The translations under genes and the position numbers were made by a program. From Lachnospiraceae bacterium (lineage in GTDB: Bacteria; Bacillota; Clostridia; Lachnospirales; Lachnospiraceae), in assembly GCA_017520425.1 (NCBI GenBank), contig JAFXFO010000017.1, positions 81,157 to 145,156 of the forward strand: DNA of 64,000 bases, written 5' to 3'. Shown piece by piece: positions 1 to 64,000 of this stretch; the stretch's first letter is position 1, and every line of letters starts with the position of its first letter. The notes under the pieces are model-generated. The model was given only the letters and a program-made list of their open reading frames with translations. It was not told the DNA's origin and searched no databases.

Positions 1-254
1 TTGCCATAGTGATGTCCTCGCTTTTCTGGAAGATGTTTTGTTAGGTTTGTTGGGTTGTAAATTAGGGAGAAGTATCTATTTACTTCAAGTTAGCAAAAAA
101 GTATCTTCTATTTGTAAAAAAGTGGTACCAATCATGGAGAAAACCTCTAATAGATACATAAGTCCCTTAAAAATGTCTATATTTCTTAGTTTTTATAGTA
201 AAAATGGATACCAAATCAGTAAAAAACTTTATATAGATACGCGGAGTATTTTCA
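1..254. other. AT-rich stretch, no supported gene
   Basis: This AT-rich stretch lies downstream of the hypothetical gene that ends at 255 on the minus strand. The word GTATCT or its complement AGATAC recurs several times (for example near 70, 111, 152 and 234), but no clear hairpin or ribosome site was found. An open frame at 38-307 has no ribosome site, unremarkable composition and overlaps the convergent gene, so it is not called. Confidence 0.5.
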
Positions 255-806
255 TCAGCTTAAATGATACTTTTTATCCTTCTTTAGCTCCAGCAATTCC
301 GGCGTAATATATTCTTTATGCGTCCATTCGCGAATACTGCCGTAATCATCGGTTTTCGTACTGAAAATATTGTCTGTGATTTCAGTGTAAGGGGCTATCT
401 TTTTGACAGCGCGTGCCAGCTTGTCATAAAGCTTTTTCATACAATCCGGTCGTTCGACCCACTCACCGCCTTTTTCATAATAACCACTTATGGAAAAAAG
501 TCTTGCACGACTGATTGCCTTTCCGGAATGGTTTATGCGGGAAAATCCGGCTTCTATCAGTACATTTCCGGAGGAATGGTATCCGCCAATGGATTCCTGA
601 CCGTTACGGATTTGGATATCCAGGGGGCCGGCTTCCGGTAGGTAAAAATAGTAGTTATGCCTGTCAGGGGTGACGATGGAAATATCGTTGCTACGCATGA
701 GCTTGCCCGGTTCCCGGGTGAGTATTTCACAACCGCTGTCCAGCGCCTTTTGGGCAATCTGCAGGAAATCATGATATCCCATGTAATAATTTATTTGTTT
801 TCCCAT
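255..806 (-). CDS. conserved hypothetical protein
   Basis: A 183-residue protein whose family I do not recognise with confidence. The start is placed at the ATG at 806 rather than the upstream ATG at 842. The protein then begins MGKQINYYMGYHDF, and an AAGGGAAAG stretch lies about 10 bases upstream. No signal peptide or membrane segment is visible, so it is probably cytoplasmic. The sequence is rich in aromatic residues and Gly (YYFYLPEAG, SGYYEKGGEW), with a charged C-terminus (LELKKDKKYH). It is transcribed away from the attenuator region at 899-1159 and shares no operon with a recognised gene. The function is unknown. Confidence 0.7.
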   Translation of the reverse strand: MGKQINYYMGYHDFLQIAQKALDSGCEILTREPGKLMRSNDISIVTPDRHNYYFYLPEAGPLDIQIRNGQESIGGYHSSGNVLIEAGFSRINHSGKAISRARLFSISGYYEKGGEWVERPDCMKKLYDKLARAVKKIAPYTEITDNIFSTKTDDYGSIREWTHKEYITPELLELKKDKKYHLS

Positions 807-898
807 TGTGTCGCTTTCCCTTATTTTACATAATGCTATCAAATGATTAGTTGGTACTATTTTATTCGTTCATAAAAGTATTGTAAAGAAAAATTTTC

Positions 899-927
899 TT
901 GACAGACAGAGGGAACAGTGATAGATT
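899..927 (+). promoter_or_regulatory. promoter of the leader peptide/methyltransferase unit
   Basis: A perfect -35 TTGACA (899-904), a 17-base spacer and a -10 TAGATT (922-927) predict a transcript start near 934. That is about 35 bases upstream of the leader peptide start at 970 and about 245 bases upstream of the methyltransferase. Confidence 0.75.
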
Positions 928-969
928 TACACTAATCTTGAAAGATTAAAATGAAAAGGAGTAAACGAT

Positions 970-1020
970 ATGATAAAAAGCTTACAGTTAACTTTATGCT
1001 TATCTCTGTTATGGACGTAG
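970..1020 (+). CDS. leucine-rich leader peptide of attenuator
   Basis: A 16-codon open frame, MIKSLQLTLCLSLLWT, with an AAAGGAG ribosome site at 955-961 and 8 bases of spacing. Six of its 16 codons encode Leu, five of them TTA. It sits between a strong promoter and a terminator-like hairpin ahead of the methyltransferase gene. That is the position of leader peptides which sense ribosome stalling. It is inferred to be a regulatory peptide with no function of its own. The bases AAGCTTACA inside it (978-986) are an exact complement of TGTAAGCTT at 1095-1103, so translation of the leader would disturb a long-range pairing. Confidence 0.7.
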   Translation: MIKSLQLTLCLSLLWT

Positions 1021-1151
1021 AGGCAAAGGACGAAGCGCATTGATGCACTGGTCTGAGCCGATAGGTCTCTTAATTCGGTGCATAAATGTGAGAATGTAAG
1101 CTTATCTTTATATTTTCGTTTATATTTCGCACCGGGTTTTGGACCGGTGCG
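978..1151 (+). promoter_or_regulatory. four-segment transcription attenuator
   Basis: Four segments can pair in two exclusive ways. Segment 1, ATGCAC (1043-1048), pairs with segment 2, CGGTGCAT (1076-1083), through GTGCAT. Segment 3, CGCACCGG (1128-1135), pairs with segment 4, CCGGTGCG (1144-1151), to give the terminator. Alternatively segment 2 (CGGTGC, 1076-1081) pairs with segment 3 (GCACCG, 1129-1134) and blocks termination. GCACTGGTC at 1045-1053 can also pair with segment 4 (GACCGGTGC, 1142-1150, one G-U). An outer stem joins the leader coding region (978-986) to 1095-1103. This is the logic of ribosome-mediated attenuators; the inducing signal is unknown. Confidence 0.7.
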
Positions 1152-1159
1152 TTTTGTTT
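1128..1159 (+). terminator. attenuator terminator
   Basis: An eight-base-pair perfect GC-rich stem, CGCACCGG (1128-1135) with CCGGTGCG (1144-1151), has an 8-base loop and is followed by TTTTGTTT. It lies between the leader peptide and the methyltransferase, whose AAAGGAG ribosome site begins at about 1165. Confidence 0.85.
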
Positions 1160-1179
1160 ATAGTAAAGGAGATTAGATT

Positions 1180-1995
1180 ATGACAGATTTTGAAAAGGTA
1201 AAAGGATATTATAGTGTATTTGATGAGAAAAACAGACTTGCCCGGGATAATAGCGGACGTATGGAATACGAGATGACCATGCAGATTTTGAAGAAATACT
1301 TGCCGGGGAAAGGAAAGGTATTGGACATCGGCGGCGGTGCCGGGGTGTATGCATTCCCTTTGGCTGAGGCAGGATATCAGGTGTATTTGGGGGATTTGTC
1401 AGAGCGCTTGATCGAGCAGGCCAGAGAAAGAAAAGATGCGGAACATGCAGAAAACATGATATCTATTGATGTGGTAAACGCTACAGACATGAGTCAGTAT
1501 GAGGATGGTTTCTTTGATGTGGTCATTGCATTGGGGCCCTTTTATCATTTGACGGAAAGCACAGAGAGAGAAGCCTGTGCATCGGAGATTCACAGAGTTT
1601 TGAAGCCGGGTGGAATGGTGATAGCCGGATTTATCCCAAGATTGGCGGGAAGTATTGCCGTGGTGGACCGGTACTGTTGGGATTCTAATCAGGTGAGTGC
1701 CCATACCATCGGGGAAGTCTTTGCCACAGGTAAATTCCACAACATGGCTTCCAGAGGCTTTCAGGAGGGATACTATGCTACTTCTTCCGAGATGGAGGAG
1801 ATGTTTGGGGCATGTCACTTTAAACCGGAGTGTATACGGTCTATTCGAGGCTTTGCGTATGAGAAAGAAGATAAGATATACGCCATTGAGGATGAGGCGG
1901 TGCGTGCAGAAGTCATGAAATGTATCGAGGAGACCGCAGAGGATAGGGCTATTGTGGAGATGTGCGGGCATGCGGTGTACATCGGCAGGAAGTAG
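1180..1995 (+). CDS. class I SAM-dependent methyltransferase
   Basis: A 271-residue cytoplasmic methyltransferase of the UbiE/Methyltransf_11-like type. Motif I of the SAM-binding Rossmann fold is VLDIGGGAGVYAFPLA (about residues 48-63). An acidic motif II follows (YLGDLSERLI), then the motif IV region DVVIALGPFYHLTE and the post-motif HRVLKPGGMVI. The substrate is not evident; rRNA, a small molecule and an antibiotic are all possible. The start has a strong AAAGGAG site. The gene is alone in its transcript behind the leader-peptide attenuator, which suggests expression only when ribosomes stall. By analogy with attenuated resistance genes I infer a role in stress or antibiotic response, but no resistance family is recognised. 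Confidence 0.85.
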   Translation: MTDFEKVKGYYSVFDEKNRLARDNSGRMEYEMTMQILKKYLPGKGKVLDIGGGAGVYAFPLAEAGYQVYLGDLSERLIEQARERKDAEHAENMISIDVVNATDMSQYEDGFFDVVIALGPFYHLTESTEREACASEIHRVLKPGGMVIAGFIPRLAGSIAVVDRYCWDSNQVSAHTIGEVFATGKFHNMASRGFQEGYYATSSEMEEMFGACHFKPECIRSIRGFAYEKEDKIYAIEDEAVRAEVMKCIEETAEDRAIVEMCGHAVYIGRK

Positions 1996-2009
1996 ACTAT
2001 AAAAATAGG

Positions 2010-2038
2010 TTGACAAATGACAACCCAAATGCTATTTT
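2010..2038 (+). promoter_or_regulatory. candidate promoter of lipoprotein gene
   Basis: TTGACA (2010-2015), a 17-base spacer and TATTTT (2033-2038). The -10 is weak. It lies 66 bases upstream of the lipoprotein start at 2104. Confidence 0.5.
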
Positions 2039-2103
2039 AAGAATATACAGAATCCATTCAAAAGATTTAGATATATTTTTAAGAGATTTGGGGGGCAGAA
2101 TAA

Positions 2104-4152
2104 ATGAGAAAGAGATTATTTGTATTCCTATTAGTCGGTGTCCTGTTGGTGCTTAGTGCCTGCGGAAACACAGATACGGAAGAATCAAATGAAGCAGGAG
2201 GTATAGCTACCGAAGAGGCTCAAGACGAGGAGACTGCATCCACGGAGTCTAAGGCGGAAGAAGCAAAGGAAGCGGAAACAGATTCTACAGAGCAAACGCA
2301 AGTCAATCAGGAATCAGAAGCAGTGGATTCTTCTGAGGAAGCAGATGAAGATTATGTACAGCTTATGTTTGACTGGTCGGATGAAACAAAGGATTTCCGG
2401 GTGGATTTGTATGAAGACGGAAAGGAAGACACCATTAAATTGGCAATAGATGACGCATACCAATATGCCGTATCCGTAAATGGCCGGAAATATGTCTTAG
2501 AACAATATGCAACCTATTTTAGCAAAGCATTTCTGGTGAAGAAGGACGGAAACTATTATATATACATGCAGCTTAAGTGGAATGCATTTCCGCTTGTTCG
2601 AGACATTGAGGTATTTCAGATAAAAAAGGGTTTGGTCTATTATGTGGGTTCCTTTAATGGTCAGTTAATGGAATTCGAAGATCCGGATAGCTTTATCATC
2701 CGTAGATTTACGGAGGAAGGCTTATTGGAAGCGGAATGTTTTGTTGGTTACGACGGAATGCCGGTTATGGTTAATGAAAGATATGAGCAGATACCGGACA
2801 AGGAAGATATTACTCCGGAAGATTTGTTTGGAGAGTCTATGGAGGAGGCTTATCAGGAGAAATTCAGCCAGCTTTTGCCCTATGTATCACCGGATGATGA
2901 GCAAGCGTGTCAATTAGAGGGTGAGATTGTACAATGCAGTGTGAACAGGCAAAAGATAACCAGTCAGTGGATTAGCCAAGGGGAAGTGGAATTCGTGGTG
3001 GAAAGTGCAGCGGAGCCCTTTCATCATGGTAATTTGGAGGTTTCCGCAGAAATCGTGGAGGTGAATATAAAGCAGGCTCTTGGAAAAGAAGTGGGTGAGG
3101 ACTTTGTACTGCATCATTACTGGAGAGACCGGTATGATGATACCTATCGATACACTATTTTAGACATTGAGAAGAATAAAAGATTAGGCAATCATAAGGA
3201 AACGGTGGAATACGGGGATACCATCCGGGCTATTTGCTATAAAGCAAAAGATAGAAACTATAATTCAGAGTTTGTGGGTTCCTTTATGTTGCAGGTGGAT
3301 CAGGGTGTGGCAACGTTTTTAGAAAGCGATTATTCATTTTCTGAACGACTGATATGGAAAATAGAAAAAGCAGGCCGGACACTGCCTCTGAGTAGTGGAA
3401 TGAGTTACTCAGACTTAGTTACGGTAGGGTTTGACATATATGATGAGGAATATATTTACACAGTTAATGTTACGGCAGTAACAAGAGAAGGGGCCATTCA
3501 GACATTTGAGATTCCGGAAGGCTGGGAATATCAGTTTGGTGTGCCGAAAATCGGTAGTTTTAAGGATTATGATTGGGACATATCTGCATCTGCAATCGAT
3601 ATGGAAGGCGGAACGGTATTTGGTTACGAGGACAGGCTTTCGGCTGGTTGCTCTACCTGGTGTGGTTGCTATAGCTATTATTGTGAAGCATCAGCATCCT
3701 CTTCATTGGCCCCTCAGGGAAATGAAACCTATGGCGTAGAGAATCTGAATGATGCTTATCGTATGGATGCCTGGGCAGAAGGAGTACCCGGTGACGGAAT
3801 CGGAGAAACCATTGAGATAAGGGAAATGTATCATGGCGGAGGTGATGATGTATTCCGATATAATGAAATGTGCATTGTAAACGGCTATGCAAAGGATGAA
3901 AAAACCTGGAAGGAAAATAACCGTGTGAAGAGTATGAAGCTGTATTTCATGGATGAATATATGGGTACTATTACATTAGAGGATACCATGTTGCCACAGT
4001 ATGTTGATTTGTCCCCGGTGAGCATAAGGGTATCCAATGGTTGCGAAGCAAAATTCCGATTTGAAATTACGGATGTATATAAGGGAACAAAGTACGATGA
4101 TACCTGTATTTCCGGGATAGTGGTGGAGTTTGAAGGAAGACGAGCACATTAA
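2104..4152 (+). CDS. lipoprotein with C-terminal NADase-type glycan-binding-like domain
   Basis: A 682-residue exported lipoprotein. A lipobox LSAC (lipidated Cys20) ends a short signal peptide and is followed by about 60 residues of Thr/Glu/Ser-rich linker. Residues of about 80-230 form a repeat-like unit (VDLYEDGKED, SKAFLVKKDGNYY) that is shared with the next gene. The last 180 residues carry the ASSSLAPQ, NLNDAYRMDAWAEGV, GIGETIEI and NGYAKDEKTW pattern that I associate with NADase-type glycan-binding domains, usually found on Gram-positive surface proteins. A glycan-binding or envelope-sensing role at the outer face of the membrane is inferred. The first 48 residues are nearly identical to those of the downstream lipoprotein, which points to tandem duplication. 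Confidence 0.7.
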   Translation: MRKRLFVFLLVGVLLVLSACGNTDTEESNEAGGIATEEAQDEETASTESKAEEAKEAETDSTEQTQVNQESEAVDSSEEADEDYVQLMFDWSDETKDFRVDLYEDGKEDTIKLAIDDAYQYAVSVNGRKYVLEQYATYFSKAFLVKKDGNYYIYMQLKWNAFPLVRDIEVFQIKKGLVYYVGSFNGQLMEFEDPDSFIIRRFTEEGLLEAECFVGYDGMPVMVNERYEQIPDKEDITPEDLFGESMEEAYQEKFSQLLPYVSPDDEQACQLEGEIVQCSVNRQKITSQWISQGEVEFVVESAAEPFHHGNLEVSAEIVEVNIKQALGKEVGEDFVLHHYWRDRYDDTYRYTILDIEKNKRLGNHKETVEYGDTIRAICYKAKDRNYNSEFVGSFMLQVDQGVATFLESDYSFSERLIWKIEKAGRTLPLSSGMSYSDLVTVGFDIYDEEYIYTVNVTAVTREGAIQTFEIPEGWEYQFGVPKIGSFKDYDWDISASAIDMEGGTVFGYEDRLSAGCSTWCGCYSYYCEASASSSLAPQGNETYGVENLNDAYRMDAWAEGVPGDGIGETIEIREMYHGGGDDVFRYNEMCIVNGYAKDEKTWKENNRVKSMKLYFMDEYMGTITLEDTMLPQYVDLSPVSIRVSNGCEAKFRFEITDVYKGTKYDDTCISGIVVEFEGRRAH

Positions 4153-4269
4153 GTGAAACCTTTGTCCTGTTTCAGGTGTATTATAATATATGAGCTTATC
4201 TGAATGGACAAGGCTCATGGAATTATGCTATATTTGGTTTGATAAAGATACTTATAGAGGGTGGAGAGT

Positions 4270-5974
4270 ATGAGAAAACGATTATTAGCATTAGTATTAA
4301 CAGGTGTACTGTTGGGCCTTAGTGCCTGCGGAAACACTGATACGGAAGAAAGCAAGGAAGCGGGTGGTATTGCTACAGAAGAGACAAAAGAGACGACTAT
4401 TTCCACCCGGGAGACGATAGAGGATTCTCAAGAGGCAAGCATTGGTACGGAGGAATCCGGGGAGGAGACTGCTTCAACAGAGATGACACCGGAGGAATCG
4501 AAAGAGGAAATATCGGAAGAAATACCGGTACAGATTCCCGATGTACCTTTGGCGGTTATGATGGAAAATGTATTTGAATATTATTACGAACCGGGAACCT
4601 ACAATTTATTAATGGTGGGAGACTATGACGGCATAGTAATAAATGACGGGGTCTATTCAACATTAACAGATGTGGTATCAGCCTTTCAGTTAAAGCAGAC
4701 AGAGCGGTATGAAAAGCTTCAGGAACAAGCAAGTGCTGATTTTCAGGAATATGGTAAGGGGCATTTTGCAATACCCTATAAATATGAGAGTGATTTGATT
4801 CTTTTCCGTGCTGATGAATTGGTGTTGTCGGTGCTAAAAAGCGAGTATATTTATGAAGGGGAAGGAAGCGAGAGATACTGTTTTGAATCTATCAATCTGG
4901 ATGTAAAAAGCGGAAAAGAAATACCACTATCCGATGTTATCACCGATGTAAGCCAATTGAGCGGAATCCTGGAAAACGAGTTGGAAGATACCTATTTGAA
5001 TGTTGAGTATGATTCAGAAGCCTTGAACAAGCTTATACAAGCAACTGTCCAGCTCTCCGGAAAGGAGGGGAAAAAGGACTTGCATGGACCCTGGGTTACA
5101 AAGGACTTTCTGTGAACTTTACAGGTGAAGACATAGGATGGACTGAGAAGGATACTTTACAGATAACCATCCCTTATAGCGAATATCCGGATTTTTTTGT
5201 AAGTGACTATGTGGACTATTTGCCTGAGGAAATCTTCGCGGAGCCGGAAGGAGATTATGTTCACTTATTAACAGATAGTATGGATTTTAAGAACGTATCC
5301 GTAGTTGATTTGTATGATGACGGTACAGAAGATTATTTTGTGATAACACCCTATGGTGAGTTTGAATACAGAATAAGTGTGAATGACCAATCTTTTCTTT
5401 TGGATTCCATGTATTTCAGAAAAGCATTTTTGGTAAAAATGATGATAGCTATTATCTGTATTTGCAGATGTCTTTTGATAATGATATCAGGGCTATAGAG
5501 ATGTTTGCGATATCATTGGATGCTATATGGTATCTTGGTAACCGTGGAGGAGAATTAAAGGACTTTACAGATCCTAAGCATTTTGTAATAAGAGATTATG
5601 TGAATATGCTGATGTCCAGGCATGTGGTGGCAGATTGCCATATAGGAGCAGATGGAGAACCTGTTCTGAGTAAGGGCGTATATACCATTAAACCTCGCGA
5701 AGATGGAATCTGCTACGATTATGTATCCCTTGTAGAGATTCCTGCAGAGCTGGTGGATGAGCAGGGTAATCTGTTGGGAACCACCTATACCTTCCCGGTA
5801 GGAACGGAGTTTACGCTGATCCGAACCGACGGTGAGACCTATGTAGATGCAAAGACAGGAGATGGTAAATGTTGCAGACTGTACACCGAACCGGCAGAGG
5901 AATGTGATTATCGCCCTACTGTAAATGGATTGGATGCTGAAACCTGCTTTGGTAATTTGGGATTTGCAGGGTAA
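4270..5974 (+). pseudogene. paralogous lipoprotein with two frameshifts
   Basis: The gene opens with a signal peptide and LSAC lipobox (Cys20) almost identical to the preceding lipoprotein, and an EEXX-rich linker. It then has an RsiV/DUF3298-like region and ends with the same VDLYDDG...FRKAFLVK unit. The reading frame is lost twice. At GGGGAAAAAGG (5067-5077) one base is missing; the next frame continues WTLGYKGLSVNFTGED, a better family match than the in-frame KDLHGPWVTKDFL. At the A5 run 5435-5439 one A is missing; restoring it gives KNDDSYYLYLQM, which matches KKDGNYYIYMQL in the paralog. Both breaks are in homopolymers, so sequencing error is as likely as true decay. It lacks the glycan-binding tail of its neighbour. 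Confidence 0.7.
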
Positions 5975-5997
5975 ACAGCTATATAAAGAATAGGAAA

Positions 5998-6026
5998 GCC
6001 TCGGGTGGTTTGCCCGAGGCTTTTGT
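5998..6026 (+). terminator. intrinsic terminator after lipoprotein pair
   Basis: GCCTCGGG (5998-6005) pairs perfectly with CCCGAGGC (6013-6020) across a seven-base loop and is followed by TTTT. It lies between two convergent genes. Confidence 0.85.
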
Positions 6027-6047
6027 AGTAGCTTGATTTATGTTCGC

Positions 6048-6713
6048 TTACTTAAAATACGCTGTTTCAAATATGTCCAGCAGATTACCGACTGCGCATA
6101 CACCCTCCGGAACCTCTCTGTTGCTGCGGTTTACCCAGATGGTATCGATGCCCAGGGAAGAAGCGCCTTTTACATCGCTGCTTAAGGAATCGCCAATGTG
6201 TACCACATCCTCTGGATGTAAGCCGGTAAGCTTCAAGGCGTACTCAAACAATTCCTTGCGTGGCTTATAGACCAAAGCATCCTCGCTGGTAAATACTCCC
6301 GCCGGGGTCAGCCCATGATAAGCGATTGCTGCTTCAATATCGCAGGTATCAATGTTGGACACGATGTAAACAGGCACCGGACATTCTGCTAAAAACTGCT
6401 TGGATTCCGGGAAAATGGGGGCTTTTTGCCAGTATTCAAACATTTCGTTGCTCAGCTCCGTTGCATTGGCAGTGGATTTAAAATATTCGATGGTTTTCGC
6501 CAGGGATTCCTGCTCAATGTCCCGCTGGGTGCGGAAGGTTTCCCCGTAGGAATCCACAAAGGAGCGATAGAACACATCCCACCAATAGCCGCCGATGGCG
6601 GATGGATCGGAACCATCTCCGGTTTCGGATATGATTTTTGTGATTTTGCTGATGTTTTCTCCGTCCTCAAATACTACAGTTCCGTAGAAATCCAGAAATA
6701 TTGCTTTTTTCAT
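6048..6713 (-). CDS. HAD-family hydrolase
   Basis: A 221-residue HAD superfamily hydrolase, subfamily IA, probably a cytoplasmic phosphatase of small metabolites. Motif I is FLDFYGTVV with the predicted nucleophile Asp8. Motif II is YIVSNIDTCD. The Lys region is YKPRKELFEYAL, and motif III/IV is HIGDSLSSDVKGASSLGID with the Mg-binding Asp pair. The variant DFYGT in place of DxDGT is common in YjjG-like members. The start ATG is preceded by GGAGG. It converges on the lipoprotein terminator and is divergent from the copper operon. The substrate cannot be deduced. Confidence 0.85.
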   Translation of the reverse strand: MKKAIFLDFYGTVVFEDGENISKITKIISETGDGSDPSAIGGYWWDVFYRSFVDSYGETFRTQRDIEQESLAKTIEYFKSTANATELSNEMFEYWQKAPIFPESKQFLAECPVPVYIVSNIDTCDIEAAIAYHGLTPAGVFTSEDALVYKPRKELFEYALKLTGLHPEDVVHIGDSLSSDVKGASSLGIDTIWVNRSNREVPEGVCAVGNLLDIFETAYFK

Positions 6714-6780
6714 AGTGGCGCCTCCGGTTAGTAATTAGGTTCATTATATTTCACCTATTTGGATTTGTAAAGATTCCCAC

Positions 6781-6832
6781 TTGTAAAGTCACATAAAAAG
6801 GCTTACAATATATATACCCCCATGGGGTATAT
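6781..6832 (+). promoter_or_regulatory. csoR promoter with CsoR-type operator
   Basis: The promoter is TTGTAA (6781-6786), 17 bases, TACAAT (6804-6809). Directly over the predicted transcript start is a dyad with 9-base arms, ATATACCCC (6812-6820) and GGGGTATAT (6824-6832), separated by CAT. This has the ATACCC...GGGTAT layout of CsoR operators, so apo-CsoR should block its own promoter and, through it, copA. Confidence 0.85.
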
Positions 6833-6851
6833 TGAGAAGGAAGTGAAAACC

Positions 6852-7160
6852 ATGAATGAAGATAAAAGGACTTGCTGCTGCGAGAAAACAACCAAGCGTG
6901 CCCCCCAGGAGCAGAGGCAGTTAATCAATCGTCTAAACCGTATCGAGGGGCAGATTCGCGGTATCCGTAATATGCTGGAGAAGGATGCTTACTGTGCGGA
7001 TATTCTGGTACAGTCGGCAGCCGTAAATGCGGCAGTCAATGCTTTCAACAAGGAGCTGCTGGCCAGTCATATCAAGGGCTGCGTGGCCAGAGACATCCGG
7101 AAGGGCAATGATGAAGTTATCGACGAGCTGGTTATTACTTTGCAGAAACTGATGAAGTAA
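6852..7160 (+). CDS. csoR: CsoR-type copper-sensing repressor
   Basis: A 102-residue DUF156/CsoR family repressor. The start is placed at the ATG at 6852, because the in-frame ATG at 6822 lies inside the operator; a GGAAG stretch lies upstream of 6852. The helical core RLNRIEGQIRGIRNML is the family signature. The Cu(I) ligands Cys48, His73 and Cys77 (AYCADIL, SHIKGC) are all present, and a CCC cluster at residues 8-10 is an extra N-terminal feature. In this family Cu(I) binding releases the repressor from the operator. The upstream dyad and the downstream copper ATPase fit this role. RcnR/FrmR-like relatives are less likely because the C-H-C set is complete. Confidence 0.92.
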   Translation: MNEDKRTCCCEKTTKRAPQEQRQLINRLNRIEGQIRGIRNMLEKDAYCADILVQSAAVNAAVNAFNKELLASHIKGCVARDIRKGNDEVIDELVITLQKLMK

Positions 7161-7450
7161 TGGTACCCGGACAACAACGGCACAAATAGGAGATGAATTG
7201 CTGATTTGTACCTGATTATGGATTTATTACAGGCAGTTGGGAACATAATTTCCTACAAGCAGGTCTTGCAAAACGTCAGCCCTTAGCGAGGTTTTAAGAC
7301 GAAGCTTGCTTCGTCACGAGCTTAGTGCTGCTATGTTTTGCACGAAGCGAGAGCGCCCTGCGGTAGGATGTTATGTTTCTGACTGCCCTTAAGATTGGTA
7401 CCCGGACAAATCAGCAATTCAAAGCCAAGACATTCTCTTGTTGTCCGGGC
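7161..7450 (+). repeat. family A long quasi-palindrome, copy A1
   Basis: The whole csoR-copA gap folds on itself. Outer arms: CCCGGACAACAA (7166-7177) with 7438-7449, GAATTGCTGATTTGT (7195-7209) with 7406-7420, and a 25-base arm (7232-7256) with 7363-7387, 20 of 25 matching. The inner core is shared with copies at 32.8 and 42.2 kb: GCAAAACGTCAGC, then CTTAGCGAGGT, then hairpin GACGAAGC-TT-GCTTCGTC (7299-7316), then CACGAGCTTAGTG. The arms are unique to this site and only the core is shared. It sits inside what should be one copper operon, and the copA ribosome site lies just outside its base. No coding frame is supported here. Confidence 0.85.
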
Positions 7451-7466
7451 GAAGAAAGGATAGTGT

Positions 7467-10040
7467 ATGGAACAATATACAGTGACCGGCATGAGCTGTG
7501 CGGCCTGCAGTGCCAGGGTGGAAAAGGCTGTGAAGCAGGTGCCCGGTGTAATGGTTTGTAGCGTGAATTTGCTGACCGGCGATATGGGTGTGGAAGGAAC
7601 GGCTACACCGGAGGAAATCGTAGCTGCTGTGGAAAAGGCGGGGTATGGTGCCTCAGTAAAAAAGCAAAAGAAAAGTGGAGCAGGTGTGTCCGATGAGAGA
7701 ACCGGAGCGAGTCAGGAAGACCTTTTGGCAGATAGGGAAACACCGAAACTGAAAAAAAGATTGATAGCCTCCCTTGGCTTTCTGGTAGTACTTATGTATG
7801 TGTCCATGGGACATGTGATGTGGGGCTGGCCGATGCCCGGATTTTTCGAAGACAATCCGGTGGCAATCGCCTTGGTGCAGTTACTGCTGACCATAGCAGT
7901 GATGGTAATCAATCAGAAGTTTTTTGTTAGCGGCTTCAAAGGCTTACTTCACAGAGCACCGAATATGGATACATTGGTGGCGTTAGGGTCGGGGGCGTCC
8001 TTTGTGTACAGTGCGGTGGTGCTATTTCTGATGACAGGAGCCCGGGCAAGGGGTGACCTGCAAGGAGCAGAGCACTATTTGCATGAGCTGTATTTTGAGT
8101 CGGCCGCCATGATTTTGACATTGATTACCGTGGGGAAGATGCTGGAGGCCCGCTCCAAAGGCAAAACCACGGATGCATTAAAGGGGCTGATGAAGCTGGC
8201 ACCGAAGACAGCTACCCTGCTTGTGGACGGTCAGGAGCAGGAGGTGCCCATAGAGCAGGTGAAAAAGGGTGATGTGTTTGTAGTGCGCCCCGGTGAAAAT
8301 ATCCCCGTAGATGGAAAAGTACTGGAAGGTAGCAGTGCCGTAAATGAGTCTTCCCTGACCGGAGAAAGCATTCCGGTGGATAAGGGAGTCGGTGACAGGG
8401 TTTCCGCAGGTACCATAAATCAGTCGGGGTATCTGCGTTGCGAAGCCATTCGGGTGGGTGAGGATACTACTTTGGCCCGGATTATACAAATGGTCAGCGA
8501 CGGGGCAGCTACCAAGGCACCTATTGCCAAGGTGGCAGACAAGGTATCCGGTATCTTCGTGCCGGCGGTACTGTTGATTGCTTTGGTCACGTTGGGAGGA
8601 TGGTTGATAGCCGGAGAATCCATGGGATTCGCCCTGGCCCGAAGCATCTCCGTGCTGGTCATCAGTTGTCCCTGTGCCCTGGGACTGGCCACCCCGGTGG
8701 CTATTATGGTAGGAAGCGGCGTAGGTGCCCGTCACGGCATCCTGTTTAAGACAGCGGCTTCTTTGGAGGAGACCGGAAAGGCGAAAATCGTGGTGCTGGA
8801 CAAAACCGGTACCATTACGGCAGGAGTTCCTCGGGTTACCGATATATTACCTGCAGAGAGAGTTGCCGGAGAAGAATTGCTTCGGTTGGCGGCTCTTTTG
8901 GAGGAAAAGAGTGAACATCCCTTGGCAAAGGCCATTATGGAGGAAGCCAAGAAGCAATTGAGGTCGGACATCGAGCAAGCAGAGGTGACGGATTTTCAAG
9001 CCTTGCCGGGCAACGGATTGACCGGCTTATACACAGGAAAAGTGCTTTGCGGTGGTAATGCGTCCTTTATAGAAAGCCGGATGCCCATACCGAAACACTT
9101 ATCCGAACAAGCAAAAGACTTGGCACAGACAGGCAAGACGCCCTTATACTTTGCGTATGACGGAAGACTTCTGGGGATTATTGCAGTAGCAGATACCCTG
9201 AAGGAAGACAGCACTCAGGCGGTGCAGGAGTTGAAGGATATGGGCCTGCAGGTGGTGATGCTGACCGGAGACAATGAACAGACAGCAGAGGCCATTGCAA
9301 AAAAGGCCGGTGTGGACAAGGTCATAGCCGGTGTGCTTCCGGAGGGCAAAGAAAGAGCCATTCGTGAGCTGCAGAAACAGGGAAAGGTGATTATGGTAGG
9401 TGACGGAATTAACGATGCACCGGCCTTGGTGGCGGCAGATATGGGTATGGCTATCGGTGCCGGCACGGATGTGGCTGTGGATGCGGCGGAGGTGGTGCTG
9501 ATGAAGAATAGCCTGCGGGACGTGGCAGCAGCCATCCGTTTAAGTCGCAGCACCTTACGAAACATTCATCAGAACCTGTTTTGGGCATTCTTTTACAATA
9601 GTATCGGAATCCCCTTGGCAGCAGGAGTATTCATCCCCATCCTGGGGTGGCAGCTAAATCCCATGTTTGGGGCAGCGGCCATGAGCTTATCCAGCTTTTG
9701 TGTGGTGAGTAACGCTTTGAGGTTAAACCTATGCAAAATATATGGACCGAAGATGCAAACGGAAAGTACGGAAGAAACCATTTTGTCGGAAACGGTTTCG
9801 AATCAACAAATAGAAAGTGAGGAAAAAACAATGAAGAAAACCATGAAAATCGAAGGTATGATGTGTGGTCACTGTGAGGCCAGAGTGAAAAAGGTGCTGG
9901 AGGCACTGGAGCAGGTGGAGATGGCAGAGGTGAGCTATCAGGAGGGAACTGCAATAGTAACGCTGAAAACACCTATTGCCGATGAGGATTTAAAGAAGAT
10001 TATAGAGGATCAGGATTATAAAGTTTTAGAGATTTTTTAA
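7467..10040 (+). CDS. copA: copper-exporting P-type ATPase with N- and C-terminal HMA domains
   Basis: An 857-residue P1B-type ATPase that pumps Cu(I) out of the cell. The N-terminal metal-binding domain has [11 protein letters not shown] (residues 8-18). The membrane part carries the CPC motif in [11 protein letters not shown]. The phosphorylated Asp is in [12 protein letters not shown], and the ATP-binding HP motif is SEHPLAKAI. The hinge is [16 protein letters not shown]. After the last membrane helices there is a linker and a second HMA domain of 69 residues ([11 protein letters not shown]), which resembles a fused CopZ chaperone. The ribosome site GAAAGGA is 7-8 bases from the ATG. It follows csoR and should be derepressed by copper. 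The fused C-terminal domain may also be made separately (see the entry at 9831). Confidence 0.95.
9831..10040 (+). CDS. possible internal start giving a free CopZ-like copper chaperone
   Basis: Inside copA and in the same frame, GTGAGGAAAAAACA precedes an ATG at 9831, with GAGG at 9819-9822 and 8 bases of spacing. Translation from here would give a 69-residue HMA protein, [19 protein letters not shown]..., with the CxxC copper site and the size of CopZ. No separate copZ is visible in the window. A free chaperone made by internal initiation is therefore plausible but unproven. The alternative is that the domain exists only as the C-terminal part of CopA. Confidence 0.35.
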
Positions 10041-10066
10041 TATTTCTGGCGGTTGTCAGATTTTTT

Positions 10067-10106
10067 GGGGATTCGCAGTCGATTTGCTAGACGGAATCCT
10101 CTTTTT
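10067..10106 (+). terminator. terminator after copA
   Basis: GGGGATTC (10067-10074) pairs with GAATCCTC (10094-10101, one G-U) and is followed by TTTTT. The loop is long (19 bases), with a weak inner pairing. Confidence 0.7.
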
Positions 10107-10127
10107 ATGGTATAATTTGAATAATAA

Positions 10128-10286
10128 TTTGTAACTATTCAGAGCCATGCAAATTTTCATAAATGGGGGCATCATGCTTGCATGGATGAACGCATTTTGG
10201 AAAATTTATATGGCGAGATAACCTCATGAGCAAAAGGAAAGCCTCGTAGAGGCGATTTTGCGAATAGAGGTCTGAATAGTTACAAA
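10128..10286 (+). repeat. family B long quasi-palindrome, copy B1
   Basis: Sixteen-base perfect terminal arms, TTTGTAACTATTCAGA (10128-10143), match their complement at 10271-10286. Inside, CCATGCAA (10145-10152) pairs with TTGCATGG (10178-10185), and ATTTATATGGCGAGA follows at 10204. A 21-base block starting TATTCAGAGCC and the AATTTATATGGCGAGA block recur in inverse orientation in the copy at 52.4 kb. The first bases of the arms (TTTGTAAC) are unique to this site. It lies between the copA terminator and the permease gene. Confidence 0.8.
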
Positions 10287-10306
10287 AATTTAAAGGAAGT
10301 TTAACC

Positions 10307-11458
10307 ATGCAAAAGCTTATTGATTTTGTAAAAAAAGAAGTGGTTCTGGTGGTGGCTGTGGTACTGGCTGTAGTGTCCATGTTTTTCGTCACCCCGGATG
10401 CCGCATACATAGATTATATTGATTTTCGTACCCTTAGTATCCTGTTTTGTCTCATGGCTGTCATGGCAGGATTACAGCAGATGGGAGTATTTCGGGAGAT
10501 TGCGGAGGCTCTGTTAAATAAGGTGCAAAAGATTTGGCAGCTGGTACTGATTTTGGTGATGCTGTGTTTCTTTTTCAGTATGCTGATTACCAACGATGTG
10601 GCGCTGATTACCTTTGTGCCTTTTACCTTTATCATCCTGGAGCTTTTGGGCGAGGATGTTTCTAAGAAACTGATGATTCCGGTGGTGGTGATGCAGACCA
10701 TTGCAGCCAATCTGGGCAGTATGTTTACTCCTATTGGCAATCCACAGAATATCTATCTTCATGGTATTTCCGGCATGAATATCGGCAGCTTTCTGCTATT
10801 GATGCTGCCTTATACATTGGTTTCCTTTATCCTGTTGGCAGTGTATTGTATGTATCTTGGAAAGAAGTGTGAAAAGGGAGATACCGGTGCCTCTCTCCAG
10901 TCCTTCCGGAATATGACTACACGTACTCACTTGCAGGGAGGCAGTAGGGATATTATAAGGTATTTGCTGTTATTTGTTTTAAGTCTCATGACAGTAGCAG
11001 GACGGATTCCCTATCTGGTTACTTTAGGGATTGTGTTAGTGGTACTGGTTCTGTTTGACAGGAAGCTTTTTGCCAAGATTGATTATGCCTTGCTTGTGAC
11101 CTTCGTGGGATTTTTCGTGTTTATCGGCAATATGGGAAGAGTGACTGTATTCCGTGACTTTTTGCAGGGGATGATGGAAGGTAATGAAGTAATGACGGCA
11201 GTGGTGTCCAGTCAGGTCATCAGTAATGTGCCGGCGGCACTGCTTTTGTCCGGCTTTACAGATAATATCGAAGCATTGATTGTAGGAACCAATCTGGGGG
11301 GATTGGGTACGTTGATAGCCTCTATGGCCAGTCTGATTTCCTATAAATATGTGGTGAAAGAGAATAAATGCAGCAAGGGTGCTTATTTTGGCTTCTTTAC
11401 CGTAGCCAATGTGGTATTTCTGGTTATCTTGTTGCTAATATATAAAATGGAGGTATAG
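10307..11458 (+). CDS. ArsB/NhaD/CitT-type ion transporter family membrane protein
   Basis: A 383-residue polytopic membrane protein with about 10 hydrophobic segments, resembling the ion transporter (ArsB/SLC13-like) superfamily. Visible features are the opening FRTLSILFCLMAVMAGLQ, the hairpin-loop motif SMLITNDVALITFVPF and the family-typical NLGSMFTPIGNPQNIYLHG. A second repeat ends with QVISNVPAALLLSGFTDN and LGGLGTLIASMASLISYK. The two Asn-containing reentrant motifs support a secondary transporter for an anion such as a dicarboxylate, arsenite or sulfate; the substrate cannot be fixed. It is about 20% shorter than many relatives. The ribosome site AAAGGAAG precedes the ATG. The next gene begins 3 bases after its stop, so the two are co-transcribed. 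Confidence 0.8.
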   Translation: MQKLIDFVKKEVVLVVAVVLAVVSMFFVTPDAAYIDYIDFRTLSILFCLMAVMAGLQQMGVFREIAEALLNKVQKIWQLVLILVMLCFFFSMLITNDVALITFVPFTFIILELLGEDVSKKLMIPVVVMQTIAANLGSMFTPIGNPQNIYLHGISGMNIGSFLLLMLPYTLVSFILLAVYCMYLGKKCEKGDTGASLQSFRNMTTRTHLQGGSRDIIRYLLLFVLSLMTVAGRIPYLVTLGIVLVVLVLFDRKLFAKIDYALLVTFVGFFVFIGNMGRVTVFRDFLQGMMEGNEVMTAVVSSQVISNVPAALLLSGFTDNIEALIVGTNLGGLGTLIASMASLISYKYVVKENKCSKGAYFGFFTVANVVFLVILLLIYKMEV

Positions 11459-11461
11459 CTT

Positions 11462-11857
11462 ATGGAGGTATTGCGTATTTTGATTAAACCTACCGGCTCC
11501 AATCAGGTAAACTCCGGCAAAGGCTTCTTTAATATGGTGCTTTTTGACGGAGAGTGTGATTGCGAGAATTTCAAGGGAAAGGTAATGCCGGGTGGCGTGG
11601 ATACCCAGCATTATTATGCGGAAGGTAAGGGAAGGATTTCCGCACGCTATATGCTGGAAGGCGTGGACAAGGACGGAAAGGCCTGCAAGATTTTTATCCA
11701 GAATGATGGGGAACATGACAATGGATTCTTACCTACCACACCCAAGGTGTACACGGACAGTGAGGCCTTAAGATGGCTGGAGGATGCGGACCTGATAGGT
11801 CACTTGATTTTTGAAGGCGATAAGCTGATTATCAGTATTTGCACAAAAGAAGAATAA
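11462..11857 (+). CDS. DUF3237-like protein
   Basis: A 131-residue soluble protein. Its layout fits DUF3237: a GGVDTQHYYAEGKGRISARYMLEGVDKDG core, an IFIQNDGEH stretch and a C-terminal DLIGHLIFEGDKLIIS strand pair, suggesting a small beta-barrel. The biochemical role of DUF3237 is not known to me. Its ribosome site GGAGGT lies in the end of the upstream permease gene. A polysaccharide deacetylase follows 16 bases downstream, so a role in the same uptake or carbohydrate pathway is possible. Confidence 0.65.
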   Translation: MEVLRILIKPTGSNQVNSGKGFFNMVLFDGECDCENFKGKVMPGGVDTQHYYAEGKGRISARYMLEGVDKDGKACKIFIQNDGEHDNGFLPTTPKVYTDSEALRWLEDADLIGHLIFEGDKLIISICTKEE

Positions 11858-11873
11858 ACAGGAGGAAAAGAGT

Positions 11874-12668
11874 ATGAGATTTGTATATCCACAGGGAAAG
11901 GCAAAGGCCTTAACATTCAGTTATGACGACGCACAGAATTTTGACCGTGAATTGGTACCCATCTTTAATAAGTATGGTATGAAGGCTACCTTCCACTTGA
12001 ATTCCGGTACCTTGGATGGCGGTATTTTCATTCAGAAGGCTGAAGTGGCAGAACTTTACAAAGGCCACGAAATTGCGGCACATGGTGTGCAGCATAAAAA
12101 TCCTACAATGTTAAACAAGCACCAGCTTGTGTTGGAATTCGGCGAAGACCGTAAGGAGCTGGAAAAGCTTACCGGATATATGGTACAGGGTCTGTCCTAT
12201 GCCTTTGGAGCATATTCCGGCGATGTAAAGGAAGCAGCCAAGAGTGTGGGTCTGAAATATGCCAGAACCGTAAACAGTACCAATGGATTCCATACTCCCG
12301 GAGACTTCATGGAATGGAATCCTACCTGTCATCATGATGGAGGTATCATGGACTTGGGTAAGAATTTCTTAAATGTGCCTGATTATATCGAACTTCCTTT
12401 GATGTATGTATGGGGTCACAGTTTCGAGTTTGGTTGGAAAAATGATTATAGCGTGATTGAAGAGTTCTGTGAGATGATGTCCGGCAAAGAGGATATCTGG
12501 TATGCTACCAATCTGGAAATCTGCGATTATCTGACCGCTACCCGTAGTCTGGAGTGGTCTGCGGACGGCAAGACCATGAAGAATCCTACCGCTATCAGTG
12601 TATGGTTTACCGATAACGATGGTAAGCTTTGCGAGTTGAAGCCCGGCGAGATGAAGAACCTGGCATAA
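11874..12668 (+). CDS. polysaccharide deacetylase family protein
   Basis: A 264-residue NodB-type (carbohydrate esterase 4 fold) protein with no signal peptide, so it is predicted to be cytoplasmic. Motif 1 is TFSYDDAQ, with catalytic base Asp18 and metal ligand Asp19. Motif 2 is HGVQH, with metal ligands His70 and His74. YAFGAYSG provides the motif 3 equivalent, and YVWGHSFEFGW is a late conserved block. The family removes N- or O-acetyl groups from sugars using a divalent metal. The absence of export argues for an intracellular sugar or a small-molecule substrate rather than peptidoglycan. It has a CAGGAGG ribosome site and is the third gene of the permease operon. Confidence 0.85.
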   Translation: MRFVYPQGKAKALTFSYDDAQNFDRELVPIFNKYGMKATFHLNSGTLDGGIFIQKAEVAELYKGHEIAAHGVQHKNPTMLNKHQLVLEFGEDRKELEKLTGYMVQGLSYAFGAYSGDVKEAAKSVGLKYARTVNSTNGFHTPGDFMEWNPTCHHDGGIMDLGKNFLNVPDYIELPLMYVWGHSFEFGWKNDYSVIEEFCEMMSGKEDIWYATNLEICDYLTATRSLEWSADGKTMKNPTAISVWFTDNDGKLCELKPGEMKNLA

Positions 12669-12698
12669 TACAAATAAGAAACGAAGGAGAAAAAGGAA

Positions 12699-13379
12699 AT
12701 GGACGTTACACCTAAGAAATGGTCTACCCAGAAAATAGTGGCTATTGCATTGATGGCACTGGCTTTCCTGATGCTGAATGTAAGCTGGATTAAGATTGAC
12801 AGTGATGCATTGGAAGCCGTAGATGAAATGCGAGACGACTTGGAAGAAGAGTTGGAGTGGATTGAAGAAGAATATGATGATTTCGAGGAATATCTGGATG
12901 ATGTCGGCTTTTCCAAAAAAGAGATAAAGACTGCAAAGAAGGCACTGGAGGCCACCGAGGATATGGTTGATACTCTGGGAGAAGGAAAGTATTCTGTATG
13001 GTCAGCAGTTTCCATCATGTCATTCTGCGGAAAAGCAAAAATCTTATTCGAAGAAGAGGATAGTTTCTGGTATGATGAAGAGGCACTCGAAGTAATCGGT
13101 TATCTTCAGCTGATTTTCGGTATTATTATTGGTGTTTTTGCATTGGCGGGACTTTTGATGATATTAGCCATTGTTTCCCATATCGGGGATAAGAGAGGCC
13201 TTGGTATATCGGCTGTTATCTTCTCATTATTGTTACTGCTTGCATTCGGATTCCTGCATTTGGCTCTCAATGTGGACGGTTCCATGGGCGGTATTACCCT
13301 TGCTCCTGTTTTAACATCTGTATTTGCCATAGCTTCTTGTGTGGCTTGGGCAGGTGCAAGAAAACAGATTGCAAAGTAA
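12699..13379 (+). CDS. four-TM membrane protein with acidic loop, unknown function
   Basis: A 226-residue membrane protein I do not recognise. One N-terminal helix (IVAIALMALAFLMLNVSWI) is followed by a very acidic, helical outer segment of about 90 residues (DDLEEELEWIEEEYDDFEEYLDD) that may form a coiled coil. Three more hydrophobic segments and a short basic tail follow. The topology suggests a single large extracytoplasmic domain. It has an AAGGAG ribosome site 30 bases after the deacetylase stop and ends at a strong bidirectional terminator, so it closes the permease operon. Confidence 0.75.
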   Translation: MDVTPKKWSTQKIVAIALMALAFLMLNVSWIKIDSDALEAVDEMRDDLEEELEWIEEEYDDFEEYLDDVGFSKKEIKTAKKALEATEDMVDTLGEGKYSVWSAVSIMSFCGKAKILFEEEDSFWYDEEALEVIGYLQLIFGIIIGVFALAGLLMILAIVSHIGDKRGLGISAVIFSLLLLLAFGFLHLALNVDGSMGGITLAPVLTSVFAIASCVAWAGARKQIAK

Positions 13380-13396
13380 GATTAAAATATATAATA

Positions 13397-13436
13397 AAAA
13401 GCCACAAATTGAGTATTTCAGCTTGTGGCTTTTCTG
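13397..13436. terminator. bidirectional terminator
   Basis: AAAAGCCACAA (13397-13407) pairs with TTGTGGCTTTT (13423-13433). It has A-tract and T-tract on the two sides and lies between convergent genes, so it can serve both. Confidence 0.85.
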
Positions 13437-13458
13437 TTTAAATGTGGTAAAGAAACAG

Positions 13459-14664
13459 TTATGCAATAGTGGGTGATACTTCAATTATAATGTCACTTAA
13501 TGGGAAGGAGCAACAGGGATGAATGTAACCGAAAACGGAATCAGCTTCTCGGCGGCCGTCCAAAGCTTTCGGAGTATAGATTTCTCCTTCTACCAATTTG
13601 GAGTGACACCATCCGCATTCACCGCTTCGACAGTGGGAAGGACAAGCAATCCCCTGTTCTTCCAATGAACGTAAGATGGAAGTATTGATATTTGCCTTAA
13701 AGGATTGTTCCTTGCCCTGTTGACGGACGGTAATGGTAACGGTCTCGGTTTCGGGAGCAGAATAATCGGCCTCCTTAGAAGGATTAAAGTATTCACCGAA
13801 TAATTCATGTCGAACGTATTTGGGCTTTATATTAAGGGTTTTAATTTGTTCATCTGCGAATTCATACATTGCCTGAGGTCCGCAAAGGAAAATACTGTAA
13901 GGTCCTTCGGGAGCATATTTCTTTATTAATTCAGCTGTAATAAAGCCCTTTTCATAACCTTCTTTAGACTCGTCACTTAATACATTTACCAAACGGAAAT
14001 TAGGGCAGTCAGTAGCTAATTTCTGTAATTCTTCCGTAAAAAGAGCATCCTCTAAAGTGCGGCTTCCGTAAAGAAGAATTAAGTTTGCATCTTCCAGACC
14101 GTTTGCAATAGCATATGCAAGACTTCTGAAAGGGGTGATGCCGCTACCGCCGGCGATACCGATAATGGTCTTTGCGTCCCTTAAAGGTTCATATGTAAAG
14201 CTGCCGAGAGGAGCAGAGGCGGTAACTAATGTTCCGATTTTCCATTGATCTAAAATGTATTCGGATGCAAGTCCTCCGGTCACTCTTTTGACGGTAATCA
14301 TATAGTTCCCTTTGTGAACATCTGCAGGGTTAGAGGAGAGTGAGTAGGGACGAGTAAGTACATGTTGTCCAATGGTAAGAGAAAGGGATAAATATTGGCC
14401 GGCATTGAACCAGGCTAAAGAATCGGTTCCTTTTTCCTTGTTGGGGGACAATACATAACTTTTTGTATCCTTATTGTGTTCGATAATATTTGTAACAATT
14501 AAATGTTGCTTTTCCGGATGAAGAGCCAGGGCCAGAGCATTCGCTTTATAGGAAAGAAGTTCAGGAAGCTTTTCAGAGGAAGCTGCATGAATTTGCTCTT
14601 CTCTGGTAGGTGTCATTTGTGTAAAAGCCATGGGGCTTAGAGACTTCAGATTTGGTTTTGCCAT
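13459..14664 (-). CDS. FNR-type flavin reductase with C-terminal [2Fe-2S] ferredoxin domain
   Basis: A 401-residue electron-transfer protein. An N-terminal extension of about 50 residues is followed by a ferredoxin-NADP reductase module: FAD-binding RPYSLSS (105-111), nucleotide-binding GIAGGSGITPF (169-179) and CGPQAM (261-266). A plant-type ferredoxin domain ends the chain with Cys345, Cys350, Cys353 and Cys384 as cluster ligands. Such proteins carry electrons from NAD(P)H through FAD to the iron-sulfur centre and on to a partner enzyme. It starts 2 bases after the CrtI-like gene stops, so that enzyme is the obvious partner. In an anaerobe this argues for a reductive rather than an oxygenase reaction. 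Confidence 0.9.
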   Translation of the reverse strand: MAKPNLKSLSPMAFTQMTPTREEQIHAASSEKLPELLSYKANALALALHPEKQHLIVTNIIEHNKDTKSYVLSPNKEKGTDSLAWFNAGQYLSLSLTIGQHVLTRPYSLSSNPADVHKGNYMITVKRVTGGLASEYILDQWKIGTLVTASAPLGSFTYEPLRDAKTIIGIAGGSGITPFRSLAYAIANGLEDANLILLYGSRTLEDALFTEELQKLATDCPNFRLVNVLSDESKEGYEKGFITAELIKKYAPEGPYSIFLCGPQAMYEFADEQIKTLNIKPKYVRHELFGEYFNPSKEADYSAPETETVTITVRQQGKEQSFKANINTSILRSLEEQGIACPSHCRSGECGWCHSKLVEGEIYTPKALDGRREADSVFGYIHPCCSFPLSDIIIEVSPTIA

Positions 14665-14666
14665 GT

Positions 14667-16184
14667 CTACATTCCTCCTTTCAGTTTATTAACAATCTTT
14701 TTGCCGGCTGCACTTCCGGTATTATAAGCACTGCTGAAACCGTCACCGCGGGTATGATGCCCACCGCAGAAAGTGAGTCCCTGGATTTGAAAATCATCTT
14801 TCTCAGCGGAAATTCGGGACATTAAGTTGTCCCAGCGGTTCAGGGAATATCCGTAAGCCGTACCGCCCGGAGTATCCAGATATCTGGCAAAGGTAGCCGG
14901 AGTTGCAATGCTGATTTCTTCAATATGCTCAGAAACAGAGATACCCAATGTTTTTTCCATATCGGTAATGAATTTTTCTGCAATATTATTTTTGTACTTT
15001 TTATAGTCGCAAGGCTGCAGGTCAGCAGGAAGATTATCGGCATGCATGGGTATGGTTACAAACAGTGTGCAGCTTCCTTCGGGAGAACTGTCTTTTACTA
15101 CATTATTCAAGCAATTTACGATATAGAAACCGCCATCATTCATGGTTTCATATTGCCTGCGGGGAGTGGGATCATCCTGAATAAAGATGGTATAATCGCT
15201 TATTCCCAACTCTTGGGGGGTGCAATCCAAACCTATATACATGGTGACAAAGGACATGCCCATACCTCTGGCATTGGCCAGCTTCAGAGAACGTTCGGAA
15301 ACTACATGTTCACTACTCATGTTATACACATTGTGAGGAATAATATTTGAAATAATTTCCTTGGCATATAATTTTTGACCGTTGGCAATGACACCGATAC
15401 AACGTCCTTCTTCATTGTACAGGAATTCCGTTACTTTGCTGTTGTATCGGATTTCACCGCCATTTTTGGTAATGACGTCCGCAATAGATAGTGACAATTC
15501 ATGAGAACGATAATGGGGCATGGCTGCACCGAATTTTACATAACCGTAGAGTAGATTTAAGAAATGCATTCCGCTCAGTTCGTCGGTAGGAATGCCTAAA
15601 TAGCACCAGTAAGTATTTAAAATATTTTGGATTTTTTGAGGAATTTCCAAAGCGGTCATTACTTCCTCGGCAGAATGAGAGGCCACCCGCATGAAATCCG
15701 CATGTTTTAGTATCATAACAAGTTTATTCGGATGTCCCTTTTTTGCATAAATATAATTTATGGCAGAATCAACCTTGGACTTTAGATTTAAAAAGGCCTT
15801 TACCTTAGGACCGCTTCCGGGTTCGATCTCATCCAAACAATTACAGAGACCATCTACACTACCTTTTAATGTAACATCATATCCATTCTTTCCTTTGGCA
15901 ATGACGCGAAACAGATTGTGTTCATAGTGCCAGTCTACTTTTGCTCCAAGTTCTTCAAATAAATTGTAAATTTCATAGGGGTTTTCCTTGGAACCTACAC
16001 TACACAGTTCATGAAGTGACGGTTCAAACTCAAAACGTCCCCTGCGAAAGCTACTTGCACATCCGCCGGGAATATTGTGTTTTTCTAACAGTAATGTTCG
16101 TAATCCGGCTTTGGCAGTTGTGGCAGCTGCTGTTAAACCGCCGTTTCCGGCGCCAACAACAATAACATCATAATTGTTTTCCAT
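14667..16184 (-). CDS. CrtI/carotenoid isomerase-like FAD-dependent oxidoreductase
   Basis: A 505-residue flavoprotein of the phytoene desaturase, CrtISO and retinol saturase superfamily. The N-terminal dinucleotide fold has VVGAGNGGLTAAA (9-21), followed by EKHNIPGGCASSF. The C-terminal FAD motif is GLTFCGGHHTRGDGFSSAYN. Members desaturate, isomerise or saturate polyene chains. The true substrate here is not evident, and no carotenoid biosynthesis gene is near. The partner gene supplies a dedicated NAD(P)H-to-FeS electron chain. A divergent GntR regulator suggests induction by the substrate or product. The start has a strong AGGAGG site. Confidence 0.85.
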   Translation of the reverse strand: MENNYDVIVVGAGNGGLTAAATTAKAGLRTLLLEKHNIPGGCASSFRRGRFEFEPSLHELCSVGSKENPYEIYNLFEELGAKVDWHYEHNLFRVIAKGKNGYDVTLKGSVDGLCNCLDEIEPGSGPKVKAFLNLKSKVDSAINYIYAKKGHPNKLVMILKHADFMRVASHSAEEVMTALEIPQKIQNILNTYWCYLGIPTDELSGMHFLNLLYGYVKFGAAMPHYRSHELSLSIADVITKNGGEIRYNSKVTEFLYNEEGRCIGVIANGQKLYAKEIISNIIPHNVYNMSSEHVVSERSLKLANARGMGMSFVTMYIGLDCTPQELGISDYTIFIQDDPTPRRQYETMNDGGFYIVNCLNNVVKDSSPEGSCTLFVTIPMHADNLPADLQPCDYKKYKNNIAEKFITDMEKTLGISVSEHIEEISIATPATFARYLDTPGGTAYGYSLNRWDNLMSRISAEKDDFQIQGLTFCGGHHTRGDGFSSAYNTGSAAGKKIVNKLKGGM

Positions 16185-16206
16185 ACCTTCCTCCTTTTAG
16201 CAGATA

Positions 16207-16249
16207 ATATCGTAATGTTATATGGTATTAACAAAATGGTATACGATAT
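16207..16249. promoter_or_regulatory. candidate GntR operator between divergent genes
   Basis: Arms ATATCGTA (16207-16214) and TACGATAT (16242-16249) form an 8-bp inverted repeat. They enclose two direct copies of ATGGTAT (16222-16228 and 16236-16242). The site lies just upstream of the CrtI-like start, between it and the divergent regulator. Confidence 0.5.
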
Positions 16250-16303
16250 ATTAATTAACAAAAATGTCCTATTTATTATAACATATTTCTTATATATAAA
16301 GTA

Positions 16304-16333
16304 TTGATGAAAATGTAGAAAAAGATGTATAAT
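16304..16333 (+). promoter_or_regulatory. promoter of the GntR regulator
   Basis: TTGATG (16304-16309), an 18-base spacer and a perfect TATAAT (16328-16333). The predicted transcript starts near 16340. This excludes the upstream ATG at 16325 as start and supports the ATG at 16376 with its GGGAGGG site. Confidence 0.75.
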
Positions 16334-16375
16334 CAAGGGGAAGTGCATGTGGTATTACCAGATGGGAGGGCAAAA

Positions 16376-17077
16376 ATGGGTTTTACGAAAATAAGCAATC
16401 AATCATTAACCAATCAGGTAGTGGTTCAAGTGGAAGACTTGATTTTGTCAGGTGAATTAAAGGTAGGTGAAAAGCTTCCTTCGGCAAGAGACCTTTGTGA
16501 AATGTTAGGTGTGAGCAGACCGGTAATCTCTGCTGCCATGATAGAGCTGTCTAAATTAGGTTTTGTGAGAATCTCTCCAAGGCAGGGAATCTATGTGGAA
16601 GATTACATGAGAAAGGGAACTATAGAAACCATGACAGCAGCTATGGGGCATCATAAGGGCGCTATAAAAAAGGAAGGAATCATCTCTTTGCTTCAGGTAC
16701 GTTCAGCCATAGAGAGCCTTTGTGTAAAACTGGTAATAGAGGTAGCAACAGAGGAACAATTGAGAGCAATGGTGCCTTTGTTGGAGGCAATAGATGTGGA
16801 AGATTCTAAAGCAGCGGCAGAAGCTATGTTTGCTTTCCATCACGAATTGGCAGTGATTAGTGGCAATATGTTGCTTCCTCTTATGTATTATTCCTTTAAA
16901 ACGCAAAGCACTTTGTTGTGGGAACAATCCTGCCGACAGATAGGGATAAAGGAGCATTACGAGCAAAAAAGGCAATTGTATCAAGCCTTATTAAAGCGGG
17001 ATAAAAGAGAGGCAGAGAGCCTTGTGAGCGAAAGTATTGCCTATGCCGTAAAGCAATTATCATATATGATGCAGTAG
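16376..17077 (+). CDS. GntR-family (FadR-like) transcriptional regulator
   Basis: A 233-residue one-component regulator. The N-terminal winged helix (residues about 5-70) has the GntR pattern: LILSGELKVGEKLPSARDL, then LGVSRPVISAAM for the recognition helix, then GFVRISPRQGIYV. The C-terminal all-helical FCD-type ligand domain carries RSAIESLCVKLV and FHHELAVISGN, where His residues often bind a metal. It is transcribed away from the flavoprotein pair and is inferred to repress it and itself through the inverted repeat at 16207-16249. The ligand is probably an acid or lipid-like metabolite, but this is a guess from the FCD family. Confidence 0.88.
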   Translation: MGFTKISNQSLTNQVVVQVEDLILSGELKVGEKLPSARDLCEMLGVSRPVISAAMIELSKLGFVRISPRQGIYVEDYMRKGTIETMTAAMGHHKGAIKKEGIISLLQVRSAIESLCVKLVIEVATEEQLRAMVPLLEAIDVEDSKAAAEAMFAFHHELAVISGNMLLPLMYYSFKTQSTLLWEQSCRQIGIKEHYEQKRQLYQALLKRDKREAESLVSESIAYAVKQLSYMMQ

Positions 17078-17091
17078 AATTTAAAATAGAG

Positions 17092-17130
17092 CCGGGTGTT
17101 GCAAGGGTTAATGCAACACCCGGGTTATTA
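17092..17130 (+). terminator. terminator after GntR gene
   Basis: A twelve-base-pair perfect stem, CCGGGTGTTGCA (17092-17103) with TGCAACACCCGG (17112-17123), is followed by a T-containing tail. Confidence 0.85.
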
Positions 17131-17148
17131 TATTCTCTAGGTTTTCAT

Positions 17149-18216
17149 TTATATTCCGGCTTCTTTCTGAATCAGCTCCATAATAGTAGGTATGGAGTCC
17201 ATTTGTCCGCTTTGTTCCATGGCATCAAAGTAATTCTGACGGTTTTCATACAGCTCATTTACCTTATCCACTAAGAGGGCGGTAGTCAAATCATCCTCAT
17301 GCAGGACGATGGAGAAACCTTGACTTTCAAAGGATGCAGCATTCAGAAGCTGGTCTCCGCGGCTACTGGAAGCAGGCAGAGGAATCAGGATATTGGGCTT
17401 GCGAAGAGCTAAGAGCTCGCAAATAGCATTAGCACCTGCACGGGAAATCACGATATCCGCCATGGCGAAGATATCCTTCAGTTCCGTCTTTAAGTATTCA
17501 AACTGCTTGTATCCGGGAGTGGTCAGCAGGAGATTATCCAGCTTATCCTTGCCACAAAGGTGTACCACCTGATACTTTTCCAAAAGCTGGGGGAGTGCAT
17601 CCCTTACCGCTTTGTTTACGTTCATGGCGCCTAAGCTGCCGCCGATGACCATGATGACAGGCTTGTTGGCAGTAAAACCACACATTTCCAGTCCTGCCAG
17701 CTTGTTGCCCTGTGCCAGTTCTTTACGGATAGGAGTACCGGTGAGTACTGCTTTTTCTTCCGGAAGCATCTTGTAGGTCTCCGGGAAATTGCAGCAGATT
17801 TTCTTGGCTACCGGGAAGCAAAGCTTGTTAGCAAGTCCCGGTGTCATGTCCGATTCGTGGATAATGCAGGGAATTTTTAAAGAAGCTGCAGCACGTACCA
17901 CGGGCACGCTTACAAAGCCGCCCTTGGAAAAGACCACATCCGGGCGATATTCTTTTAAAAACTTACGGGCTTCCGAATAACCCTTAATGACACGGAAGGG
18001 GTCTGTCAGGTTTTTCACATCTAAGTAGCGGCGGAATTTGCCGGTAGCAATCCCTACATAAGGGATACCGAAATCCTCCACCAGTCGCTTTTCAATACCA
18101 TCATAGGAGCCCATATAGGTAATTAAGAATCCGGCTTCCTGTAAAGAGGGTAATAAGGCCAGGTTGGGAGTCACATGTCCAGCAGTGCCGCCTCCGGTTA
18201 ATACGATTTTTTTCAT
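17149..18216 (-). CDS. murG: UDP-GlcNAc:undecaprenyl-PP-MurNAc-pentapeptide GlcNAc transferase
   Basis: A 355-residue family 28 glycosyltransferase that adds GlcNAc to lipid I to make lipid II at the inner face of the membrane, the last cytoplasmic step of peptidoglycan precursor synthesis. Glycine-rich loops TGGGTAGHV (residues 7-15) and VIGGSLGAMNVN mark the acceptor and donor domains. SRAGANAICELLAL is the UDP-GlcNAc binding block, and HESDMTPGLANK is the second family signature. It stands alone with a TSCPD gene and not in a dcw cluster. It may therefore be the only copy, moved out, or a second MurG. Confidence 0.92.
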   Translation of the reverse strand: MKKIVLTGGGTAGHVTPNLALLPSLQEAGFLITYMGSYDGIEKRLVEDFGIPYVGIATGKFRRYLDVKNLTDPFRVIKGYSEARKFLKEYRPDVVFSKGGFVSVPVVRAAASLKIPCIIHESDMTPGLANKLCFPVAKKICCNFPETYKMLPEEKAVLTGTPIRKELAQGNKLAGLEMCGFTANKPVIMVIGGSLGAMNVNKAVRDALPQLLEKYQVVHLCGKDKLDNLLLTTPGYKQFEYLKTELKDIFAMADIVISRAGANAICELLALRKPNILIPLPASSSRGDQLLNAASFESQGFSIVLHEDDLTTALLVDKVNELYENRQNYFDAMEQSGQMDSIPTIMELIQKEAGI

Positions 18217-18237
18217 AATATTCCTCCAAATATGAGA

Positions 18238-18477
18238 TTATTCAGTCATGGATTCCAGGGCTTTTGCCAGTTGATCCGGGCAGGAAGTACTTTTAAAACC
18301 GCAGCGGATACCCTTTAAGCGGGAAATGGCTTCTTCTACCGTCATACCCTTTACCAGGGCACTGATGCCCTGCAGATTGCCGTTACAGCCTCCCGTAAAT
18401 TTCACGGACTCGATTCGGCCGTCCTTTACTTCAACATCTATCGCAGTGGAACAGGTCCCTTTTGTCTGATATCTCAT
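18238..18477 (-). CDS. TSCPD domain protein (TIGR03905-like)
   Basis: A 79-residue single-domain protein with the hallmark TSCPDQLAKAL near the C-terminus. Conserved Cys residues include GTCSTAIDV, GGCNGN and IRCGFKSTSC. The TSCPD domain is best known from the C-terminus of ribonucleotide reductases. The stand-alone form is common in Clostridia, with an uncertain role that may involve metal or cofactor binding. The ribosome site GGAGG precedes the ATG. Its stop lies 21 bases before murG, so the two form an operon. Confidence 0.88.
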   Translation of the reverse strand: MRYQTKGTCSTAIDVEVKDGRIESVKFTGGCNGNLQGISALVKGMTVEEAISRLKGIRCGFKSTSCPDQLAKALESMTE

Positions 18478-18740
18478 ATTTTACCTCCAAATACAATTCT
18501 TATCTTTATTATATCAGAGTCTGAGATAGGAAACAATTGCTAAAAATCAATTTCGGGGAAAGATTAAGGGAGGATTCGACGCAGGGCTTGTCGTCAGCTG
18601 TCGTTATGTAGAGGGCGATGTCTTAACCATTACGAATATAGCGGAATTCATCGGGGAAAGACGGTCGGGAGGATATTGTAAAAAAAGGGCGGAAAAACTA
18701 TACTTATGATACAAAATCCAAGGACAGGAAGGGGAAGGAC
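18478..18740. other. intergenic region with a 98-bp-spaced direct repeat
   Basis: This 263-base gap between divergent genes has no supported coding frame. The block TCGGGGAAAGA followed 4-5 bases later by GGGAGGAT occurs twice, at 18553-18575 and 18651-18674. A GGAAGGGGAAGG stretch just before 18741 can serve as the ribosome site of the next gene. No hairpin with a T-tract was found. Confidence 0.4.
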
Positions 18741-19511
18741 ATGTTTTCAATATTTGAACAGGAAAAGGTAGCAGCTTACGGTATGATAATCAGCTTTGTA
18801 TTAAGTTTGAGTGTACGAATGTTTTTAGGAATGTTATACAGCAGGATGATTATGGAAACGGATAATATGGCGACTACCGGCAACCGCCTTCTGAAACAAT
18901 GTAAGTTGAAATTCACCCATTGTTATCAGCTAAATAACGGGGTGGCAAATGTGCCTGTTTTTGTGGAGAAATTTCTGACCAGACTCAGCTGGGGGCCGAT
19001 TTCCTTTGGTGTGCTTTACCATATTTCCGGTCAAATGCTGATGCTATCGGTGATATTTGCCGGAGTAGGTGCCTGTCGGGCCATCGTGGCAGGAAATATG
19101 TTTGGAGAAATCCTTCCGTTTTATTTATGTACTCTTTGCAATGTTTATATCTACTTTTCGTTGGCAGCCATCGTGGATGTGAAGCAGAAACGTAAAAACT
19201 TAAAAATAAACTTAATTGATTATTTGGAGAACCATCTTTCCAATCGGATGGAGGTAACCCGTGAGGATATCTGCATGCTGTATGGAGAAGGGGAAATGTC
19301 AAACAGCCGCAAAATCATTAAAAGCTTGGATATAATGCCCATTGCCGGCTGGCTGGCAGACAAAAACGGAAGAACCTTGCCGGAAGAAGCGGAGGTGCCC
19401 CAGCTTCAAAGCCGGGAAAGAGTCTGTGAAATCCGTCCTGCAGTAGGATTGGAAGAGGAAGAGGCGGAAGCCTTGGAAGAATTGTTAAAAGAATTTTTGA
19501 GTTTAACTTGA
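18741..19511 (+). CDS. membrane-anchored conserved hypothetical protein
   Basis: A 256-residue protein of unknown function. An N-terminal hydrophobic helix (YGMIISFVLSLSVRMFLGML) is followed by a cytoplasmic-looking stretch, then two or three further membrane segments (residues about 90-155). The last 100 residues are soluble, with a Glu-rich tail (LEEEEAEALEELLKEF) likely to be helical. No enzymatic motif was found. The ORF has a GGAAGGGGAAGG ribosome site. It precedes pgi but is separated from it by 132 bases, so they may be independent transcripts. Confidence 0.7.
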   Translation: MFSIFEQEKVAAYGMIISFVLSLSVRMFLGMLYSRMIMETDNMATTGNRLLKQCKLKFTHCYQLNNGVANVPVFVEKFLTRLSWGPISFGVLYHISGQMLMLSVIFAGVGACRAIVAGNMFGEILPFYLCTLCNVYIYFSLAAIVDVKQKRKNLKINLIDYLENHLSNRMEVTREDICMLYGEGEMSNSRKIIKSLDIMPIAGWLADKNGRTLPEEAEVPQLQSRERVCEIRPAVGLEEEEAEALEELLKEFLSLT

Positions 19512-19643
19512 ATATTTCCCTGCACTTTGATACACTTATAGCAGTTGGTTCAGAAAACGTTTAAGTGCCTTATTTTAAGGAGCCTCGTGAATGGCTGATA
19601 AGGCAGAAAGATAAAATTATTTAGAAAAAGAGAGGTATGTATC

Positions 19644-20993
19644 ATGAGTGCAAAGGTAACATTTGATTATTCCAAAACAGGTGCATTTATTTCAGCAGAT
19701 GAAGTGGCTTTCATGAAGAAGCTGACTTTGGATGCGAAGGATCTTTTGGTATCCAAAACAGGTGCAGGCAATGATTTCTTAGGATGGATTGATTTGCCCG
19801 TAGATTATGACAAGGAAGAGTTTGCACGTATTAAGAAGGCAGCTGCTAAGATTCAGAGCGATTCAGAGGTACTGCTTGTAATCGGTATCGGCGGCTCTTA
19901 CTTAGGTGCCAGAGCGGCTATGGAATTCCTGGGACACAGCTTTGCCAATGTAGTGGACAAGAGCGTTCGTAAGGCTCCGGAAATTTATTTCTGCGGTAAT
20001 TCCATCAGCTCTACTTATTTGAAGCATTTGATGGATGTAATCGGGGACAGAGATTTCTCCATCAATATGATTTCCAAGTCAGGTACCACTACCGAGCCTG
20101 CTATTGCATTCCGCGTATTTAAGGCACTTCTGGAGAAGAAGTACGGCAAGGAAGAGGCTGCAAAGAGAATTTATGCGACCACCGACAAGGCAAGAGGATC
20201 CTTAAAGAACCTGGCTACTGCAGAGGGCTATGAAAGCTTCGTAGTACCGGATGATGTAGGCGGACGTTTCTCCGTACTCACTGCAGTAGGTTTACTTCCC
20301 ATCGCAGTCAGCGGTGCAGATATTGATAAATTGATGGAAGGTGCAGCAAGCGGACGTAAGCGTGCTTTGGAAGCAGCTTTTGAAGAAAACGACGCATTAC
20401 AGTATGCAGCACTTCGTAATATCTTACTCCGTAAGGGTAAGACCATTGAAATCCTGGCAAACTATGAACCTGCTGTTCACTATGTTTCTGAGTGGTGGAA
20501 GCAGCTTTACGGCGAAAGCGAAGGTAAGGACCAGAAGGGTATCTTCCCTGCAAGCGTGGATTTGACCACCGACTTACATTCTATGGGTCAGTATATCCAG
20601 GACGGAGCCAGAATTATTTTTGAAACCGTTATTAACATCGAAAAGTCCAGAGAAGAGATTATCATCGGTGAGGAACCTGTGGATTTGGACGGCTTGAATT
20701 ATCTGGCAGGTCAGACTGTGGACTTCGTAAACAAGAGTGCTATGAACGGAACCATCCTGGCTCATACCGACGGACAGGTACCCAACTTTGTAATCAATAT
20801 CCCTGAAGTAAATGAATTCTACTTAGGCGAATTGTTCTACTTCTTCGAGTTTGCCTGCGGTGTCAGCGGCTACTTACTGGGCGTGAATCCTTTCAACCAG
20901 CCCGGCGTAGAAAGCTACAAGAAGAACATGTTTGCACTTCTCGGCAAGCCCGGCTATGAAGCACAGAGAGAAGAATTGCTTAAGCGTTTATAG
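19644..20993 (+). CDS. pgi: glucose-6-phosphate isomerase
   Basis: A 449-residue enzyme that interconverts glucose-6-phosphate and fructose-6-phosphate in glycolysis and gluconeogenesis. The length is typical of the short Firmicutes form. Sugar-phosphate binding SIS-type segments are visible: [30 protein letters not shown] and [15 protein letters not shown]. The C-terminal signature is [14 protein letters not shown], with the catalytic Lys. The start follows GAGAGG. The gene has its own strong terminator and high codon quality (GAA/AAG-rich, consistent with high expression). Confidence 0.97.
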
Positions 20994-21005
20994 TTATGAT
21001 TTTAG

Positions 21006-21046
21006 GAAGTGCCTTGGCAGGGAAGCTGCCAAAGCACTTCTATTCT
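21006..21046 (+). terminator. terminator after pgi
   Basis: GAAGTGCCTTGGCAG (21006-21020) pairs with CTGCCAAAGCACTTC (21026-21040) with a small internal mismatch and is followed by a T-rich tail. Confidence 0.85.
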
Positions 21047-21108
21047 ATTAAATATGAGGCGATTTTCATACAATCGTCGTAATCTGTTGCATTTTACAAC
21101 TAAGTAAG

Positions 21109-21266
21109 GCTTTGAGGTGTTACCTATTATGTAATGCACTGTATAAAAGCACAGATTTTCATACTTTGTATGTCATAGGCGGACATACCTGTCCGACAAA
21201 TGACATACAAAGCAGGGAAAGATGTGTTTTATCCAGTGTGTGAATAATAGGTAACATTTCGAAGCC
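21109..21266 (+). repeat. single long hairpin (element C) upstream of hydroxyacid dehydrogenase
   Basis: About 158 bases fold into one long stem. The pairs are TGTTACCTATTAT (21118-21130) with 21244-21256, CACTG (21137-21141) with CAGTG (21234-21238), CTTTGTATGTCAT (21164-21176) with 21200-21212, and CGGACA (21180-21185) with TGTCCG (21190-21195). The basal GGCTT (21109) pairs with AAGCC (21262-21266). There is no T-tract, so it is not a simple terminator. Its sequence is not shared with families A or B. It ends 31 bases before the next start codon. Confidence 0.75.
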
Positions 21267-21296
21267 GTAAATAGGCATTGAAGGAGGAGAAACAGG

Positions 21297-22259
21297 ATGA
21301 AAATCGTTTCGCTGGAGCGTAACAGTGCAGGCACAGACATTTCCATGGAGTGCTTTCAGGATTTCGGGGAAGTGATATATTATGGCAATACTACTACTAA
21401 GGAGCAGGTGAAGGAGAGGGTGAAAGAGGCAGAGATTATCATCGCCAACAAGTCGCCCCTGAATGAAGAGACCTTGAAGGACGCGCCTAATGTAAAGCTC
21501 ATCTGCGAGCTGGCTACCGGCTATGACAATGTAGATTTGGCTTACTGCAAGAGCCGCGGTATTACCGTTTGCAATGTGCGGGACTACTGTACCGGTATGG
21601 TGGCACAGCACACCATGACCCTGGCACTTTGCTTAAGCCAGAAGCTCTTTCACTATGATGATTACGTGAAGTCCGGAGCTTACAGCGCCCAGGACCGTTT
21701 TTCTAATTTTGATGTGCCTTTCTATGAGATGGAAGGCAAGACCTGGGGTATTGTAGGCATGGGTAATATCGGTAAGAAGGTGGCTCAGCTGGCCACTGCT
21801 TTTGGCTGTAAAGTGATTTTCCACTCCGTAACCGGCAAGAGCACCTGCACGGATTATCCGCAGGTGGATAAGGACACCCTACTTAAAGAAAGTGACTTTT
21901 TGTCCCTGCATTGTCCTTTGAGCGATTTGTCCAGAGGATTTATTGATGCAGGAGCTTTGAAAAAGATGAAAAAGGCCGCCATTCTTATCAATGTAGCAAG
22001 AGGCCCTGTGGTAAATAACGCAGATTTGGCAGAAGCTTTGAAGAATGGCGAAATCCTGGCAGCAGGCTTGGATGTCATCGAGGGGGAACCTTTGGAATTA
22101 ACCAATCCCTTAAGTGAACTGAAGGACAGCAACCAGCTGATTATCACCCCCCATCTTGCTTGGGCCAGCGTGGAAGCCCGCACAAGGTGCGTGGAAGGCG
22201 TGTACAAAAATATACAGGCATTCCTGGCCGGCACCCCCACCAATGTGGTGAATCCTTGA
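21297..22259 (+). CDS. D-2-hydroxyacid dehydrogenase (NAD-dependent)
   Basis: A 320-residue dehydrogenase of the D-isomer 2-hydroxyacid family, interconverting 2-oxoacids and D-2-hydroxyacids. The NAD fold has GIVGMGNIGKKVAQ (about residues 150-163). The active-site Arg is in LINVARGPVVNNADL, the Glu in DVIEGEPLE, and the His in IITPHLAWAS. The substrate could be hydroxypyruvate/glycerate or a branched or aromatic oxoacid; sequence alone does not decide. It has an excellent AGGAGG site. The long hairpin immediately upstream may affect its expression. No terminator separates it from gtrA. Confidence 0.9.
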   Translation: MKIVSLERNSAGTDISMECFQDFGEVIYYGNTTTKEQVKERVKEAEIIIANKSPLNEETLKDAPNVKLICELATGYDNVDLAYCKSRGITVCNVRDYCTGMVAQHTMTLALCLSQKLFHYDDYVKSGAYSAQDRFSNFDVPFYEMEGKTWGIVGMGNIGKKVAQLATAFGCKVIFHSVTGKSTCTDYPQVDKDTLLKESDFLSLHCPLSDLSRGFIDAGALKKMKKAAILINVARGPVVNNADLAEALKNGEILAAGLDVIEGEPLELTNPLSELKDSNQLIITPHLAWASVEARTRCVEGVYKNIQAFLAGTPTNVVNP

Positions 22260-22340
22260 CAGATGAGTGCTTTGTGGGTAAAGTAGTGGTGTGTGGATTT
22301 GTCCGCATATTGCGAGGAAGCTAAAGAAAGAGGATTTGAA

Positions 22341-22769
22341 ATGATTGAGAAGATAAAAGAGCTTTGGAAGAAATATGAGGAGATTATTGTATACTTGATT
22401 GTGGGTGGTATTACTACGGTTATTTCCTGGACAGTTATGTTTTTGGTGAGTTATCTGGCTTTTGGGAATCCGCTGCATCCTACCGCAGCACAAAATCTGG
22501 TACTTAGTACTGTGAATTGGACTGCCGGAGTAGCCTCTGCATACCCCATGAATCGTATCTGGGTATTCAAAAGTAAGGAAGCTAATTGGGTGAAAGAAGC
22601 CATCAAGTTTGTAGGTTCCCGTATTTCTACTTATGTACTGGATTTAGTAGTTCGTCAGATATTTGGATTTTTAGGAGTCAATGTATATGTAACCACGGTA
22701 GTGTCAGCTATATTAGTGATTGTCGGAAATTATGTATTAAGCAAATTACTGGTATTTCGGAAGAAATAA
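22341..22769 (+). CDS. GtrA-family membrane protein
   Basis: A 142-residue protein with four predicted membrane helices, characteristic of GtrA/DPMS_TM proteins. These are thought to help flip or bind undecaprenyl-linked sugars for cell-surface polysaccharides. Conserved features are YLIVGGITTVISW near the N-terminus and NWTAGVASAYPMNRIWVFKS, the family hallmark NR.WVF. The helix VYVTTVVSAILVIVGNY precedes the terminal KLLVFRKK. The start at 22341 is preferred because AAAGAGG lies 7 bases upstream; the in-frame GTG at 22293 has none. No glycosyltransferase is adjacent. Confidence 0.85.
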   Translation: MIEKIKELWKKYEEIIVYLIVGGITTVISWTVMFLVSYLAFGNPLHPTAAQNLVLSTVNWTAGVASAYPMNRIWVFKSKEANWVKEAIKFVGSRISTYVLDLVVRQIFGFLGVNVYVTTVVSAILVIVGNYVLSKLLVFRKK

Positions 22770-22784
22770 ATGGAGAGTACTAAT

Positions 22785-23000
22785 ATGTTTCGTAAAATTC
22801 AAAAGCAAAAATCTTATGACAAGGAAAACTTAAGACCTGTTATACGAGCCAGCATATGCAACGGCGAGCAGGTAGCAGGATTTAAGGATGTGAATACCGG
22901 GAAGTTTACGGAAGTGATGCTGATTCGGGATCATAAGGATTTGTATGAGTTTAAAGAGATGTATGGGATAAGGGATGAAGAGATTTCGAAAGAATGGTAG
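22785..23000 (+). CDS. small conserved protein of unknown function
   Basis: A 71-residue basic-then-acidic protein with no membrane segment: an N-terminal KKQ-rich stretch, then VIRASICNGEQVAGFKD and an end rich in Lys and Glu (KEMYGIRDEEISKEW). Relatives are common in Lachnospiraceae, but I know of no tested function. The start at 22785 follows GGAG with 10 bases of spacing. An alternative in-frame ATG at 22770 directly abuts the gtrA stop. It is probably co-transcribed with gtrA and ends at a terminator. Confidence 0.65.
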   Translation: MFRKIQKQKSYDKENLRPVIRASICNGEQVAGFKDVNTGKFTEVMLIRDHKDLYEFKEMYGIRDEEISKEW

Positions 23001-23008
23001 TAGAGATT

Positions 23009-23044
23009 GAGTGGCGGCAGGGAGTAATCCTTGCCGCTCTTTTA
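23009..23044 (+). terminator. terminator after small protein gene
   Basis: GAGTGGCGGCAGG (23009-23021) folds on CCTTGCCGCTC (23029-23039) with a bulge and is followed by TTTT. Confidence 0.75.
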
Positions 23045-23121
23045 TAAAAAAATATTTTTTCAAATTTTTTGTCACCAAATAGATTCTTGCCACACTATAT
23101 GTGTGAAGGGAGACGAAAGGC

Positions 23122-24789
23122 ATGGATGAAACAAAGAAAATGCAGGAAAAATTGATACAGGAATTTGCGAAGGAATACATGGAGCCGTTGTTTTACTTTT
23201 GTTTGAAGAAAACAGGGGACAGTGAGGAGGCGCAGGATTTAACGCAGGATATTGCACTGAATATTCTGACGGCCTTAAACGGCAAGACCGTTCCGGCTAA
23301 TTTTTCCGCATGGGTTTGGAAAATCGCACGCAACAGGTACAGCGTATGGGCGGACAGGAAGCATAGGAGAGCGGAGTCGGTAACCGGTGCCGATATCGCA
23401 GATTATGAAATCGAGGATAAAAATGCAGACATTCTTGAAAGCGTAATTCACAGTGAGCAGCTGGCACTGTTACGGGAAGGACTGGCATTTATCTCCGGAG
23501 ATTACAGAGATATTGTGGTTGCCTTTTACATTGAAGACCGAAGTGTGCGTGATATTGCCGAAAAATTGTCCCTTTCACAGGATACGGTGAAGCAGAGACT
23601 GCACCGTGCGAGAAAAATATTGAAAGAAGGTATGAATATGGCAAGAGAATTTGGAAGATTATCCTTTAAGCCGGAGAATATAACATTTAGCAATAGCGGA
23701 AAATTCGGCATGATGAATGAACCATGGGTTTTTTTGAACAGAATACTTTGTAAGAACATTTTATTGGCAGCTTACAGAACACCGTCCACTGCAGAAGAGC
23801 TGGCTATTGAGGTGGGCGTGGCTTTACCTTATATGGAAGCGGAATTAAAGGATTTGACAGATGCCACACTACTACGCAAGGTGGGAAATAAATACGAAGC
23901 CAATATTATGATAGTCAGTGCTGACGCTCAGGAAAAGATGAATGCACATTTGCAGGGATTGGTACATGAATTGACGGAGCATATCACAAAGTTCATGTCA
24001 ATATATGCATGGAGAGATGAGTATCAACCCGGATGGCATGGAGGATATCAGTCCGCAGAGGATATGAAATGGACACTACTGCTGCAGGCAGTGGATGATG
24101 TGAATAAAGAGATTGGAGCACGTTATAGACAGGAAGAAGGTAATAATCCTCAGATTGGGCCCTGGGGCTATACGATTCGTCCCAATGGTGGAGAGTGGGA
24201 TGTAGTCGGTATGGAGGAGTGTCCTTGTGAATTACCATCTTACATAGGTCTTCATGGTTGCATGCATGCACAGGATGGTGAAATGCCTAATATACCTTTT
24301 GGTGCATATCAGATTTACTATAAAGGAATTGCAGGTAAGAAATCAGATATCATTACATACAATGAAGGCTATGCTTTACAGCAGGTGGTAAATGGCGAAG
24401 CAGAAAAAGTAGAAAGTGCACTGCTGGTACGTTTGGAGGAACAGGGTTATCTTGTAAAGAAGGAAGAGAAATATGAACCCACCTTCTTGGTATTATATCC
24501 GGACGTACCACCTATCATGGAAGAACATCGGGAGAGCTTGATGAACTTTTATGAATCATATATGAAGGCGGTGGAAGTGGTGGATAGACATTATCAGTAC
24601 TGCCTGAAGCAGATTTTGGCAGAGATTCCTGAGTTCCTAAAAGAGAACAAGCATCAGCTCAATCATATTGTTAGCAGCTTCTTATCTACGATAAGAGGTG
24701 CCGTCCTGGAGGAGGCGATCCGTCAGGGATACCTTACTTATGACGAAGCGAAAGATAATCGTATGTTGGGTGTGTATTTGTATGTTTAA
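23122..24789 (+). CDS. ECF-type sigma factor with long C-terminal extension
   Basis: A 555-residue protein. Residues 1-175 are a sigma-70 ECF module. Region 2 contains ARNRYSVWADRKHRRAES, and region 4 contains SVRDIAEKLSLSQDTVKQRLHRARKIL. The remaining 380 residues are not part of the usual ECF length of about 170. They begin with a helix-turn-helix-like segment (TPSTAEELAIEVGVALPYMEAELKDL, about 220-245) and continue with a large domain holding EYQPGWHGGYQ, ECPCELPSYIG and a helical C-terminus. No anti-sigma gene follows, so the extension may itself sense a signal or hold the sigma part inactive. I do not recognise the extension. The ribosome site GGGAG is clear. Confidence 0.85.
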   Translation: MDETKKMQEKLIQEFAKEYMEPLFYFCLKKTGDSEEAQDLTQDIALNILTALNGKTVPANFSAWVWKIARNRYSVWADRKHRRAESVTGADIADYEIEDKNADILESVIHSEQLALLREGLAFISGDYRDIVVAFYIEDRSVRDIAEKLSLSQDTVKQRLHRARKILKEGMNMAREFGRLSFKPENITFSNSGKFGMMNEPWVFLNRILCKNILLAAYRTPSTAEELAIEVGVALPYMEAELKDLTDATLLRKVGNKYEANIMIVSADAQEKMNAHLQGLVHELTEHITKFMSIYAWRDEYQPGWHGGYQSAEDMKWTLLLQAVDDVNKEIGARYRQEEGNNPQIGPWGYTIRPNGGEWDVVGMEECPCELPSYIGLHGCMHAQDGEMPNIPFGAYQIYYKGIAGKKSDIITYNEGYALQQVVNGEAEKVESALLVRLEEQGYLVKKEEKYEPTFLVLYPDVPPIMEEHRESLMNFYESYMKAVEVVDRHYQYCLKQILAEIPEFLKENKHQLNHIVSSFLSTIRGAVLEEAIRQGYLTYDEAKDNRMLGVYLYV

Positions 24790-24811
24790 TAAGTGAAATT
24801 AGTGTTAAAGG

Positions 24812-24852
24812 GCCGTCCTTCTCAAGGGTATGAGAAGGGCGGCTTTATTATT
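24812..24852 (+). terminator. terminator after sigma factor gene
   Basis: GCCGTCCTTCTCA (24812-24824) pairs with TGAGAAGGGCGGC (24831-24843), with one mismatch, and is followed by TTTATTATTTTT. Confidence 0.9.
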
Positions 24853-24875
24853 TTTATAATTTCGTAAAAAACCTC

Positions 24876-24906
24876 TTGACCTGCTCCTTGGGAGCAGGTT
24901 TACAAT
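24876..24906 (+). promoter_or_regulatory. MerR-type promoter with 19-bp spacer and central dyad
   Basis: TTGACC (24876-24881) and TACAAT (24901-24906) are separated by 19 bases, two more than optimal. A perfect dyad ACCTGCTCC-TTG-GGAGCAGGT (24879-24899) fills the spacer. This is the diagnostic layout of promoters that MerR proteins activate by DNA distortion. The MerR gene lies 107 bases downstream, so autoregulation is likely. Confidence 0.9.
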
Positions 24907-25012
24907 ATGCTTGTAACAAAGAAAGTACTGCTAACTGCGATTGTCGCGGCCGGACAGAGCAGGTTTGCAGGAGGAAATGTTAAGATTTATTGTGAGTATG
25001 GAGGATTAAGAT

Positions 25013-25888
25013 ATGAACCAAGCGGTAGAGCAGAAATTATATAAAATCAGTGAAGTGGCAAAGATTACAGGGGCATCGCGTAAGGCCCTGCAGGAGTATG
25101 ATAAGATGGATATGATACATCCTACCACAAAAACGGAGGGGGGATATTGGCTGTATAATGATGATGCGTTAATGGCAGTCAGCGTCATACAGATGTTTTC
25201 CATGGTTGGATATTCTCGTAAGGAAATTAAGGAATTTCTTCCTACCGTAACCGGCTTTGACCATTTGGAGGAGCGAAAGGAGAAGCTGGAAGAGGCAATC
25301 AAACGCTTAGAAGAAAAGAGGGATAAGATAGAGGGCTTAATCATGATGGCAAATACCATGAAAAACCTAACTTTCCTTCCCAAAGAAGAACTGAAAATGA
25401 TGTATGATTATAAAGAGGATCGTCGTTTGGGAAAAGAATCCGATAAGGAAAGAATGGAAAAGATTATGGATAACTATACCAAAATGGACGAAGATTTACA
25501 GGAGAAAATAAATGAGGTGATGCCGTTAATGACTCCTTTTGTGGGAAAGTTGATGTTACTGGCCTGTTATCAGGAGGAAACACCTGATTCTAGTGTGATA
25601 CAGGAAAAGGTGGAGGAGGCATTTGTAGAGTGGAAGAAGGGATATACACCATTCATGCGGGCGTTTGGAGAGTTTTCTGAGACGGAAAGCATAGAGGATA
25701 AGCCGATTTTCGAGCAATTGCAAGCGTTTCGGGGATATAGTGAAGTGACTTTGGGTGGGCAGGAGCCTTGCCCGCTGGGAGATACTATGGAGACGCAGAT
25801 CAATCAGAGATACGGTGAAGGTACCGGAGACCGCATCCGTGCAATGCTGGATGCATTTGTGGCGTTAAAAAGCGAGTCCGCGCAATAA
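25013..25888 (+). CDS. MerR-family regulator with TipAS-like ligand domain
   Basis: A 291-residue regulator. The winged-helix DNA-binding part (residues 8-75) reads YKISEVAKITGASRKALQEYDKMDMI, then GGYWLYNDDALMAVSVIQMFS. A long dimerisation coiled coil follows (HLEERKEKLEEAIKRLEEKRDKIEGL, about 85-110). The C-terminal 170 residues resemble the TipAS antibiotic-recognition fold, with MPFVGKL-like helices and EAFVEWKKG. MerR proteins with this domain usually respond to bulky compounds. It is preceded by its own MerR-type promoter and followed, 24 bases on, by a transglutaminase-like gene, so the three genes 25013-27572 probably form the regulated unit. Confidence 0.88.
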   Translation: MNQAVEQKLYKISEVAKITGASRKALQEYDKMDMIHPTTKTEGGYWLYNDDALMAVSVIQMFSMVGYSRKEIKEFLPTVTGFDHLEERKEKLEEAIKRLEEKRDKIEGLIMMANTMKNLTFLPKEELKMMYDYKEDRRLGKESDKERMEKIMDNYTKMDEDLQEKINEVMPLMTPFVGKLMLLACYQEETPDSSVIQEKVEEAFVEWKKGYTPFMRAFGEFSETESIEDKPIFEQLQAFRGYSEVTLGGQEPCPLGDTMETQINQRYGEGTGDRIRAMLDAFVALKSESAQ

Positions 25889-25912
25889 AATATACAATGA
25901 GGAGAAAAAATC

Positions 25913-26911
25913 ATGAATATGCGATTCATAAACAGATTAAATAAAGTGTGCATAGGTGTAATAGTAGCAGCGGTAGCAACGCTTTTGATAAGCAACTCGT
26001 GGGGAGGCCCATCAGATACACTACGCAGAATAGTTGGAATATTTGATTTGATAGCGATGGTCGGTCTGGTTTTCTGTACGGTACGTCTTTATCAATGCGG
26101 TATGATGGGCAAAGGAATGTCGCCCGGCAATCTTCCCCTCCCGGAGAAGTCCCGTTTAGACATTTTGAAGGAGCATGGAGAGTACGACCGAAGCCGTCAG
26201 GAAAAGCCCTACACCTATGAGTTTCGTATGGGCGGTAAGGTGCCGGCTATCCTGGAAAAGTATGATTACAGTAAGTACTTAGAAGGTGTGGAGCCGGGAA
26301 CGGATGAGGTGGCCTTTCGGATGCTGGACTTCGTGTGCGACCATTTTCACCATGGGTCAAATGCATGGGCTGCCAATGGTAAACTAACCAAACAGATAAA
26401 GCAGTATGAAAAGACGGAGTATGTGACCAATTGCCGCGGCCTGTCTAAATTATTGACTTCCCTATTATTATTGAATGGTATCAAGGCTCGATTTGTGACA
26501 TGCCGTCCTTATGAGGAACCCTTTAATGACTGTCATGTGGTGGTAGATTGTGTGCTACCTTCCGGAAAACGGATTATGCTGGATCCTACTTACCGGTTAT
26601 ACCTGATGGATAAACAGGGTGAGTATCTGTCCATAGAAGGACTGCGTAAGGCGTTACTTACTGATGAGGAGATTACGTATAATCCCAATGCAGGATACAA
26701 CGGTGGAACTTTCGGTCCGAAGGATTTGGCGGATTACAGGGATTATATGGCTAAGAATCTGATTCGTATTTCTTCAGGAGTGTTGTTTGCAGACGGTAAG
26801 GAAGAGCGGGATGTGCGCCAGGTCATATTGGTACCCAAAGAGTATCCTATTGAAAAATTCAAATATACGGGTAATTTTGTATTTAATGATGAAGCATTTT
26901 GGAGAATTTAA
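25913..26911 (+). CDS. membrane-anchored transglutaminase-like protein
   Basis: A 332-residue protein with two N-terminal hydrophobic helices (residues about 13-30 and 40-60). A soluble transglutaminase-like cysteine-protease-fold domain follows. The triad is visible: Cys174 in TNCRGLSKLL, His208 in NDCHVVVD and Asp224 in MLDPTYRLY. These proteins may be peptidases or amide-forming enzymes, or may act on peptides made elsewhere; the reaction is not determined. GAGGAG precedes the start. It follows the MerR gene closely and precedes a zincin-like membrane protein, so both products may process a common target. Confidence 0.8.
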   Translation: MNMRFINRLNKVCIGVIVAAVATLLISNSWGGPSDTLRRIVGIFDLIAMVGLVFCTVRLYQCGMMGKGMSPGNLPLPEKSRLDILKEHGEYDRSRQEKPYTYEFRMGGKVPAILEKYDYSKYLEGVEPGTDEVAFRMLDFVCDHFHHGSNAWAANGKLTKQIKQYEKTEYVTNCRGLSKLLTSLLLLNGIKARFVTCRPYEEPFNDCHVVVDCVLPSGKRIMLDPTYRLYLMDKQGEYLSIEGLRKALLTDEEITYNPNAGYNGGTFGPKDLADYRDYMAKNLIRISSGVLFADGKEERDVRQVILVPKEYPIEKFKYTGNFVFNDEAFWRI

Positions 26912-26984
26912 AATATGGAAAACCGAATTTGCATCATTTTTTACAAGGCACACAAAATCTACAAATATTTATTGAGAGTTAATA

Positions 26985-27572
26985 ATGAAAAATAAGAGAA
27001 GAATTGACAAACTTCATACAATTATATATGCAATACTCATTATGGTTTTGGTTTTTGTTTTTATCAAAACAGATTTGTTAGACATCATTGGTTCCAACAC
27101 GGACATTCATCTCGGGAAATTCGAGTTTTCCGTTAAATTGAAAATTATTTTGTTCATTATCGCTTTTTATGTAAACGCTTTTTTACATGAAGGAATTCAT
27201 GTGTTGACGGGGAAAATATTCTTGCCGGATGCAAAGTATTCCATAACGATCATGGGACCAAAGGCGCATGCTACAAGGCATGGTGGAGATCCGACAAGAA
27301 TTCAGGACCAAATCATAACAATCATGCCCTTTTTAATCTTAAGCGTGATGATGTTCTCCCTGGGACTGGCAGTGAAAGATTTTACCGATTTGCCAATGTA
27401 TTTTGTGATTTTTAATACTGCCGGAAGTATTTCGGACATTGAATCTTTTTTATTTATGTTTTGTTTCCCCCAAAACCGGAAGCTGAGCGAGATTCGTAAA
27501 ATGGATACAATGGAAAAAAGTACTCCGTATCATCGTTTTTGGAAGAGATGGCGCGAATTCTTTTATGCATAA
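26985..27572 (+). CDS. DUF3267-like membrane zincin
   Basis: A 195-residue protein with four predicted membrane segments. The second ends in a zinc-protease-like motif, HEGIH (His68, Glu69, His72). A late N-x-x-GS-x-x-D motif (FNTAGSISDIES) is the spacing expected of site-2-protease-like or DUF3267 proteins, where the Asp is the third metal ligand. A membrane metallopeptidase role is inferred. The ribosome site is weak (GAGAG). It lies 73 bases after the transglutaminase-like gene in the same direction and is the last gene before a convergent operon. Confidence 0.75.
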   Translation: MKNKRRIDKLHTIIYAILIMVLVFVFIKTDLLDIIGSNTDIHLGKFEFSVKLKIILFIIAFYVNAFLHEGIHVLTGKIFLPDAKYSITIMGPKAHATRHGGDPTRIQDQIITIMPFLILSVMMFSLGLAVKDFTDLPMYFVIFNTAGSISDIESFLFMFCFPQNRKLSEIRKMDTMEKSTPYHRFWKRWREFFYA

Positions 27573-27602
27573 AGTATACGTTGTTCAACATTTTTTGTAG
27601 TT

Positions 27603-29006
27603 TTATTTGCCAAGCTTCTCAGCGACGGTTTTCATCTGTTCGGTGGTTAACTGCCAATCCTGTTTGAAATCAATTTCTACGATGCAATCATCATAGCAGA
27701 GCAGGAAACGCATTTGCATTTCGTCAGCCAGCATTAGCTGATAAGCTTCATTGGCACCCCAAGGAGCAGTATCTATAGAGATATGCTTTTCCCATCCGCT
27801 AACTTCCGGGACGGGACGACCGTAGTTGTGCGCAAAGTCATTAAGTAATGCTTTCTTGCACAGATTATAGAGAAAAGGAGCTTTTATTCTGGTAATGGAA
27901 TAATCCAGCCTTGGCTGGGTAAGAGCATCCCACCTTGGACGCTGCGTGGCAGCATCTTCTTCTAAAAATATAGATTTATTTTGTGTATGCATTTCATAGG
28001 AATATTCGTCATATTCCGTTTCTATCAAATCTTCAATGGTTAGCGGCAGTGTGTCACCATAGACCTCAAAGGTTTGTCCTTTGAATTCGTAGGTATCCAC
28101 GGGCACTTTCGCCGATGGGGAAGAAAGGACCGTAGCGATTACGAAAAAGATTAATGTAATCGAGAATACAAAAGGAACAACAAGCGATAAAACAAACGTG
28201 ATATTTCGATTTATTTTTGCCGATAATTTCATTCGCTTCATCCACTTGGATATTCCTAAAATTACTGCCGAAAGACCCAGGACAACAGCAATTGCCAATA
28301 CTGCAATTAACGACGTCCTGCTGTCGGCAAAGGATAACAAAAGGAAGACAAACATCAATATGAGGAAAACAAGGATAACACATTTCGAACGAGGATGTCC
28401 CTTGGTAGCAACAAAGCTACCGTCCCGTTTCGCTGCAAGATTCGCACGCCTGTACCAACTAAAATAGCTTATGATACCGGCAAAAGGTATGGTTAACATC
28501 AGAATCCAGCATATTCCCGTGAATAGATTGTTATTGCTGGCAAGGACGCTGATAGGGTCCAAAGAGAAACGCCAGAAGAAAAGTAGTGCCTGCAAGATTC
28601 CGCAACCGACGAAAAGATAATAGCTGGGTAACAGAGATTTCTTAACCGAGGTATGGATGGCTTCTACTTCTAAAAGGGCATCCGTTTCAATGGGAGTGGG
28701 TTGTTCATCCTCATTATAGAAAATCTGCATTTGGGCATTGGAAGCGGCCAGATGCCAGCCGGTGTGTTCACAAAAATCCTGAAAGGTCAGCTGGGCTTCG
28801 GATGGCTCCGGATCAAAGGCAGATGCCTTGGCAAAGTATACAACGGAAAAATGAATTTTCTTCGGTTCGATACGTTTGAATTGCCAACCCAAAGCAGTTA
28901 TTCTATCCAGCATCCAACCGTTTTCGGCCTGTTTTTCCAAATAGTTCTCTATTCCTGTGCGGTCATAAAAGGAAAAAAGTACAAAGCATCTTTTAAAATC
29001 TTTCAT
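27603..29006 (-). CDS. DUF2812 membrane protein
   Basis: A 467-residue membrane protein. The N-terminal 110 residues match DUF2812 (FKRCFVLFSFYDRTGIENYLEKQAENGW, then WQFKRIEPKKIHFSV). About five to six membrane helices follow (residues about 125-310). The C-terminal 150 residues are an extracytoplasmic-looking domain (YEFKGQTFEVYGDTLPL). DUF2812 genes are regularly paired with PadR regulators, as here, and are suspected to act in envelope or antimicrobial stress, but no function is established. The start ATG overlaps the PadR stop (ATGA), so the pair is translationally coupled. Confidence 0.85.
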   Translation of the reverse strand: MKDFKRCFVLFSFYDRTGIENYLEKQAENGWMLDRITALGWQFKRIEPKKIHFSVVYFAKASAFDPEPSEAQLTFQDFCEHTGWHLAASNAQMQIFYNEDEQPTPIETDALLEVEAIHTSVKKSLLPSYYLFVGCGILQALLFFWRFSLDPISVLASNNNLFTGICWILMLTIPFAGIISYFSWYRRANLAAKRDGSFVATKGHPRSKCVILVFLILMFVFLLLSFADSRTSLIAVLAIAVVLGLSAVILGISKWMKRMKLSAKINRNITFVLSLVVPFVFSITLIFFVIATVLSSPSAKVPVDTYEFKGQTFEVYGDTLPLTIEDLIETEYDEYSYEMHTQNKSIFLEEDAATQRPRWDALTQPRLDYSITRIKAPFLYNLCKKALLNDFAHNYGRPVPEVSGWEKHISIDTAPWGANEAYQLMLADEMQMRFLLCYDDCIVEIDFKQDWQLTTEQMKTVAEKLGK

Positions 29007-29335
29007 GAGTGTTCCTCCCTGTCGAAAATCCTATGATAATCTGCCAATTGTGCGTTTAATCTTTCACACTCTTTGGCAAGCATCTCGCTACCTTTCTCTG
29101 TAAGGATGTAGCTTCGCCGCCTGCCCTCTATTTTGGTTTCCCGTATCATTTCTGCATCCAAAAACTGTTCCAGCAGAGTATAAAGAGTACCGGAGCCCAC
29201 GTTTACCCGTTGGTTTGTCATAGCCGGAACACGGTCCAGTATATCCATGCCGTAGCATTCTTCTTTCAGACAAAGTAATGTATAAAACATTTGCTCGGTT
29301 AATGTGTGAAATTTTACTCGTGGCAAATGAGTCAC
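29003..29335 (-). CDS. PadR-family transcriptional regulator
   Basis: A 110-residue PadR repressor with GTG start and an AAGGAAG site. The winged helix shows LTEQMFYTLLCLKEECYGMDILDRV, then VNVGSGTLYTLLEQFLDAEMI and EGRRRSYILTEKG, which is the classic PadR signature. A C-terminal helix (LNAQLADYHRIF) is for dimerisation. Two copies of the palindrome CTCGATA.TCGAG in its promoter are probable operators, so autoregulation with the downstream DUF2812 gene is expected. The inducer is unknown. Confidence 0.92.
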   Translation of the reverse strand: MTHLPRVKFHTLTEQMFYTLLCLKEECYGMDILDRVPAMTNQRVNVGSGTLYTLLEQFLDAEMIRETKIEGRRRSYILTEKGSEMLAKECERLNAQLADYHRIFDREEHS

Positions 29336-29343
29336 CTTCCTTT

Positions 29344-29397
29344 CTCGATATTCGAGTATTATAGTTGTATTATATTCTCGATAATCGAGAAAGTCAA
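29344..29397 (-). promoter_or_regulatory. PadR promoter with two palindromic operators
   Basis: On the minus strand TTGACT (29392-29397) and TATAAT (29369-29374) are 17 bases apart. The palindrome CTCGATAATCGAG (29377-29389) fills the spacer. A second, CTCGATATTCGAG (29344-29356), lies downstream over the early transcript. The two sites are 33 bases apart, about three helical turns. Confidence 0.85.
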
Positions 29398-29399
29398 GA

Positions 29400-29437
29400 A
29401 TAATTTTGGAGCTGCCACAGATTTATGTGGTAGCTCC
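29400..29437 (-). terminator. terminator of mtnN
   Basis: GGAGCTGCCACA (29408-29419) pairs with TGTGGTAGCTCC (29426-29437), one wobble. Read on the minus strand it is followed by AAAATTATT, so the T-tract is poor. It lies between mtnN and the PadR promoter. Confidence 0.55.
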
Positions 29438-29454
29438 ATGTTTGTATCCGCTTT

Positions 29455-30162
29455 TTATAATTTCTGCACAAACTCTTTGGTCAGCATTGCGCAATGCTTC
29501 GCAGCTTCCCTTTCAAAAGTAGGATAGTCCATCTCTGCGCTGTCATCGGCCTTGTCGGAGATGGCACGGATGATGACGAAGGGGATCTTATTTAAGTAGC
29601 AGGTGTGAGCGATGGAAGCGCCTTCCATTTCCGCACAGTCACCTTGGAAATTGGCAATCAGGGCATCCTTCACTTCCTTGCTGGAGATGAACTGGTCGCC
29701 GCTGACTACACGGCCCACGATGGCCTGACAGTCAGGAATCACTTCGGTGCAGGTCTCTTTCGCTAAAGCAACCATATATTCGTCTGCGGTGAATTCCCGG
29801 GTGCCCAGCTGAGGCACTTCGCCCAATGGATAACCGAAGACACGCACGTCCACATCATGGTGAATCACATCCTTGGAAATCAGGATGTCACCGATATCCA
29901 GCTTGGCATTTAAAGAGCCTGCTACGCCGGTATTAATGACATGGGTTACCCCATATAAATCTGCCAGAATCTGGGTACAGATGGCAGCGTTTACCTTGCC
30001 GATACCGCAGCGGACGATGACTACATCAGCCTCTCCCAGCTTGCCTTCAAAGAAATCCATATTTGCTCTTGTGGTGGTATTTTCCACGGTCATTTGTGCC
30101 TTTAAGCTTTCCACTTCCAGCTCCATGGCACCGATAATTCCGATTTTGCTCATAGTATTCAT
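29455..30162 (-). CDS. mtnN: 5'-methylthioadenosine/S-adenosylhomocysteine nucleosidase
   Basis: A 235-residue enzyme that cleaves adenine from methylthioadenosine and S-adenosylhomocysteine, the step before LuxS in the activated methyl cycle. IGIIGAMELEVESL opens the PNP-type fold with the catalytic Glu near residue 15. NTGVAGSLNAKLDIGDI, MEGASIAHTCY and the late RAISDKADDSA (catalytic Asp) are all present. The exact start is uncertain (30162 or the ATG at 30153). A hairpin lies between the only good ribosome site and the start. luxS is encoded 2.1 kb away on the same strand, so the two steps are neighbours but not in one operon. Confidence 0.95.
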   Translation of the reverse strand: MNTMSKIGIIGAMELEVESLKAQMTVENTTTRANMDFFEGKLGEADVVIVRCGIGKVNAAICTQILADLYGVTHVINTGVAGSLNAKLDIGDILISKDVIHHDVDVRVFGYPLGEVPQLGTREFTADEYMVALAKETCTEVIPDCQAIVGRVVSGDQFISSKEVKDALIANFQGDCAEMEGASIAHTCYLNKIPFVIIRAISDKADDSAEMDYPTFEREAAKHCAMLTKEFVQKL

Positions 30163-30165
30163 TTA

Positions 30166-30193
30166 TGGTGCCGGTCAGGCACCAAACTCCTTT
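30166..30193 (-). promoter_or_regulatory. hairpin between ribosome site and start of mtnN
   Basis: On the minus strand AAAGGAG (30187-30193) is followed by a 7-bp hairpin, TGGTGCC-TGACC-GGCACCA (30166-30184), and then AAATG. The spacing from GGAG to ATG is 24 bases unfolded but about 7 if the hairpin is looped out. It could be a small palindromic repeat that inserted here, or a translational control element. Confidence 0.55.
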
Positions 30194-30335
30194 ACAGCTG
30201 ATAATGAATTTATTATAGTATTATAGGTAAAGTTTTTCAATGGAAAAAATTTTTAAAAGTTTTTGTAATTTTCTGTAACAAAACGAAACATTACGACATT
30301 AACCATATAGAAGCGGCAAGAAAGGAGGCGGTTAA

Positions 30336-30815
30336 ATGAAGGACATGGAACAAATATATCAGGAATATGCCCAAACTGTTTACAAATACCTGTTTAGTAA
30401 AACCCATGACCCGGACCTGGCGGAAGAGCTCACCCAGGAAACCTTTTATCAGGCATTAAAGGGCATTGACCGCTTTGATGAAAGCTGTAAGGTATCCACT
30501 TGGCTTTGTGCCATAGCCAAGAATCAGTTGCTTGCTTACCGGCGTAAGCACCCCAAGCAGGAAAACATTGAGGATACGGATACTGCCACAGATTCTGTGG
30601 AGCAGGACGTGCTTTCAGGACTTGCCCGGGTGGAGCTGATGAAACAGCTGCACTCCTGCCCGGAGCCCTTCCGTGAGGTCATGTATCTTAGGATTTTCGG
30701 TAATCTATCCTTTAAGGAAATCGGCGAAATCATGGGGAAGACGGAGAACTGGGCCAGAGTAACCTTTTATCGGGGCAAAGAAAATTTGAAGAAAGGATTG
30801 GTGGAATATGAGTAA
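30336..30815 (+). CDS. ECF sigma factor
   Basis: A 159-residue extracytoplasmic-function sigma factor. Region 2 holds YLFSKTHDPDLAEELTQETFYQAL and the promoter-melting WLCAIAKNQLLAYRR. Region 4 holds REVMYLRIFGNLSFKEIGEIMGKTENWARVTFYRGKENL. It starts behind a perfect AAAGGAGG and overlaps the anti-sigma gene by 8 bases, so the two are coupled. The stretch TGTAAC (about 30273) plus CGAC about 14 bases on resembles an ECF promoter with a short spacer and could mean autoregulation, but this is weak. The regulon cannot be read from the window. Confidence 0.92.
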   Translation: MKDMEQIYQEYAQTVYKYLFSKTHDPDLAEELTQETFYQALKGIDRFDESCKVSTWLCAIAKNQLLAYRRKHPKQENIEDTDTATDSVEQDVLSGLARVELMKQLHSCPEPFREVMYLRIFGNLSFKEIGEIMGKTENWARVTFYRGKENLKKGLVEYE

Positions 30816-32175
30816 ATTACCATGTGAAGTAGTGAAGGATTTGTTTCCTTCTTATATCGATGAATTAACCGGTGAAGTCACCAACAACTTAATAGAGGAA
30901 CACACGAACGAGTGCGAGGAATGCAGACAGGCACTGGAGAGTATGAGAAGTCCGGAGGGAGAGCCGGAGAAGCAGTCTCAGAAGAAGGAGATTGATTATC
31001 TAAAGAAAACCAGGAAGAAATATCGTAGGAATATCTTTATCACTATAGTGTTGGTTTTGGCACTGGTATTAGGTGGCCTTGGAGTGAAGCAATACTTTAT
31101 TGGAACCACTTTGCAGAACGAGTATCTAAGCTGTCAGATACAGGTAAAGGACAAAGAGATAACGGCATATTGTGTGGCGGCAGATAACAAGAAATTGATT
31201 TCAGACATTGAATTTAAGGAAAAGGATGGGGTAATAACCATAGCCTGCAAGAGCGTGGACAATAATCCTTTCTTTGACAGTGTTTCCAAAGAAACTTATG
31301 TGGCTGAGAATGAAATTAAGGAAGTCAGAATGGGGGACTGCATTCTTTGGGCTGACGGAGAATATATTTCCACTTTGGCTTCTGAATTATTTAAAACCAG
31401 ACATGCCAATGTAAGAGATACCAAAGCAAATCTGGACACCACCACGGCATTGCGCTTGAGTAGCGTATTCCCCGGCTATAAGTGCACAGTACAGAAAAGT
31501 GAAGAACCCTATGGTTTGCATTTTCAGAATGGGGAACAACCGGGCAACATAAAGTCATTAGAGAAAGACGCTTTGGAACCTTGTGCTTATATATTATTGG
31601 CGTTGATAGAGGATTTGGGAGAGGTAACCTATGAATTCACCCATAGGGGAGAGCCTGTGACATTGACTTATACTTCAGAAATGGCGACAAAGAATGTAGG
31701 TAAGGATATCAAGCTTGTAGGAGAAAATATAGCGGAGTTAGAAAAGCTGGTAAGATATGCTCCAACTGTTGCAAACTATTTCTATTGGGAAAGCATTACT
31801 GAAGGGGATGCTGAAATTGAATATGAGACGCCGGAATTCATAGATATAGATATCGTCAATAATACTGGTGAGGAACTTTGGGCCATTGGAATGACATATT
31901 ATTCTGATAGGGGCGAGGAACTTTTTTCAGGAGAGTCATACTTTTATCCGGATGTTTTTGATGAGTTTGATATTCCCTTTATGATGCATGTGCAGGATCC
32001 ATATATCAGTTTATATAAAGGTGAGTCCTTTGATTTGAAACTGACAATAAATGATTCGGACAATGTGACCTATAGCACCGGGGAAAGATTAACCTTCCCT
32101 ATGGATTTTGATACAAAGTATGAGCTTGAATTATCAGGTAATGCAGCGGAAGGATATCATGTAACATTGAAATAA
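30808..32175 (+). CDS. membrane anti-sigma factor with zinc-finger domain
   Basis: A 455-residue single-pass membrane protein. The N-terminal cytoplasmic zf-HC2 anti-sigma domain has Cys6 and the zinc motif His32-x3-Cys36-x2-Cys39. A charged linker (KKTRKKYRRN) precedes one membrane helix (residues about 76-95). The remaining 355 residues lie outside the cell. They include a mostly beta sensory region without a family I recognise (EYLSCQIQVKDKEITAYC to ELSGNAAEGYHVTLK). It should hold the upstream ECF factor inactive until an envelope signal acts. Much longer than the usual anti-sigma of about 200 residues, it may act as the receptor itself. Confidence 0.88.
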   Translation: MSKLPCEVVKDLFPSYIDELTGEVTNNLIEEHTNECEECRQALESMRSPEGEPEKQSQKKEIDYLKKTRKKYRRNIFITIVLVLALVLGGLGVKQYFIGTTLQNEYLSCQIQVKDKEITAYCVAADNKKLISDIEFKEKDGVITIACKSVDNNPFFDSVSKETYVAENEIKEVRMGDCILWADGEYISTLASELFKTRHANVRDTKANLDTTTALRLSSVFPGYKCTVQKSEEPYGLHFQNGEQPGNIKSLEKDALEPCAYILLALIEDLGEVTYEFTHRGEPVTLTYTSEMATKNVGKDIKLVGENIAELEKLVRYAPTVANYFYWESITEGDAEIEYETPEFIDIDIVNNTGEELWAIGMTYYSDRGEELFSGESYFYPDVFDEFDIPFMMHVQDPYISLYKGESFDLKLTINDSDNVTYSTGERLTFPMDFDTKYELELSGNAAEGYHVTLK

Positions 32176-32211
32176 GAGGGGTCGGAGAAAGATTAAATAG
32201 ATGAAAAATGT

Positions 32212-32249
32212 AACCGCCATTCGCTTTCCAAAGCGAGTGGCGGTTTTGA
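32212..32249 (+). terminator. terminator after anti-sigma gene
   Basis: AACCGCCATTCGCTTT (32212-32227) pairs with AAAGCGAGTGGCGGTT (32230-32245), one mismatch, and is followed by TT. It lies between convergent genes and may also end luxS transcripts. Confidence 0.85.
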
Positions 32250-32254
32250 GTGTT

Positions 32255-32734
32255 TTATTCCGGATAAACCAGTCTGTCCTCTTTGATATCATAAAGTACA
32301 TTGTTGAGATACTTCTTAGCCAGCCAGTTGGCCATGGGCAGGTTCATATCTAAATAATTGCCACAATCCTTGGCAGATGCGCCGGGTACTTCATCCTTAA
32401 AATCACGGATGAATTCAAACATTTCCACCATCAGGGGTACGATATCGGCAGAGCTCAAATCTCCTGCCAGCAGCAGATAAAAGCCGGTACGGCAACCCAT
32501 GGGACCGAAGTATACGGTTTTCTCCTTGTACTGAGGGTGATTGCGCAGATAAGTAGCCGCCAGATGCTCGATGGTGTGCATCTCTGCGGTGTTCATCACC
32601 GGCTCCTCATTGGGACTGGTCATACGCAAATCAAAGGTGGTGATGGTTTCTGCACCGATCTGGTCCTTGCGGGATACATATACTCCCGGCTGTAACTTAA
32701 TATGGTCAATTGTGAAGCTTGCGATTTTTTCCAT
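32255..32734 (-). CDS. luxS: S-ribosylhomocysteine lyase (AI-2 synthase)
   Basis: A 159-residue LuxS enzyme that splits S-ribosylhomocysteine into homocysteine and DPD, the AI-2 signal precursor. Metal ligands His53 and His57 with Glu56 are in AEMHTIEHLAAT, and the active-site Cys lies in AKDCGNYLDM, the third metal-ligand region. GPMGCRTGFYLL is the family signature with the substrate-binding Cys. The start at 32734 has AAGAAAGGA upstream. The same frame stays open for another 75 codons upstream, through the family A palindrome, but that part has no LuxS similarity and is not included. The upstream palindrome A2 probably forms part of its leader. Confidence 0.95.
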   Translation of the reverse strand: MEKIASFTIDHIKLQPGVYVSRKDQIGAETITTFDLRMTSPNEEPVMNTAEMHTIEHLAATYLRNHPQYKEKTVYFGPMGCRTGFYLLLAGDLSSADIVPLMVEMFEFIRDFKDEVPGASAKDCGNYLDMNLPMANWLAKKYLNNVLYDIKEDRLVYPE

Positions 32735-32769
32735 GGTATTGGGTCCTTTCTTGGGGGATTTATGAATGA

Positions 32770-33043
32770 TTACGAAAGTGGGAGAGCAGGGGTCGGATAA
32801 TGTTCCAACGCAAGGCTCTTGCAAAACGTCAGCCCTTAGCGAGGTATTAGGCGAAACTTGTTTCGCCACGAGCTTAGTGCTGCTACGTTTTGGATGAAGC
32901 GAAGAAGAGAACGTCCGGCGACGTTCTCTAAAAGAATTGCTTCGCAATTCTTTTGGCACACACTACTATGCTCGCACAACCTTAATAACACAAGAAGGGT
33001 CTAAGTGGAATATTATCCGACCCCTGCTCTCCCACTTTCGTAA
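32770..33043 (+). repeat. family A long quasi-palindrome, copy A2
   Basis: Outer arms are 32 bases and perfect: 32770-32801 with 33012-33043, beginning TTACGAAAGTGGGAGAGC. They extend about seven more pairs with one mismatch. The family A core follows: GCAAAACGTCAGC (32821-32833), CTTAGCGAGGT, hairpin GGCGAAAC-TT-GTTTCGCC (32850-32867) and CACGAGCTTAGTGCTGCTACGT. Relative to A1 this hairpin has A-T changed to G-C and G-C changed to A-T, so pairing is preserved. Two more perfect hairpins follow, AGAGAACGTC-CGGC-GACGTTCTCT and AAAAGAATTGC-TTC-GCAATTCTTTT (32906-32955). It lies between luxS and the LRR gene. Confidence 0.9.
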
Positions 33044-33063
33044 CCAAGTACAGTATACCACAT

Positions 33064-33915
33064 CTATAGAGAAAAGTGTTCAAAAAAATCGTTTGATCGC
33101 TGAGAAGTGGATTGTAAGTTTAGTAAGTAAGCGATGACCTCAGCGGAAGCATCTTGTAAATGGTCGATTAGGGCAGGGATGTGGGCCGTTTCGAAGGCGC
33201 CGGCCTGCTCTAAAATTTGGATGTAGACCGGTTCGTCTTGGCAGTACCCGGGTAAAAGATCCCATGTGATGGTATGTTCCTCTGCTTTTGCGCCCCAGGG
33301 CATATGGTCTGCCAGATAAGCCTGCAAAAGTTCCCTCAAATGTTCGGTCAGATGCATGGAATAACGCAGGCGCTTAAAAGCCAAAGTCAGCTTGCCGGTG
33401 CGTTTCTTTTTTAAGAATAAGGGCAGCTGGGTGCTGTATACGTCGTCATCATTGAACCAGCCGTAGAAAACCGGTTCGAAGCCGTGATTGTCTTCCAAGG
33501 TCAGGAATTCTTCCAAGGCAGTATCGAAATCAGCCAGCCAAGCCTTGTGGGTATCGCAGCTACCTGCCAAATGGGGCTGCAATAAATCCGTATTCTTTAG
33601 GATGGTTACGGCGGCGCCCAGCATCTCCGAAAGTCCTTCTTTGCCGGAAGTATCATTCATGATGTGAATCCGCTGCAGATTTTCACAATCTAAAAATACC
33701 TTTTTGCCTAGAGTGATATTGCGTGCCGGAAGATATAGGTCTGTCAGATTATGCATATGGGCAAAGGCCCAGTCGCCGATGCTTTCAAGGGTCATGGGCA
33801 GTTTCAGGCTTTCAATGGTTTTGCAGCTTAGGAAAGCTTTGGGTGCTATATGTAAATACGGCTCTTCCGCCAGGGAAACAAAGGCTTCCCGGCCGGTGTA
33901 TTTTTCGTAGGTCAT
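33064..33915 (-). CDS. leucine-rich repeat (BspA-type) protein
   Basis: A 283-residue protein without signal peptide. Residues about 20-95 form three to four LRR_5 (BspA-type) repeats: IAPKAFLSCKTIESLKLPMTLESIGDWAFAHMHNLTDLYLP and ITLGKKVFLDCENLQRIHI. The C-terminal two thirds are helical and unrecognised (FYGWFNDDDVYSTQLPLF, LRYSMHLTEHLRELLQAYL). BspA repeats usually mediate protein contacts on the surface. The lack of an export signal here suggests a cytoplasmic scaffold or a protein fused to an unknown helical domain. It is the next gene upstream of luxS on the minus strand, separated by the palindrome. Confidence 0.75.
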   Translation of the reverse strand: MTYEKYTGREAFVSLAEEPYLHIAPKAFLSCKTIESLKLPMTLESIGDWAFAHMHNLTDLYLPARNITLGKKVFLDCENLQRIHIMNDTSGKEGLSEMLGAAVTILKNTDLLQPHLAGSCDTHKAWLADFDTALEEFLTLEDNHGFEPVFYGWFNDDDVYSTQLPLFLKKKRTGKLTLAFKRLRYSMHLTEHLRELLQAYLADHMPWGAKAEEHTITWDLLPGYCQDEPVYIQILEQAGAFETAHIPALIDHLQDASAEVIAYLLNLQSTSQRSNDFFEHFSL

Positions 33916-34008
33916 AAAGGATACGCTCCTGAATGGTAGTCAAGATATTAGTAATAAGCTGATTGTATACAGCGGGTGAATGCTTGTCAATAAAAAGGTG
34001 GAAGCGAT

Positions 34009-34037
34009 TTGACAGCTGAAATTAACAATGCTATGAT
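34009..34037 (+). promoter_or_regulatory. promoter of YbaK-type gene
   Basis: A perfect TTGACA (34009-34014), a 17-base spacer and TATGAT (34032-34037), 61 bases before the ATG at 34098. Confidence 0.75.
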
Positions 34038-34097
34038 AGGGCAGAAGCTATGAAAAGAAAGACATAAGCTAAGGAATAGAAGCAAGGGAGCATTAAG

Positions 34098-34649
34098 ATG
34101 GAATTAATGAAAGGCAGACCCGCAGATTGTACCGGCAGGCTGGAAAGAGAAGTGGCAGTATATGATTTGCTGGATGAATTAGGAATCGAATATATGAGAG
34201 TGGACCATGAGGAGGCCAATACCATGGAGGCTTGTGAGGCGATAGATGGTGCACTGGGTACCGCTATGTGCAAAAACCTGTTCCTCTGTAATCGCCAGAA
34301 GACCGACTTTTACCTGCTGATGATGCCGGGGGACAAGCCTTTTAAGACCAAGGATTTGTCACAGCAGATTGGCAGTGCCAGACTGTCCTTTGCAGAGGCG
34401 GAGTTTATGGAGGAGTATTTGAATATTCTGCCGGGCTCGGTTTCGGTTATGGGACTGATGAATGATAAGGAGCACCATGTGCAGCTTCTGGTAGATAAGG
34501 AAGTGATGGAAGGAGAGGCCGTGGGTTGTCACCCTTGTGTGAATACCTCCAGCTTACGCTTAAGTATGACGGACTTACGGGAGAAATTTCTGCCTGCCGT
34601 GGCACATAAGCCTATTATGGTGGAGTTGCCGAGATACGCAGAACAATAA
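34098..34649 (+). CDS. YbaK/prolyl-tRNA editing domain protein
   Basis: A 183-residue single-domain protein of the YbaK/aminoacyl-tRNA deacylase family, close to stand-alone ProX-type proteins that clear mischarged Ala-tRNA(Pro). Family features: YDLLDELGIEYMRVDHEEA, AMCKNLFLCNRQKTDFYLLMMPGDKPFKTKDLS, RLSFAEAEFMEEYLNILPGSVSVMGL and VGCHPCVNTSSLRL. It has AGGGAG at the right distance from the start. It stands as a single gene between its own promoter and the yegP promoter. The exact tRNA substrate is inferred from the family only. Confidence 0.88.
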   Translation: MELMKGRPADCTGRLEREVAVYDLLDELGIEYMRVDHEEANTMEACEAIDGALGTAMCKNLFLCNRQKTDFYLLMMPGDKPFKTKDLSQQIGSARLSFAEAEFMEEYLNILPGSVSVMGLMNDKEHHVQLLVDKEVMEGEAVGCHPCVNTSSLRLSMTDLREKFLPAVAHKPIMVELPRYAEQ

Positions 34650-34684
34650 CCCTGCGAATTCCGTAAGAAACTTGTCGGATAATC

Positions 34685-34713
34685 TTGAAATTTTCAGACA
34701 AAAAAGGTATAAT
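34685..34713 (+). promoter_or_regulatory. promoter of yegP-like gene
   Basis: TTGAAA (34685-34690), 17 bases, perfect TATAAT (34708-34713). The ATG follows at 34766 behind AGGAGGG. Confidence 0.8.
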
Positions 34714-34765
34714 TATCATAACTTAATTTCGATAAAGTAATATATTACATAGGAGGGTTTACGAA

Positions 34766-35137
34766 ATGGGTAAGTTTGTTGTAAAAGAGACAAAGACCGG
34801 TATTAAGTTTGATTTAAAGGCAGGCAATGGCGAAGTGATTGCTACTTCTGAAGTATATTCTTCTAAGAGCGGTTGCATGAACGGTATCGAATCTGTTAAG
34901 AAGAATTCTGTAGCAGCAGCTATCGAAGATCAGACTGTAGAAGGATTTGCTACTGAGAAGAATCCTAAGTTTGAAGTTTATACTGACAAGGCTGGCGAAT
35001 TCAGATTCCGCTTAAAGGCTTCCAATGGTCAGATTATCGCTACCGGCGAAGGCTACAAGTCAAAGTCAGGCTGCATGAACGGTATTGAATCCGTAAAGAA
35101 GAACGCACCTGATGCAGAGGTTGTTGAAGCAGAATAA
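34766..35137 (+). CDS. YegP-family (DUF1508) duplicated-domain protein
   Basis: A 123-residue protein made of two DUF1508 repeats, each ending in the nearly identical SKSGCMNGIESVKKN. The first is KFDLKAGNGEVIATSE and the second RFRLKASNGQIIATGE. YegP-like proteins are small stable dimers of unknown function, often abundant. The strong promoter, AGGAGG site, codon bias (AAG, GAA, GGT) and clean terminator suggest high expression. Each repeat is about 60 residues, and the inter-repeat linker (TEKNPKFEVYTDKAG) is short. It is a monocistronic gene. Confidence 0.93.
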   Translation: MGKFVVKETKTGIKFDLKAGNGEVIATSEVYSSKSGCMNGIESVKKNSVAAAIEDQTVEGFATEKNPKFEVYTDKAGEFRFRLKASNGQIIATGEGYKSKSGCMNGIESVKKNAPDAEVVEAE

Positions 35138-35151
35138 TAAGTGATTATGAA

Positions 35152-35183
35152 GGCTCCTTGCATAAGGCAGGGAGCCTTTTTTT
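35152..35183 (+). terminator. terminator after yegP-like gene
   Basis: GGCTCCTTGC (35152-35161) pairs with GCAGGGAGCC (35167-35176, one G-U) and is followed by seven T. Confidence 0.92.
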
Positions 35184-35195
35184 GAGGAATGTAAC

Positions 35196-36050
35196 ATGCT
35201 TTACTTATCAAGTTTTCAGTTTCCGGATATTGAGGAAGAATATGATTTTATGTTTCGTATGAAGCGGACCTGCTATGATACGGTCTACCCATTTCAGATT
35301 CTCTCCAAGCATGGACTTAGGAGGTTGGACTTCGAACCGGTGACTATTTTGTACGGCGGCAATGGTTCCGGCAAGACCACGGCACTGAATGTTATAGCAG
35401 AAAAGTTGGGACTACAAAGGGACAGCTTGTACAATCGCAGCAACTTTTTTGAAGATTACACCCGTATGTGCCGGGTTGATACAGAGAATAAAATACCTCG
35501 GGAAAGTGCGATTATCACCAGTGATGATGTGTTTGACTTTATGTTAAATCTGCGTAGTATGAACGAGGGCATCAATCAAAAGCGGGAGGAGCTTTTTGAG
35601 GAGTATCAGGAGCTGAAGCATAAGAGCTTCCGGATGAATTCCCTGGAGGATTATGACCAATTAAAACGGGTCATCAGTGCCCGCAGCAAGACCCAGTCTA
35701 AGTTCGTACGTGCGAACCTGGCAGACAATGTGCGGGAGCATTCCAACGGAGAAAGTGCCTTTTTGTATTTCGGAGAGAAGATAAAGGAGAATGCCCTATA
35801 TCTGTTGGACGAGCCGGAAAACAGTCTGTCACCGGCAAAACAACAGGAGTTACTTAAATTTCTGGAGGATTCGGCCCGGTTTTTCGGATGTCAGTTTGTG
35901 ATAGCAACCCACTCGCCTTTCTTACTATCCATGCGTGGTGCCAAGATTTATGATTTGGATGAGGAGCCGGTGGATGTGAAGCGATGGACGGAACTGAAAA
36001 ATGTGAGGGAATATTATGAATTTTTCATGAGCCATGAGAGCGAGTTTTAG
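35196..36050 (+). CDS. AAA-family ATPase (SMC/RecF-like fold)
   Basis: A 284-residue ATPase. Walker A is YGGNGSGKTTALN (about residues 53-65). The ABC-type signature is REHSNGESAF. Walker B is YLLDEPENSLSP, and the switch His is FVIATHSPFLLS. This is the AAA_21/AAA_23 type found in DNA-repair-like and toxin-antitoxin-like proteins. No coiled-coil arm and no nuclease partner are seen, so it is a stand-alone ATPase. GAGGA precedes the start. The esterase ribosome site lies about 95 bases after its stop. The function is unknown. Confidence 0.85.
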   Translation: MLYLSSFQFPDIEEEYDFMFRMKRTCYDTVYPFQILSKHGLRRLDFEPVTILYGGNGSGKTTALNVIAEKLGLQRDSLYNRSNFFEDYTRMCRVDTENKIPRESAIITSDDVFDFMLNLRSMNEGINQKREELFEEYQELKHKSFRMNSLEDYDQLKRVISARSKTQSKFVRANLADNVREHSNGESAFLYFGEKIKENALYLLDEPENSLSPAKQQELLKFLEDSARFFGCQFVIATHSPFLLSMRGAKIYDLDEEPVDVKRWTELKNVREYYEFFMSHESEF

Positions 36051-36159
36051 TAGACTTATTAGGAGATTTGGTAGTAAAATAGATAGGAAAGCAGTTGGCC
36101 GTAAAGGGGTGACGGCAAAGTCATTAATCAGAAATAAGAAAGATATGAGGAGGAACAAC

Positions 36160-36960
36160 ATGTCAACAAATTATGAAGCACCAAAGGGATATGATGAAGT
36201 ACAGGATGGGGTAAGATACAGTGAAATACAGGTGATTGAATACCCTTCCAAAACCACAGGAACTGTACGTAAGGCAAATTTACTTTTGCCCTTAGACTAT
36301 ACACCGGAAAAGAAGTACCCGGTTCTTTATCTGCTCCACGGTATCGGAGGCGATCACAATGAGTGGTTGGGCGGCGATCCTGCTACCGTAATGAGCAATC
36401 TGTGGGCCAAGGGAGAAGCTAAGGACATGATTGTGGTAATCCCCAATGTTCGTGCCAGAGCCAATGATGAGGGCAATCCGGCGGATATCTTTACCCCCAA
36501 TCATTTTAAGGCATTTGACAACTTTATTAACGACTTAACAAACGATTTGAAACCGTACATAGAAGCAAATTATTCTGTAGCAGAGGGCAGAGAAAATACC
36601 GCTATCGCAGGACTTTCCATGGGTGGACGTACCTCTCTGTATATCGGCTTCACTTTGCCTGAGACCTATGGTTATATCGGAGCTTTCTGTCCTGCTCCCG
36701 GAGTTTTAAGCTACAGCAATATTATGAATGCGGAGGACGGACTCTTTACCCGTGAAAACTTCACCCTTCCCAAGGAGCTGAAGACCTTGGTAATGATTGT
36801 GGAGGGAGCTACCGATGAAGTTGTAAAGATTTGGCCTTCAACCTACCATCAGGCATTGGTGGACAATGATGTGGACCATATCTATTATGTAACCGAAGGC
36901 GGCCACGATTTCACGGTTTGGAAGCATGGCTTGTACAATTTTGCAAAGAGGATATTCTAG
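36160..36960 (+). CDS. alpha/beta-hydrolase esterase (esterase D / CE1-like)
   Basis: A 266-residue hydrolase resembling acetyl-xylan or feruloyl esterases of the putative esterase family. The oxyanion region is YLLHGIGGDHNEWLGGD. The nucleophile elbow is AGLSMGGRTSLY, the acid region is VEGATDEVVK, and the His is in EGGHDFTVWKHGL. There is no signal peptide, so it is cytoplasmic. It may act on acylated oligosaccharides taken into the cell or detoxify esters. The start at 36160 has AGGAGG upstream. The longer frame from 36034 overlaps the ATPase gene and has no family match. Confidence 0.88.
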   Translation: MSTNYEAPKGYDEVQDGVRYSEIQVIEYPSKTTGTVRKANLLLPLDYTPEKKYPVLYLLHGIGGDHNEWLGGDPATVMSNLWAKGEAKDMIVVIPNVRARANDEGNPADIFTPNHFKAFDNFINDLTNDLKPYIEANYSVAEGRENTAIAGLSMGGRTSLYIGFTLPETYGYIGAFCPAPGVLSYSNIMNAEDGLFTRENFTLPKELKTLVMIVEGATDEVVKIWPSTYHQALVDNDVDHIYYVTEGGHDFTVWKHGLYNFAKRIF

Positions 36961-37000
36961 TGACTTAAGGGATGCAAAGGAGCATGGAGGTGTATAGGGG

Positions 37001-37882
37001 ATGTTACAAAAGAAGGAAAAAGGGGAAATAACAGAAGCAAAAGCAAAGGTTTTGGCAAAGATATTACTGGCGGTATTTTTCATGGTACTTTCCATTTTTG
37101 TGTTGGCATATGAGGTGCCGCGAACCAAGTATGTGCAATCTACGGTGGAAAGTCTGGAAACCAGCAGGACCAAGATTATGGAGTTTTCCGGTGCAACCAT
37201 TGCTACTTCTCTGGCGATTACGGCACTACCGGATGATTTTGGTACACCTTTGGCTGATACACTGGCGGATATGAATATGTATTTTATATTTATCTTTGCG
37301 GTTCTCTTCGTGGAGAAGCTATTGGTAGTGGAAGGGGTGAAATTCTCCTTTGCGTGGATAATACCCATTGCCTTGGGGCTTTACATATTGGGCACATTGA
37401 TTACCAAGGATTCCATAAAATTGTTCGCGAAAAAGCTTTTAATCTTCGGAATGGCGGTAGTTTTTGTGATTCCGGTGAGTACCCATTTTACGGAAAAAGT
37501 GTGTGCGGATTATCTGGTTTATGTGGATGATACTATTGCGGAAGCCAATGACGGAGCTCAAAAGGTCAATGAAATCATGGCTACTGAAGAGGAGGAAACC
37601 ACCATTTTTGATAAATTATCCGCCGCTTTCAAGACTGCCATGAGCGGTATGAATGACTTGATGGAATATTTTGAAAATGTAATAAAGAAATTTATCAATT
37701 CCATCGCCATTATGCTGGTAACAAGCTTTGTAATGCCGTTATTTATATTAATCATTTTCCGATGGTTAATTAAAGAGTTGTTCTCGTTGAATTTATCCCT
37801 TCCTCAGGTGAAGATTTTGCTTCCGGGGAAAAACAAAGGAGAGAAAGCAGCTTCTGACCTGCCGCAAAAGGAGGAAGCGTAA
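37001..37882 (+). CDS. polytopic membrane protein, unknown function
   Basis: A 293-residue membrane protein. It has an N-terminal helix, an outer loop of about 50 residues (PRTKYVQSTVESLETSRTKI), three clustered helices (residues about 90-160), a second outer region rich in acidic and Thr residues, and a final helix (IAIMLVTSFVMPLFILIIF) followed by a basic cytoplasmic tail. The general plan recalls chemoreceptor-like or transport accessory proteins, but no family is recognised. It overlaps the next gene by one base (TAATG), so the two products are probably partners. Confidence 0.7.
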   Translation: MLQKKEKGEITEAKAKVLAKILLAVFFMVLSIFVLAYEVPRTKYVQSTVESLETSRTKIMEFSGATIATSLAITALPDDFGTPLADTLADMNMYFIFIFAVLFVEKLLVVEGVKFSFAWIIPIALGLYILGTLITKDSIKLFAKKLLIFGMAVVFVIPVSTHFTEKVCADYLVYVDDTIAEANDGAQKVNEIMATEEEETTIFDKLSAAFKTAMSGMNDLMEYFENVIKKFINSIAIMLVTSFVMPLFILIIFRWLIKELFSLNLSLPQVKILLPGKNKGEKAASDLPQKEEA

Positions 37883-38571
37883 TGAAGAAGAAAATATTGA
37901 TTGGTGCTTCCGCACTTTTGTTACTGGCCAGTCTGGTGATCCTGATTTGGGGGATTTGTAATCGTCGTACTTTGTTTCAGGAGCCCTATGATGACGGAGT
38001 GACGCAGGTTGATTTGAATACCATTTATCTGGGAGACAGTGGAGTAGAGGTAAATTTTGCAGAGGTCCTGTTGGGGAAGCAGAACGAGACCAGAAAGCTG
38101 ATTGTCAGTACCCAGGAAGCCTCCATATCCATAGAGCTTACGGATAGCCTGATTAATAAGCTGGACTTTGATTTCCTGAAGAAGACCCAAAAGATCAGCT
38201 ATACGGGAAAAGGTTATTTTGTGGTGGATTTGGACAACCTGAATGCAGGTAGCATCGTACAGGATAATGAAAAGAAGATCGTCACTATTCGAATCAGACA
38301 TGCCTATTTGCAGGCATTGGAGATTGACCCCAACCAAATCGTAGTGGGGGATGTGAGAGAAACCTTGCTGGCAAGAGGAGATATCAAGATATCCATGGCT
38401 GACTATAAGGAAATCGAAAAGGAAATAGTCAAGCGTATGAGAGCGAAATTCGATACCTCCGAGCAGGGGCAGATAGCAGATGCTACTGCACTGCAGATGG
38501 TGAAGGAGATTTATGAGCCTGTGATTAAGGCCATTGATAATGATTTTAGTGTGGTTGTGGAGTTTAGGTAG
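37882..38571 (+). CDS. single-pass membrane protein, DUF4230-like
   Basis: A 229-residue protein. An N-terminal membrane helix (LIGASALLLLASLVILIWGI) is followed by an extracytoplasmic domain of about 200 residues. The pattern fits DUF4230: a beta-rich part ending KKIVTIRIRHAYLQALEIDPNQIVVGD, then helices IEKEIVKRMRAKFD. The resemblance is moderate. It is translationally coupled to the upstream polytopic protein. A role as an envelope-facing partner is inferred from the coupling alone. A receiver protein and a sensor kinase follow on the same strand and may respond to the same stimulus. Confidence 0.6.
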   Translation: MKKKILIGASALLLLASLVILIWGICNRRTLFQEPYDDGVTQVDLNTIYLGDSGVEVNFAEVLLGKQNETRKLIVSTQEASISIELTDSLINKLDFDFLKKTQKISYTGKGYFVVDLDNLNAGSIVQDNEKKIVTIRIRHAYLQALEIDPNQIVVGDVRETLLARGDIKISMADYKEIEKEIVKRMRAKFDTSEQGQIADATALQMVKEIYEPVIKAIDNDFSVVVEFR

Positions 38572-38594
38572 CATAGGTGTATGGGAGGTTAATC

Positions 38595-39398
38595 ATGAAG
38601 TACAAATTATTACTAGCAGGAAAAAATCAGGTGATTATTGATGATTTCTTTTATGTTATGAATGAAGAGTTTGAATGTGTTACTACGTCCATTCGAGGAA
38701 ATGATGTGGTCAATCATATCAGGTATTTTCAGCCGGATGCTTTTGTGTATTGTATTACACAGGAAAACCGGGAAAGTATAACGAAGCTGATTACGGCATT
38801 GGAAAGTGTGGAGCGAAAGAAACTGAATTTGATACTGATTGGGGATAGTGCTTCCTGCGGTGAGTTCATACAGATAAAGCCTGAATTGGTTAGTCTTACC
38901 CTGTTGAAGCCTATAACAGCCGGCACAATTAAGCAACAGATTACCAAGTTTTTAAGTGAGAAAAAAGCAGAGGAAGAAGCACAGGAGTTGTTGAAAAAGG
39001 CAGAGGCAGAAAAACTGCAGGCTAATGAGCCGGAACCTTTGAAGCATGTATTAGTCATTGATGACGACCCCATTATGCTTAGACTGATTAAGGAAGAATT
39101 GAAGGAGCATTATAACGTAGCCACGGCTATCAGCGGTAAGATTGCACTGAATTTCCTGCAGAAAAAGAAAACCGATCTGATTTTACTGGATTACGAAATG
39201 CCGGAAGAAAACGGTCCTGCCGTTTTGGAAAAAATACGTAAATCAGAAGAATTAAGAAATATACCGGTAGTCTTTTTAACCGGAATCAATGATAGAGAAA
39301 AAATCAAGCAGGTTTTATCATTGAAGCCCCAGGGATATTTATTGAAACCGATTGAACATGATAAGCTGATTCAGACCATACAGCAGGTTATCGGATAA
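38595..39398 (+). CDS. response regulator with pseudo-receiver plus receiver domain
   Basis: A 267-residue protein without DNA-binding domain. Residues 2-120 form a receiver-like fold (LLLAGKNQVIIDDFFYVM) that lacks the phosphorylated Asp. A Lys/Glu-rich helix links it to a standard receiver (residues about 150-267): HVLVIDDDPIMLRLI, then LILLDYEMPEENG with acceptor Asp199, and PVVFLTGINDREKI with the switch Thr and LLKPIEHDK Lys. The start at 38595 has GGGAGG. It stands 15 bases before the hybrid kinase and is its likely partner. It may transmit the signal by protein contact, since it has no output domain. Confidence 0.85.
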   Translation: MKYKLLLAGKNQVIIDDFFYVMNEEFECVTTSIRGNDVVNHIRYFQPDAFVYCITQENRESITKLITALESVERKKLNLILIGDSASCGEFIQIKPELVSLTLLKPITAGTIKQQITKFLSEKKAEEEAQELLKKAEAEKLQANEPEPLKHVLVIDDDPIMLRLIKEELKEHYNVATAISGKIALNFLQKKKTDLILLDYEMPEENGPAVLEKIRKSEELRNIPVVFLTGINDREKIKQVLSLKPQGYLLKPIEHDKLIQTIQQVIG

Positions 39399-39413
39399 GC
39401 GGAGGGAATACAT

Positions 39414-42101
39414 ATGGCAGAGGAAGATTTAAGATTAACAGACCTGATAAGTGTTGATACATTACAGCTGATTCAAGATACCTTTTGTGATATGTGTAAC
39501 ATTGCTATAGGAATCACGGATGAGAATGGTGTAATGGTTACGGAAGGAGCCATGGCATCGGACTTCTGTCAGAATTATAATAAAAAATCACCCATTGGCA
39601 GGAAACGTTGTGAGCAATGTGACAAGTATGGTGGGGAATTGGCCTTGGAAAAGGGAATGTCGGTAACCTATCACTGTCATGCAGGATTGGTGGATTTTGC
39701 CGCGCCTATTATGGCACATGGCAAGAAAATAGGACATATTAATGGTGGGCAGGTTCGCACAGAAGAGCTGGATGAAAGGAAATTACGTCAAATAGCGAAA
39801 GAGATTGAGGTGGATCCTGATGGTTATGTGGAAGCTGCCAAGAAGATTCGTTATATAGAGAGGGATGAATTAGAGAAAGTTACAGGCTTTTTATATCAAA
39901 TGTCCGGAATTATTTCAGAGATGGCATACGATCGGTATTCTCTGATTCAGGCCTATGAAGAGGTAGAGCGGGCGGCACAGATGAAGTCGGACTTTCTGGC
40001 TAATATGAGTCATGAAATCAGAACGCCCATGAATGCAGTAATCGGTATGGCTGAGATGGCTCTCAGAGAGGATTTGCCTTCTGCTGCAAGAGGGTATGTG
40101 AGTCAGATTATTTCTTCCGGAAAGACGCTGTTAACCATTATCAATGATATTCTGGATTTTTCAAAAATAGATGCCGGTAGAATGGATATTGAGGAAGAAG
40201 AATACGAGCCCATGTCTTTGGTAAATGACGTGGCGAATATTGTAAATACCCGAATTGGTGAAAAGGATGTAGAACTGATTCTGGATATTGCACCGAATTT
40301 ACCGCGCAAGCTACTGGGAGATATTAACCGATTAAAGCAGGTCATTATAAATCTGGCAAATAATGCTGTGAAGTTTACACGAAAAGGTCAGGTGGTGCTG
40401 AAGGTAGGATTTCGGAAGATATTGAAGGACGAAATCCGACTGGAAATCTCCGTACAGGATACGGGAATCGGTATCAAAGAGGAAGATATGCAAAGGCTGT
40501 TTGAAGCATTTCAGCAGTTAGACAGCAAGCGCAATCGTAATATCGAAGGCACCGGTTTGGGACTGGCTATATCTCATAGAATCGTTTCTCTTATGGGTGG
40601 CGAAATCTGGGTAGAAAGTGAGTATGAAAAGGGTAGTACCTTTTCGTTCTGGATTCCCCAAAAGATTTTTGATGAGAAGCCTTCTATCGTGGTAAAAGAG
40701 AAGGAGAACATATCGGCAGCAGGACTGGTTGCTAACGGATTTTTAAGAACTCATATAGAGAAAGATATGGGTTATCTGGGAATTCCTTATTTTTCATTGG
40801 AGTCAGAGGAGGATTTGGAGATTATTGCAGAGAAAAACATACCATACTTCTTTGTGGGACAGGGTATGTTTTCACCTAAGGTAGAAGAGTTTGTAAAGAA
40901 GCATCCGGAAATCAAAACCATTTTGATGATTGATTTTAGAAATACGGTTAAGCTGAATATCAGCAATCTGATGATTGTAAAGAAGCCGGTGTATGTATTA
41001 AATATCGCTTCCATACTGAATGGTGAAGATGTGAATACCGGATTCGGGTGTTCCGGTAACGATAATTTTGACTTTATAGCGCCGGAAGCAGAAGTATTGA
41101 TTGTAGATGATAATGCCATCAATCTGACGGTAGCAGAAGGCTTGCTGGAACCCTTGCGCATGAAGATATCTACGGCCACCAGCGGAAAAGAAGCAGTAGA
41201 AATGATTTCAGAGAAGATGTATGATTTGATTTTCATGGATCATATGATGCCGGAAATCGATGGTGTGGAAACCACTCATATCATTCGACGGTTCCATAGA
41301 GAGTATGATGATGTACCTATCATAGCTTTAACAGCCAATGCCGTAAGCGGTACCAAGGAAATGTTTATCCGAGAGGGTATGAATGATTTTGTGGCAAAGC
41401 CGATTGAAATGCGAACCATACTTTCCAAGCTGAAGACTTGGTTGCCTAAGCATAAGATTAAGAAGGTTTATGAAGAAGCAAATGAAGAAACCGGTCAGCA
41501 GGAAATAAAAGCGGTTTTAATCGATGGTTTAGATACGGAAGCAGCCATGAGACTTCTTGGAACGGAGAAGCTGTTTTGGGCTGTATTAAAGGACTATTAT
41601 CAGGTGATTGAAAAGAAAGCAAAGCTGATTAAGCAGCTGGAGGAGGCTGAGGATTGGCACGGCTATACCATCGAAGTACATGCCCTGAAAAGTGCCTCCA
41701 AGCAGATAGGTGCTATGGAGTTGTCTGAAAAAGCCGCTCGTTTGGAGAAGGCAGGAAACGAAGAGGACGGAGAGCTGATTCATCAAAGTACCGATGAAAT
41801 GCTTAATCTGTATCTGAGTTATCTGGAAATCCTGAGGCCTTATTTCCCGGAGGAAAATAAGGAGGTAGAGCCCAGTAAAATCATGTCACATCCGGAGCTT
41901 ATGGGATACTTTGACAATATCCGTACCGCTATTGAAGAATTGGATTTTGATGCCATGGAGTATGTACTGGAGGTTATGTCAGAGTATAAATATGAGGGAC
42001 AGCACGCAGAGTATTTTGTACAGCTGAAAGAAGCTGTGGCCGAATATGATGTGGATAAATGTGAAGAAGTGATGCAGATGTGGGAAAAAGCGAGTTGCTG
42101 A
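39414..42101 (+). CDS. PocR-domain hybrid histidine kinase with receiver and Hpt domains
   Basis: An 895-residue cytoplasmic hybrid kinase. An N-terminal PocR ligand-binding domain (10-175) contains Cys-rich elements (RKRCEQCDKYGG, YHCHAGLVDFAAPI). The HisKA domain has NMSHEIRTPMN with His200, followed by the HATPase_c boxes (NLANNAVKF, DTGIGIKEED, GTGLGLAIS). A degenerate receiver-like region follows (about 430-550). A true receiver has EVLIVDDNAINL, FMDHMMPEIDG (Asp609) and FVAKPIE. An Hpt domain has VHALKSASKQIG (His756), and the C-terminal ~100 residues are helical. No membrane segment is visible, so it senses a soluble ligand, perhaps a small metabolite as in PocR. A phosphorelay His200-Asp609-His756 can be drawn. 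The receiver gene upstream is its neighbour. Confidence 0.9.
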   Translation: MAEEDLRLTDLISVDTLQLIQDTFCDMCNIAIGITDENGVMVTEGAMASDFCQNYNKKSPIGRKRCEQCDKYGGELALEKGMSVTYHCHAGLVDFAAPIMAHGKKIGHINGGQVRTEELDERKLRQIAKEIEVDPDGYVEAAKKIRYIERDELEKVTGFLYQMSGIISEMAYDRYSLIQAYEEVERAAQMKSDFLANMSHEIRTPMNAVIGMAEMALREDLPSAARGYVSQIISSGKTLLTIINDILDFSKIDAGRMDIEEEEYEPMSLVNDVANIVNTRIGEKDVELILDIAPNLPRKLLGDINRLKQVIINLANNAVKFTRKGQVVLKVGFRKILKDEIRLEISVQDTGIGIKEEDMQRLFEAFQQLDSKRNRNIEGTGLGLAISHRIVSLMGGEIWVESEYEKGSTFSFWIPQKIFDEKPSIVVKEKENISAAGLVANGFLRTHIEKDMGYLGIPYFSLESEEDLEIIAEKNIPYFFVGQGMFSPKVEEFVKKHPEIKTILMIDFRNTVKLNISNLMIVKKPVYVLNIASILNGEDVNTGFGCSGNDNFDFIAPEAEVLIVDDNAINLTVAEGLLEPLRMKISTATSGKEAVEMISEKMYDLIFMDHMMPEIDGVETTHIIRRFHREYDDVPIIALTANAVSGTKEMFIREGMNDFVAKPIEMRTILSKLKTWLPKHKIKKVYEEANEETGQQEIKAVLIDGLDTEAAMRLLGTEKLFWAVLKDYYQVIEKKAKLIKQLEEAEDWHGYTIEVHALKSASKQIGAMELSEKAARLEKAGNEEDGELIHQSTDEMLNLYLSYLEILRPYFPEENKEVEPSKIMSHPELMGYFDNIRTAIEELDFDAMEYVLEVMSEYKYEGQHAEYFVQLKEAVAEYDVDKCEEVMQMWEKASC

Positions 42102-42123
42102 TAGTTCGCTGAAAACAATACAA

Positions 42124-42302
42124 AGAAACCGGCATGGCTCGGTCATATATATCCTATTTGGACACGCTCTCGCTTGGATGAATTACGTAGCGGACACTAA
42201 GCTCGTGACGAAGCAAGCTTCGTCTTACTACCTCGCTAAGTGCCGACGAATTCATACAGTCCTGCATTAGGATATATATCGGCCCGGACCATGCCGGTTT
42301 CT
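42124..42302 (-). repeat. family A long quasi-palindrome, copy A3
   Basis: This copy is inverted relative to A1 and A2. Outer arms: AGAAACCGGCATGG (42124-42137) with 42289-42302, and ATATATATCCTA (42145-42156) with 42268-42279. The core on the minus strand reads CACTTAGCGAGGTAGTAAGACGAAGC-TT-GCTTCGTCACGAGC, with the hairpin at 42207-42224. It lies between the 3' ends of convergent genes (kinase and large membrane protein). The arms do not resemble those of A1 or A2. Confidence 0.88.
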
Positions 42303-42307
42303 GTATA

Positions 42308-44413
42308 TTAATGGACTTGATACAACACCACATCCCCACTCTCGAACGCCGGTGTGAACATTGCCTGCAGTGCTTCTTCATTCACTGCGTAGGAGCTGCG
42401 TTCGAAGCTACTGACCAAGACATAGTCCACAGCATATTCTTCAAACAGGTGCAGGCCGGAAACAGGGTATTCATACATTTGGCGGACCTGTTCTTTGCGC
42501 TCCGTGGTGTCCACACCATGGTAGTACAGGAAGGTGTCTGCTCCGCAGACCAGATTGCGGCCGGTCAGGGAGGCAATCTCATTGTTGTGACGGGTGTTGG
42601 TCAGAATCACCGCATCCGGTGCAGTGTTTTCTTCGATGTATTTGGCCAGTTCCACATATTGGGTTCCGTACAGCTGGTACTCGGATACCGCTTCCCTGCC
42701 CAGAGTAAGAATGCCGGACAGCAGGGAGAAAAACAACACACACCCTGCCAACAATCTGGCACCACCTAAATCTTTTACTTTTCTATAGAGTTCCATGCTG
42801 TAATCCGCAGCAATCACACATAAGAATAAATAGGCAATATAGAGTAATTTGTTATTATCGTACACATTGGGCTGGAATACCATCAGCTCTATGACAAACC
42901 AGATGACTGCCACAGGCATAGTCAGAGCGGAAGCCACCTTTCGGCGGGCACAGATGCCGGCCAGTCCTAAGAGCAAGGGCAGTCCTAAATTTTTCAGATA
43001 AAACCAAGGGTAGAAGTCCCCCTGATTGCCCCAGTTAAAATGTCCACGCAGCATATTGGCATTGCCGATCACATGGCCGAAGGTCCAGAACAGCAGCTGG
43101 GGAAGGGCCAGTAGCAATACGCATCCCAGATAAATGCCCCAGGTTTGTAGGATGTGCTTCCAACCGCCAGCGGTGATATGGCATATGAGCAGATAGGCTC
43201 CGTAAAAGACGCAGGCGACGATGCCCATTACGCAGAAAATCAGCAAATCCTTCTCATGAATCTGTCCCTTTTTCAGCCAGCTTTGCAACAGACACATGGC
43301 AACAACAAAGGCTAACAGAAGCAAGCCTGTGGGAAGAGGGTGTCGGGTTTCGCCGGCTTGACTGTTATGAAGATAAGTCAGAAGCCAGGCAGCACTGACC
43401 AGTCCCATACCTAAAAAGGAATGGGTGTGTATCATGGGTAAGGCACTGACCAGAATGCCTGCGGGCAGGAAATACTCTTTTCTTTCCTGAAAAACTGCCT
43501 TGTATAAAAGCCAGATGGCCGGGAACAGTACTGCATAGCCAAATAAGGTGGCACGTTGGGGCAGGAACATGTCCGCGATCACATTGACCCAGCGGATATT
43601 GTGTTCTACCAGATTGGTGGGTGTGGTATAAAAGCCGGTGAAAATATCCTTTAGAGTATAGCCGCCCTCCCGGCTCCAATTGATAAAGTAAAAGAAGCCC
43701 AGGCCGCCGTTTAGGAAAAAGAACAGGTAGGTCAGCAGAGCCTTGGCCCTGGAACGAAGCAGGGTTTGAGCCAGCAGAAAAACACTGCCCAATATCTGTC
43801 CAAAGGCTGCAATCATGGGCAAGATATAAGCATAGCGTAAGGATGCCCCCATCAAATAAATGCCGGAGGAAATACTGTCGGATAAAAAGGGATAGGACAG
43901 TCTGGCACCGGGAAACAGGGAGTATTCCGGTGGGAAAGTCCCCTGAACCGCGATACTGGTAATAAAGCCCAGATGCATATTCATATCCCCGTAGGTACAT
44001 TGGCCCGTCAGCATGGCGCCGTTTTCTGCCAAAGGTATGGTATGAGTATTCAGCAGGTACACCCAAAATAACATGGTAATGCCTGCACCCATGAGAAATA
44101 CCTTATGGTAGGAAAGCTGTCCAATCAAGGTGCGCAGAGTGGGATTACCGGACCTGTCCCCACGCAGGCTCCAAAATAAAAGAGGTAAGCCTGCCACCAA
44201 TGCCAGCATATGGGCCAGGATGGAAAAGTCAAAGAAAAATGCAAAAAGCACCGGTATCCATTGCAATAGCACCGAACCGGTCACGCTTCCCAGCAAAGCC
44301 TTGGTAAGAGGGCTTTCTTTTTTTAGTATTTTCGACATCACGAAAATGCCCACTATTTGAAAATATAAAAAATAAAGGGTACCCAACAGATTCCCCAGAG
44401 TACTGCCAAACAT
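42308..44413 (-). CDS. large polytopic membrane protein, GT-C-like
   Basis: A 701-residue protein with about 14-16 hydrophobic segments. The start is placed at 44413 because a perfect AGGAGG lies six bases upstream; the 51-codon upstream extension is dropped. An early outer loop carries acidic and aromatic residues (AENGAMLTGQCTYGDMNMH) before a membrane-rich centre. The last ~150 residues form a soluble outer domain (IEENTAPDAVILTNTRHNNEIASLTG). This architecture, with a catalytic-looking first loop and a C-terminal extracytoplasmic domain, is typical of GT-C glycosyltransferases that use lipid-linked sugars. The family assignment is an inference. No partner gene is adjacent. Confidence 0.7.
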   Translation of the reverse strand: MFGSTLGNLLGTLYFLYFQIVGIFVMSKILKKESPLTKALLGSVTGSVLLQWIPVLFAFFFDFSILAHMLALVAGLPLLFWSLRGDRSGNPTLRTLIGQLSYHKVFLMGAGITMLFWVYLLNTHTIPLAENGAMLTGQCTYGDMNMHLGFITSIAVQGTFPPEYSLFPGARLSYPFLSDSISSGIYLMGASLRYAYILPMIAAFGQILGSVFLLAQTLLRSRAKALLTYLFFFLNGGLGFFYFINWSREGGYTLKDIFTGFYTTPTNLVEHNIRWVNVIADMFLPQRATLFGYAVLFPAIWLLYKAVFQERKEYFLPAGILVSALPMIHTHSFLGMGLVSAAWLLTYLHNSQAGETRHPLPTGLLLLAFVVAMCLLQSWLKKGQIHEKDLLIFCVMGIVACVFYGAYLLICHITAGGWKHILQTWGIYLGCVLLLALPQLLFWTFGHVIGNANMLRGHFNWGNQGDFYPWFYLKNLGLPLLLGLAGICARRKVASALTMPVAVIWFVIELMVFQPNVYDNNKLLYIAYLFLCVIAADYSMELYRKVKDLGGARLLAGCVLFFSLLSGILTLGREAVSEYQLYGTQYVELAKYIEENTAPDAVILTNTRHNNEIASLTGRNLVCGADTFLYYHGVDTTERKEQVRQMYEYPVSGLHLFEEYAVDYVLVSSFERSSYAVNEEALQAMFTPAFESGDVVLYQVH

Positions 44414-44630
44414 AATATGCCTCCTGTATCGCATGGCAGTATGCGCCATGCACGTTGAAAAGAATAGGGATAGGCTTAGTATACCACCGGTGAGGGGAAA
44501 AAGACAGTGAAAAATAGGGGAGCTTAAAAAAGTCTTAAAGAATTTTAAAGGTATCTTAAAACACATTTGAGGAAGAATGCGTTATTATCTTATTTGTAGA
44601 GAAAGAACTTTGCAGAAAGGATGAGAAGAA

Positions 44631-46928
44631 GTGATAAGAGGAAAAAGAATTTACTTATTATGGATAATCGGCTTGCTTTTACTTGGGTTAACAGCATGCG
44701 GAAAGAAGGAGAAAACAGATAATCAGGGAGGGGGGCAGCTTACTTCTGTTCTGAGCGGGGAGTACGTATACGTTCCCAATTTTGCCGCTCTTAAGGATAC
44801 GGAGGGAAAGACCTTCTTAAGTCATAGCTTAGTAAAGGGGGATACCCTTTATTATAGTCTGATGAGCTACTATGATTTGGTCACCATGAAGTATGACACG
44901 CAGTTTATAAAGATGGATAGGAATACCCCCGGGCAAGGGGAACTGCTACAGTTAGAGGAGCCACAGGCGGACGGATATGAAGCCAATGTGAGCTGTTTTC
45001 AGGTGGATCAGGAGGGCAATCTTTATGTGGCTTATTATCTGACCCCTCCTTATGTAGAGGGAAAGCCCTATGATTACGATGATTTCACGACGTATATTGT
45101 AAAGTATGACAACAAGCAGCAAAAGGTTTATGAGAAGGACCTGAAGAAGGGGCTTGCGGATGAAAACAATGGTTATATTTCCGCTATGGTGATAGGTGAG
45201 GATGGGCGTATATTGGCTTCTTCCTATGATGCTATCTATGTATTAAAGAAGAATGGAGACCTGCAAGCCACTATTCGCACGCAGACGAGACAGATTAACG
45301 ATATGTTTACTACGGTGGATGGTAAAGTGTTCTGTCTCCTTTACAACAGTACTGGCAAAAAGATGGAGCTGGCTGAGGTGGATACGAAGAAGAAAAGCTT
45401 GGGAGAAGTTTATCAGAATCTGCCGGAAGGAATCTTGAGGGTCAGCGGAGGTGCTCAGGGGAAATTACTGGTTATGGACAACAGTTACTTATATGAGTAC
45501 GACTTGGCCACCGGGCAGGCGGTCCCCGTGGTAAGCTGGATGGACTGCTATTTAAACAGTAATGGCATCAATCATTTTACCATGCTGGAGGACGGGAATA
45601 TTCTATTGACTTATGCGGACCATTCAAACGATACCAAGGAAGTGGTAAAGCTGACCAAAACAAAAGCCTCTGAGTTACCGCAAAAGGAGCAGTTGGTACT
45701 GGCCTCCCTTTATGATGCCAATCAAAATCAGGAGCTTCAGAATGCTATTATGGAGTTTAACAGAACAAGTACCCAATATAAGATTGTCTATAAATCCTAT
45801 ATTGACCCAAACATGGGCCGGACGGAAAATACCATTCCGGACGCAAAGTCGCTGATGCATGCGGATTTGCTGAGTGACAATCCGCCGGATCTTATAGATT
45901 TGTCCTATGGTAGAATCGGGGATTTGGAGAGAGCCGGTATTTTGGAGGATTTGACGCCTTATCTGGAAAAAAGTCAGGTGATTAAGAAGGAGGACTTTGT
46001 ACCCTCTGTTTTACAGGCCTATACCTACGGCGGAAAGCAAGTCACCATACCCGGAAGCTTCCGTTTGAATACCCTGATAGGGAAAAAGGCTTTGGTGGGT
46101 GATACACCCGGATGGACTTTAGAGGATATGATGCAGCTGGCAGAGCAGTATCCGGATGCCCGGCTGATGGAGATGATGACACCGGAGATGAACCTGGAGA
46201 TGTGTTTGCAATATAACAGTAGCTTCTTTGTGGATTATGAAACAGGGACCTGTCGTTTTGACAGTCCGGAATTTATCAGAGTGCTGGAGTTTGCCCGTGC
46301 ATTTGAGAACTATCCCAATCCATCCTACAGCCTGCCTACTCAGCTACGTCAGAACAAGGTGTTGCTAAAAACCTTGAGTATCTACAGCGTGCAGGAATAC
46401 CAGATGTATCAGCTGATGTTGGAAGAGCCTGCAGTCTGCATCGGATATCCTATGGTGGATGGTAGTAACGGAGTATTTATAGAAGCGGCTGAAATGTACG
46501 GTATTACGGCTAAGAGTGAACATAAGGATGGGGCATGGGCTTTTATCGAAAAGAATCTAAGCAATCAAGGAGTTGGGGATGGCTATACCTGGGGCTTTCC
46601 GACCCGCGTGGATGAACTGGAGGAGGTTTTCGAAGAAGCACAAAGGCCCAAATACATAGAGGACGAAAACGGACAGCTGCAGGAAGTTCCCAAAACCACA
46701 GCCGCATTTGCTGACTGGGAGGCTGAAATCTATCCTGCAGAGAAAGAGCAGATAGAGGTGCTCAGAAAGCTCATAGCAGAAGCCAAGCCGTTAAATGATG
46801 ATGATGCGGAAATCCTGAAAATCATAAAGGAGGAGGCACAGGCTTATTTTGTCGGACAAAAAACCGCAGAGGATGTGGCAAAGATTATACAGAGCAGGGT
46901 ATCCATTTTTGTAAGTGAAAACGGATAA
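44631..46928 (+). CDS. orphan extracellular solute-binding-like lipoprotein
   Basis: A 765-residue lipoprotein with GTG start. The signal peptide ends in LTAC (Cys23). Residues about 60-370 look like a beta-propeller of repeats (EDGRILASSYDAIYVLKKNGDL, KVFCLLYNSTGKKM). Residues about 370-720 resemble a bacterial extracellular solute-binding protein (QNAIMEFNRTSTQYKIVYKSY, then DLIDLSYGRIGDLERAGILEDLTPYLEKS, then SGSFRLNTLIG-like and FDSPEFIRVLEFAR). No permease or ATPase gene is nearby, so it may deliver to a transporter elsewhere or act as a sensor. The propeller fusion is unusual for a binding protein. Confidence 0.7.
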   Translation: MIRGKRIYLLWIIGLLLLGLTACGKKEKTDNQGGGQLTSVLSGEYVYVPNFAALKDTEGKTFLSHSLVKGDTLYYSLMSYYDLVTMKYDTQFIKMDRNTPGQGELLQLEEPQADGYEANVSCFQVDQEGNLYVAYYLTPPYVEGKPYDYDDFTTYIVKYDNKQQKVYEKDLKKGLADENNGYISAMVIGEDGRILASSYDAIYVLKKNGDLQATIRTQTRQINDMFTTVDGKVFCLLYNSTGKKMELAEVDTKKKSLGEVYQNLPEGILRVSGGAQGKLLVMDNSYLYEYDLATGQAVPVVSWMDCYLNSNGINHFTMLEDGNILLTYADHSNDTKEVVKLTKTKASELPQKEQLVLASLYDANQNQELQNAIMEFNRTSTQYKIVYKSYIDPNMGRTENTIPDAKSLMHADLLSDNPPDLIDLSYGRIGDLERAGILEDLTPYLEKSQVIKKEDFVPSVLQAYTYGGKQVTIPGSFRLNTLIGKKALVGDTPGWTLEDMMQLAEQYPDARLMEMMTPEMNLEMCLQYNSSFFVDYETGTCRFDSPEFIRVLEFARAFENYPNPSYSLPTQLRQNKVLLKTLSIYSVQEYQMYQLMLEEPAVCIGYPMVDGSNGVFIEAAEMYGITAKSEHKDGAWAFIEKNLSNQGVGDGYTWGFPTRVDELEEVFEEAQRPKYIEDENGQLQEVPKTTAAFADWEAEIYPAEKEQIEVLRKLIAEAKPLNDDDAEILKIIKEEAQAYFVGQKTAEDVAKIIQSRVSIFVSENG

Positions 46929-46962
46929 AATAAATAATTTAATGTTTTGCATTAAAAAGTTG

Positions 46963-46991
46963 TTGACAATGGTAAAAAGTGGTGTTATAGT
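46963..46991 (+). promoter_or_regulatory. promoter of DUF2975-like/XRE pair
   Basis: A perfect TTGACA (46963-46968), 17 bases, TATAGT (46986-46991). A palindrome TTTAATG...CATTAAA (46938-46956) lies just upstream and may bind a regulator. Confidence 0.8.
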
Positions 46992-47051
46992 ACAATTAAC
47001 GATAAACATTAAAAACTTATTTTTTGTCGTTCGCTTTCTTGCAAGAGTGTT

Positions 47052-47786
47052 ATGGAAACTAAGAATACAACAACAGAAATGGAGAACAGAATTATGAAAG
47101 AACAGGCAGTTTCAAAAATTAACAAGATGGGTAAGATTAGTAATGTAGTAGTAACCATTTGTAAGGTTTGCATCATTATCGGAATCGTGATTTTCGGTTT
47201 GGCGGGAGCCGGTTGCACTCTGATACCCGACGGAACCATGCGTGTGGTATCCTCAGAGAAGGTAGCAGTAGAGCTGGAATATGATAAGTTCGGTGCCGGA
47301 ATGGAGGAATCAGAAATTCTGGAGTTGGTAAATGGTACTTTAGATGGGTTACTTATCAATAACAAGGAAGTTGTGGTAGAAGAGGTAGACATTACAGGAA
47401 ACAAGATGAATGTTACTCAGGAAGCCCGGCAGTTTGAATTGGATTTTCATGACTTGGGATGGATGAATTTTGTACTTGTCATAATGCTTGTTTTGGTGCT
47501 GATTACTTTGATTTTCGCAGGCGGTTTGTGTAAGGCTTTCCGCGATTGTCAGTCACCCTTTGAGGAGAATGTGATTCAGAAAATGCAGCATTTTGCATAT
47601 TCTCTGATTCCCTGGACCGTTGGTTCCTCCGGAATTACAGCAGTAAAGAATTTAATGCTTGGTGAGTCTAATTTTATGCTTTCAGTTGATTTGTGGATGG
47701 TTTTGATTGTATTGGTAGTATTTATGCTGGTGCATATCTTCAAATATGGTGCAGTGCTGCAACAGGAATCCGATGAGACTTTGTAG
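47052..47786 (+). CDS. DUF2975-like membrane protein
   Basis: A 244-residue membrane protein with four main hydrophobic segments. An N-terminal helix (VVVTICKVCIIIGIVIFGLAG) is followed by an outer domain of about 80 residues (DGTMRVVSSEKVAVELEYDKFG). Then come helices at about 140-165, 190-205 and 215-235, and the DUF2975 signature FRDCQSPFEENVIQKMQHFAYSL. DUF2975 genes are usually followed by a small XRE regulator, as here. The start could be 47052 or the ATG at 47094 with GGAG nearby. It is 18 bases upstream of the XRE gene. The role is unknown. Confidence 0.8.
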   Translation: METKNTTTEMENRIMKEQAVSKINKMGKISNVVVTICKVCIIIGIVIFGLAGAGCTLIPDGTMRVVSSEKVAVELEYDKFGAGMEESEILELVNGTLDGLLINNKEVVVEEVDITGNKMNVTQEARQFELDFHDLGWMNFVLVIMLVLVLITLIFAGGLCKAFRDCQSPFEENVIQKMQHFAYSLIPWTVGSSGITAVKNLMLGESNFMLSVDLWMVLIVLVVFMLVHIFKYGAVLQQESDETL

Positions 47787-47803
47787 GAGATAAGGAGGCA
47801 AAT

Positions 47804-48025
47804 ATGGGTAAGATAATATTAAGACTGGACAGAGTCATGGCTGACCGCAAGATGAGCTTAAATGAATTGTCTGAGAAGGTAGGCGTTTCCAATGTAAATC
47901 TTTCCAAGATGAAGACCGGCAAAATCAGTGCCATTCGTTTCTCCACCCTGGAGGCCATCTGTGAGGTGCTGAACTGCCAGCCCGGGGATATCCTGGAGTA
48001 TGATCCGAATGCTGCGGAGGAGTAG
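47804..48025 (+). CDS. small XRE-family HTH regulator
   Basis: A 73-residue single-domain Cro/C1-type helix-turn-helix protein of the short YozG type. It has MADRKMSLNELSEKVGVSNVNLSKMKTGK (recognition helix), then RFSTLEAICEVLNCQPGDILEY. It has a strong AAGGAGG site and is translated with the DUF2975-like gene. It is expected to repress or activate its own promoter, and its partner membrane protein may modulate it. A close paralog is encoded 800 bases downstream (48828), so the module was duplicated. Confidence 0.92.
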   Translation: MGKIILRLDRVMADRKMSLNELSEKVGVSNVNLSKMKTGKISAIRFSTLEAICEVLNCQPGDILEYDPNAAEE

Positions 48026-48117
48026 AGGTATTTAGTAGCGTTAGATAGCTTCTGCACAGGAAAATTTGATATGGAATAGCAGAGTTACTTAGGAAAAGTA
48101 TCTATGTAGAAAAAGTT

Positions 48118-48170
48118 GGCTGTGAGATTCCCTTTTTAGGAACAAAGGGAGGATTGCAGTCAATTTTTTT
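48118..48170 (+). terminator. terminator after first XRE module
   Basis: GGCTGTGAGATTCCCTTT (48118-48135) pairs imperfectly, with several wobbles, with AAAGGGAGGATTGCAGTC (48144-48161) and is followed by seven T (48164-48170). The remaining 308-base gap between the modules holds no gene. Confidence 0.7.
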
Positions 48171-48221
48171 GTATAGACTGCCAAAATCAATAAAAATATA
48201 TCGAAATACGATAAAAATGTG

Positions 48222-48250
48222 TTGACAAACACGAAAAGTTAATTTATGAT
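48222..48250 (+). promoter_or_regulatory. promoter of second DUF2975/XRE module
   Basis: A perfect TTGACA (48222-48227), 17 bases, TATGAT (48245-48250). A dyad TATCG-AAATA-CGATA (48199-48213) lies just upstream of the -35. This mirrors the strong promoter plus dyad at the first module. Confidence 0.8.
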
Positions 48251-48333
48251 GGCATCAAGAGGTAAATATTTACAGCAAAAGTAACTACGTCAACAAGGAT
48301 CAAATCACCTCATAGGTGAGAACGGAGGAAAAT

Positions 48334-48807
48334 ATGTTAAAAATACCAAGTAAAATTTCAATCACCATATCCATTGCAGCTTCCATAGCATTTTTTGTAT
48401 TGTGTGTGGCACTGGCATTTTATATGCCGGGATTTGCAAGCCTTATGATTCAGGCAGTGAATGACTTAGGAATTTCAAGTGTGGAAGGAGCGAATGAGCT
48501 CATTGTTATAGGCCTGGCATATGTGGCCCTGATTTTTATCACAATCATTGATATATTACTTTTTATGCTTCTTTTGAGAGTAAGAGAGGGCAAAGTGTTT
48601 ACAGCAGAAAGTGTTAGTCTGATTCGCGGGATTTCCTGGGGTTGCTACGTTGTGGCAGGCGTATTCTGCGGGCTTTCCGTATACTTTGTATTTGTAGGAC
48701 TTATGGTAGCATTTGTGGCCGCGTTCCTGGGACTTTGTTTAAGAGTGGTGAAGAACGTAATCGAGGAAGCTACAGAAATCAAGGCTGAAAATGATATGAC
48801 AGTGTAG
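48334..48807 (+). CDS. DUF2975 family membrane protein
   Basis: A 157-residue protein with four membrane helices, the compact DUF2975 form: ISIAASIAFFVLCVALAFYMP, LIVIGLAYVALIFITIIDILLFMLLL, the characteristic REGKVFTAESVSLIRGISWGCY, and two further helices. It has a perfect GGAGG site at 48334. A DUF2975-type protein plus a small HTH gene occurs twice in tandem here, each with its own promoter. The two membrane proteins differ in length (244 and 157) and have little identity. A signalling role through the paired XRE protein is a hypothesis. Confidence 0.85.
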   Translation: MLKIPSKISITISIAASIAFFVLCVALAFYMPGFASLMIQAVNDLGISSVEGANELIVIGLAYVALIFITIIDILLFMLLLRVREGKVFTAESVSLIRGISWGCYVVAGVFCGLSVYFVFVGLMVAFVAAFLGLCLRVVKNVIEEATEIKAENDMTV

Positions 48808-48827
48808 AAAGTGAAGGAGGGAAAAAT

Positions 48828-49061
48828 ATGATCGTGATTAATCTGGATGTTATGATGGCCAAGCGTAAGATGTCCCTGAATGAGCTTTCGGAAAAGGTTG
48901 GGATTACCTTAGCAAATTTATCTATCTTAAAAAACGGGAAAGCCAAAGCAGTAAGATTGGCTACATTGGATGCTATTTGTAAGGCGCTGGATTGCCAGCC
49001 GGGAGATATTCTGGAATATGCGGAAGGTGACCAGGTAGGGGGAGATAGTGATGATGAATGA
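48828..49061 (+). CDS. small XRE-family HTH regulator, paralog
   Basis: A 77-residue Cro/C1-type regulator. It shares KMSLNELSEKVG, the second helix LATLDAICKALDCQPGDILEY and the overall length with the protein at 47804. The recognition helix differs (ITLANLSILKNGK against VSNVNLSKMKTGK), so it probably reads a different operator. It has a GAAGGAGGG site, starts 20 bases after the DUF2975 stop and ends inside the start of the next membrane gene (overlap about 14 bases). Confidence 0.92.
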   Translation: MIVINLDVMMAKRKMSLNELSEKVGITLANLSILKNGKAKAVRLATLDAICKALDCQPGDILEYAEGDQVGGDSDDE

Positions 49062-50643
49062 AGGAATACAGATAGGTGATTTGCCACAGGAGCAAATAGT
49101 GAAAACGCAGAGACATACTTTATATGATACCAAAGTCAAGGAAAATTTCCACATTTTCGGTGTGGCAACCTTGATGCTGGCTTGTATCTATGCTTTTTGC
49201 ATGTATCGTAATCCCAGCGGAATCACCTTTCCAATCTTTGTGATAACGGTGATTGTATATATTAATTATTGCCTGAAAAAACTGGAGATTGGTACAAAAA
49301 AAGGCAAGAGTTTTTACATGGTCAGTATGATTTTGCTGGCGGTATCCACCTTTTGTACGGATGATGGCAGGATTATTTTCTTTAACAAGCTGGGTATCTT
49401 TTTATTGACCATCAGCATGCTTTTGTGGATTTTCTATTGTACCGAGAAGTGGAATCTGGGGAAATTCTTACGTTCCATTTGTGATACCTGCTTGGGGGTA
49501 CTGACAGAAATCGGAGCACCCTTTGCAGATGCAGCCTGGTATGTGAAAAATAAGCTGGATAGGAAGAATGGTAAGTATATATATATATTGATTGGTCTGG
49601 TGGCTGCAATTCCGATTTTTGTAATAATGCTTTTGCTGCTAACCAGTGCGGATGTTGTATTTAAGGGTATGGCGGAGAATCTGCTTAGTGGATTCCGCTT
49701 CAATAATATCATGCTGACGATTTGGATGGTATTTTTCATGTTTGCCGTATGCTACGGTATCCTGGTGTTCCTCAGTAAAGGTTCTATCAAAGAAGAGGTA
49801 AAGGATAAGCGCAAGGGTGAGCCGCTGATAGCAATCCCGGTAGCTACGGTTCTTTCCCTTATGTATATCGTGTTTAGTTTCGTTCAGATTTTGTACCTGT
49901 TTGCAGGCAATATGGAACTGCCGGCGGGATATACCTATGCAGAGTATGCCAGAGAGGGTTTCTTCCAGCTGTTGGCGGTAGGAGTCTTAAATCTGGTGCT
50001 GGTGCTGGTTGGTTTGTGTTATTTCCGCCCTCACAAGGGACTTAAAGTTATTCTGACAGTAATGTCAGCATGTACCTTTGTAATGTTGGCTTCCAGTGCC
50101 ATGCGAATGATTATTTATATTCAGTACTATTATCTTACTTTTTTAAGAATCCTGGTTCTTTGGAGCCTGCTGGTGCTGTTTTTGATTTTTACGGGAGTGA
50201 TTGTTTATATCTATAAGGAGGAGTTCCCCCTGTTCCGCTACAGTATGATGGTAGTGACAGTGCTTTATCTGGGTCTTTCCTTCAGTCATCCGGACTACTG
50301 GATCGCCAAGGTAAATGTGGCAGGAATGGCAGACGATAGAAGTGACTTCTTTTTGGGCGATGCCTATTATGACTATGGATTTTTAGGACGACTTAGTGCG
50401 GATGCTGCACCGATTATGCTGGAATGGGCTGAGGAAAACGGTTGTGATTCGGAGTACTATTCCTTATGTAAAGAAGAGGGTCCTTACAGCAAACCCGTTA
50501 GAGATTTTCAGGGAAAACACCCTGCTACAAATCCAGAAGGCTGCGGTTATATGTATATGGAGCATTTGGCAGAGCGGGTGGATAGGATTACCATTCGAAA
50601 CTTTAATATTTCCAGAGCAGCGGCTGATAGGATGGGGGATTGA
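49048..50643 (+). CDS. DUF4153/DUF4173-like polytopic membrane protein
   Basis: A 531-residue protein with about 12 membrane segments and a C-terminal soluble region. Features typical of DUF4153/4173: a middle block FSFVQILYLFAGNMELPAGYTYAEYAREGFFQLL and RMIIYIQYYYLTFLRILVLWSLL. The last ~110 residues (DRSDFFLGDAYYDYGFLGRLSADAAPIM) are outside the membrane. The translated frame begins GTG-ATG-ATG; GGGGGAG about 9 bases upstream supports a start at the first or second of these. It overlaps the XRE gene and closes the module, and it ends at a bidirectional terminator. Confidence 0.82.
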   Translation: MMMNEGIQIGDLPQEQIVKTQRHTLYDTKVKENFHIFGVATLMLACIYAFCMYRNPSGITFPIFVITVIVYINYCLKKLEIGTKKGKSFYMVSMILLAVSTFCTDDGRIIFFNKLGIFLLTISMLLWIFYCTEKWNLGKFLRSICDTCLGVLTEIGAPFADAAWYVKNKLDRKNGKYIYILIGLVAAIPIFVIMLLLLTSADVVFKGMAENLLSGFRFNNIMLTIWMVFFMFAVCYGILVFLSKGSIKEEVKDKRKGEPLIAIPVATVLSLMYIVFSFVQILYLFAGNMELPAGYTYAEYAREGFFQLLAVGVLNLVLVLVGLCYFRPHKGLKVILTVMSACTFVMLASSAMRMIIYIQYYYLTFLRILVLWSLLVLFLIFTGVIVYIYKEEFPLFRYSMMVVTVLYLGLSFSHPDYWIAKVNVAGMADDRSDFFLGDAYYDYGFLGRLSADAAPIMLEWAEENGCDSEYYSLCKEEGPYSKPVRDFQGKHPATNPEGCGYMYMEHLAERVDRITIRNFNISRAAADRMGD

Positions 50644-50645
50644 GA

Positions 50646-50688
50646 GAATTCAAAAAGGAAGCTTGTTAGAAGCTTCCTTTTTGAATTC
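50646..50688. terminator. bidirectional terminator, 19-bp perfect stem
   Basis: GAATTCAAAAAGGAAGCTT (50646-50664) pairs perfectly with 50670-50688 across a 5-base loop. A- and T-tracts inside the arms allow termination of both convergent genes. Confidence 0.92.
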
Positions 50689-52245
50689 TTAAAATACTCT
50701 TGTAGTCCACTTGGTGCAATCCCACACATCCGTAGCCAGGCCTTCGTAAAACTCGGGCTCGTGGCAAACCATCAGGATGCTGCCCTTGTATTCCTTCAAG
50801 GCACGTTTCAATTCATCTTTGGCATCCACATCCAAATGGTTGGTAGGCTCGTCCAAAAGTAAGATATTGGTTTCCCGGTTAATCAGCTTACACAGACGTA
50901 CCTTGGCCTGTTCGCCACCGCTTAAGACCTTTACCTTGCTTTCGATATGCTTGGTGGTAAGGCCGCATTTGGCCAAAGCGGAGCGGACCTCATACTGGGT
51001 GAAGCCGGGGAATTCGTTCCAGATTTCCTCGATACAGGTGGTATTTACATCCTGACTCATTTCCTGCTCGAAGTAGCCGATGTGCAGGTAATCGCCCTGC
51101 TCCACGAAGCCGGAAATGGGCTTGATAAGTCCCAGGATACTCTTTAAGAGAGTGGTTTTACCGATACCGTTGGCACCGGTAAGGACGATTTTCTGACCGC
51201 GCTCCATCGCCAGATTTAAGGGTGAGGAAAGGGGCTCGTTGTAGCCGATGACCAGGTCCTTGGTCTGGAAAATATAACGTCCCGGGGTACGGGCTTCCTT
51301 AAAGCGGAATTCCGGCTTGGGTCTTTCCGCAGCCAGCTCGATGACATCCATTTTGTCCAGCTTCTTCTGACGGGACATGGCCATGTTACGAGTAGCCACA
51401 CGGGCTTTGTTACGGGCCACGAAATCCTTTAAGTCAGCGATCTCCTTCTGCTGCTTATTGTAGGCAGCTTCCAGCTGGGCCTTCTTCATGGCGTAGACTT
51501 CCTGGAACTTGTCATAGTCACCCACATAACGGGTTAGCAGCTGGTTGTCCATATGATAAATTAAGTTAATAACGCTGTTTAAGAAGGGAATATCATGGCT
51601 GATTAAGATAAAGGCATTCTCATAATCATTCAGGTAACGCTTCAGCCATTCAATATGCTCCACATCCAGATAGTTGGTAGGCTCGTCCAAAAGCAGGATG
51701 TCCGGCTTTTCCAAAAGCAGCTTGCCCAAAAGTACCTTAGTACGCTGGCCGCCGCTGAGCTCCGTCACATCACGGTCCAGACCGATTTCGGAAAGACCAA
51801 GGGCCCGGCCAACTTCTTCCACCTTGGAATCAATCATGTAAAAGTCATGCTGGGTGAGAAGCTCCTGGATGGTACCGAATTCTTCCATATACAATTCCAG
51901 CTCTTCTTCGGTAGCTTCTCCCATTTTGTCGCAAAGCTCATTCATCTGGGCTTCCATATCAAATAGAAAGTCAAAGGCAGAAGCCAGTACGTCACGGATA
52001 GTCATGCCCTGCTGCAAAACCGTATGCTGGTCCAGATAGCCCACACGGACATTTTTGGCCCATTCTATTTTCCCTTCATCGGGCATAAGCTTCCCGGTAA
52101 TAATATTCATAAAAGTAGATTTTCCTTCCCCGTTGGCGCCAATCAGGCCGATGTGTTCGCCCTTCAGCAGACGGAAGGATACATCATTAAATATCGCACG
52201 GTCACCAAAGCCGTGAGTTAAGTGTTCCACATTTAAAATACTCAT
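50689..52245 (-). CDS. ABC-F family ATPase
   Basis: A 518-residue soluble protein with two ABC domains and no membrane part. First Walker A GANGEGKSTF, signature TELSGGQRTKVLL, Walker B DILLLDEPTNYLDVEH. Second Walker A GANGIGKTTLL, signature KVLSGGEQAKVRL, Walker B NILLLDEPTNHLDVDA. The linker is the charged helical region KAQLEAAYNKQQKEIADLKDF. ABC-F proteins bind the ribosomal E-site, as translation factors (YkpA/YbiT/EttA type) or antibiotic protection proteins. The linker looks short, favouring the housekeeping type. The start at 52245 has GGAGG. The family B palindrome lies upstream. Confidence 0.9.
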   Translation of the reverse strand: MSILNVEHLTHGFGDRAIFNDVSFRLLKGEHIGLIGANGEGKSTFMNIITGKLMPDEGKIEWAKNVRVGYLDQHTVLQQGMTIRDVLASAFDFLFDMEAQMNELCDKMGEATEEELELYMEEFGTIQELLTQHDFYMIDSKVEEVGRALGLSEIGLDRDVTELSGGQRTKVLLGKLLLEKPDILLLDEPTNYLDVEHIEWLKRYLNDYENAFILISHDIPFLNSVINLIYHMDNQLLTRYVGDYDKFQEVYAMKKAQLEAAYNKQQKEIADLKDFVARNKARVATRNMAMSRQKKLDKMDVIELAAERPKPEFRFKEARTPGRYIFQTKDLVIGYNEPLSSPLNLAMERGQKIVLTGANGIGKTTLLKSILGLIKPISGFVEQGDYLHIGYFEQEMSQDVNTTCIEEIWNEFPGFTQYEVRSALAKCGLTTKHIESKVKVLSGGEQAKVRLCKLINRETNILLLDEPTNHLDVDAKDELKRALKEYKGSILMVCHEPEFYEGLATDVWDCTKWTTRVF

Positions 52246-52341
52246 ACATTCCTCCAAAAGCATTGCTATTCCCAAGTATAACGTATATGTGGGGGATTTG
52301 TCATCTGAAATATTTGCGGCAGGGTGAGAAGAGTGTTAGAA

Positions 52342-52517
52342 TTGCATTTATTCAGAGCCTTCATGCGCAAAACCGCTTCTGCGAAGCTTTACTTAAGCAA
52401 CTTGCTTGCAAGTTGCAACTTATGAAAGGCTTCTCGCCATATAAATTTATAAAAAGGTCTTGTCAAGCCAGCTTGCCAGCCCTTTTCATAAATTTGCATG
52501 GCTCTGAATAAATGCAA
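52342..52517 (-). repeat. family B long quasi-palindrome, copy B2
   Basis: Eighteen-base perfect terminal arms, TTGCATTTATTCAGAGCC (52342-52359), pair with 52500-52517. On the minus strand a 21-base block starting TATTCAGAGCC is identical to B1, and AATTTATATGGCGAGA recurs. The inner part has more hairpins (GCAACTTGC, CTTGCAAGTTGC region near 52395-52415). The outermost TTGCATT is unique to this site and is self-complementary with its partner, unlike the TTTGTAAC of B1. It lies between the starts of divergent genes (ABC-F and zinc-ribbon protein). Confidence 0.85.
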
Positions 52518-52632
52518 GATTTTATTGCAATTTAGGGGGATTTAGTATAATATAGGATTAGTGAAGTCTGACATTATGCAGGCATAACTGGTAATGTAGT
52601 ATGATAAATATACTTACGAGGAGGAAAAAGAG

Positions 52633-54579
52633 ATGATTTGTAAGAATTGTGGAAGCACCGTAGAAGACGGTGTTAAATTCTGTACAAAGTGCGGCGAGAG
52701 AATGGACGAAGTTGCAGAAGCAGTACAGGAAACCGCAGAAGCAGTGCAGGAAACCGCAGAAGCTACACAGGAAACAGTAGAAGCAACACAGGAAGCAGCT
52801 GCAGAAGTAAAAGAAGAAGCTGCAGATGTAAAGGAAAAAGTGGCTGAAGTTGCGGAGGATGTTAAGGAAACCGTAGCAAATGTGACCAATGAAGTAAAGG
52901 ATGCAGTGGAAGGAGCGGCTGAAAAAGTGAAAAAGATGCCTAAGAAGTCATTAATAATCGTAGCTGCAATTGCATTGGTTCTGATCGTAGTTTTGGCAAA
53001 CTTCAAGAGCGTGACCAACAGTGTAAATAAGTTGGTTTCTTCTCCTGAGAAGTACTATGCAAGCGTAGAAAAGAACCAGATTAAAGAGTTGGCAGGCAGC
53101 TTTGCCGATACATACGACAATAATGTATTGGAAAATCTTGATTTCAATAACTACAGCGTAGATTATGCAATCGAAGTTGAGTTGGGCGAAGACGCTCGTG
53201 AATTAATCGAAACCTATCTTGAAGTAGATGATACGGAAGCATTTAAGAAGATGGCAGCAAGTTTCTTTATCTCTTTGAAGAATAATGTATTCTCCGGAGA
53301 AGCATCTGCAACATTAGGAAAGAACAAGCTGATTTCTGCTAATGCAGTAGTTGATATGGATAAGTGCGAAGCATATGCACAGATTCCCGAACTCAGTGAC
53401 AAGTATATCGGTATCAACTTTGAAGAGTATGTAGAGGATTTTGCAGAAGAGTTCGCACTTGTTATGGAACAGAGTGATGCATTAACCGATGCATTCCCTA
53501 AGGCAAAGACCGTAGAAAAGCTGATTAACAAATATTTAACCATCGCTGTAAACAATGTTGGCAGTGTAAAGGAAGATAAGGGCACCATCGAGGTTGGTGA
53601 TATCGAGCAGAAGTGTACTACCATCCGTATCCGTATTAAGGCCGAGGATATGATTAATATCGCTAAGGCGGTCTTAGAAGAAGCTAAGGATGATAAGGAT
53701 TTACACAACATTATCATCGATTTCGTGAATGCAGTAGCTGAAATGAGCGAAGATGAAATGGAAATGGACGGCGAAGATGTTGTCGATATGTTCGTGGAAG
53801 AAATTGAAAGCTTTTTAGATGAATTAGAAGAATTGGAAGACGAAGATTCTGATTCTGAAGAAGAAATCGTTATGAACCTTTGGGTTGATGGCGAAGGAGA
53901 AGTAATCGGTAGAGAAGTAAAAGTAAACGATGAAACTCTCTTCTCTTACAAGATGGCTCAGAAGGGCAGCAAGTTTGAGTTTAAGGCAAGTGTATATAGT
54001 AATACTTATGAATATGACTACAATACTTATGAGTATAAAGATATCGAGCAGGAAATCACTTTCGAAGGTGCCGGTAAGAAGAACTCTTCTTCTTTAAGCG
54101 GTGATTTCACATTGAAGATGAAGAAGGGCGACGAAAGCATGAAGCTTTTGGAAGTTGCCGTAGACGACTTCAAGACCAAGAAGGCAAAAGAAGGCTATCT
54201 TGACGGTAGCTTCACCTTCAGCCTGTCTAAGGATTTATTAGAAGAAGCAGGAGCAGGTATTGCAAGCTCTATGGTTAGCAAATATCAGCTTAAGCTTGAC
54301 ATTAAGACCGGTAAGGATGCAGCTGATTTAGCAATATCCGTTTTGGATGATGATGAATTGTTTGCAAAGGTGGCAATAGGCACCAAGATTGGTAACGGTA
54401 AGTCAGCTAAATTACCTAAGGGTATTTTAGTTGAGGACCAAGAGGATATCATGGAATGGGCAGAAACCATCGATACCGAGAAGTTCTTAAAGAAGATTGA
54501 GAAGTCAGGTCTTCCTGTAGAAATCGTAGAGGAAATCGAAGACGCTTGTGACCAGTTAGAGGAAATGTTGGACGAATAA
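52633..54579 (+). CDS. zinc-ribbon membrane protein with heptad linker
   Basis: A 648-residue protein. An N-terminal cytoplasmic zinc ribbon holds Cys3, Cys6, Cys17 and Cys20. A coiled-coil linker of about 70 residues (21-bp DNA repeat, VQETAEA heptads) follows, then one membrane helix (SLIIVAAIALVLIVVLANF, about 105-124). A large outer domain follows, with an acidic patch (EELEDEDSDSEEE) and a beta-rich C-terminal half (KGDESMKLLEVAVDDF). The topology suggests an envelope sensor or accessory protein. The ABC exporter starts 3 bases after its stop, so they form an operon. A GAGGAGG site precedes the start. Confidence 0.82.
   Translation: MICKNCGSTVEDGVKFCTKCGERMDEVAEAVQETAEAVQETAEATQETVEATQEAAAEVKEEAADVKEKVAEVAEDVKETVANVTNEVKDAVEGAAEKVKKMPKKSLIIVAAIALVLIVVLANFKSVTNSVNKLVSSPEKYYASVEKNQIKELAGSFADTYDNNVLENLDFNNYSVDYAIEVELGEDARELIETYLEVDDTEAFKKMAASFFISLKNNVFSGEASATLGKNKLISANAVVDMDKCEAYAQIPELSDKYIGINFEEYVEDFAEEFALVMEQSDALTDAFPKAKTVEKLINKYLTIAVNNVGSVKEDKGTIEVGDIEQKCTTIRIRIKAEDMINIAKAVLEEAKDDKDLHNIIIDFVNAVAEMSEDEMEMDGEDVVDMFVEEIESFLDELEELEDEDSDSEEEIVMNLWVDGEGEVIGREVKVNDETLFSYKMAQKGSKFEFKASVYSNTYEYDYNTYEYKDIEQEITFEGAGKKNSSSLSGDFTLKMKKGDESMKLLEVAVDDFKTKKAKEGYLDGSFTFSLSKDLLEEAGAGIASSMVSKYQLKLDIKTGKDAADLAISVLDDDELFAKVAIGTKIGNGKSAKLPKGILVEDQEDIMEWAETIDTEKFLKKIEKSGLPVEIVEEIEDACDQLEEMLDE
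52720..52803 (+). repeat. four 21-bp tandem repeats in the linker region
   Basis: Four in-frame 21-base units (52720, 52741, 52762 and 52783) encode AVQETAE-like heptads and explain the coiled-coil linker. The units diverge progressively; the first two differ by one base. Confidence 0.9.
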
Positions 54580-54582
54580 TTC

Positions 54583-55254
54583 ATGAGTCAGTTAAGAATT
54601 AAAGGAATTAAGAAATTTTATAAAAAGCGGGAAGTGCTGCAGGGGATTGATTTACAGGTAAGCTCCGGAAAGTGCATCGGAATATTGGGTGCCAACGGAA
54701 GCGGTAAATCAACCTTGCTGGCAATTCTGGCCGGTGTTTTAAAAGCAGACGAAGGGGAATTCTTGTGGCAGGATAAAGATATGCTAAAGGATTCCCCTTT
54801 AGCAGAGAAAATCATCGGTTATGTACCTCAGGGGACTCCTCTTTTAGAGGAGCTTTCCGCATGGGACAATCTGCTTCTCTGGTATGATAAGAACAGACTG
54901 AAAAAGGAGCTGGAGGACGGTGTACTTGCCATGCTGGGCATCAATGAGTTTCTCAAGGTGCCTGTGTGCAAAATGTCCGGCGGTATGAAGAAGAGACTGG
55001 CAATCGGCTGCTCGGTAGCCGGCAATCCTTCCGTACTTTTGATGGATGAGCCCTCGGCTGCACTGGATTTGCAGTGTAAGGAGAGGATTGTCACATATAT
55101 TAAAGATTTCAAGGCCCATGGCGGGATTGTACTTTTAGCCACCCATGATGCCCAGGAAATCGAAATTTGTGATGAGTGGTATATTTTGAAGGAGGGTGTA
55201 CTGCACCCCTATGAATTTGACGGAAATATTCACTATTTAGTAGGAAAGCTATAA
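54583..55254 (+). CDS. ABC transporter ATP-binding protein
   Basis: A 223-residue ATPase of an ABC-2 type exporter. Walker A is GANGSGKSTLLAI (about residues 36-48), the Q-loop is YVPQGTPLLEE, the signature is CKMSGGMKKRLAIG, Walker B is VLLMDEPSAALD and the switch His is LLATHDAQEI. The chain is short and lacks the C-terminal regulatory domain of import ATPases. Its stop overlaps the start of the first permease by one base (TAATG), and two permeases follow. The exporter substrate is unknown; the upstream zinc-ribbon protein may be a regulator or partner. Confidence 0.92.
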   Translation: MSQLRIKGIKKFYKKREVLQGIDLQVSSGKCIGILGANGSGKSTLLAILAGVLKADEGEFLWQDKDMLKDSPLAEKIIGYVPQGTPLLEELSAWDNLLLWYDKNRLKKELEDGVLAMLGINEFLKVPVCKMSGGMKKRLAIGCSVAGNPSVLLMDEPSAALDLQCKERIVTYIKDFKAHGGIVLLATHDAQEIEICDEWYILKEGVLHPYEFDGNIHYLVGKL

Positions 55255-56492
55255 TGTGTAGTTGGAAACAATATCTAATCGTACAACTAAAGAGAGTAGG
55301 AAAAGCATTGCCCGGAATCTGCCTGCTGACGGTTGCGCTAACTGTCAGCCTGCTCTTTCTGTTAAAGGCAATGTTTTTGATTGAAGAATCGAAAGAGAAG
55401 AAACAGGTCGTAGAGGTAGGCATCGTAGGTGATTTGTCGGATACCTATCTGGGAATCGGTATCAATGTCATCAAAAACATGGAAGATATTAAGGAGATGG
55501 CCAATATTGAAACCATGACAGAGGAAGAGGCAAAGAGTAAGTTTGCTGACGGAGAGATCAGTGCGTATCTTTTGGTTCCGGAGGGCTTTGTAGATTCTAT
55601 CTTAATCGGCGAAAACAAGCAGCTGACCTATGTGACTACCAAATCTGCCCAGGGCATCGGAGGGATTCTGATTAATGAGTTAGTGGGTTCCATATCCCGA
55701 ATGGTTACATTGACCCAGAATTCTATATATGCCATGCAAAGTTATATGATAGACTATGGCAAGAGAGAGCAACTGAGAGAAGCTACGATGGATATGAATA
55801 TGGCCTATATAGAAGTGGTTATGAATCGTATGGGTGTGTTTGAATTGCAGGAATTAGGCATATCCAATGCCATTTCCCTTACCGGCCATTTGTTTACCGG
55901 TATTCTGTTGCTTTTGATTCTGTTATGGGGCATTAATAGTGTGTCCTTAATGGTGCGAGAGGAGCATTCCCTGCTACGCATCCTGCACACCAAGGGACTT
56001 GGTGCCAAGGGCCAGGTAAGTGCGGAAGTATCAGCCTATGCTTTTTTGCAATGTATTACTCTGCTTTGCGTTTTTATCTGTCTTATAGTGGCGAAGACTG
56101 CCATGGGATTTGAGATAAAGGAATGGGACCATATGGACTTTGGCGAGCAGCTGGGCTTTATGTTACAGTTGATTCCGGTGGTGGTACTGGTGAGCGCTAT
56201 GCAGGCGTTTTTATATGAATTGGTGACAAATGTGGTAACCGGGGTACTGTTACAATTTGTGGTGGCTGTGAGTATGTCCTATGTGTCAGGATGTATCTAT
56301 CCCTTATCCTTTTTCCCTGAATTTGTGCAGGTGATAGGGGGTTATTCCCCCATAGGGGCGGCATTAAGCTATATGCAAAAGGGGCTGACCGGCCAAAACG
56401 GCATGAAGGAATTGATGATTATTGTATGTTATATCCTATTGTTTGGAGCGTTACAGATGTGGCGACGAAACAAGCGCATTATAAACGGATGA
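55254..56492 (+). CDS. ABC-2 type permease, first subunit
   Basis: A 412-residue ABC-2 type membrane subunit. It has one N-terminal helix (VGKALPGICLLTVALTVSLLFLL), an outer domain of about 170 residues with an alpha/beta appearance (EVGIVGDLSDTYLGIGINV) and a C-terminal group of about six helices (LFTGILLLLILLWGINSVSLMV to IIVCYILLFGALQMW). This is the standard ABC2_membrane_3 plan used by exporters of antibiotics and lipids. It is translationally coupled to the ATPase and followed 5 bases on by the second permease, so a heterodimeric pore is likely. Confidence 0.88.
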   Translation: MCSWKQYLIVQLKRVGKALPGICLLTVALTVSLLFLLKAMFLIEESKEKKQVVEVGIVGDLSDTYLGIGINVIKNMEDIKEMANIETMTEEEAKSKFADGEISAYLLVPEGFVDSILIGENKQLTYVTTKSAQGIGGILINELVGSISRMVTLTQNSIYAMQSYMIDYGKREQLREATMDMNMAYIEVVMNRMGVFELQELGISNAISLTGHLFTGILLLLILLWGINSVSLMVREEHSLLRILHTKGLGAKGQVSAEVSAYAFLQCITLLCVFICLIVAKTAMGFEIKEWDHMDFGEQLGFMLQLIPVVVLVSAMQAFLYELVTNVVTGVLLQFVVAVSMSYVSGCIYPLSFFPEFVQVIGGYSPIGAALSYMQKGLTGQNGMKELMIIVCYILLFGALQMWRRNKRIING

Positions 56493-56497
56493 GGTAG

Positions 56498-57673
56498 ATG
56501 ATGAAGAGATTTTTTATCTGGCAATATATGTTAAATAAGCGTCTGCTTCATAAAAAGGAGTTCATTATTCTGCTCTGCCTGATTCCCCTATTGGTATGGG
56601 GGATTACGCTGGTGTCCAAGGAGGAAAGTAGTGTTGTGACCGTGGCGTTAAGCATGGAGGATAAGGACGACCGGCTGGCAAATCAGATTATTGATGAAAT
56701 GATGCAGGAGGACAGTATTATCCGCTTTATCTTCATGGAACCGGAGGCTTCTTACGAGGCAGTAAGAGCCGGAGAAGTGGATTGTGCCTGGATTTTTAGA
56801 GAGGATTTTCAGAAAAAGCTGATTACCACCTTTGCGAAAAGAGTTGAGGAGGTGCCGCCGGTTTATGTGGTGGTACAGGAGGACAATGTGGCCCTGAAGC
56901 TGTCCAGAACCAAATTGTATGGTTATATTTTCCCTCATCTGGCGTTTTTGCTGGGACAGAATTTTCTGGAGACAGAGGTGATGGATGGACAGCAGGTTTC
57001 GGCAGATGAGCTTCAAAGATACTTTGATGAAAATGCGGTAGAACAGGGGATTATTCAGATTGCTTATTTGTCTAAGGATGAAATTCAGGCAGATGTGGAT
57101 GTGACCGACAAAGAAGAAGAGACACCCGTATCCTATCTGATGACACCCATCAGAGGTATGCTTTTGGTGCTCCTGATTGTTGCAGGACTGGTAGTGACTC
57201 TTTACTATATGCAGGATGAGGAACGAGGCATGTTCGCATGGATTCCCGTGCACAAGAGGAGGGGACTGTTTTACTCCTACTTGTTCGGAGCCTTGTTGGA
57301 TACCGGCTTGGTAGTTTTGTTAGGATTTTTCATAAGCGACGGAAAGCTTGTGTCGCTTCGGGAGCTGGGAATATTGTTGCTTTATATACCGGCAACGGCT
57401 ACGTTCTGTGAATTGGTGAAAATCCTGATTCGCAGGAAGGAACGTCTGGCGAAATGGATTCCGCTGTTGTCCGTAGCCATGTTGGGACTTTGTCCCGTAT
57501 TCTTGGATTTAGGGACCGGATTTGCAGTACAGTATGCATTTCCTGCCACCTATTATCTGAGAGGTTTATACGATAAAAATATGATTTGGTATATGCTGTT
57601 ATACACTGCGATATTGTTTGCGGCAGGCAGTATTTATCATAAAATTGCAGATCACAGAAAAATACTTGAGTAA
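56498..57673 (+). CDS. ABC-2 type permease, second subunit
   Basis: A 391-residue paralog of the first permease with the same plan: an N-terminal helix (FIILLCLIPLLVWGITLVS), an outer domain (residues about 35-200) and six C-terminal helices (YLMTPIRGMLLVLLIVAGLVVTLYYM to YTAILFAAGSIYH). The outer domain differs in sequence, with VALSMEDKDDRLANQIIDEMM at its start. Ribosome site GAGG overlaps the end of the previous gene. With the ATPase and first permease it would form an ABC(1)-permease(2) complex. No terminator is seen before the DUF4358 lipoprotein 82 bases on. Confidence 0.85.
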   Translation: MMKRFFIWQYMLNKRLLHKKEFIILLCLIPLLVWGITLVSKEESSVVTVALSMEDKDDRLANQIIDEMMQEDSIIRFIFMEPEASYEAVRAGEVDCAWIFREDFQKKLITTFAKRVEEVPPVYVVVQEDNVALKLSRTKLYGYIFPHLAFLLGQNFLETEVMDGQQVSADELQRYFDENAVEQGIIQIAYLSKDEIQADVDVTDKEEETPVSYLMTPIRGMLLVLLIVAGLVVTLYYMQDEERGMFAWIPVHKRRGLFYSYLFGALLDTGLVVLLGFFISDGKLVSLRELGILLLYIPATATFCELVKILIRRKERLAKWIPLLSVAMLGLCPVFLDLGTGFAVQYAFPATYYLRGLYDKNMIWYMLLYTAILFAAGSIYHKIADHRKILE

Positions 57674-57755
57674 AGAATAAAAAATTTGTTTGGCGGATAT
57701 ACTGGTGTTAGATAGTTGCCCAAGCTTTGGCAATGCTTAATTAAGGAGGACGATT

Positions 57756-58382
57756 ATGAAAAAACCGGTTATCTGCTTGTGCATGACTGCTTTGCTTTTG
57801 GGATTTACGGCATGTCAAACAACAGAGAATTCAGAAAGCAGTCAGGAAAACAGTGTTGCGGAAAGAAACGAAGGTGTTGCATCCAACCAAAAGGATACCG
57901 AACTTTTTTCCGGAGATAAAGAAGCGGAACAGAAAGATATAAACAGTATTCGTCAGACTTTGGTGGAGGTGTTGGGTGAAGATTATTGGCCCGACATGCA
58001 GATTGCGCCGGAGTATCTGGAGGAGTACGGCTTGTATTCAGATATATATGATGAATTTTATGGGGAAATGCCTAAAGATACCATCAATGTGGATACACTG
58101 ATTATTATCGGTGCCAAGGAGGGGATGGTAGAGGAGGCAGAGGAAGTGCTAAACAGATATCGTGAAGCCTTGGTGGAGGATACCGCCCAATATCCCGTGA
58201 ATGTCGGAAAGATTCAGGCATCCAGAATCGAAACCATCGGAAATTATGTGTGCTTTGTCCAGTTGGGTGCAGACATTACAAAAGAGTATGGTAAGAATGG
58301 GAATGAGGATGCGGTTATCAGACATTGCCAGGAGCAGAACGAATTGGCGATTGAGGCCATCAGCAAAAAGCTCGGTGGATAA
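57756..58382 (+). CDS. DUF4358 lipoprotein
   Basis: A 208-residue lipoprotein with lipobox FTAC (Cys20), a Ser/Gln/Glu linker (about 40 residues) and a DUF4358 domain (residues about 75-205; EYLEEYGLYSDIYDEFYGEMP, TLIIIGAKEGMVEEAEEVLNRYREAL). DUF4358 proteins commonly occur beside MBOAT acyltransferases and DHHW-like proteins, as here, and probably help surface polymer modification; the mechanism is unknown. The start has AAGGAGG. The MBOAT gene begins 14 bases after the stop, so it heads the surface acylation operon. Confidence 0.88.
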   Translation: MKKPVICLCMTALLLGFTACQTTENSESSQENSVAERNEGVASNQKDTELFSGDKEAEQKDINSIRQTLVEVLGEDYWPDMQIAPEYLEEYGLYSDIYDEFYGEMPKDTINVDTLIIIGAKEGMVEEAEEVLNRYREALVEDTAQYPVNVGKIQASRIETIGNYVCFVQLGADITKEYGKNGNEDAVIRHCQEQNELAIEAISKKLGG

Positions 58383-58396
58383 TGGAGAGACTGTAA

Positions 58397-59755
58397 ATGA
58401 TTTTCAGTAGTACAATGTTTCTATTTCGGTTTTTGCCGGCATTTTTTATATTGTATTTTGTGGCACCCTTGAGGATGAAGAATATCATCCTCCTATTAGG
58501 GAGCCTTTTTTTCTATGCCTGGGGAGAACCGGGATATGTGTTGTTATTATTGATTCTTATTCTTTCGGATTATTGTCACGGAAGGTTTATGGGTCGAAGC
58601 AAAAGGAAATCTACCAGGATGTTTTTGCTTTGTACCGCGCTGTTAATCAATGTGTCTGTTTTTGGCTTTTTCAGATTTTTAGATGCCATGCCGCTGGGTG
58701 TGTGCTTCTATCTTTTCCAGTCCATGTCCTATATTATTGATTGTTATCGGGGAAAGGTGAAGCCACAGACCAATCTCTTGGATTATGCCATGTATGTGAG
58801 TCTGTTTGCACAAATGCCGGCCGGACCCATTGTGAAATACGCAGAGGTGGAGAAGCAGCTTCATGAGAGAAAGCCGGATGTGGTACAGATCAGCCATGGC
58901 TGTAGCCGGTTTATTGTGGGACTTGCTAAAAAGGTGCTGTTGGCGGATCAGCTGGGACTTCTCTGGGCGGATATTTCTGCCCGTGATTTTGGAGAACTGG
59001 CGGTATTGACCGCTTGGTTAGGGATTTTGGCCTTCGGGCTACAGATCTATTTTGAGTTTTCCGGGTTTGCGGATATGGCCATTGGATTGGGTGCTTGCTT
59101 GGGCTTTGTTTTTCCGGAGAATTTCCGATACCCTTATATTGCCACTTCCGTCAGCGATTTCTGGTGCCGTTGGAATATGACCCTGACCGGCTGGCTTCGG
59201 GAATATGTTTATCTTCCTCTGGGAGGAAAGAAAAAGGGCGTTCCGAGGCGGATTTTGAATATTTGTATTGTTTGGGTGCTTATCGGCATATGGCATGGAA
59301 CCGGGCTTCGATTCGTAGTATGGGGACTCTGGTTTGCTTTTTGGGTAGTGTTGGAAAAACTGTTTTTAAAGTCTTTATTAAGACGGCTGCCCAATTGGTT
59401 TGACAATGTATATACCCTGTTTATTGTATGTATGGGCTGGGTGGTTTTAGGTATCCCCCAATGGCAGGATACGGTAGGCTATTTTGAGGCCATGTTCGGA
59501 CGGAATGGTGCAGGATGGTATAACAGGGAAGCCTTTTATCTGCTTTTGGAGTATCTGGTGCTGTTTGTGGTAGCTGTCATAGGCGCCACTCCTCTGACAC
59601 AGCAGATTGCAACACGTTTGAGCCGGTCGGTTACCGGTTTTGGTATAGCACAGTATCGGGTATTGGAAAAACTGGTATTGGCGCTATTGCTGATTTTGTC
59701 CATTGTATATCTGGCAGGCTCAGATTATCAGCCGTTTCTTTATTTTTGGTATTAA
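58397..59755 (+). CDS. MBOAT family O-acyltransferase
   Basis: A 452-residue polytopic membrane acyltransferase of the AlgI/DltB type, with about 11 helices. The signature is PLGVCFYLFQSMSYIIDCYRGK. The catalytic histidine is His300 in IGIWHGTGLRFVVW. WNMTLTGWLREYVYLPLGG is the AlgI hallmark. Such proteins move acyl or acetyl groups across the membrane to a surface polymer. The second histidine-containing loop is not obvious in this sequence. A DHHW-like protein encoded downstream should receive the acyl group. GGAG lies 10 bases before the ATG. The polymer is not identified. Confidence 0.92.
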   Translation: MIFSSTMFLFRFLPAFFILYFVAPLRMKNIILLLGSLFFYAWGEPGYVLLLLILILSDYCHGRFMGRSKRKSTRMFLLCTALLINVSVFGFFRFLDAMPLGVCFYLFQSMSYIIDCYRGKVKPQTNLLDYAMYVSLFAQMPAGPIVKYAEVEKQLHERKPDVVQISHGCSRFIVGLAKKVLLADQLGLLWADISARDFGELAVLTAWLGILAFGLQIYFEFSGFADMAIGLGACLGFVFPENFRYPYIATSVSDFWCRWNMTLTGWLREYVYLPLGGKKKGVPRRILNICIVWVLIGIWHGTGLRFVVWGLWFAFWVVLEKLFLKSLLRRLPNWFDNVYTLFIVCMGWVVLGIPQWQDTVGYFEAMFGRNGAGWYNREAFYLLLEYLVLFVVAVIGATPLTQQIATRLSRSVTGFGIAQYRVLEKLVLALLLILSIVYLAGSDYQPFLYFWY

Positions 59756-59773
59756 TCGGAAAGGAGGCAGTTC

Positions 59774-60904
59774 ATGGACTTATATGGTGAGAAGAGAAAT
59801 GCCGTAAGAACCATTGTTTTCTTATGTGTCATAATGTTATTGCTGACGATTGTGGATTTGCTTCCTGTGGATGAATGGCGCAGGGGAGATGGCGCGGATA
59901 CATTTGTGTCGGTACCAAAACCCACAAAGGAAACCATAAAAGACGGGACCTTTATGAGGGAATACGAAAGTTTTGTGGAGAAAGAATTTGTCAGCAAGGA
60001 TAATTGGCAGGCTCTTCGGATGCACATGGATGTATGGCGCGGTGTAAGAGAAATAAATGGTGTGTATTTGGGAAAGGATGATTATCTGATAGAGAAGCAT
60101 TCGGAAGATGCTTTTTCAGAACAGAACATTCAAAAGAGTATGGAAGCCATGCAGAAGTTGTTGGAGGAGTTTCCCCGAGGCAAGCTGATGCCGGTACCTA
60201 CCACCGACAATATATTAACGGACAAATTGCCGGCCTTTGCACCTTATTATGACCAAAGTGGTCTGATGGAGCAGATAAAGAGTACATTGGGTGAACAGGC
60301 TGTCATTGATGTATTTGATGTGATGAAGGAACATGCGGAGGAAGAGATATATTATAGGACGGACCGGGAGTGGACTTCCTTGGGAGCCTATTACGGATAT
60401 CTGGAGTTTGCAAAAGCCTTTCAGTTGCCGGTCAAGCAATATTTGAAGCAGGAACCGGTAAAGGTATCGGAGGAGTTTCGCGGTGCCTTGTATGAACAAG
60501 CAGGTCGCGCTGTGGATGCAGAGGAAATATGGATGTTTCCTGCCACAACGGACAAAAGGTATACCATTACCTACGACGGTACAAAAACCACCGACAGTTT
60601 CTACGAGCCGGACTACTTAGAGGGAGCGGACCCTTTGGGATATTTCCTGGACGGTCGTCACGCTGTCACAGAGATTGAAAGAGAGTCATTTTCCGAGAAG
60701 AAATTGTTTATTATAAAGGATGGATTCGGCGAAAGTATGATTCCGCTTTTGGCACGGCATTACAAAAATGTTTACGTAGTGGATTTAAGCTGTTATAATG
60801 ATAGCCTGATTGATTTCATGAAGGAATGCGATGAAAATGGTGACATGGATGTGTTGGTTTTGTATGATTGCGTGACCTTTGCAGAAAGCTTTCGGATTCC
60901 GTAG
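59774..60904 (+). CDS. DHHW/AlgJ-like surface acylation protein with altered catalytic residues
   Basis: A 376-residue protein with one N-terminal membrane helix (TIVFLCVIMLLLTIVDLLP), predicted to sit outside the membrane. It is a DHHW/AlgX/AlgJ relative: a central TDxxW region and a late IIKD motif before the terminal SGNH-type strands. The family motif D-H-H-W is here D197-R198-E199-W200, and the usual Ser of the KDSF-type motif is Gly317 (IIKDGFGESMIP). Both catalytic positions are therefore changed, so it may be a binding or scaffold partner of MBOAT and not an active transferase. The Asp in D197 remains. AGGAGG precedes the start. Confidence 0.75.
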   Translation: MDLYGEKRNAVRTIVFLCVIMLLLTIVDLLPVDEWRRGDGADTFVSVPKPTKETIKDGTFMREYESFVEKEFVSKDNWQALRMHMDVWRGVREINGVYLGKDDYLIEKHSEDAFSEQNIQKSMEAMQKLLEEFPRGKLMPVPTTDNILTDKLPAFAPYYDQSGLMEQIKSTLGEQAVIDVFDVMKEHAEEEIYYRTDREWTSLGAYYGYLEFAKAFQLPVKQYLKQEPVKVSEEFRGALYEQAGRAVDAEEIWMFPATTDKRYTITYDGTKTTDSFYEPDYLEGADPLGYFLDGRHAVTEIERESFSEKKLFIIKDGFGESMIPLLARHYKNVYVVDLSCYNDSLIDFMKECDENGDMDVLVLYDCVTFAESFRIP

Positions 60905-60938
60905 CAGATAAGTACAGGAAAGAAAAGAGGATGAGGAA

Positions 60939-61793
60939 TTGGCAAATTTAGGAATTCCACAGAATACCATTGCAGTATTGCAAAAATACAATTTTAATTT
61001 TCAAAAGAAGTTCGGACAGAATTTCCTGATAGATACCCATGTGCTGGAGAAAATCATGGATTCCGCGGAGATAACCAAAGAAGACTGTGTGTTGGAAATA
61101 GGCCCCGGTATCGGTACCATGACTCAGTATCTGGCGGAAAGAGCCGGTCATGTGGTGGTGGTTGAAATTGATAAAAATCTAATACCCATTTTGGAAGAGA
61201 CCCTATCCGCCTATGACAATGTGACCATTATCAATAATGATATCCTGAAGGTGGATATTAATAAACTGGTGGACGAACTGAATGGTGGGAAACCCATTAA
61301 GGTGGTGGCGAATTTGCCTTATTATATTACTACTCCCATTATTATGGGCCTGTTTGAAAGCCATGTGCCCATAAAGAGCATTACAATCATGGTGCAGAAG
61401 GAAGTGGCAGACCGCATGCAGGTAGGCCCCGGCAGCAAGGACTACGGTGCCCTGTCATTGGCCGTTCAGTATTATGCGAAACCACAGATTGTGGCCAATG
61501 TACCGCCCAATTGCTTCATTCCCAGACCGAATGTGGGAAGTGCCGTAATACGGCTGACCCGTTATGAGAAACCGCCTGTGGAAGTGGCAGATGAGAAAAG
61601 GATGTTTGCTTTGATTCGGGCATCCTTTAATCAGAGAAGGAAGACTCTGGTGAACGGTCTGACCAATGCGCCGGAGTTGGGACTATCCAAGGAGGCAGTT
61701 ACGGAAGCACTGGAAAAGCTGGGATTATCTCCCACAGTCAGAGGCGAAACACTGACCTTGGAGCAGTTCGCAGAATTAAGCAATATATTATAA
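60939..61793 (+). CDS. rsmA: 16S rRNA dimethyladenosine transferase
   Basis: A 284-residue KsgA/RsmA enzyme that dimethylates two adjacent adenines of the 16S rRNA 3' hairpin during 30S maturation. Motifs: KKFGQNFLID (N-terminal), EIGPGIGTMTQYLAERA (motif I), VVVEIDKNL (motif II), NNDILKVD (motif III) and VVANLPYYITTPI (motif IV, NLPY). The C-terminal IRASFNQRRKTLVNGL is also typical. TTG at 60939 is the best start because GATGAGGA lies upstream and the protein then opens ANLGIPQN like relatives. The short 34-base gap suggests co-transcription with the acylation genes. A terminator follows. Confidence 0.95.
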   Translation: MANLGIPQNTIAVLQKYNFNFQKKFGQNFLIDTHVLEKIMDSAEITKEDCVLEIGPGIGTMTQYLAERAGHVVVVEIDKNLIPILEETLSAYDNVTIINNDILKVDINKLVDELNGGKPIKVVANLPYYITTPIIMGLFESHVPIKSITIMVQKEVADRMQVGPGSKDYGALSLAVQYYAKPQIVANVPPNCFIPRPNVGSAVIRLTRYEKPPVEVADEKRMFALIRASFNQRRKTLVNGLTNAPELGLSKEAVTEALEKLGLSPTVRGETLTLEQFAELSNIL

Positions 61794-61799
61794 ACACAG

Positions 61800-61838
61800 A
61801 GAGCCTTTTATGGAGAGTCCCATAGAGGGCTCTTTTCG
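61800..61838 (+). terminator. terminator after rsmA
   Basis: AGAGCC (61800-61805) pairs with GGCTCT (61828-61833), and ATGG (61810-61813) with CCAT (61820-61823). It is followed by TTTT (61833-61836). Confidence 0.75.
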
Positions 61839-61910
61839 ATATATAGTTTTCCAAATACTAACTGACACACTATATCTTGTATTTTTTTATAAAAAAATAA
61901 GTTTTTATTT

Positions 61911-61939
61911 TTGACATAGCAATGCCGTTATGATAGACT
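61911..61939 (+). promoter_or_regulatory. promoter of TPR protein gene
   Basis: A perfect TTGACA (61911-61916), 17 bases, TAGACT (61934-61939). An AT-rich run precedes the -35. The ribosome site AAAGGAG lies at 61996-62002 before the GTG at 62012. Confidence 0.8.
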
Positions 61940-62011
61940 AAAAGTAATAGTGGCTACATGTAAAAACAGGATGAAATCTTTCATCGGGGACAGATAAAGG
62001 AGAAAATCACT

Positions 62012-64000
62012 GTGGATAAGTATGAATACAAAATAAAGTCGGAAGAAATTAAAGAGTTGATTACTCAAAGAGAATATATTAGGGCTGCAGAGATTGCGGA
62101 TACCATTGATTGGCGCAGGGTAAAAAGCGTGATGATGCTTTGCACCATAAGCGATTTGTACAAGATTAATCGCAGATATGAGGATAGCCGGGATTTGTTG
62201 CTTTTGGCATATGACCGTCATCCGGGTGGAAGAACTATTGTATATGCTCTTTGTGAGCTTTCCATCAAAATGGGCGAAATCCCGCAGGCGGTGGAGTATT
62301 GCAAGGAGTTTGTAAATATTGCACCCAGAGATTATGGGCGTTATGTGTTACAGTACAAGATTTACGAGGCTCAAGGTGTTAGTCTGGAAGAACGCATTGA
62401 CGTTCTGGAAGAACTGAAAAAGCATGACTATCGGGAAAAGTGGGCTTATGAGCTGGCATATTTATATCATAGAATCGGTTTGGCAAGTAAGTGCGTGGAT
62501 GAGTGTGATGAATTGATTTTGTGGTTTGGTGAAGGAAAGTATGTAATCAAAGCCATGGAATTGAAGATGCTTCATCAACCCTTGACAGAAGAGCAGCAGT
62601 ATAAATATGACAACCGTTTTGCACCTGCAGAGGAGCCGGAGGAAGCACCTGCAGAGGAACAGACTGTTATGGAGGAGATTCCTCAGGAAGCCTATGAACA
62701 GCAGGCGGAGGAAGAAGAAAGAGGTTCAACCACCATCTGGTCCGGAGAGGAAGTGGCGGTGGCCATGGAGCCTTTGGATGCGGATATTGTGGCAACCAAG
62801 ATTTTCCCTGTTGAAGAAATCAATATACAGGTACAAACCATGGATCCCAGTAATCAGTATAATACCATAAATCTGCAGGCAGAGTTAGCGGCAGGTTTGA
62901 AGGAAATATTGGAGCAGGATACCAAGGATGAAATTACAAAGGCCATTATCGCACCTTTGATGCAGACGGATACCATTGAAAGCGAAGAAGTGACAAAGAT
63001 TATTCAGATAGAGGATGAAGCAGCGAAGGTATCGGATGAAAGGGATGCAGAAGAGATTGCTGATGCGGACACCATCATTTGGTCCAGGGAACAGGTGGAT
63101 ACCGTAGAGGAGGAACCGGAGGCAGAGGAAGAAATTACCGAGTCTCAGGAAGAGTTAACAAAAGAGGAAGAGACCGCAGAATCTCAGGAGGAGATTGCGG
63201 AAACCGTAGAGGAAGAACTCCCGGCAGAGCTGCTACAGGAAGCCGATTCTGAGATACCAACCTCAGAAGAAGCGCAGGATACCAAAGAAACCACCGGCAG
63301 TCTGGTGATGGAGCAGATGCGAAAGCTGGCAGTGGAGCCCCCGAAGGAGATGGCGAAGGTGCTTTCCATGGAAGCGGACGGCCAAATCAGTTTCCTGGTG
63401 GAAGAAAAGAATACCGTGGAACAGCAGATTACCGGCCAGCTCAGTATTGCAGATATTATGGCTGAGTGGGAGCGTACCAAGAAGGAGCTGGAGGAAAAAG
63501 GCAAAGAGAAGGTTCGTCAGCATGTGAAGGCTAATACCGGCCAGATGTTTACAGAATTTGAGGCCTCTGTTCGTGACGGCTTGCTGGAGCAGCTGGAAAA
63601 CGGAATGAGTATGGAGTCTGTCATTGCAGAAGCGGAAGGGCGGACTTTGGAAGAAGAGCTTCCGGTACCCGATAGCCTAAAGGAGGAAGAAGACCCGGAA
63701 GATTATGAGTCCATAAATTTTGAGGAGGCCCGGGAAGCAGTTTATGTGACGGAAGAAACTGCTGAAGAGGAAGTAGTCGAGGAAGAAATCCCCGAGGAGG
63801 AAGCGACAGAAGAAAAACCTGAAGAAGAGGAAGCTGCCGAGGAAGAAATCCCCGAGGAGGAAGCGACAGAAGAAAAACCTGCTGGAGAAGAAGCTGCCGA
63901 AGAAGAAATCCCCGAGGAGGAAACTGCAGAAGAGGCCTCCGAAGAAGAGGAAATGACTGAGGAAGAAATCTCTGAGGAGGAAGCTACCGACGAAGAGACG
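62012..64000 (+). CDS. TPR-repeat protein with long acidic C-terminal tail (partial)
   Basis: A GTG-started frame runs 663 codons without stop to the window edge, so the C-terminus is missing. The N-terminal ~190 residues are helical TPR-like repeats (EEIKELITQREYIRAAEIADTIDWRRVKSVMM, DLYKINRRYEDSRDLLLLAYDRHPGG, MGEIPQAVEYCKEFVNIAP). This resembles a Lachnospiraceae-conserved protein of unknown function. Then comes a disordered acidic region (EEPEEAPAEEQTVMEEI), two ADTIIW- or STTIWSGEEV-like short motifs, a helical part (MEQMRKLAVEPPKEMAKVL) and Glu-rich tandem repeats. A scaffold role is inferred. The AAAGGAG site fits the GTG start. Confidence 0.8.
   Translation, partial: MDKYEYKIKSEEIKELITQREYIRAAEIADTIDWRRVKSVMMLCTISDLYKINRRYEDSRDLLLLAYDRHPGGRTIVYALCELSIKMGEIPQAVEYCKEFVNIAPRDYGRYVLQYKIYEAQGVSLEERIDVLEELKKHDYREKWAYELAYLYHRIGLASKCVDECDELILWFGEGKYVIKAMELKMLHQPLTEEQQYKYDNRFAPAEEPEEAPAEEQTVMEEIPQEAYEQQAEEEERGSTTIWSGEEVAVAMEPLDADIVATKIFPVEEINIQVQTMDPSNQYNTINLQAELAAGLKEILEQDTKDEITKAIIAPLMQTDTIESEEVTKIIQIEDEAAKVSDERDAEEIADADTIIWSREQVDTVEEEPEAEEEITESQEELTKEEETAESQEEIAETVEEELPAELLQEADSEIPTSEEAQDTKETTGSLVMEQMRKLAVEPPKEMAKVLSMEADGQISFLVEEKNTVEQQITGQLSIADIMAEWERTKKELEEKGKEKVRQHVKANTGQMFTEFEASVRDGLLEQLENGMSMESVIAEAEGRTLEEELPVPDSLKEEEDPEDYESINFEEAREAVYVTEETAEEEVVEEEIPEEEATEEKPEEEEAAEEEIPEEEATEEKPAGEEAAEEEIPEEETAEEASEEEEMTEEEISEEEATDEET
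63779..64000 (+). repeat. 60-bp in-frame tandem repeats
   Basis: Three full units of exactly 60 bp (63779, 63839, 63899) and a partial fourth (63959) encode 20-residue Glu-rich blocks that begin EEEIPEEEATEEKP or a variant. The first two units differ by only a few bases; later ones diverge. The array runs off the window. Confidence 0.9.

What the first reader, a model, noticed from the sequence alone, without database searches (positions are those of the whole stretch)
7161..42302. Three family A long palindromes share a core but have locus-specific self-complementary arms
Copies at 7161-7450, 32770-33043 and 42124-42302 share the core (CTTAGCGAGGT, the GACGAAGC-type hairpin, CACGAGCTTAGTG). 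Their outer arms (12-32 bases) differ completely at each site, yet each arm matches its own partner perfectly or nearly so. Ordinary transposed repeats would share their ends. Two explanations fit. Each may be an element that duplicated the flanking DNA in inverted orientation when it moved. Or it may be a structure held by intra-hairpin correction (template switching) while the sequence drifted. I know of no named element with this pattern.
Basis: partly seen in the sequence, partly recalled or inferred. Interest (0 to 1): 0.8.

Follow-up and report, generated by a model that had tools for sequence, protein, structure and literature searches.

The report
Mobile hairpin repeats of Lachnospiraceae
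The three long palindromes belong to a large, apparently unnamed family of hairpin-shaped repeats in gut bacteria that behave like small mobile DNAs, and whose two arms stay complementary while their letters drift, which makes them a good test case for how matching changes arise on the two sides of a hairpin.

Summary
The three palindromes share a conserved folded tip and have self-complementary arms. They belong to a high-copy family: 35 copies in this genome, 26 in a relative, at least 143 in each of two others. Hits come from Lachnospiraceae genomes; none in the phage, plasmid or viral collections searched.

One clean empty site shows a hairpin inserted whole, with both arms, between 9-nt direct repeats. 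In that subfamily 4 of 32 copies keep 8-11 nt direct repeats, 0.06 expected. There the arms belong to the element. Arms are often shared within a subfamily but vary between copies in mirrored fashion.

Stems at the same locus in two species diverge about as much as intergenic DNA (5.4% and 6.5%), with G·T and A·C mismatches equally common. This fits mobile DNA whose arms are re-matched at the DNA level, plus exchange between copies, better than RNA selection.

Open: the mobilising enzyme (no Y1 transposase in five copy-rich relatives), and the terminator-like arms of copy 3's subfamily. Best label: a new MITE-like family.

The parts
7166..7449 (+). Copy 1: whole hairpin, subfamily A1 (284 nt between outermost perfect arms)
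   Evidence: the repeat finder I2; fold extent; exact arm positions
7166..7177 (+). Copy 1 outermost left arm; partner 7438-7449
7194..7209 (+). Copy 1 left arm (subfamily-type arm GAATTGCTGATTTGT); partner 7406-7421
   Evidence: relatives by eye
7244..7256 (+). Copy 1 left box CATAATTTCCTAC; partner GTAGGATGTTATG 7363-7375
7274..7335 (+). Copy 1 conserved core (CGTC...CTATG) with variable tip
7344..7355 (+). Copy 1 side hairpin GAAGCGAGAGCG
32770..33043 (+). Copy 2: whole hairpin, upstream of a luxS gene on the - strand, with a nested insert of 90 nt
   Evidence: the repeat finder I1; ortholog L193/L051; LuxS by Pfam
32770..32806 (+). Copy 2 left arm; partner 33007-33043
32827..32887 (+). Copy 2 conserved core
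32906..32954 (+). Two small palindromes nested in copy 2, part of the 90-nt insert that the same copy in G065 lacks
42117..42309 (-). Copy 3: whole hairpin, subfamily A2, between convergent genes, terminator-like arms
   Evidence: the repeat finder I3
42145..42156 (-). Copy 3 box ATATATATCCTA; partner 42268-42279
42186..42248 (-). Copy 3 conserved core (reverse strand)
42165..42175 (-). Copy 3 side hairpin (reverse strand)

Best explanation
The palindromes are copies of a non-autonomous, MITE-like mobile DNA family of Lachnospiraceae. Each unit is one long hairpin of roughly 110-300 nt. Its conserved tip and side hairpin are probably what the mobilising enzyme reads in folded DNA (inferred). 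Its long arms are part of the unit and go with it into a new site, leaving 8-11 nt direct repeats (shown for one subfamily of about 204 nt). After insertion a copy changes at about the rate of intergenic DNA (shown). Arms differ between copies because what is kept is their match to each other, not their letters: one-sided mutations are turned into mirrored ones by DNA-level arm-to-arm copying (template switching or hairpin repair), during mobilisation or slowly in place, and blocks are exchanged between copies. Arm-to-arm copying is inferred from mirrored changes; block exchange is suggested at two loci. The copies look selfish; terminator activity at some sites is likely a side effect (inferred).
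For: Copy number and spread: 35 copies in G000 at E below 1e-8, 26 in G065, 149 in G017 and 143 in G066 (150 candidates scored); 32 of 41 genomes of the genus have a match. Insertion as a unit: L337 in G066 is empty at GGCTACAATA^GACAGAGTAT; L374 in G017 carries 220 nt more, with ends AGTCAATTGCGAAACTC/GAGTTTTGCAATTGACT, and neither arm is in the empty site. 4 of 32 units of that subfamily have direct repeats of at least 8 nt, 0.06 expected, with offsets summing to 5 nt in all four. Mirrored arms: 46 mirrored against 30 one-sided deviations in 14 copies; arms paired at random give 0.70 mirrored per copy, observed 3.29. Strict pairing: 95.5% of 3374 cells paired, 641 double-change cells against 149 in shuffles; over 26 of the 29 pairs G.T 35 and A.C 28 of 3022 cells, while 6 tRNAs read by the same script idea give 15 G.T and 0 A.C of 140. 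Same locus in two species: single changes G.T 59, A.C 51, other 41; stem divergence 5.4%, outer arms 6.3%, intergenic 6.5%, coding 5.2%; 58 double Watson-Crick changes, 2.7 expected. Orientation to genes: +E+ 41, -E- 41, convergent 26, divergent 15 of 123 (ORFs called by script).
Against: No mobilising enzyme was found: Y1_Tnp is absent from the five most copy-rich relatives, no autonomous element appeared among 17 end matches in G017, and other enzyme classes were not searched. Of 29 locus pairs compared (19, 10) only one gives a clean empty site; two other gaps (L348/L373, L308/L359) are internal deletions. Direct repeats survive in 4 of 32 units, and the allowed offset was widened after three were seen by eye. 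Near the core (positions 1-45) an alignment-based count gives G.T 158 and A.C 78, and in the 18 own-genome copies at positions 29-110 it gives 60 and 33, which lean towards RNA; farther out (46-110) it gives 166 and 267. Stems diverge less than the 120 nt next to the hairpins (5.4% against 8.0%), so some constraint is possible. Conserved unequal internal loops persist, which whole-arm copying would erase. In close copy pairs at 90% identity or more one-sided changes dominate, 59 to 5. Part of the double changes look like exchange with other copies.
Confidence: 0.57

Rival explanations
1. A structured non-coding RNA or RNA regulator present in many copies, with stems held by selection on RNA pairing.
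For: Conserved tip and unequal internal loops with covarying stems; G.T exceeds A.C within 45 nt of the core (158 to 78) and in the own-genome copies (60 to 33); stems diverge less than the nearest flanks.
Against: In modelled columns G.T 35 against A.C 28 of 3022 cells (the three pairs set aside would add 2 and 20), tRNA control 15 to 0. Single changes at the same locus: G.T 59, A.C 51. Orientation to co-directional genes is even, 41 to 41. No Rfam match at gathering score in the window; in 8 loci searched leniently the only hit over a copy was a miRNA hairpin model far below its gathering score.
Confidence: 0.15
2. For the subfamily of copy 3 (boxes TATATATCCTA), the unit inserts at the centre of pre-existing terminator hairpins, so the arms are ordinary terminators of that locus.
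For: In the relative G065 the site matching L007, between the same two genes, has a 27-bp simple hairpin, and downstream of the left genes of L010 and L012 there are 15-bp and 14-bp hairpins, none with the unit (the last two matched on the left side only). Arms are mostly GC-rich with A or T runs outside (by eye) and differ between copies whose units are similar.
Against: The hairpins in the relative have other sequences. Read by eye, complementarity runs straight into the unit ends in most copies, with no unpaired loop letters left, although a terminator needs a loop. No direct repeat is visible there by eye.
Confidence: 0.25
3. For the same subfamily, insertion duplicates an adjacent terminator in inverted orientation, giving matched arms.
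For: In 7 of 10 such copies the left arm alone folds (P against shuffles 0.02 to 0.19, two of them below 0.05; three do not fold). In six of the seven (L007, L009, L012, L014, L017, L023) the inner loops of the two arms are reverse complements or nearly so, read by eye.
Against: The self-folding signal is modest, and only left arms were folded. The clean empty site of another subfamily shows no such duplication. Copies of other subfamilies share arms.
Confidence: 0.12
4. The matched arms and double changes are produced only by gene conversion among dispersed copies, with no arm-to-arm copying.
For: In L347/L382 and L308/L359 the inner stem and tip changed as a block, and closely similar tips occur in other copies: 32 of 32 letters for the part of L382 that could be read, 69-72 of 76 and 71 of 73 for the two L308/L359 types.
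Against: For an arm of L295/L332 the best other copy fetched matches 24 and 20 of 30 letters (only part of all copies was fetched). 22 double Watson-Crick changes remain in the 42 copies without clusters, 1.4 expected.
Confidence: 0.25

Closest known systems
[quoted passage not shown]
   Same: Short, non-coding, mostly intergenic, inverted ends, inserted as a unit with direct repeats, high copy number
   Different: The centre, not the ends, is conserved across species; end sequences drift as matched pairs; no parent transposase found
REP / BIME / REPIN elements (GTAG- and CGTC-tagged palindromes)
   Same: High-copy intergenic palindromes; close pairs in opposite orientation; CGTC and CTACG flank the core hairpin
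   Different: 110-300 nt rather than 20-40; the CGTC and CTACG letters are paired in the model, not unpaired tags; no associated tyrosine transposase found; a term search of the 2013 survey (PMC3733652) finds no Firmicutes or Clostridia in its main text
Quasi-palindrome correction by template switching (PMC8794818, PMC8604942; abstract, outline or passages seen)
   Same: Homogenised arms and inverted spacers are its reported marks; mirrored changes and one inverted tip (L084) are seen here
   Different: Those papers treat RNA genes and yeast coding DNA; here it would act on a mobile family in bacteria, and exchange between copies contributes
Integron attC sites (recalled, not from a call)
   Same: Folded palindromes with variable sequence and kept unpaired letters
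   Different: Dispersed copies; the tip is conserved and the arms variable, the reverse of attC

Membership tests
MITE | Terminal inverted repeats | tested here: met
   Units with GGTAATTGCGAAACT-type ends in G017/G066, 18 of 21 of them 203-207 nt; outer arms shared in G065
MITE | Target-site direct repeats | tested here: met
   4 of 32 units with at least 8 nt, 0.06 expected; one clean empty site. Shown for this subfamily only
MITE | Ends shared with an autonomous transposon of the genome | tested here: inconclusive
   17 end matches in G017, two pairs about 200 nt apart and none 0.8-3 kb apart; one end pattern and one genome only
MITE | Small size, no gene | tested here: met
   Hairpins of about 110-300 nt
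REP/REPIN | Unit of 20-40 nt | tested here: not met
REP/REPIN | Unpaired GTAG or CGTC tag at one end | tested here: not met
   CGTC pairs with the CTACG side in the covariation model
REP/REPIN | RAYT (Y1 tyrosine transposase) flanked by the repeat | tested here: not met
   The single Y1_Tnp of G000 reads as an IS200 and has no core within the 1.5 kb held on each side; no Y1_Tnp in five copy-rich relatives, which are 73-87% complete
Known structured RNA family (Rfam 15) | Match at or above gathering score over the element | tested here: not met
   Window and 8 loci
Structured RNA | G-U favoured over A-C in stems | tested here: inconclusive
   Near equal; 2 to 1 near the core and in own copies, reversed farther out; tRNA control 15 to 0
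Template-switch arm homogenisation | Mirrored changes above chance at one locus | tested here: met
   58 against 2.7 expected; 22 against 1.4 without the six clustered copies
Template-switch arm homogenisation | Source of the change lies in the other arm, not in another copy | tested here: inconclusive
   Some blocks match other copies, one does not among those fetched
Integron attC | Cassette array and integrase | not tested
   Dispersed copies make it unlikely; no integrase search run

The most novel reading that the evidence does not exclude
A bacterial mobile DNA that is recognised by shape: its arms may take any sequence because each cycle of mobilisation copies one arm from the other, so the family evolves by mirrored changes with strict Watson-Crick pairing and no RNA selection. 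At some sites it may also build its arms out of the local terminator.
Probability: 0.3. Interest if true: 0.75.

Novelty: new variant of a known kind. Interest (0 to 1): 0.5.

Why it matters
Covarying stems are usually read as strong evidence of functional RNA. This family shows very strong covariation, yet at the same locus in two species G-U and A-C mismatches are equally common. With over a hundred copies in some genomes it is a ready test set for whether matching changes on the two sides of a hairpin come from selection, from arm-to-arm copying or from exchange between copies. It is also an interspersed repeat of gut Lachnospiraceae that could be taken for a structured RNA in motif searches, and its mobilising enzyme is an open target.

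Tried and rejected
RAYT mobilisation: the only Y1_Tnp of the genome reads as an IS200 without the core beside it, and five copy-rich relatives have none. Known RNA family: no match. Phage, plasmid or viral origin: no match (by blastn; by exact pattern). Arm score with fixed windows: windows wrongly placed; replaced by folding. First G.T/A.C count: a counter used one key for two classes and double-counted; redone. Instant arm correction in every copy: rejected, one-sided changes come first. L348/L373 and L308/L359 as empty sites: rejected, by eye element ends remain, so these are deletions. First direct-repeat scan (21 units): offset limit 3 found none of 6 nt or more; three repeats at offset 4 were then seen by eye and the limit was widened to 6 (32 units), where mismatched flanks with the same limit are the null. 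Sister-genome search for empty sites of six copies: both flanks together were found for one copy only.

Rows set aside: three of 29 pairs (they hold 265 Watson-Crick, 2 G.T, 20 A.C, 65 other cells); copies with insertions or long tips in choosing model seeds, and 30 of the 44 printed seeds were aligned; 100 loci were given, not every locus held; 17 of 31 copies where both arms did not fit the consensus.
Full report
What is there. The three palindromes are the longest inverted pairs found with arms no more than 600 nt apart in the window. The exact core CGTCRGCNCTTAGCGAGG lies at 7274 (+), 32827 (+) and 42231 (-), with no fourth site at up to 4 substitutions. Copies 1 and 2 are 87% and 97% identical over two core stretches. 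The same core gives 23 matches in the whole genome at E up to 10, about 20 of them real copies by reading. A covariance model built from 30 copies of many species finds 38 matches at E up to 1, 35 of them below 1e-8.

How far it spreads. 75 of the 80 listed titles carry a Lachnospiraceae name (Lachnospiraceae, Acetatifactor, Roseburia, [Clostridium] symbiosum; their family is recalled), and 5 say only Clostridia, Clostridiales or bacterium. No match was found in plasmids or phages by blastn or in viral contigs by exact pattern. In the genus 32 of 41 genomes have at least one match; the richest are G017 (75, at the scoring cap of that call), G012 (65), G005 (53), G027 (46) and G032 (42). With 150 candidates scored, G017 and G066 give 149 and 143. 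G068 is the same genome as G017 and G067 the same as G027, judged by identical coordinates.

Anatomy. From the outside in: long arms, a box stem with an unequal internal loop, an inner stem, the conserved tip, and on the 3' side a small AGCGARAGCG-type hairpin. On 119 copies from 100 loci the 29 modelled pairs are formed in 95.5% of cells; 26 of 29 pairs have changes on both sides; 641 cells are double changes against 149 in shuffles and 43-86 when partners are slid. The alignment was fitted to the structure, so this leans towards it. The innermost tip is variable and often itself a small palindrome. Copies lie between genes in all orientations: +E+ 41, -E- 41, convergent 26, divergent 15 of 123 copies, with ORFs called by script. 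All 17 close pairs (under 1.5 kb) are head-to-head; in the pairs read, the two members mostly have different arms; some pairs are the same locus in related species, so they are not independent.

Are the arms specific to each locus? Only partly. In the relative G065 many copies share the outer arm TCCCAATTTGCTTATTTGTGTC, and copy 1 belongs to that group by eye. In 14 of 31 copies where both arms could be read, 46 deviations from the consensus are mirrored on both arms, 30 are on one arm and 4 differ; one of the 14 (L207) is out of register and adds 10 one-sided counts. Arms paired at random give 0.70 mirrored and 6.49 one-sided per copy, observed 3.29 and 2.14. In G017 and G066 another subfamily has ends of the type GGTAATTGCGAAACT, with 18 of 21 units 203-207 nt long. 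Copies of the box TATATATCCTA group in the window's genome, including copy 3, have arms that I saw in no other copy listed.

How copies arrive. G017, G066 and G027 are close (mostly 92-95% identity over shared loci), so sites can be compared. Of 29 locus pairs (19, 10) one gives a clean difference: empty in G066 (L337), filled in G017 (L374) with 220 nt more, bounded by the inverted ends and by the direct repeat ACAGAGTAT; neither arm exists in the empty site (the G017 stretch has a few masked letters). Over 32 units of that subfamily, 4 (this one included) keep direct repeats of 8 to 11 nt against 0.06 expected from mismatched flanks, with offsets summing to 5 nt in all four. The offset limit was widened after three of these were seen by eye. 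Two further gaps are deletions inside an element. Upstream of luxS (named by Pfam), where copy 2 lies, none of 27 related genomes has the core or the arm; these regions do not align, so this is weak. The relative G065 has copy 2 at the same place, nearly identical apart from a 90-nt nested insert in the window.

What happens after arrival. For 48 copies at the same locus in two species (33 locus pairs; a few loci are counted in two species comparisons), stems have 151 one-sided changes (G.T 59, A.C 51, other 41), 58 double Watson-Crick changes where 2.7 are expected from independence, and 17 other double changes. Stem divergence is 5.4% per site and 6.3% in outer arms; coding 5.2%, intergenic 6.5%, within 120 nt of the hairpins 8.0%. 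So stems change about as fast as intergenic DNA, though less than the nearest flanks. Six copies hold 36 of the 58 double changes. In two examined cases (L347/L382, L308/L359) the inner stem and tip changed as a block to types close to ones in other copies, which points to exchange between copies. Without the six, 22 double changes remain against 1.4 expected, but in the outer arms only 4 against 82 single ones, 0.9 expected. So in-place correction of outer arms is slow, while mirrored differences between copies are plentiful; renewal of the match during mobilisation would explain both. That step is inferred; slow correction in place over longer times is not excluded.

RNA or DNA? Over 26 of the 29 modelled pairs G.T makes 35 and A.C 28 of 3022 cells; the three pairs set aside would add 2 and 20. 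Six tRNAs give 15 G.T and 0 A.C of 140. Single changes at the same locus are also balanced. Against this, an alignment-based count gives G.T 158 to A.C 78 at positions 1-45 from the core and 60 to 33 at positions 29-110 in the 18 own-genome copies, while positions 46-110 of all copies give 166 to 267. Unequal internal loops are conserved. I take DNA-level recognition as more likely and do not claim RNA is excluded.

Copy 3's group. Ten such copies were examined. In seven the left arm alone folds into a small hairpin (P against shuffles 0.02 to 0.19, two below 0.05; the other three do not fold), with A or T runs outside by eye. In G065 the site matching L007 holds a simple 27-bp hairpin between the same two genes; downstream of the left genes of L010 and L012 there are 15-bp and 14-bp hairpins. 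None has the unit and all are of other sequence. So these units sit where terminators sit. Whether they enter terminators or copy them in inverted form is open.

Enzyme. Y1_Tnp is found in 13 of 41 genomes of the genus and in none of the five relatives richest in copies, which are 73-87% complete. A search for the unit ends in G017 gave 17 matches and no pair spaced like a full transposon. No other enzyme class was searched.

Literature seen. PMC3733652: abstract, outline and passages (REP super-families; terms Firmicutes and Clostridi have no occurrence in its main text). PMC8794818: passages. PMC8604942: abstract and outline. PMC8040213: passages; it reports 250 palindromic candidate RNAs in human microbiomes, whose lists were not read, so this family may be among them. 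PMC3116915, PMC8266576 and the MITE papers: search listings with the start of the abstract only. The statement that the family is unnamed rests.

Noticed in passing
32906-32954, within a 90-nt insert in copy 2: Two small palindromes (AGAGAACGTCCGGCGACGTTCTCT, AAAAGAATTGCTTCGCAATTCTTTT) nested in the side-hairpin region; similar inserts by eye in L248 and, in reverse order, L017; absent from the same copy in G065. A second, smaller mobile palindrome?
   Followed up: partly
21100-21274: Another long imperfect hairpin without the core (I4); a similar stretch (GTAATGCACNGTATAAAAG) lies beside copy L231 in the same genome by eye, so possibly a second repeat family.
   Followed up: no
52342-52517: 18-bp perfect inverted arms 140 nt apart with further small palindromes inside and no core.
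   Followed up: no
50645-50689: 20-bp perfect hairpin with a 5-nt loop just past the end of an ORF: simple long hairpins at gene ends occur here too.
   Followed up: no
L084, core match 4123-4155 (- strand): The tip is inverted relative to the side hairpin, which sits on the 5' side: a spacer inversion, a reported mark of template switching.
   Followed up: no
L244, 1501-1652: The conserved internal loop of the tip is replaced by paired TTTGT/ACAAA.
   Followed up: no
L151, 2762-2926: A TwoAYGGAY RNA (115 bits) lies close to a copy (core at 3044).
   Followed up: no
63692-63991: Imperfect tandem repeats with 15-nt steps at the window end.
   Followed up: no
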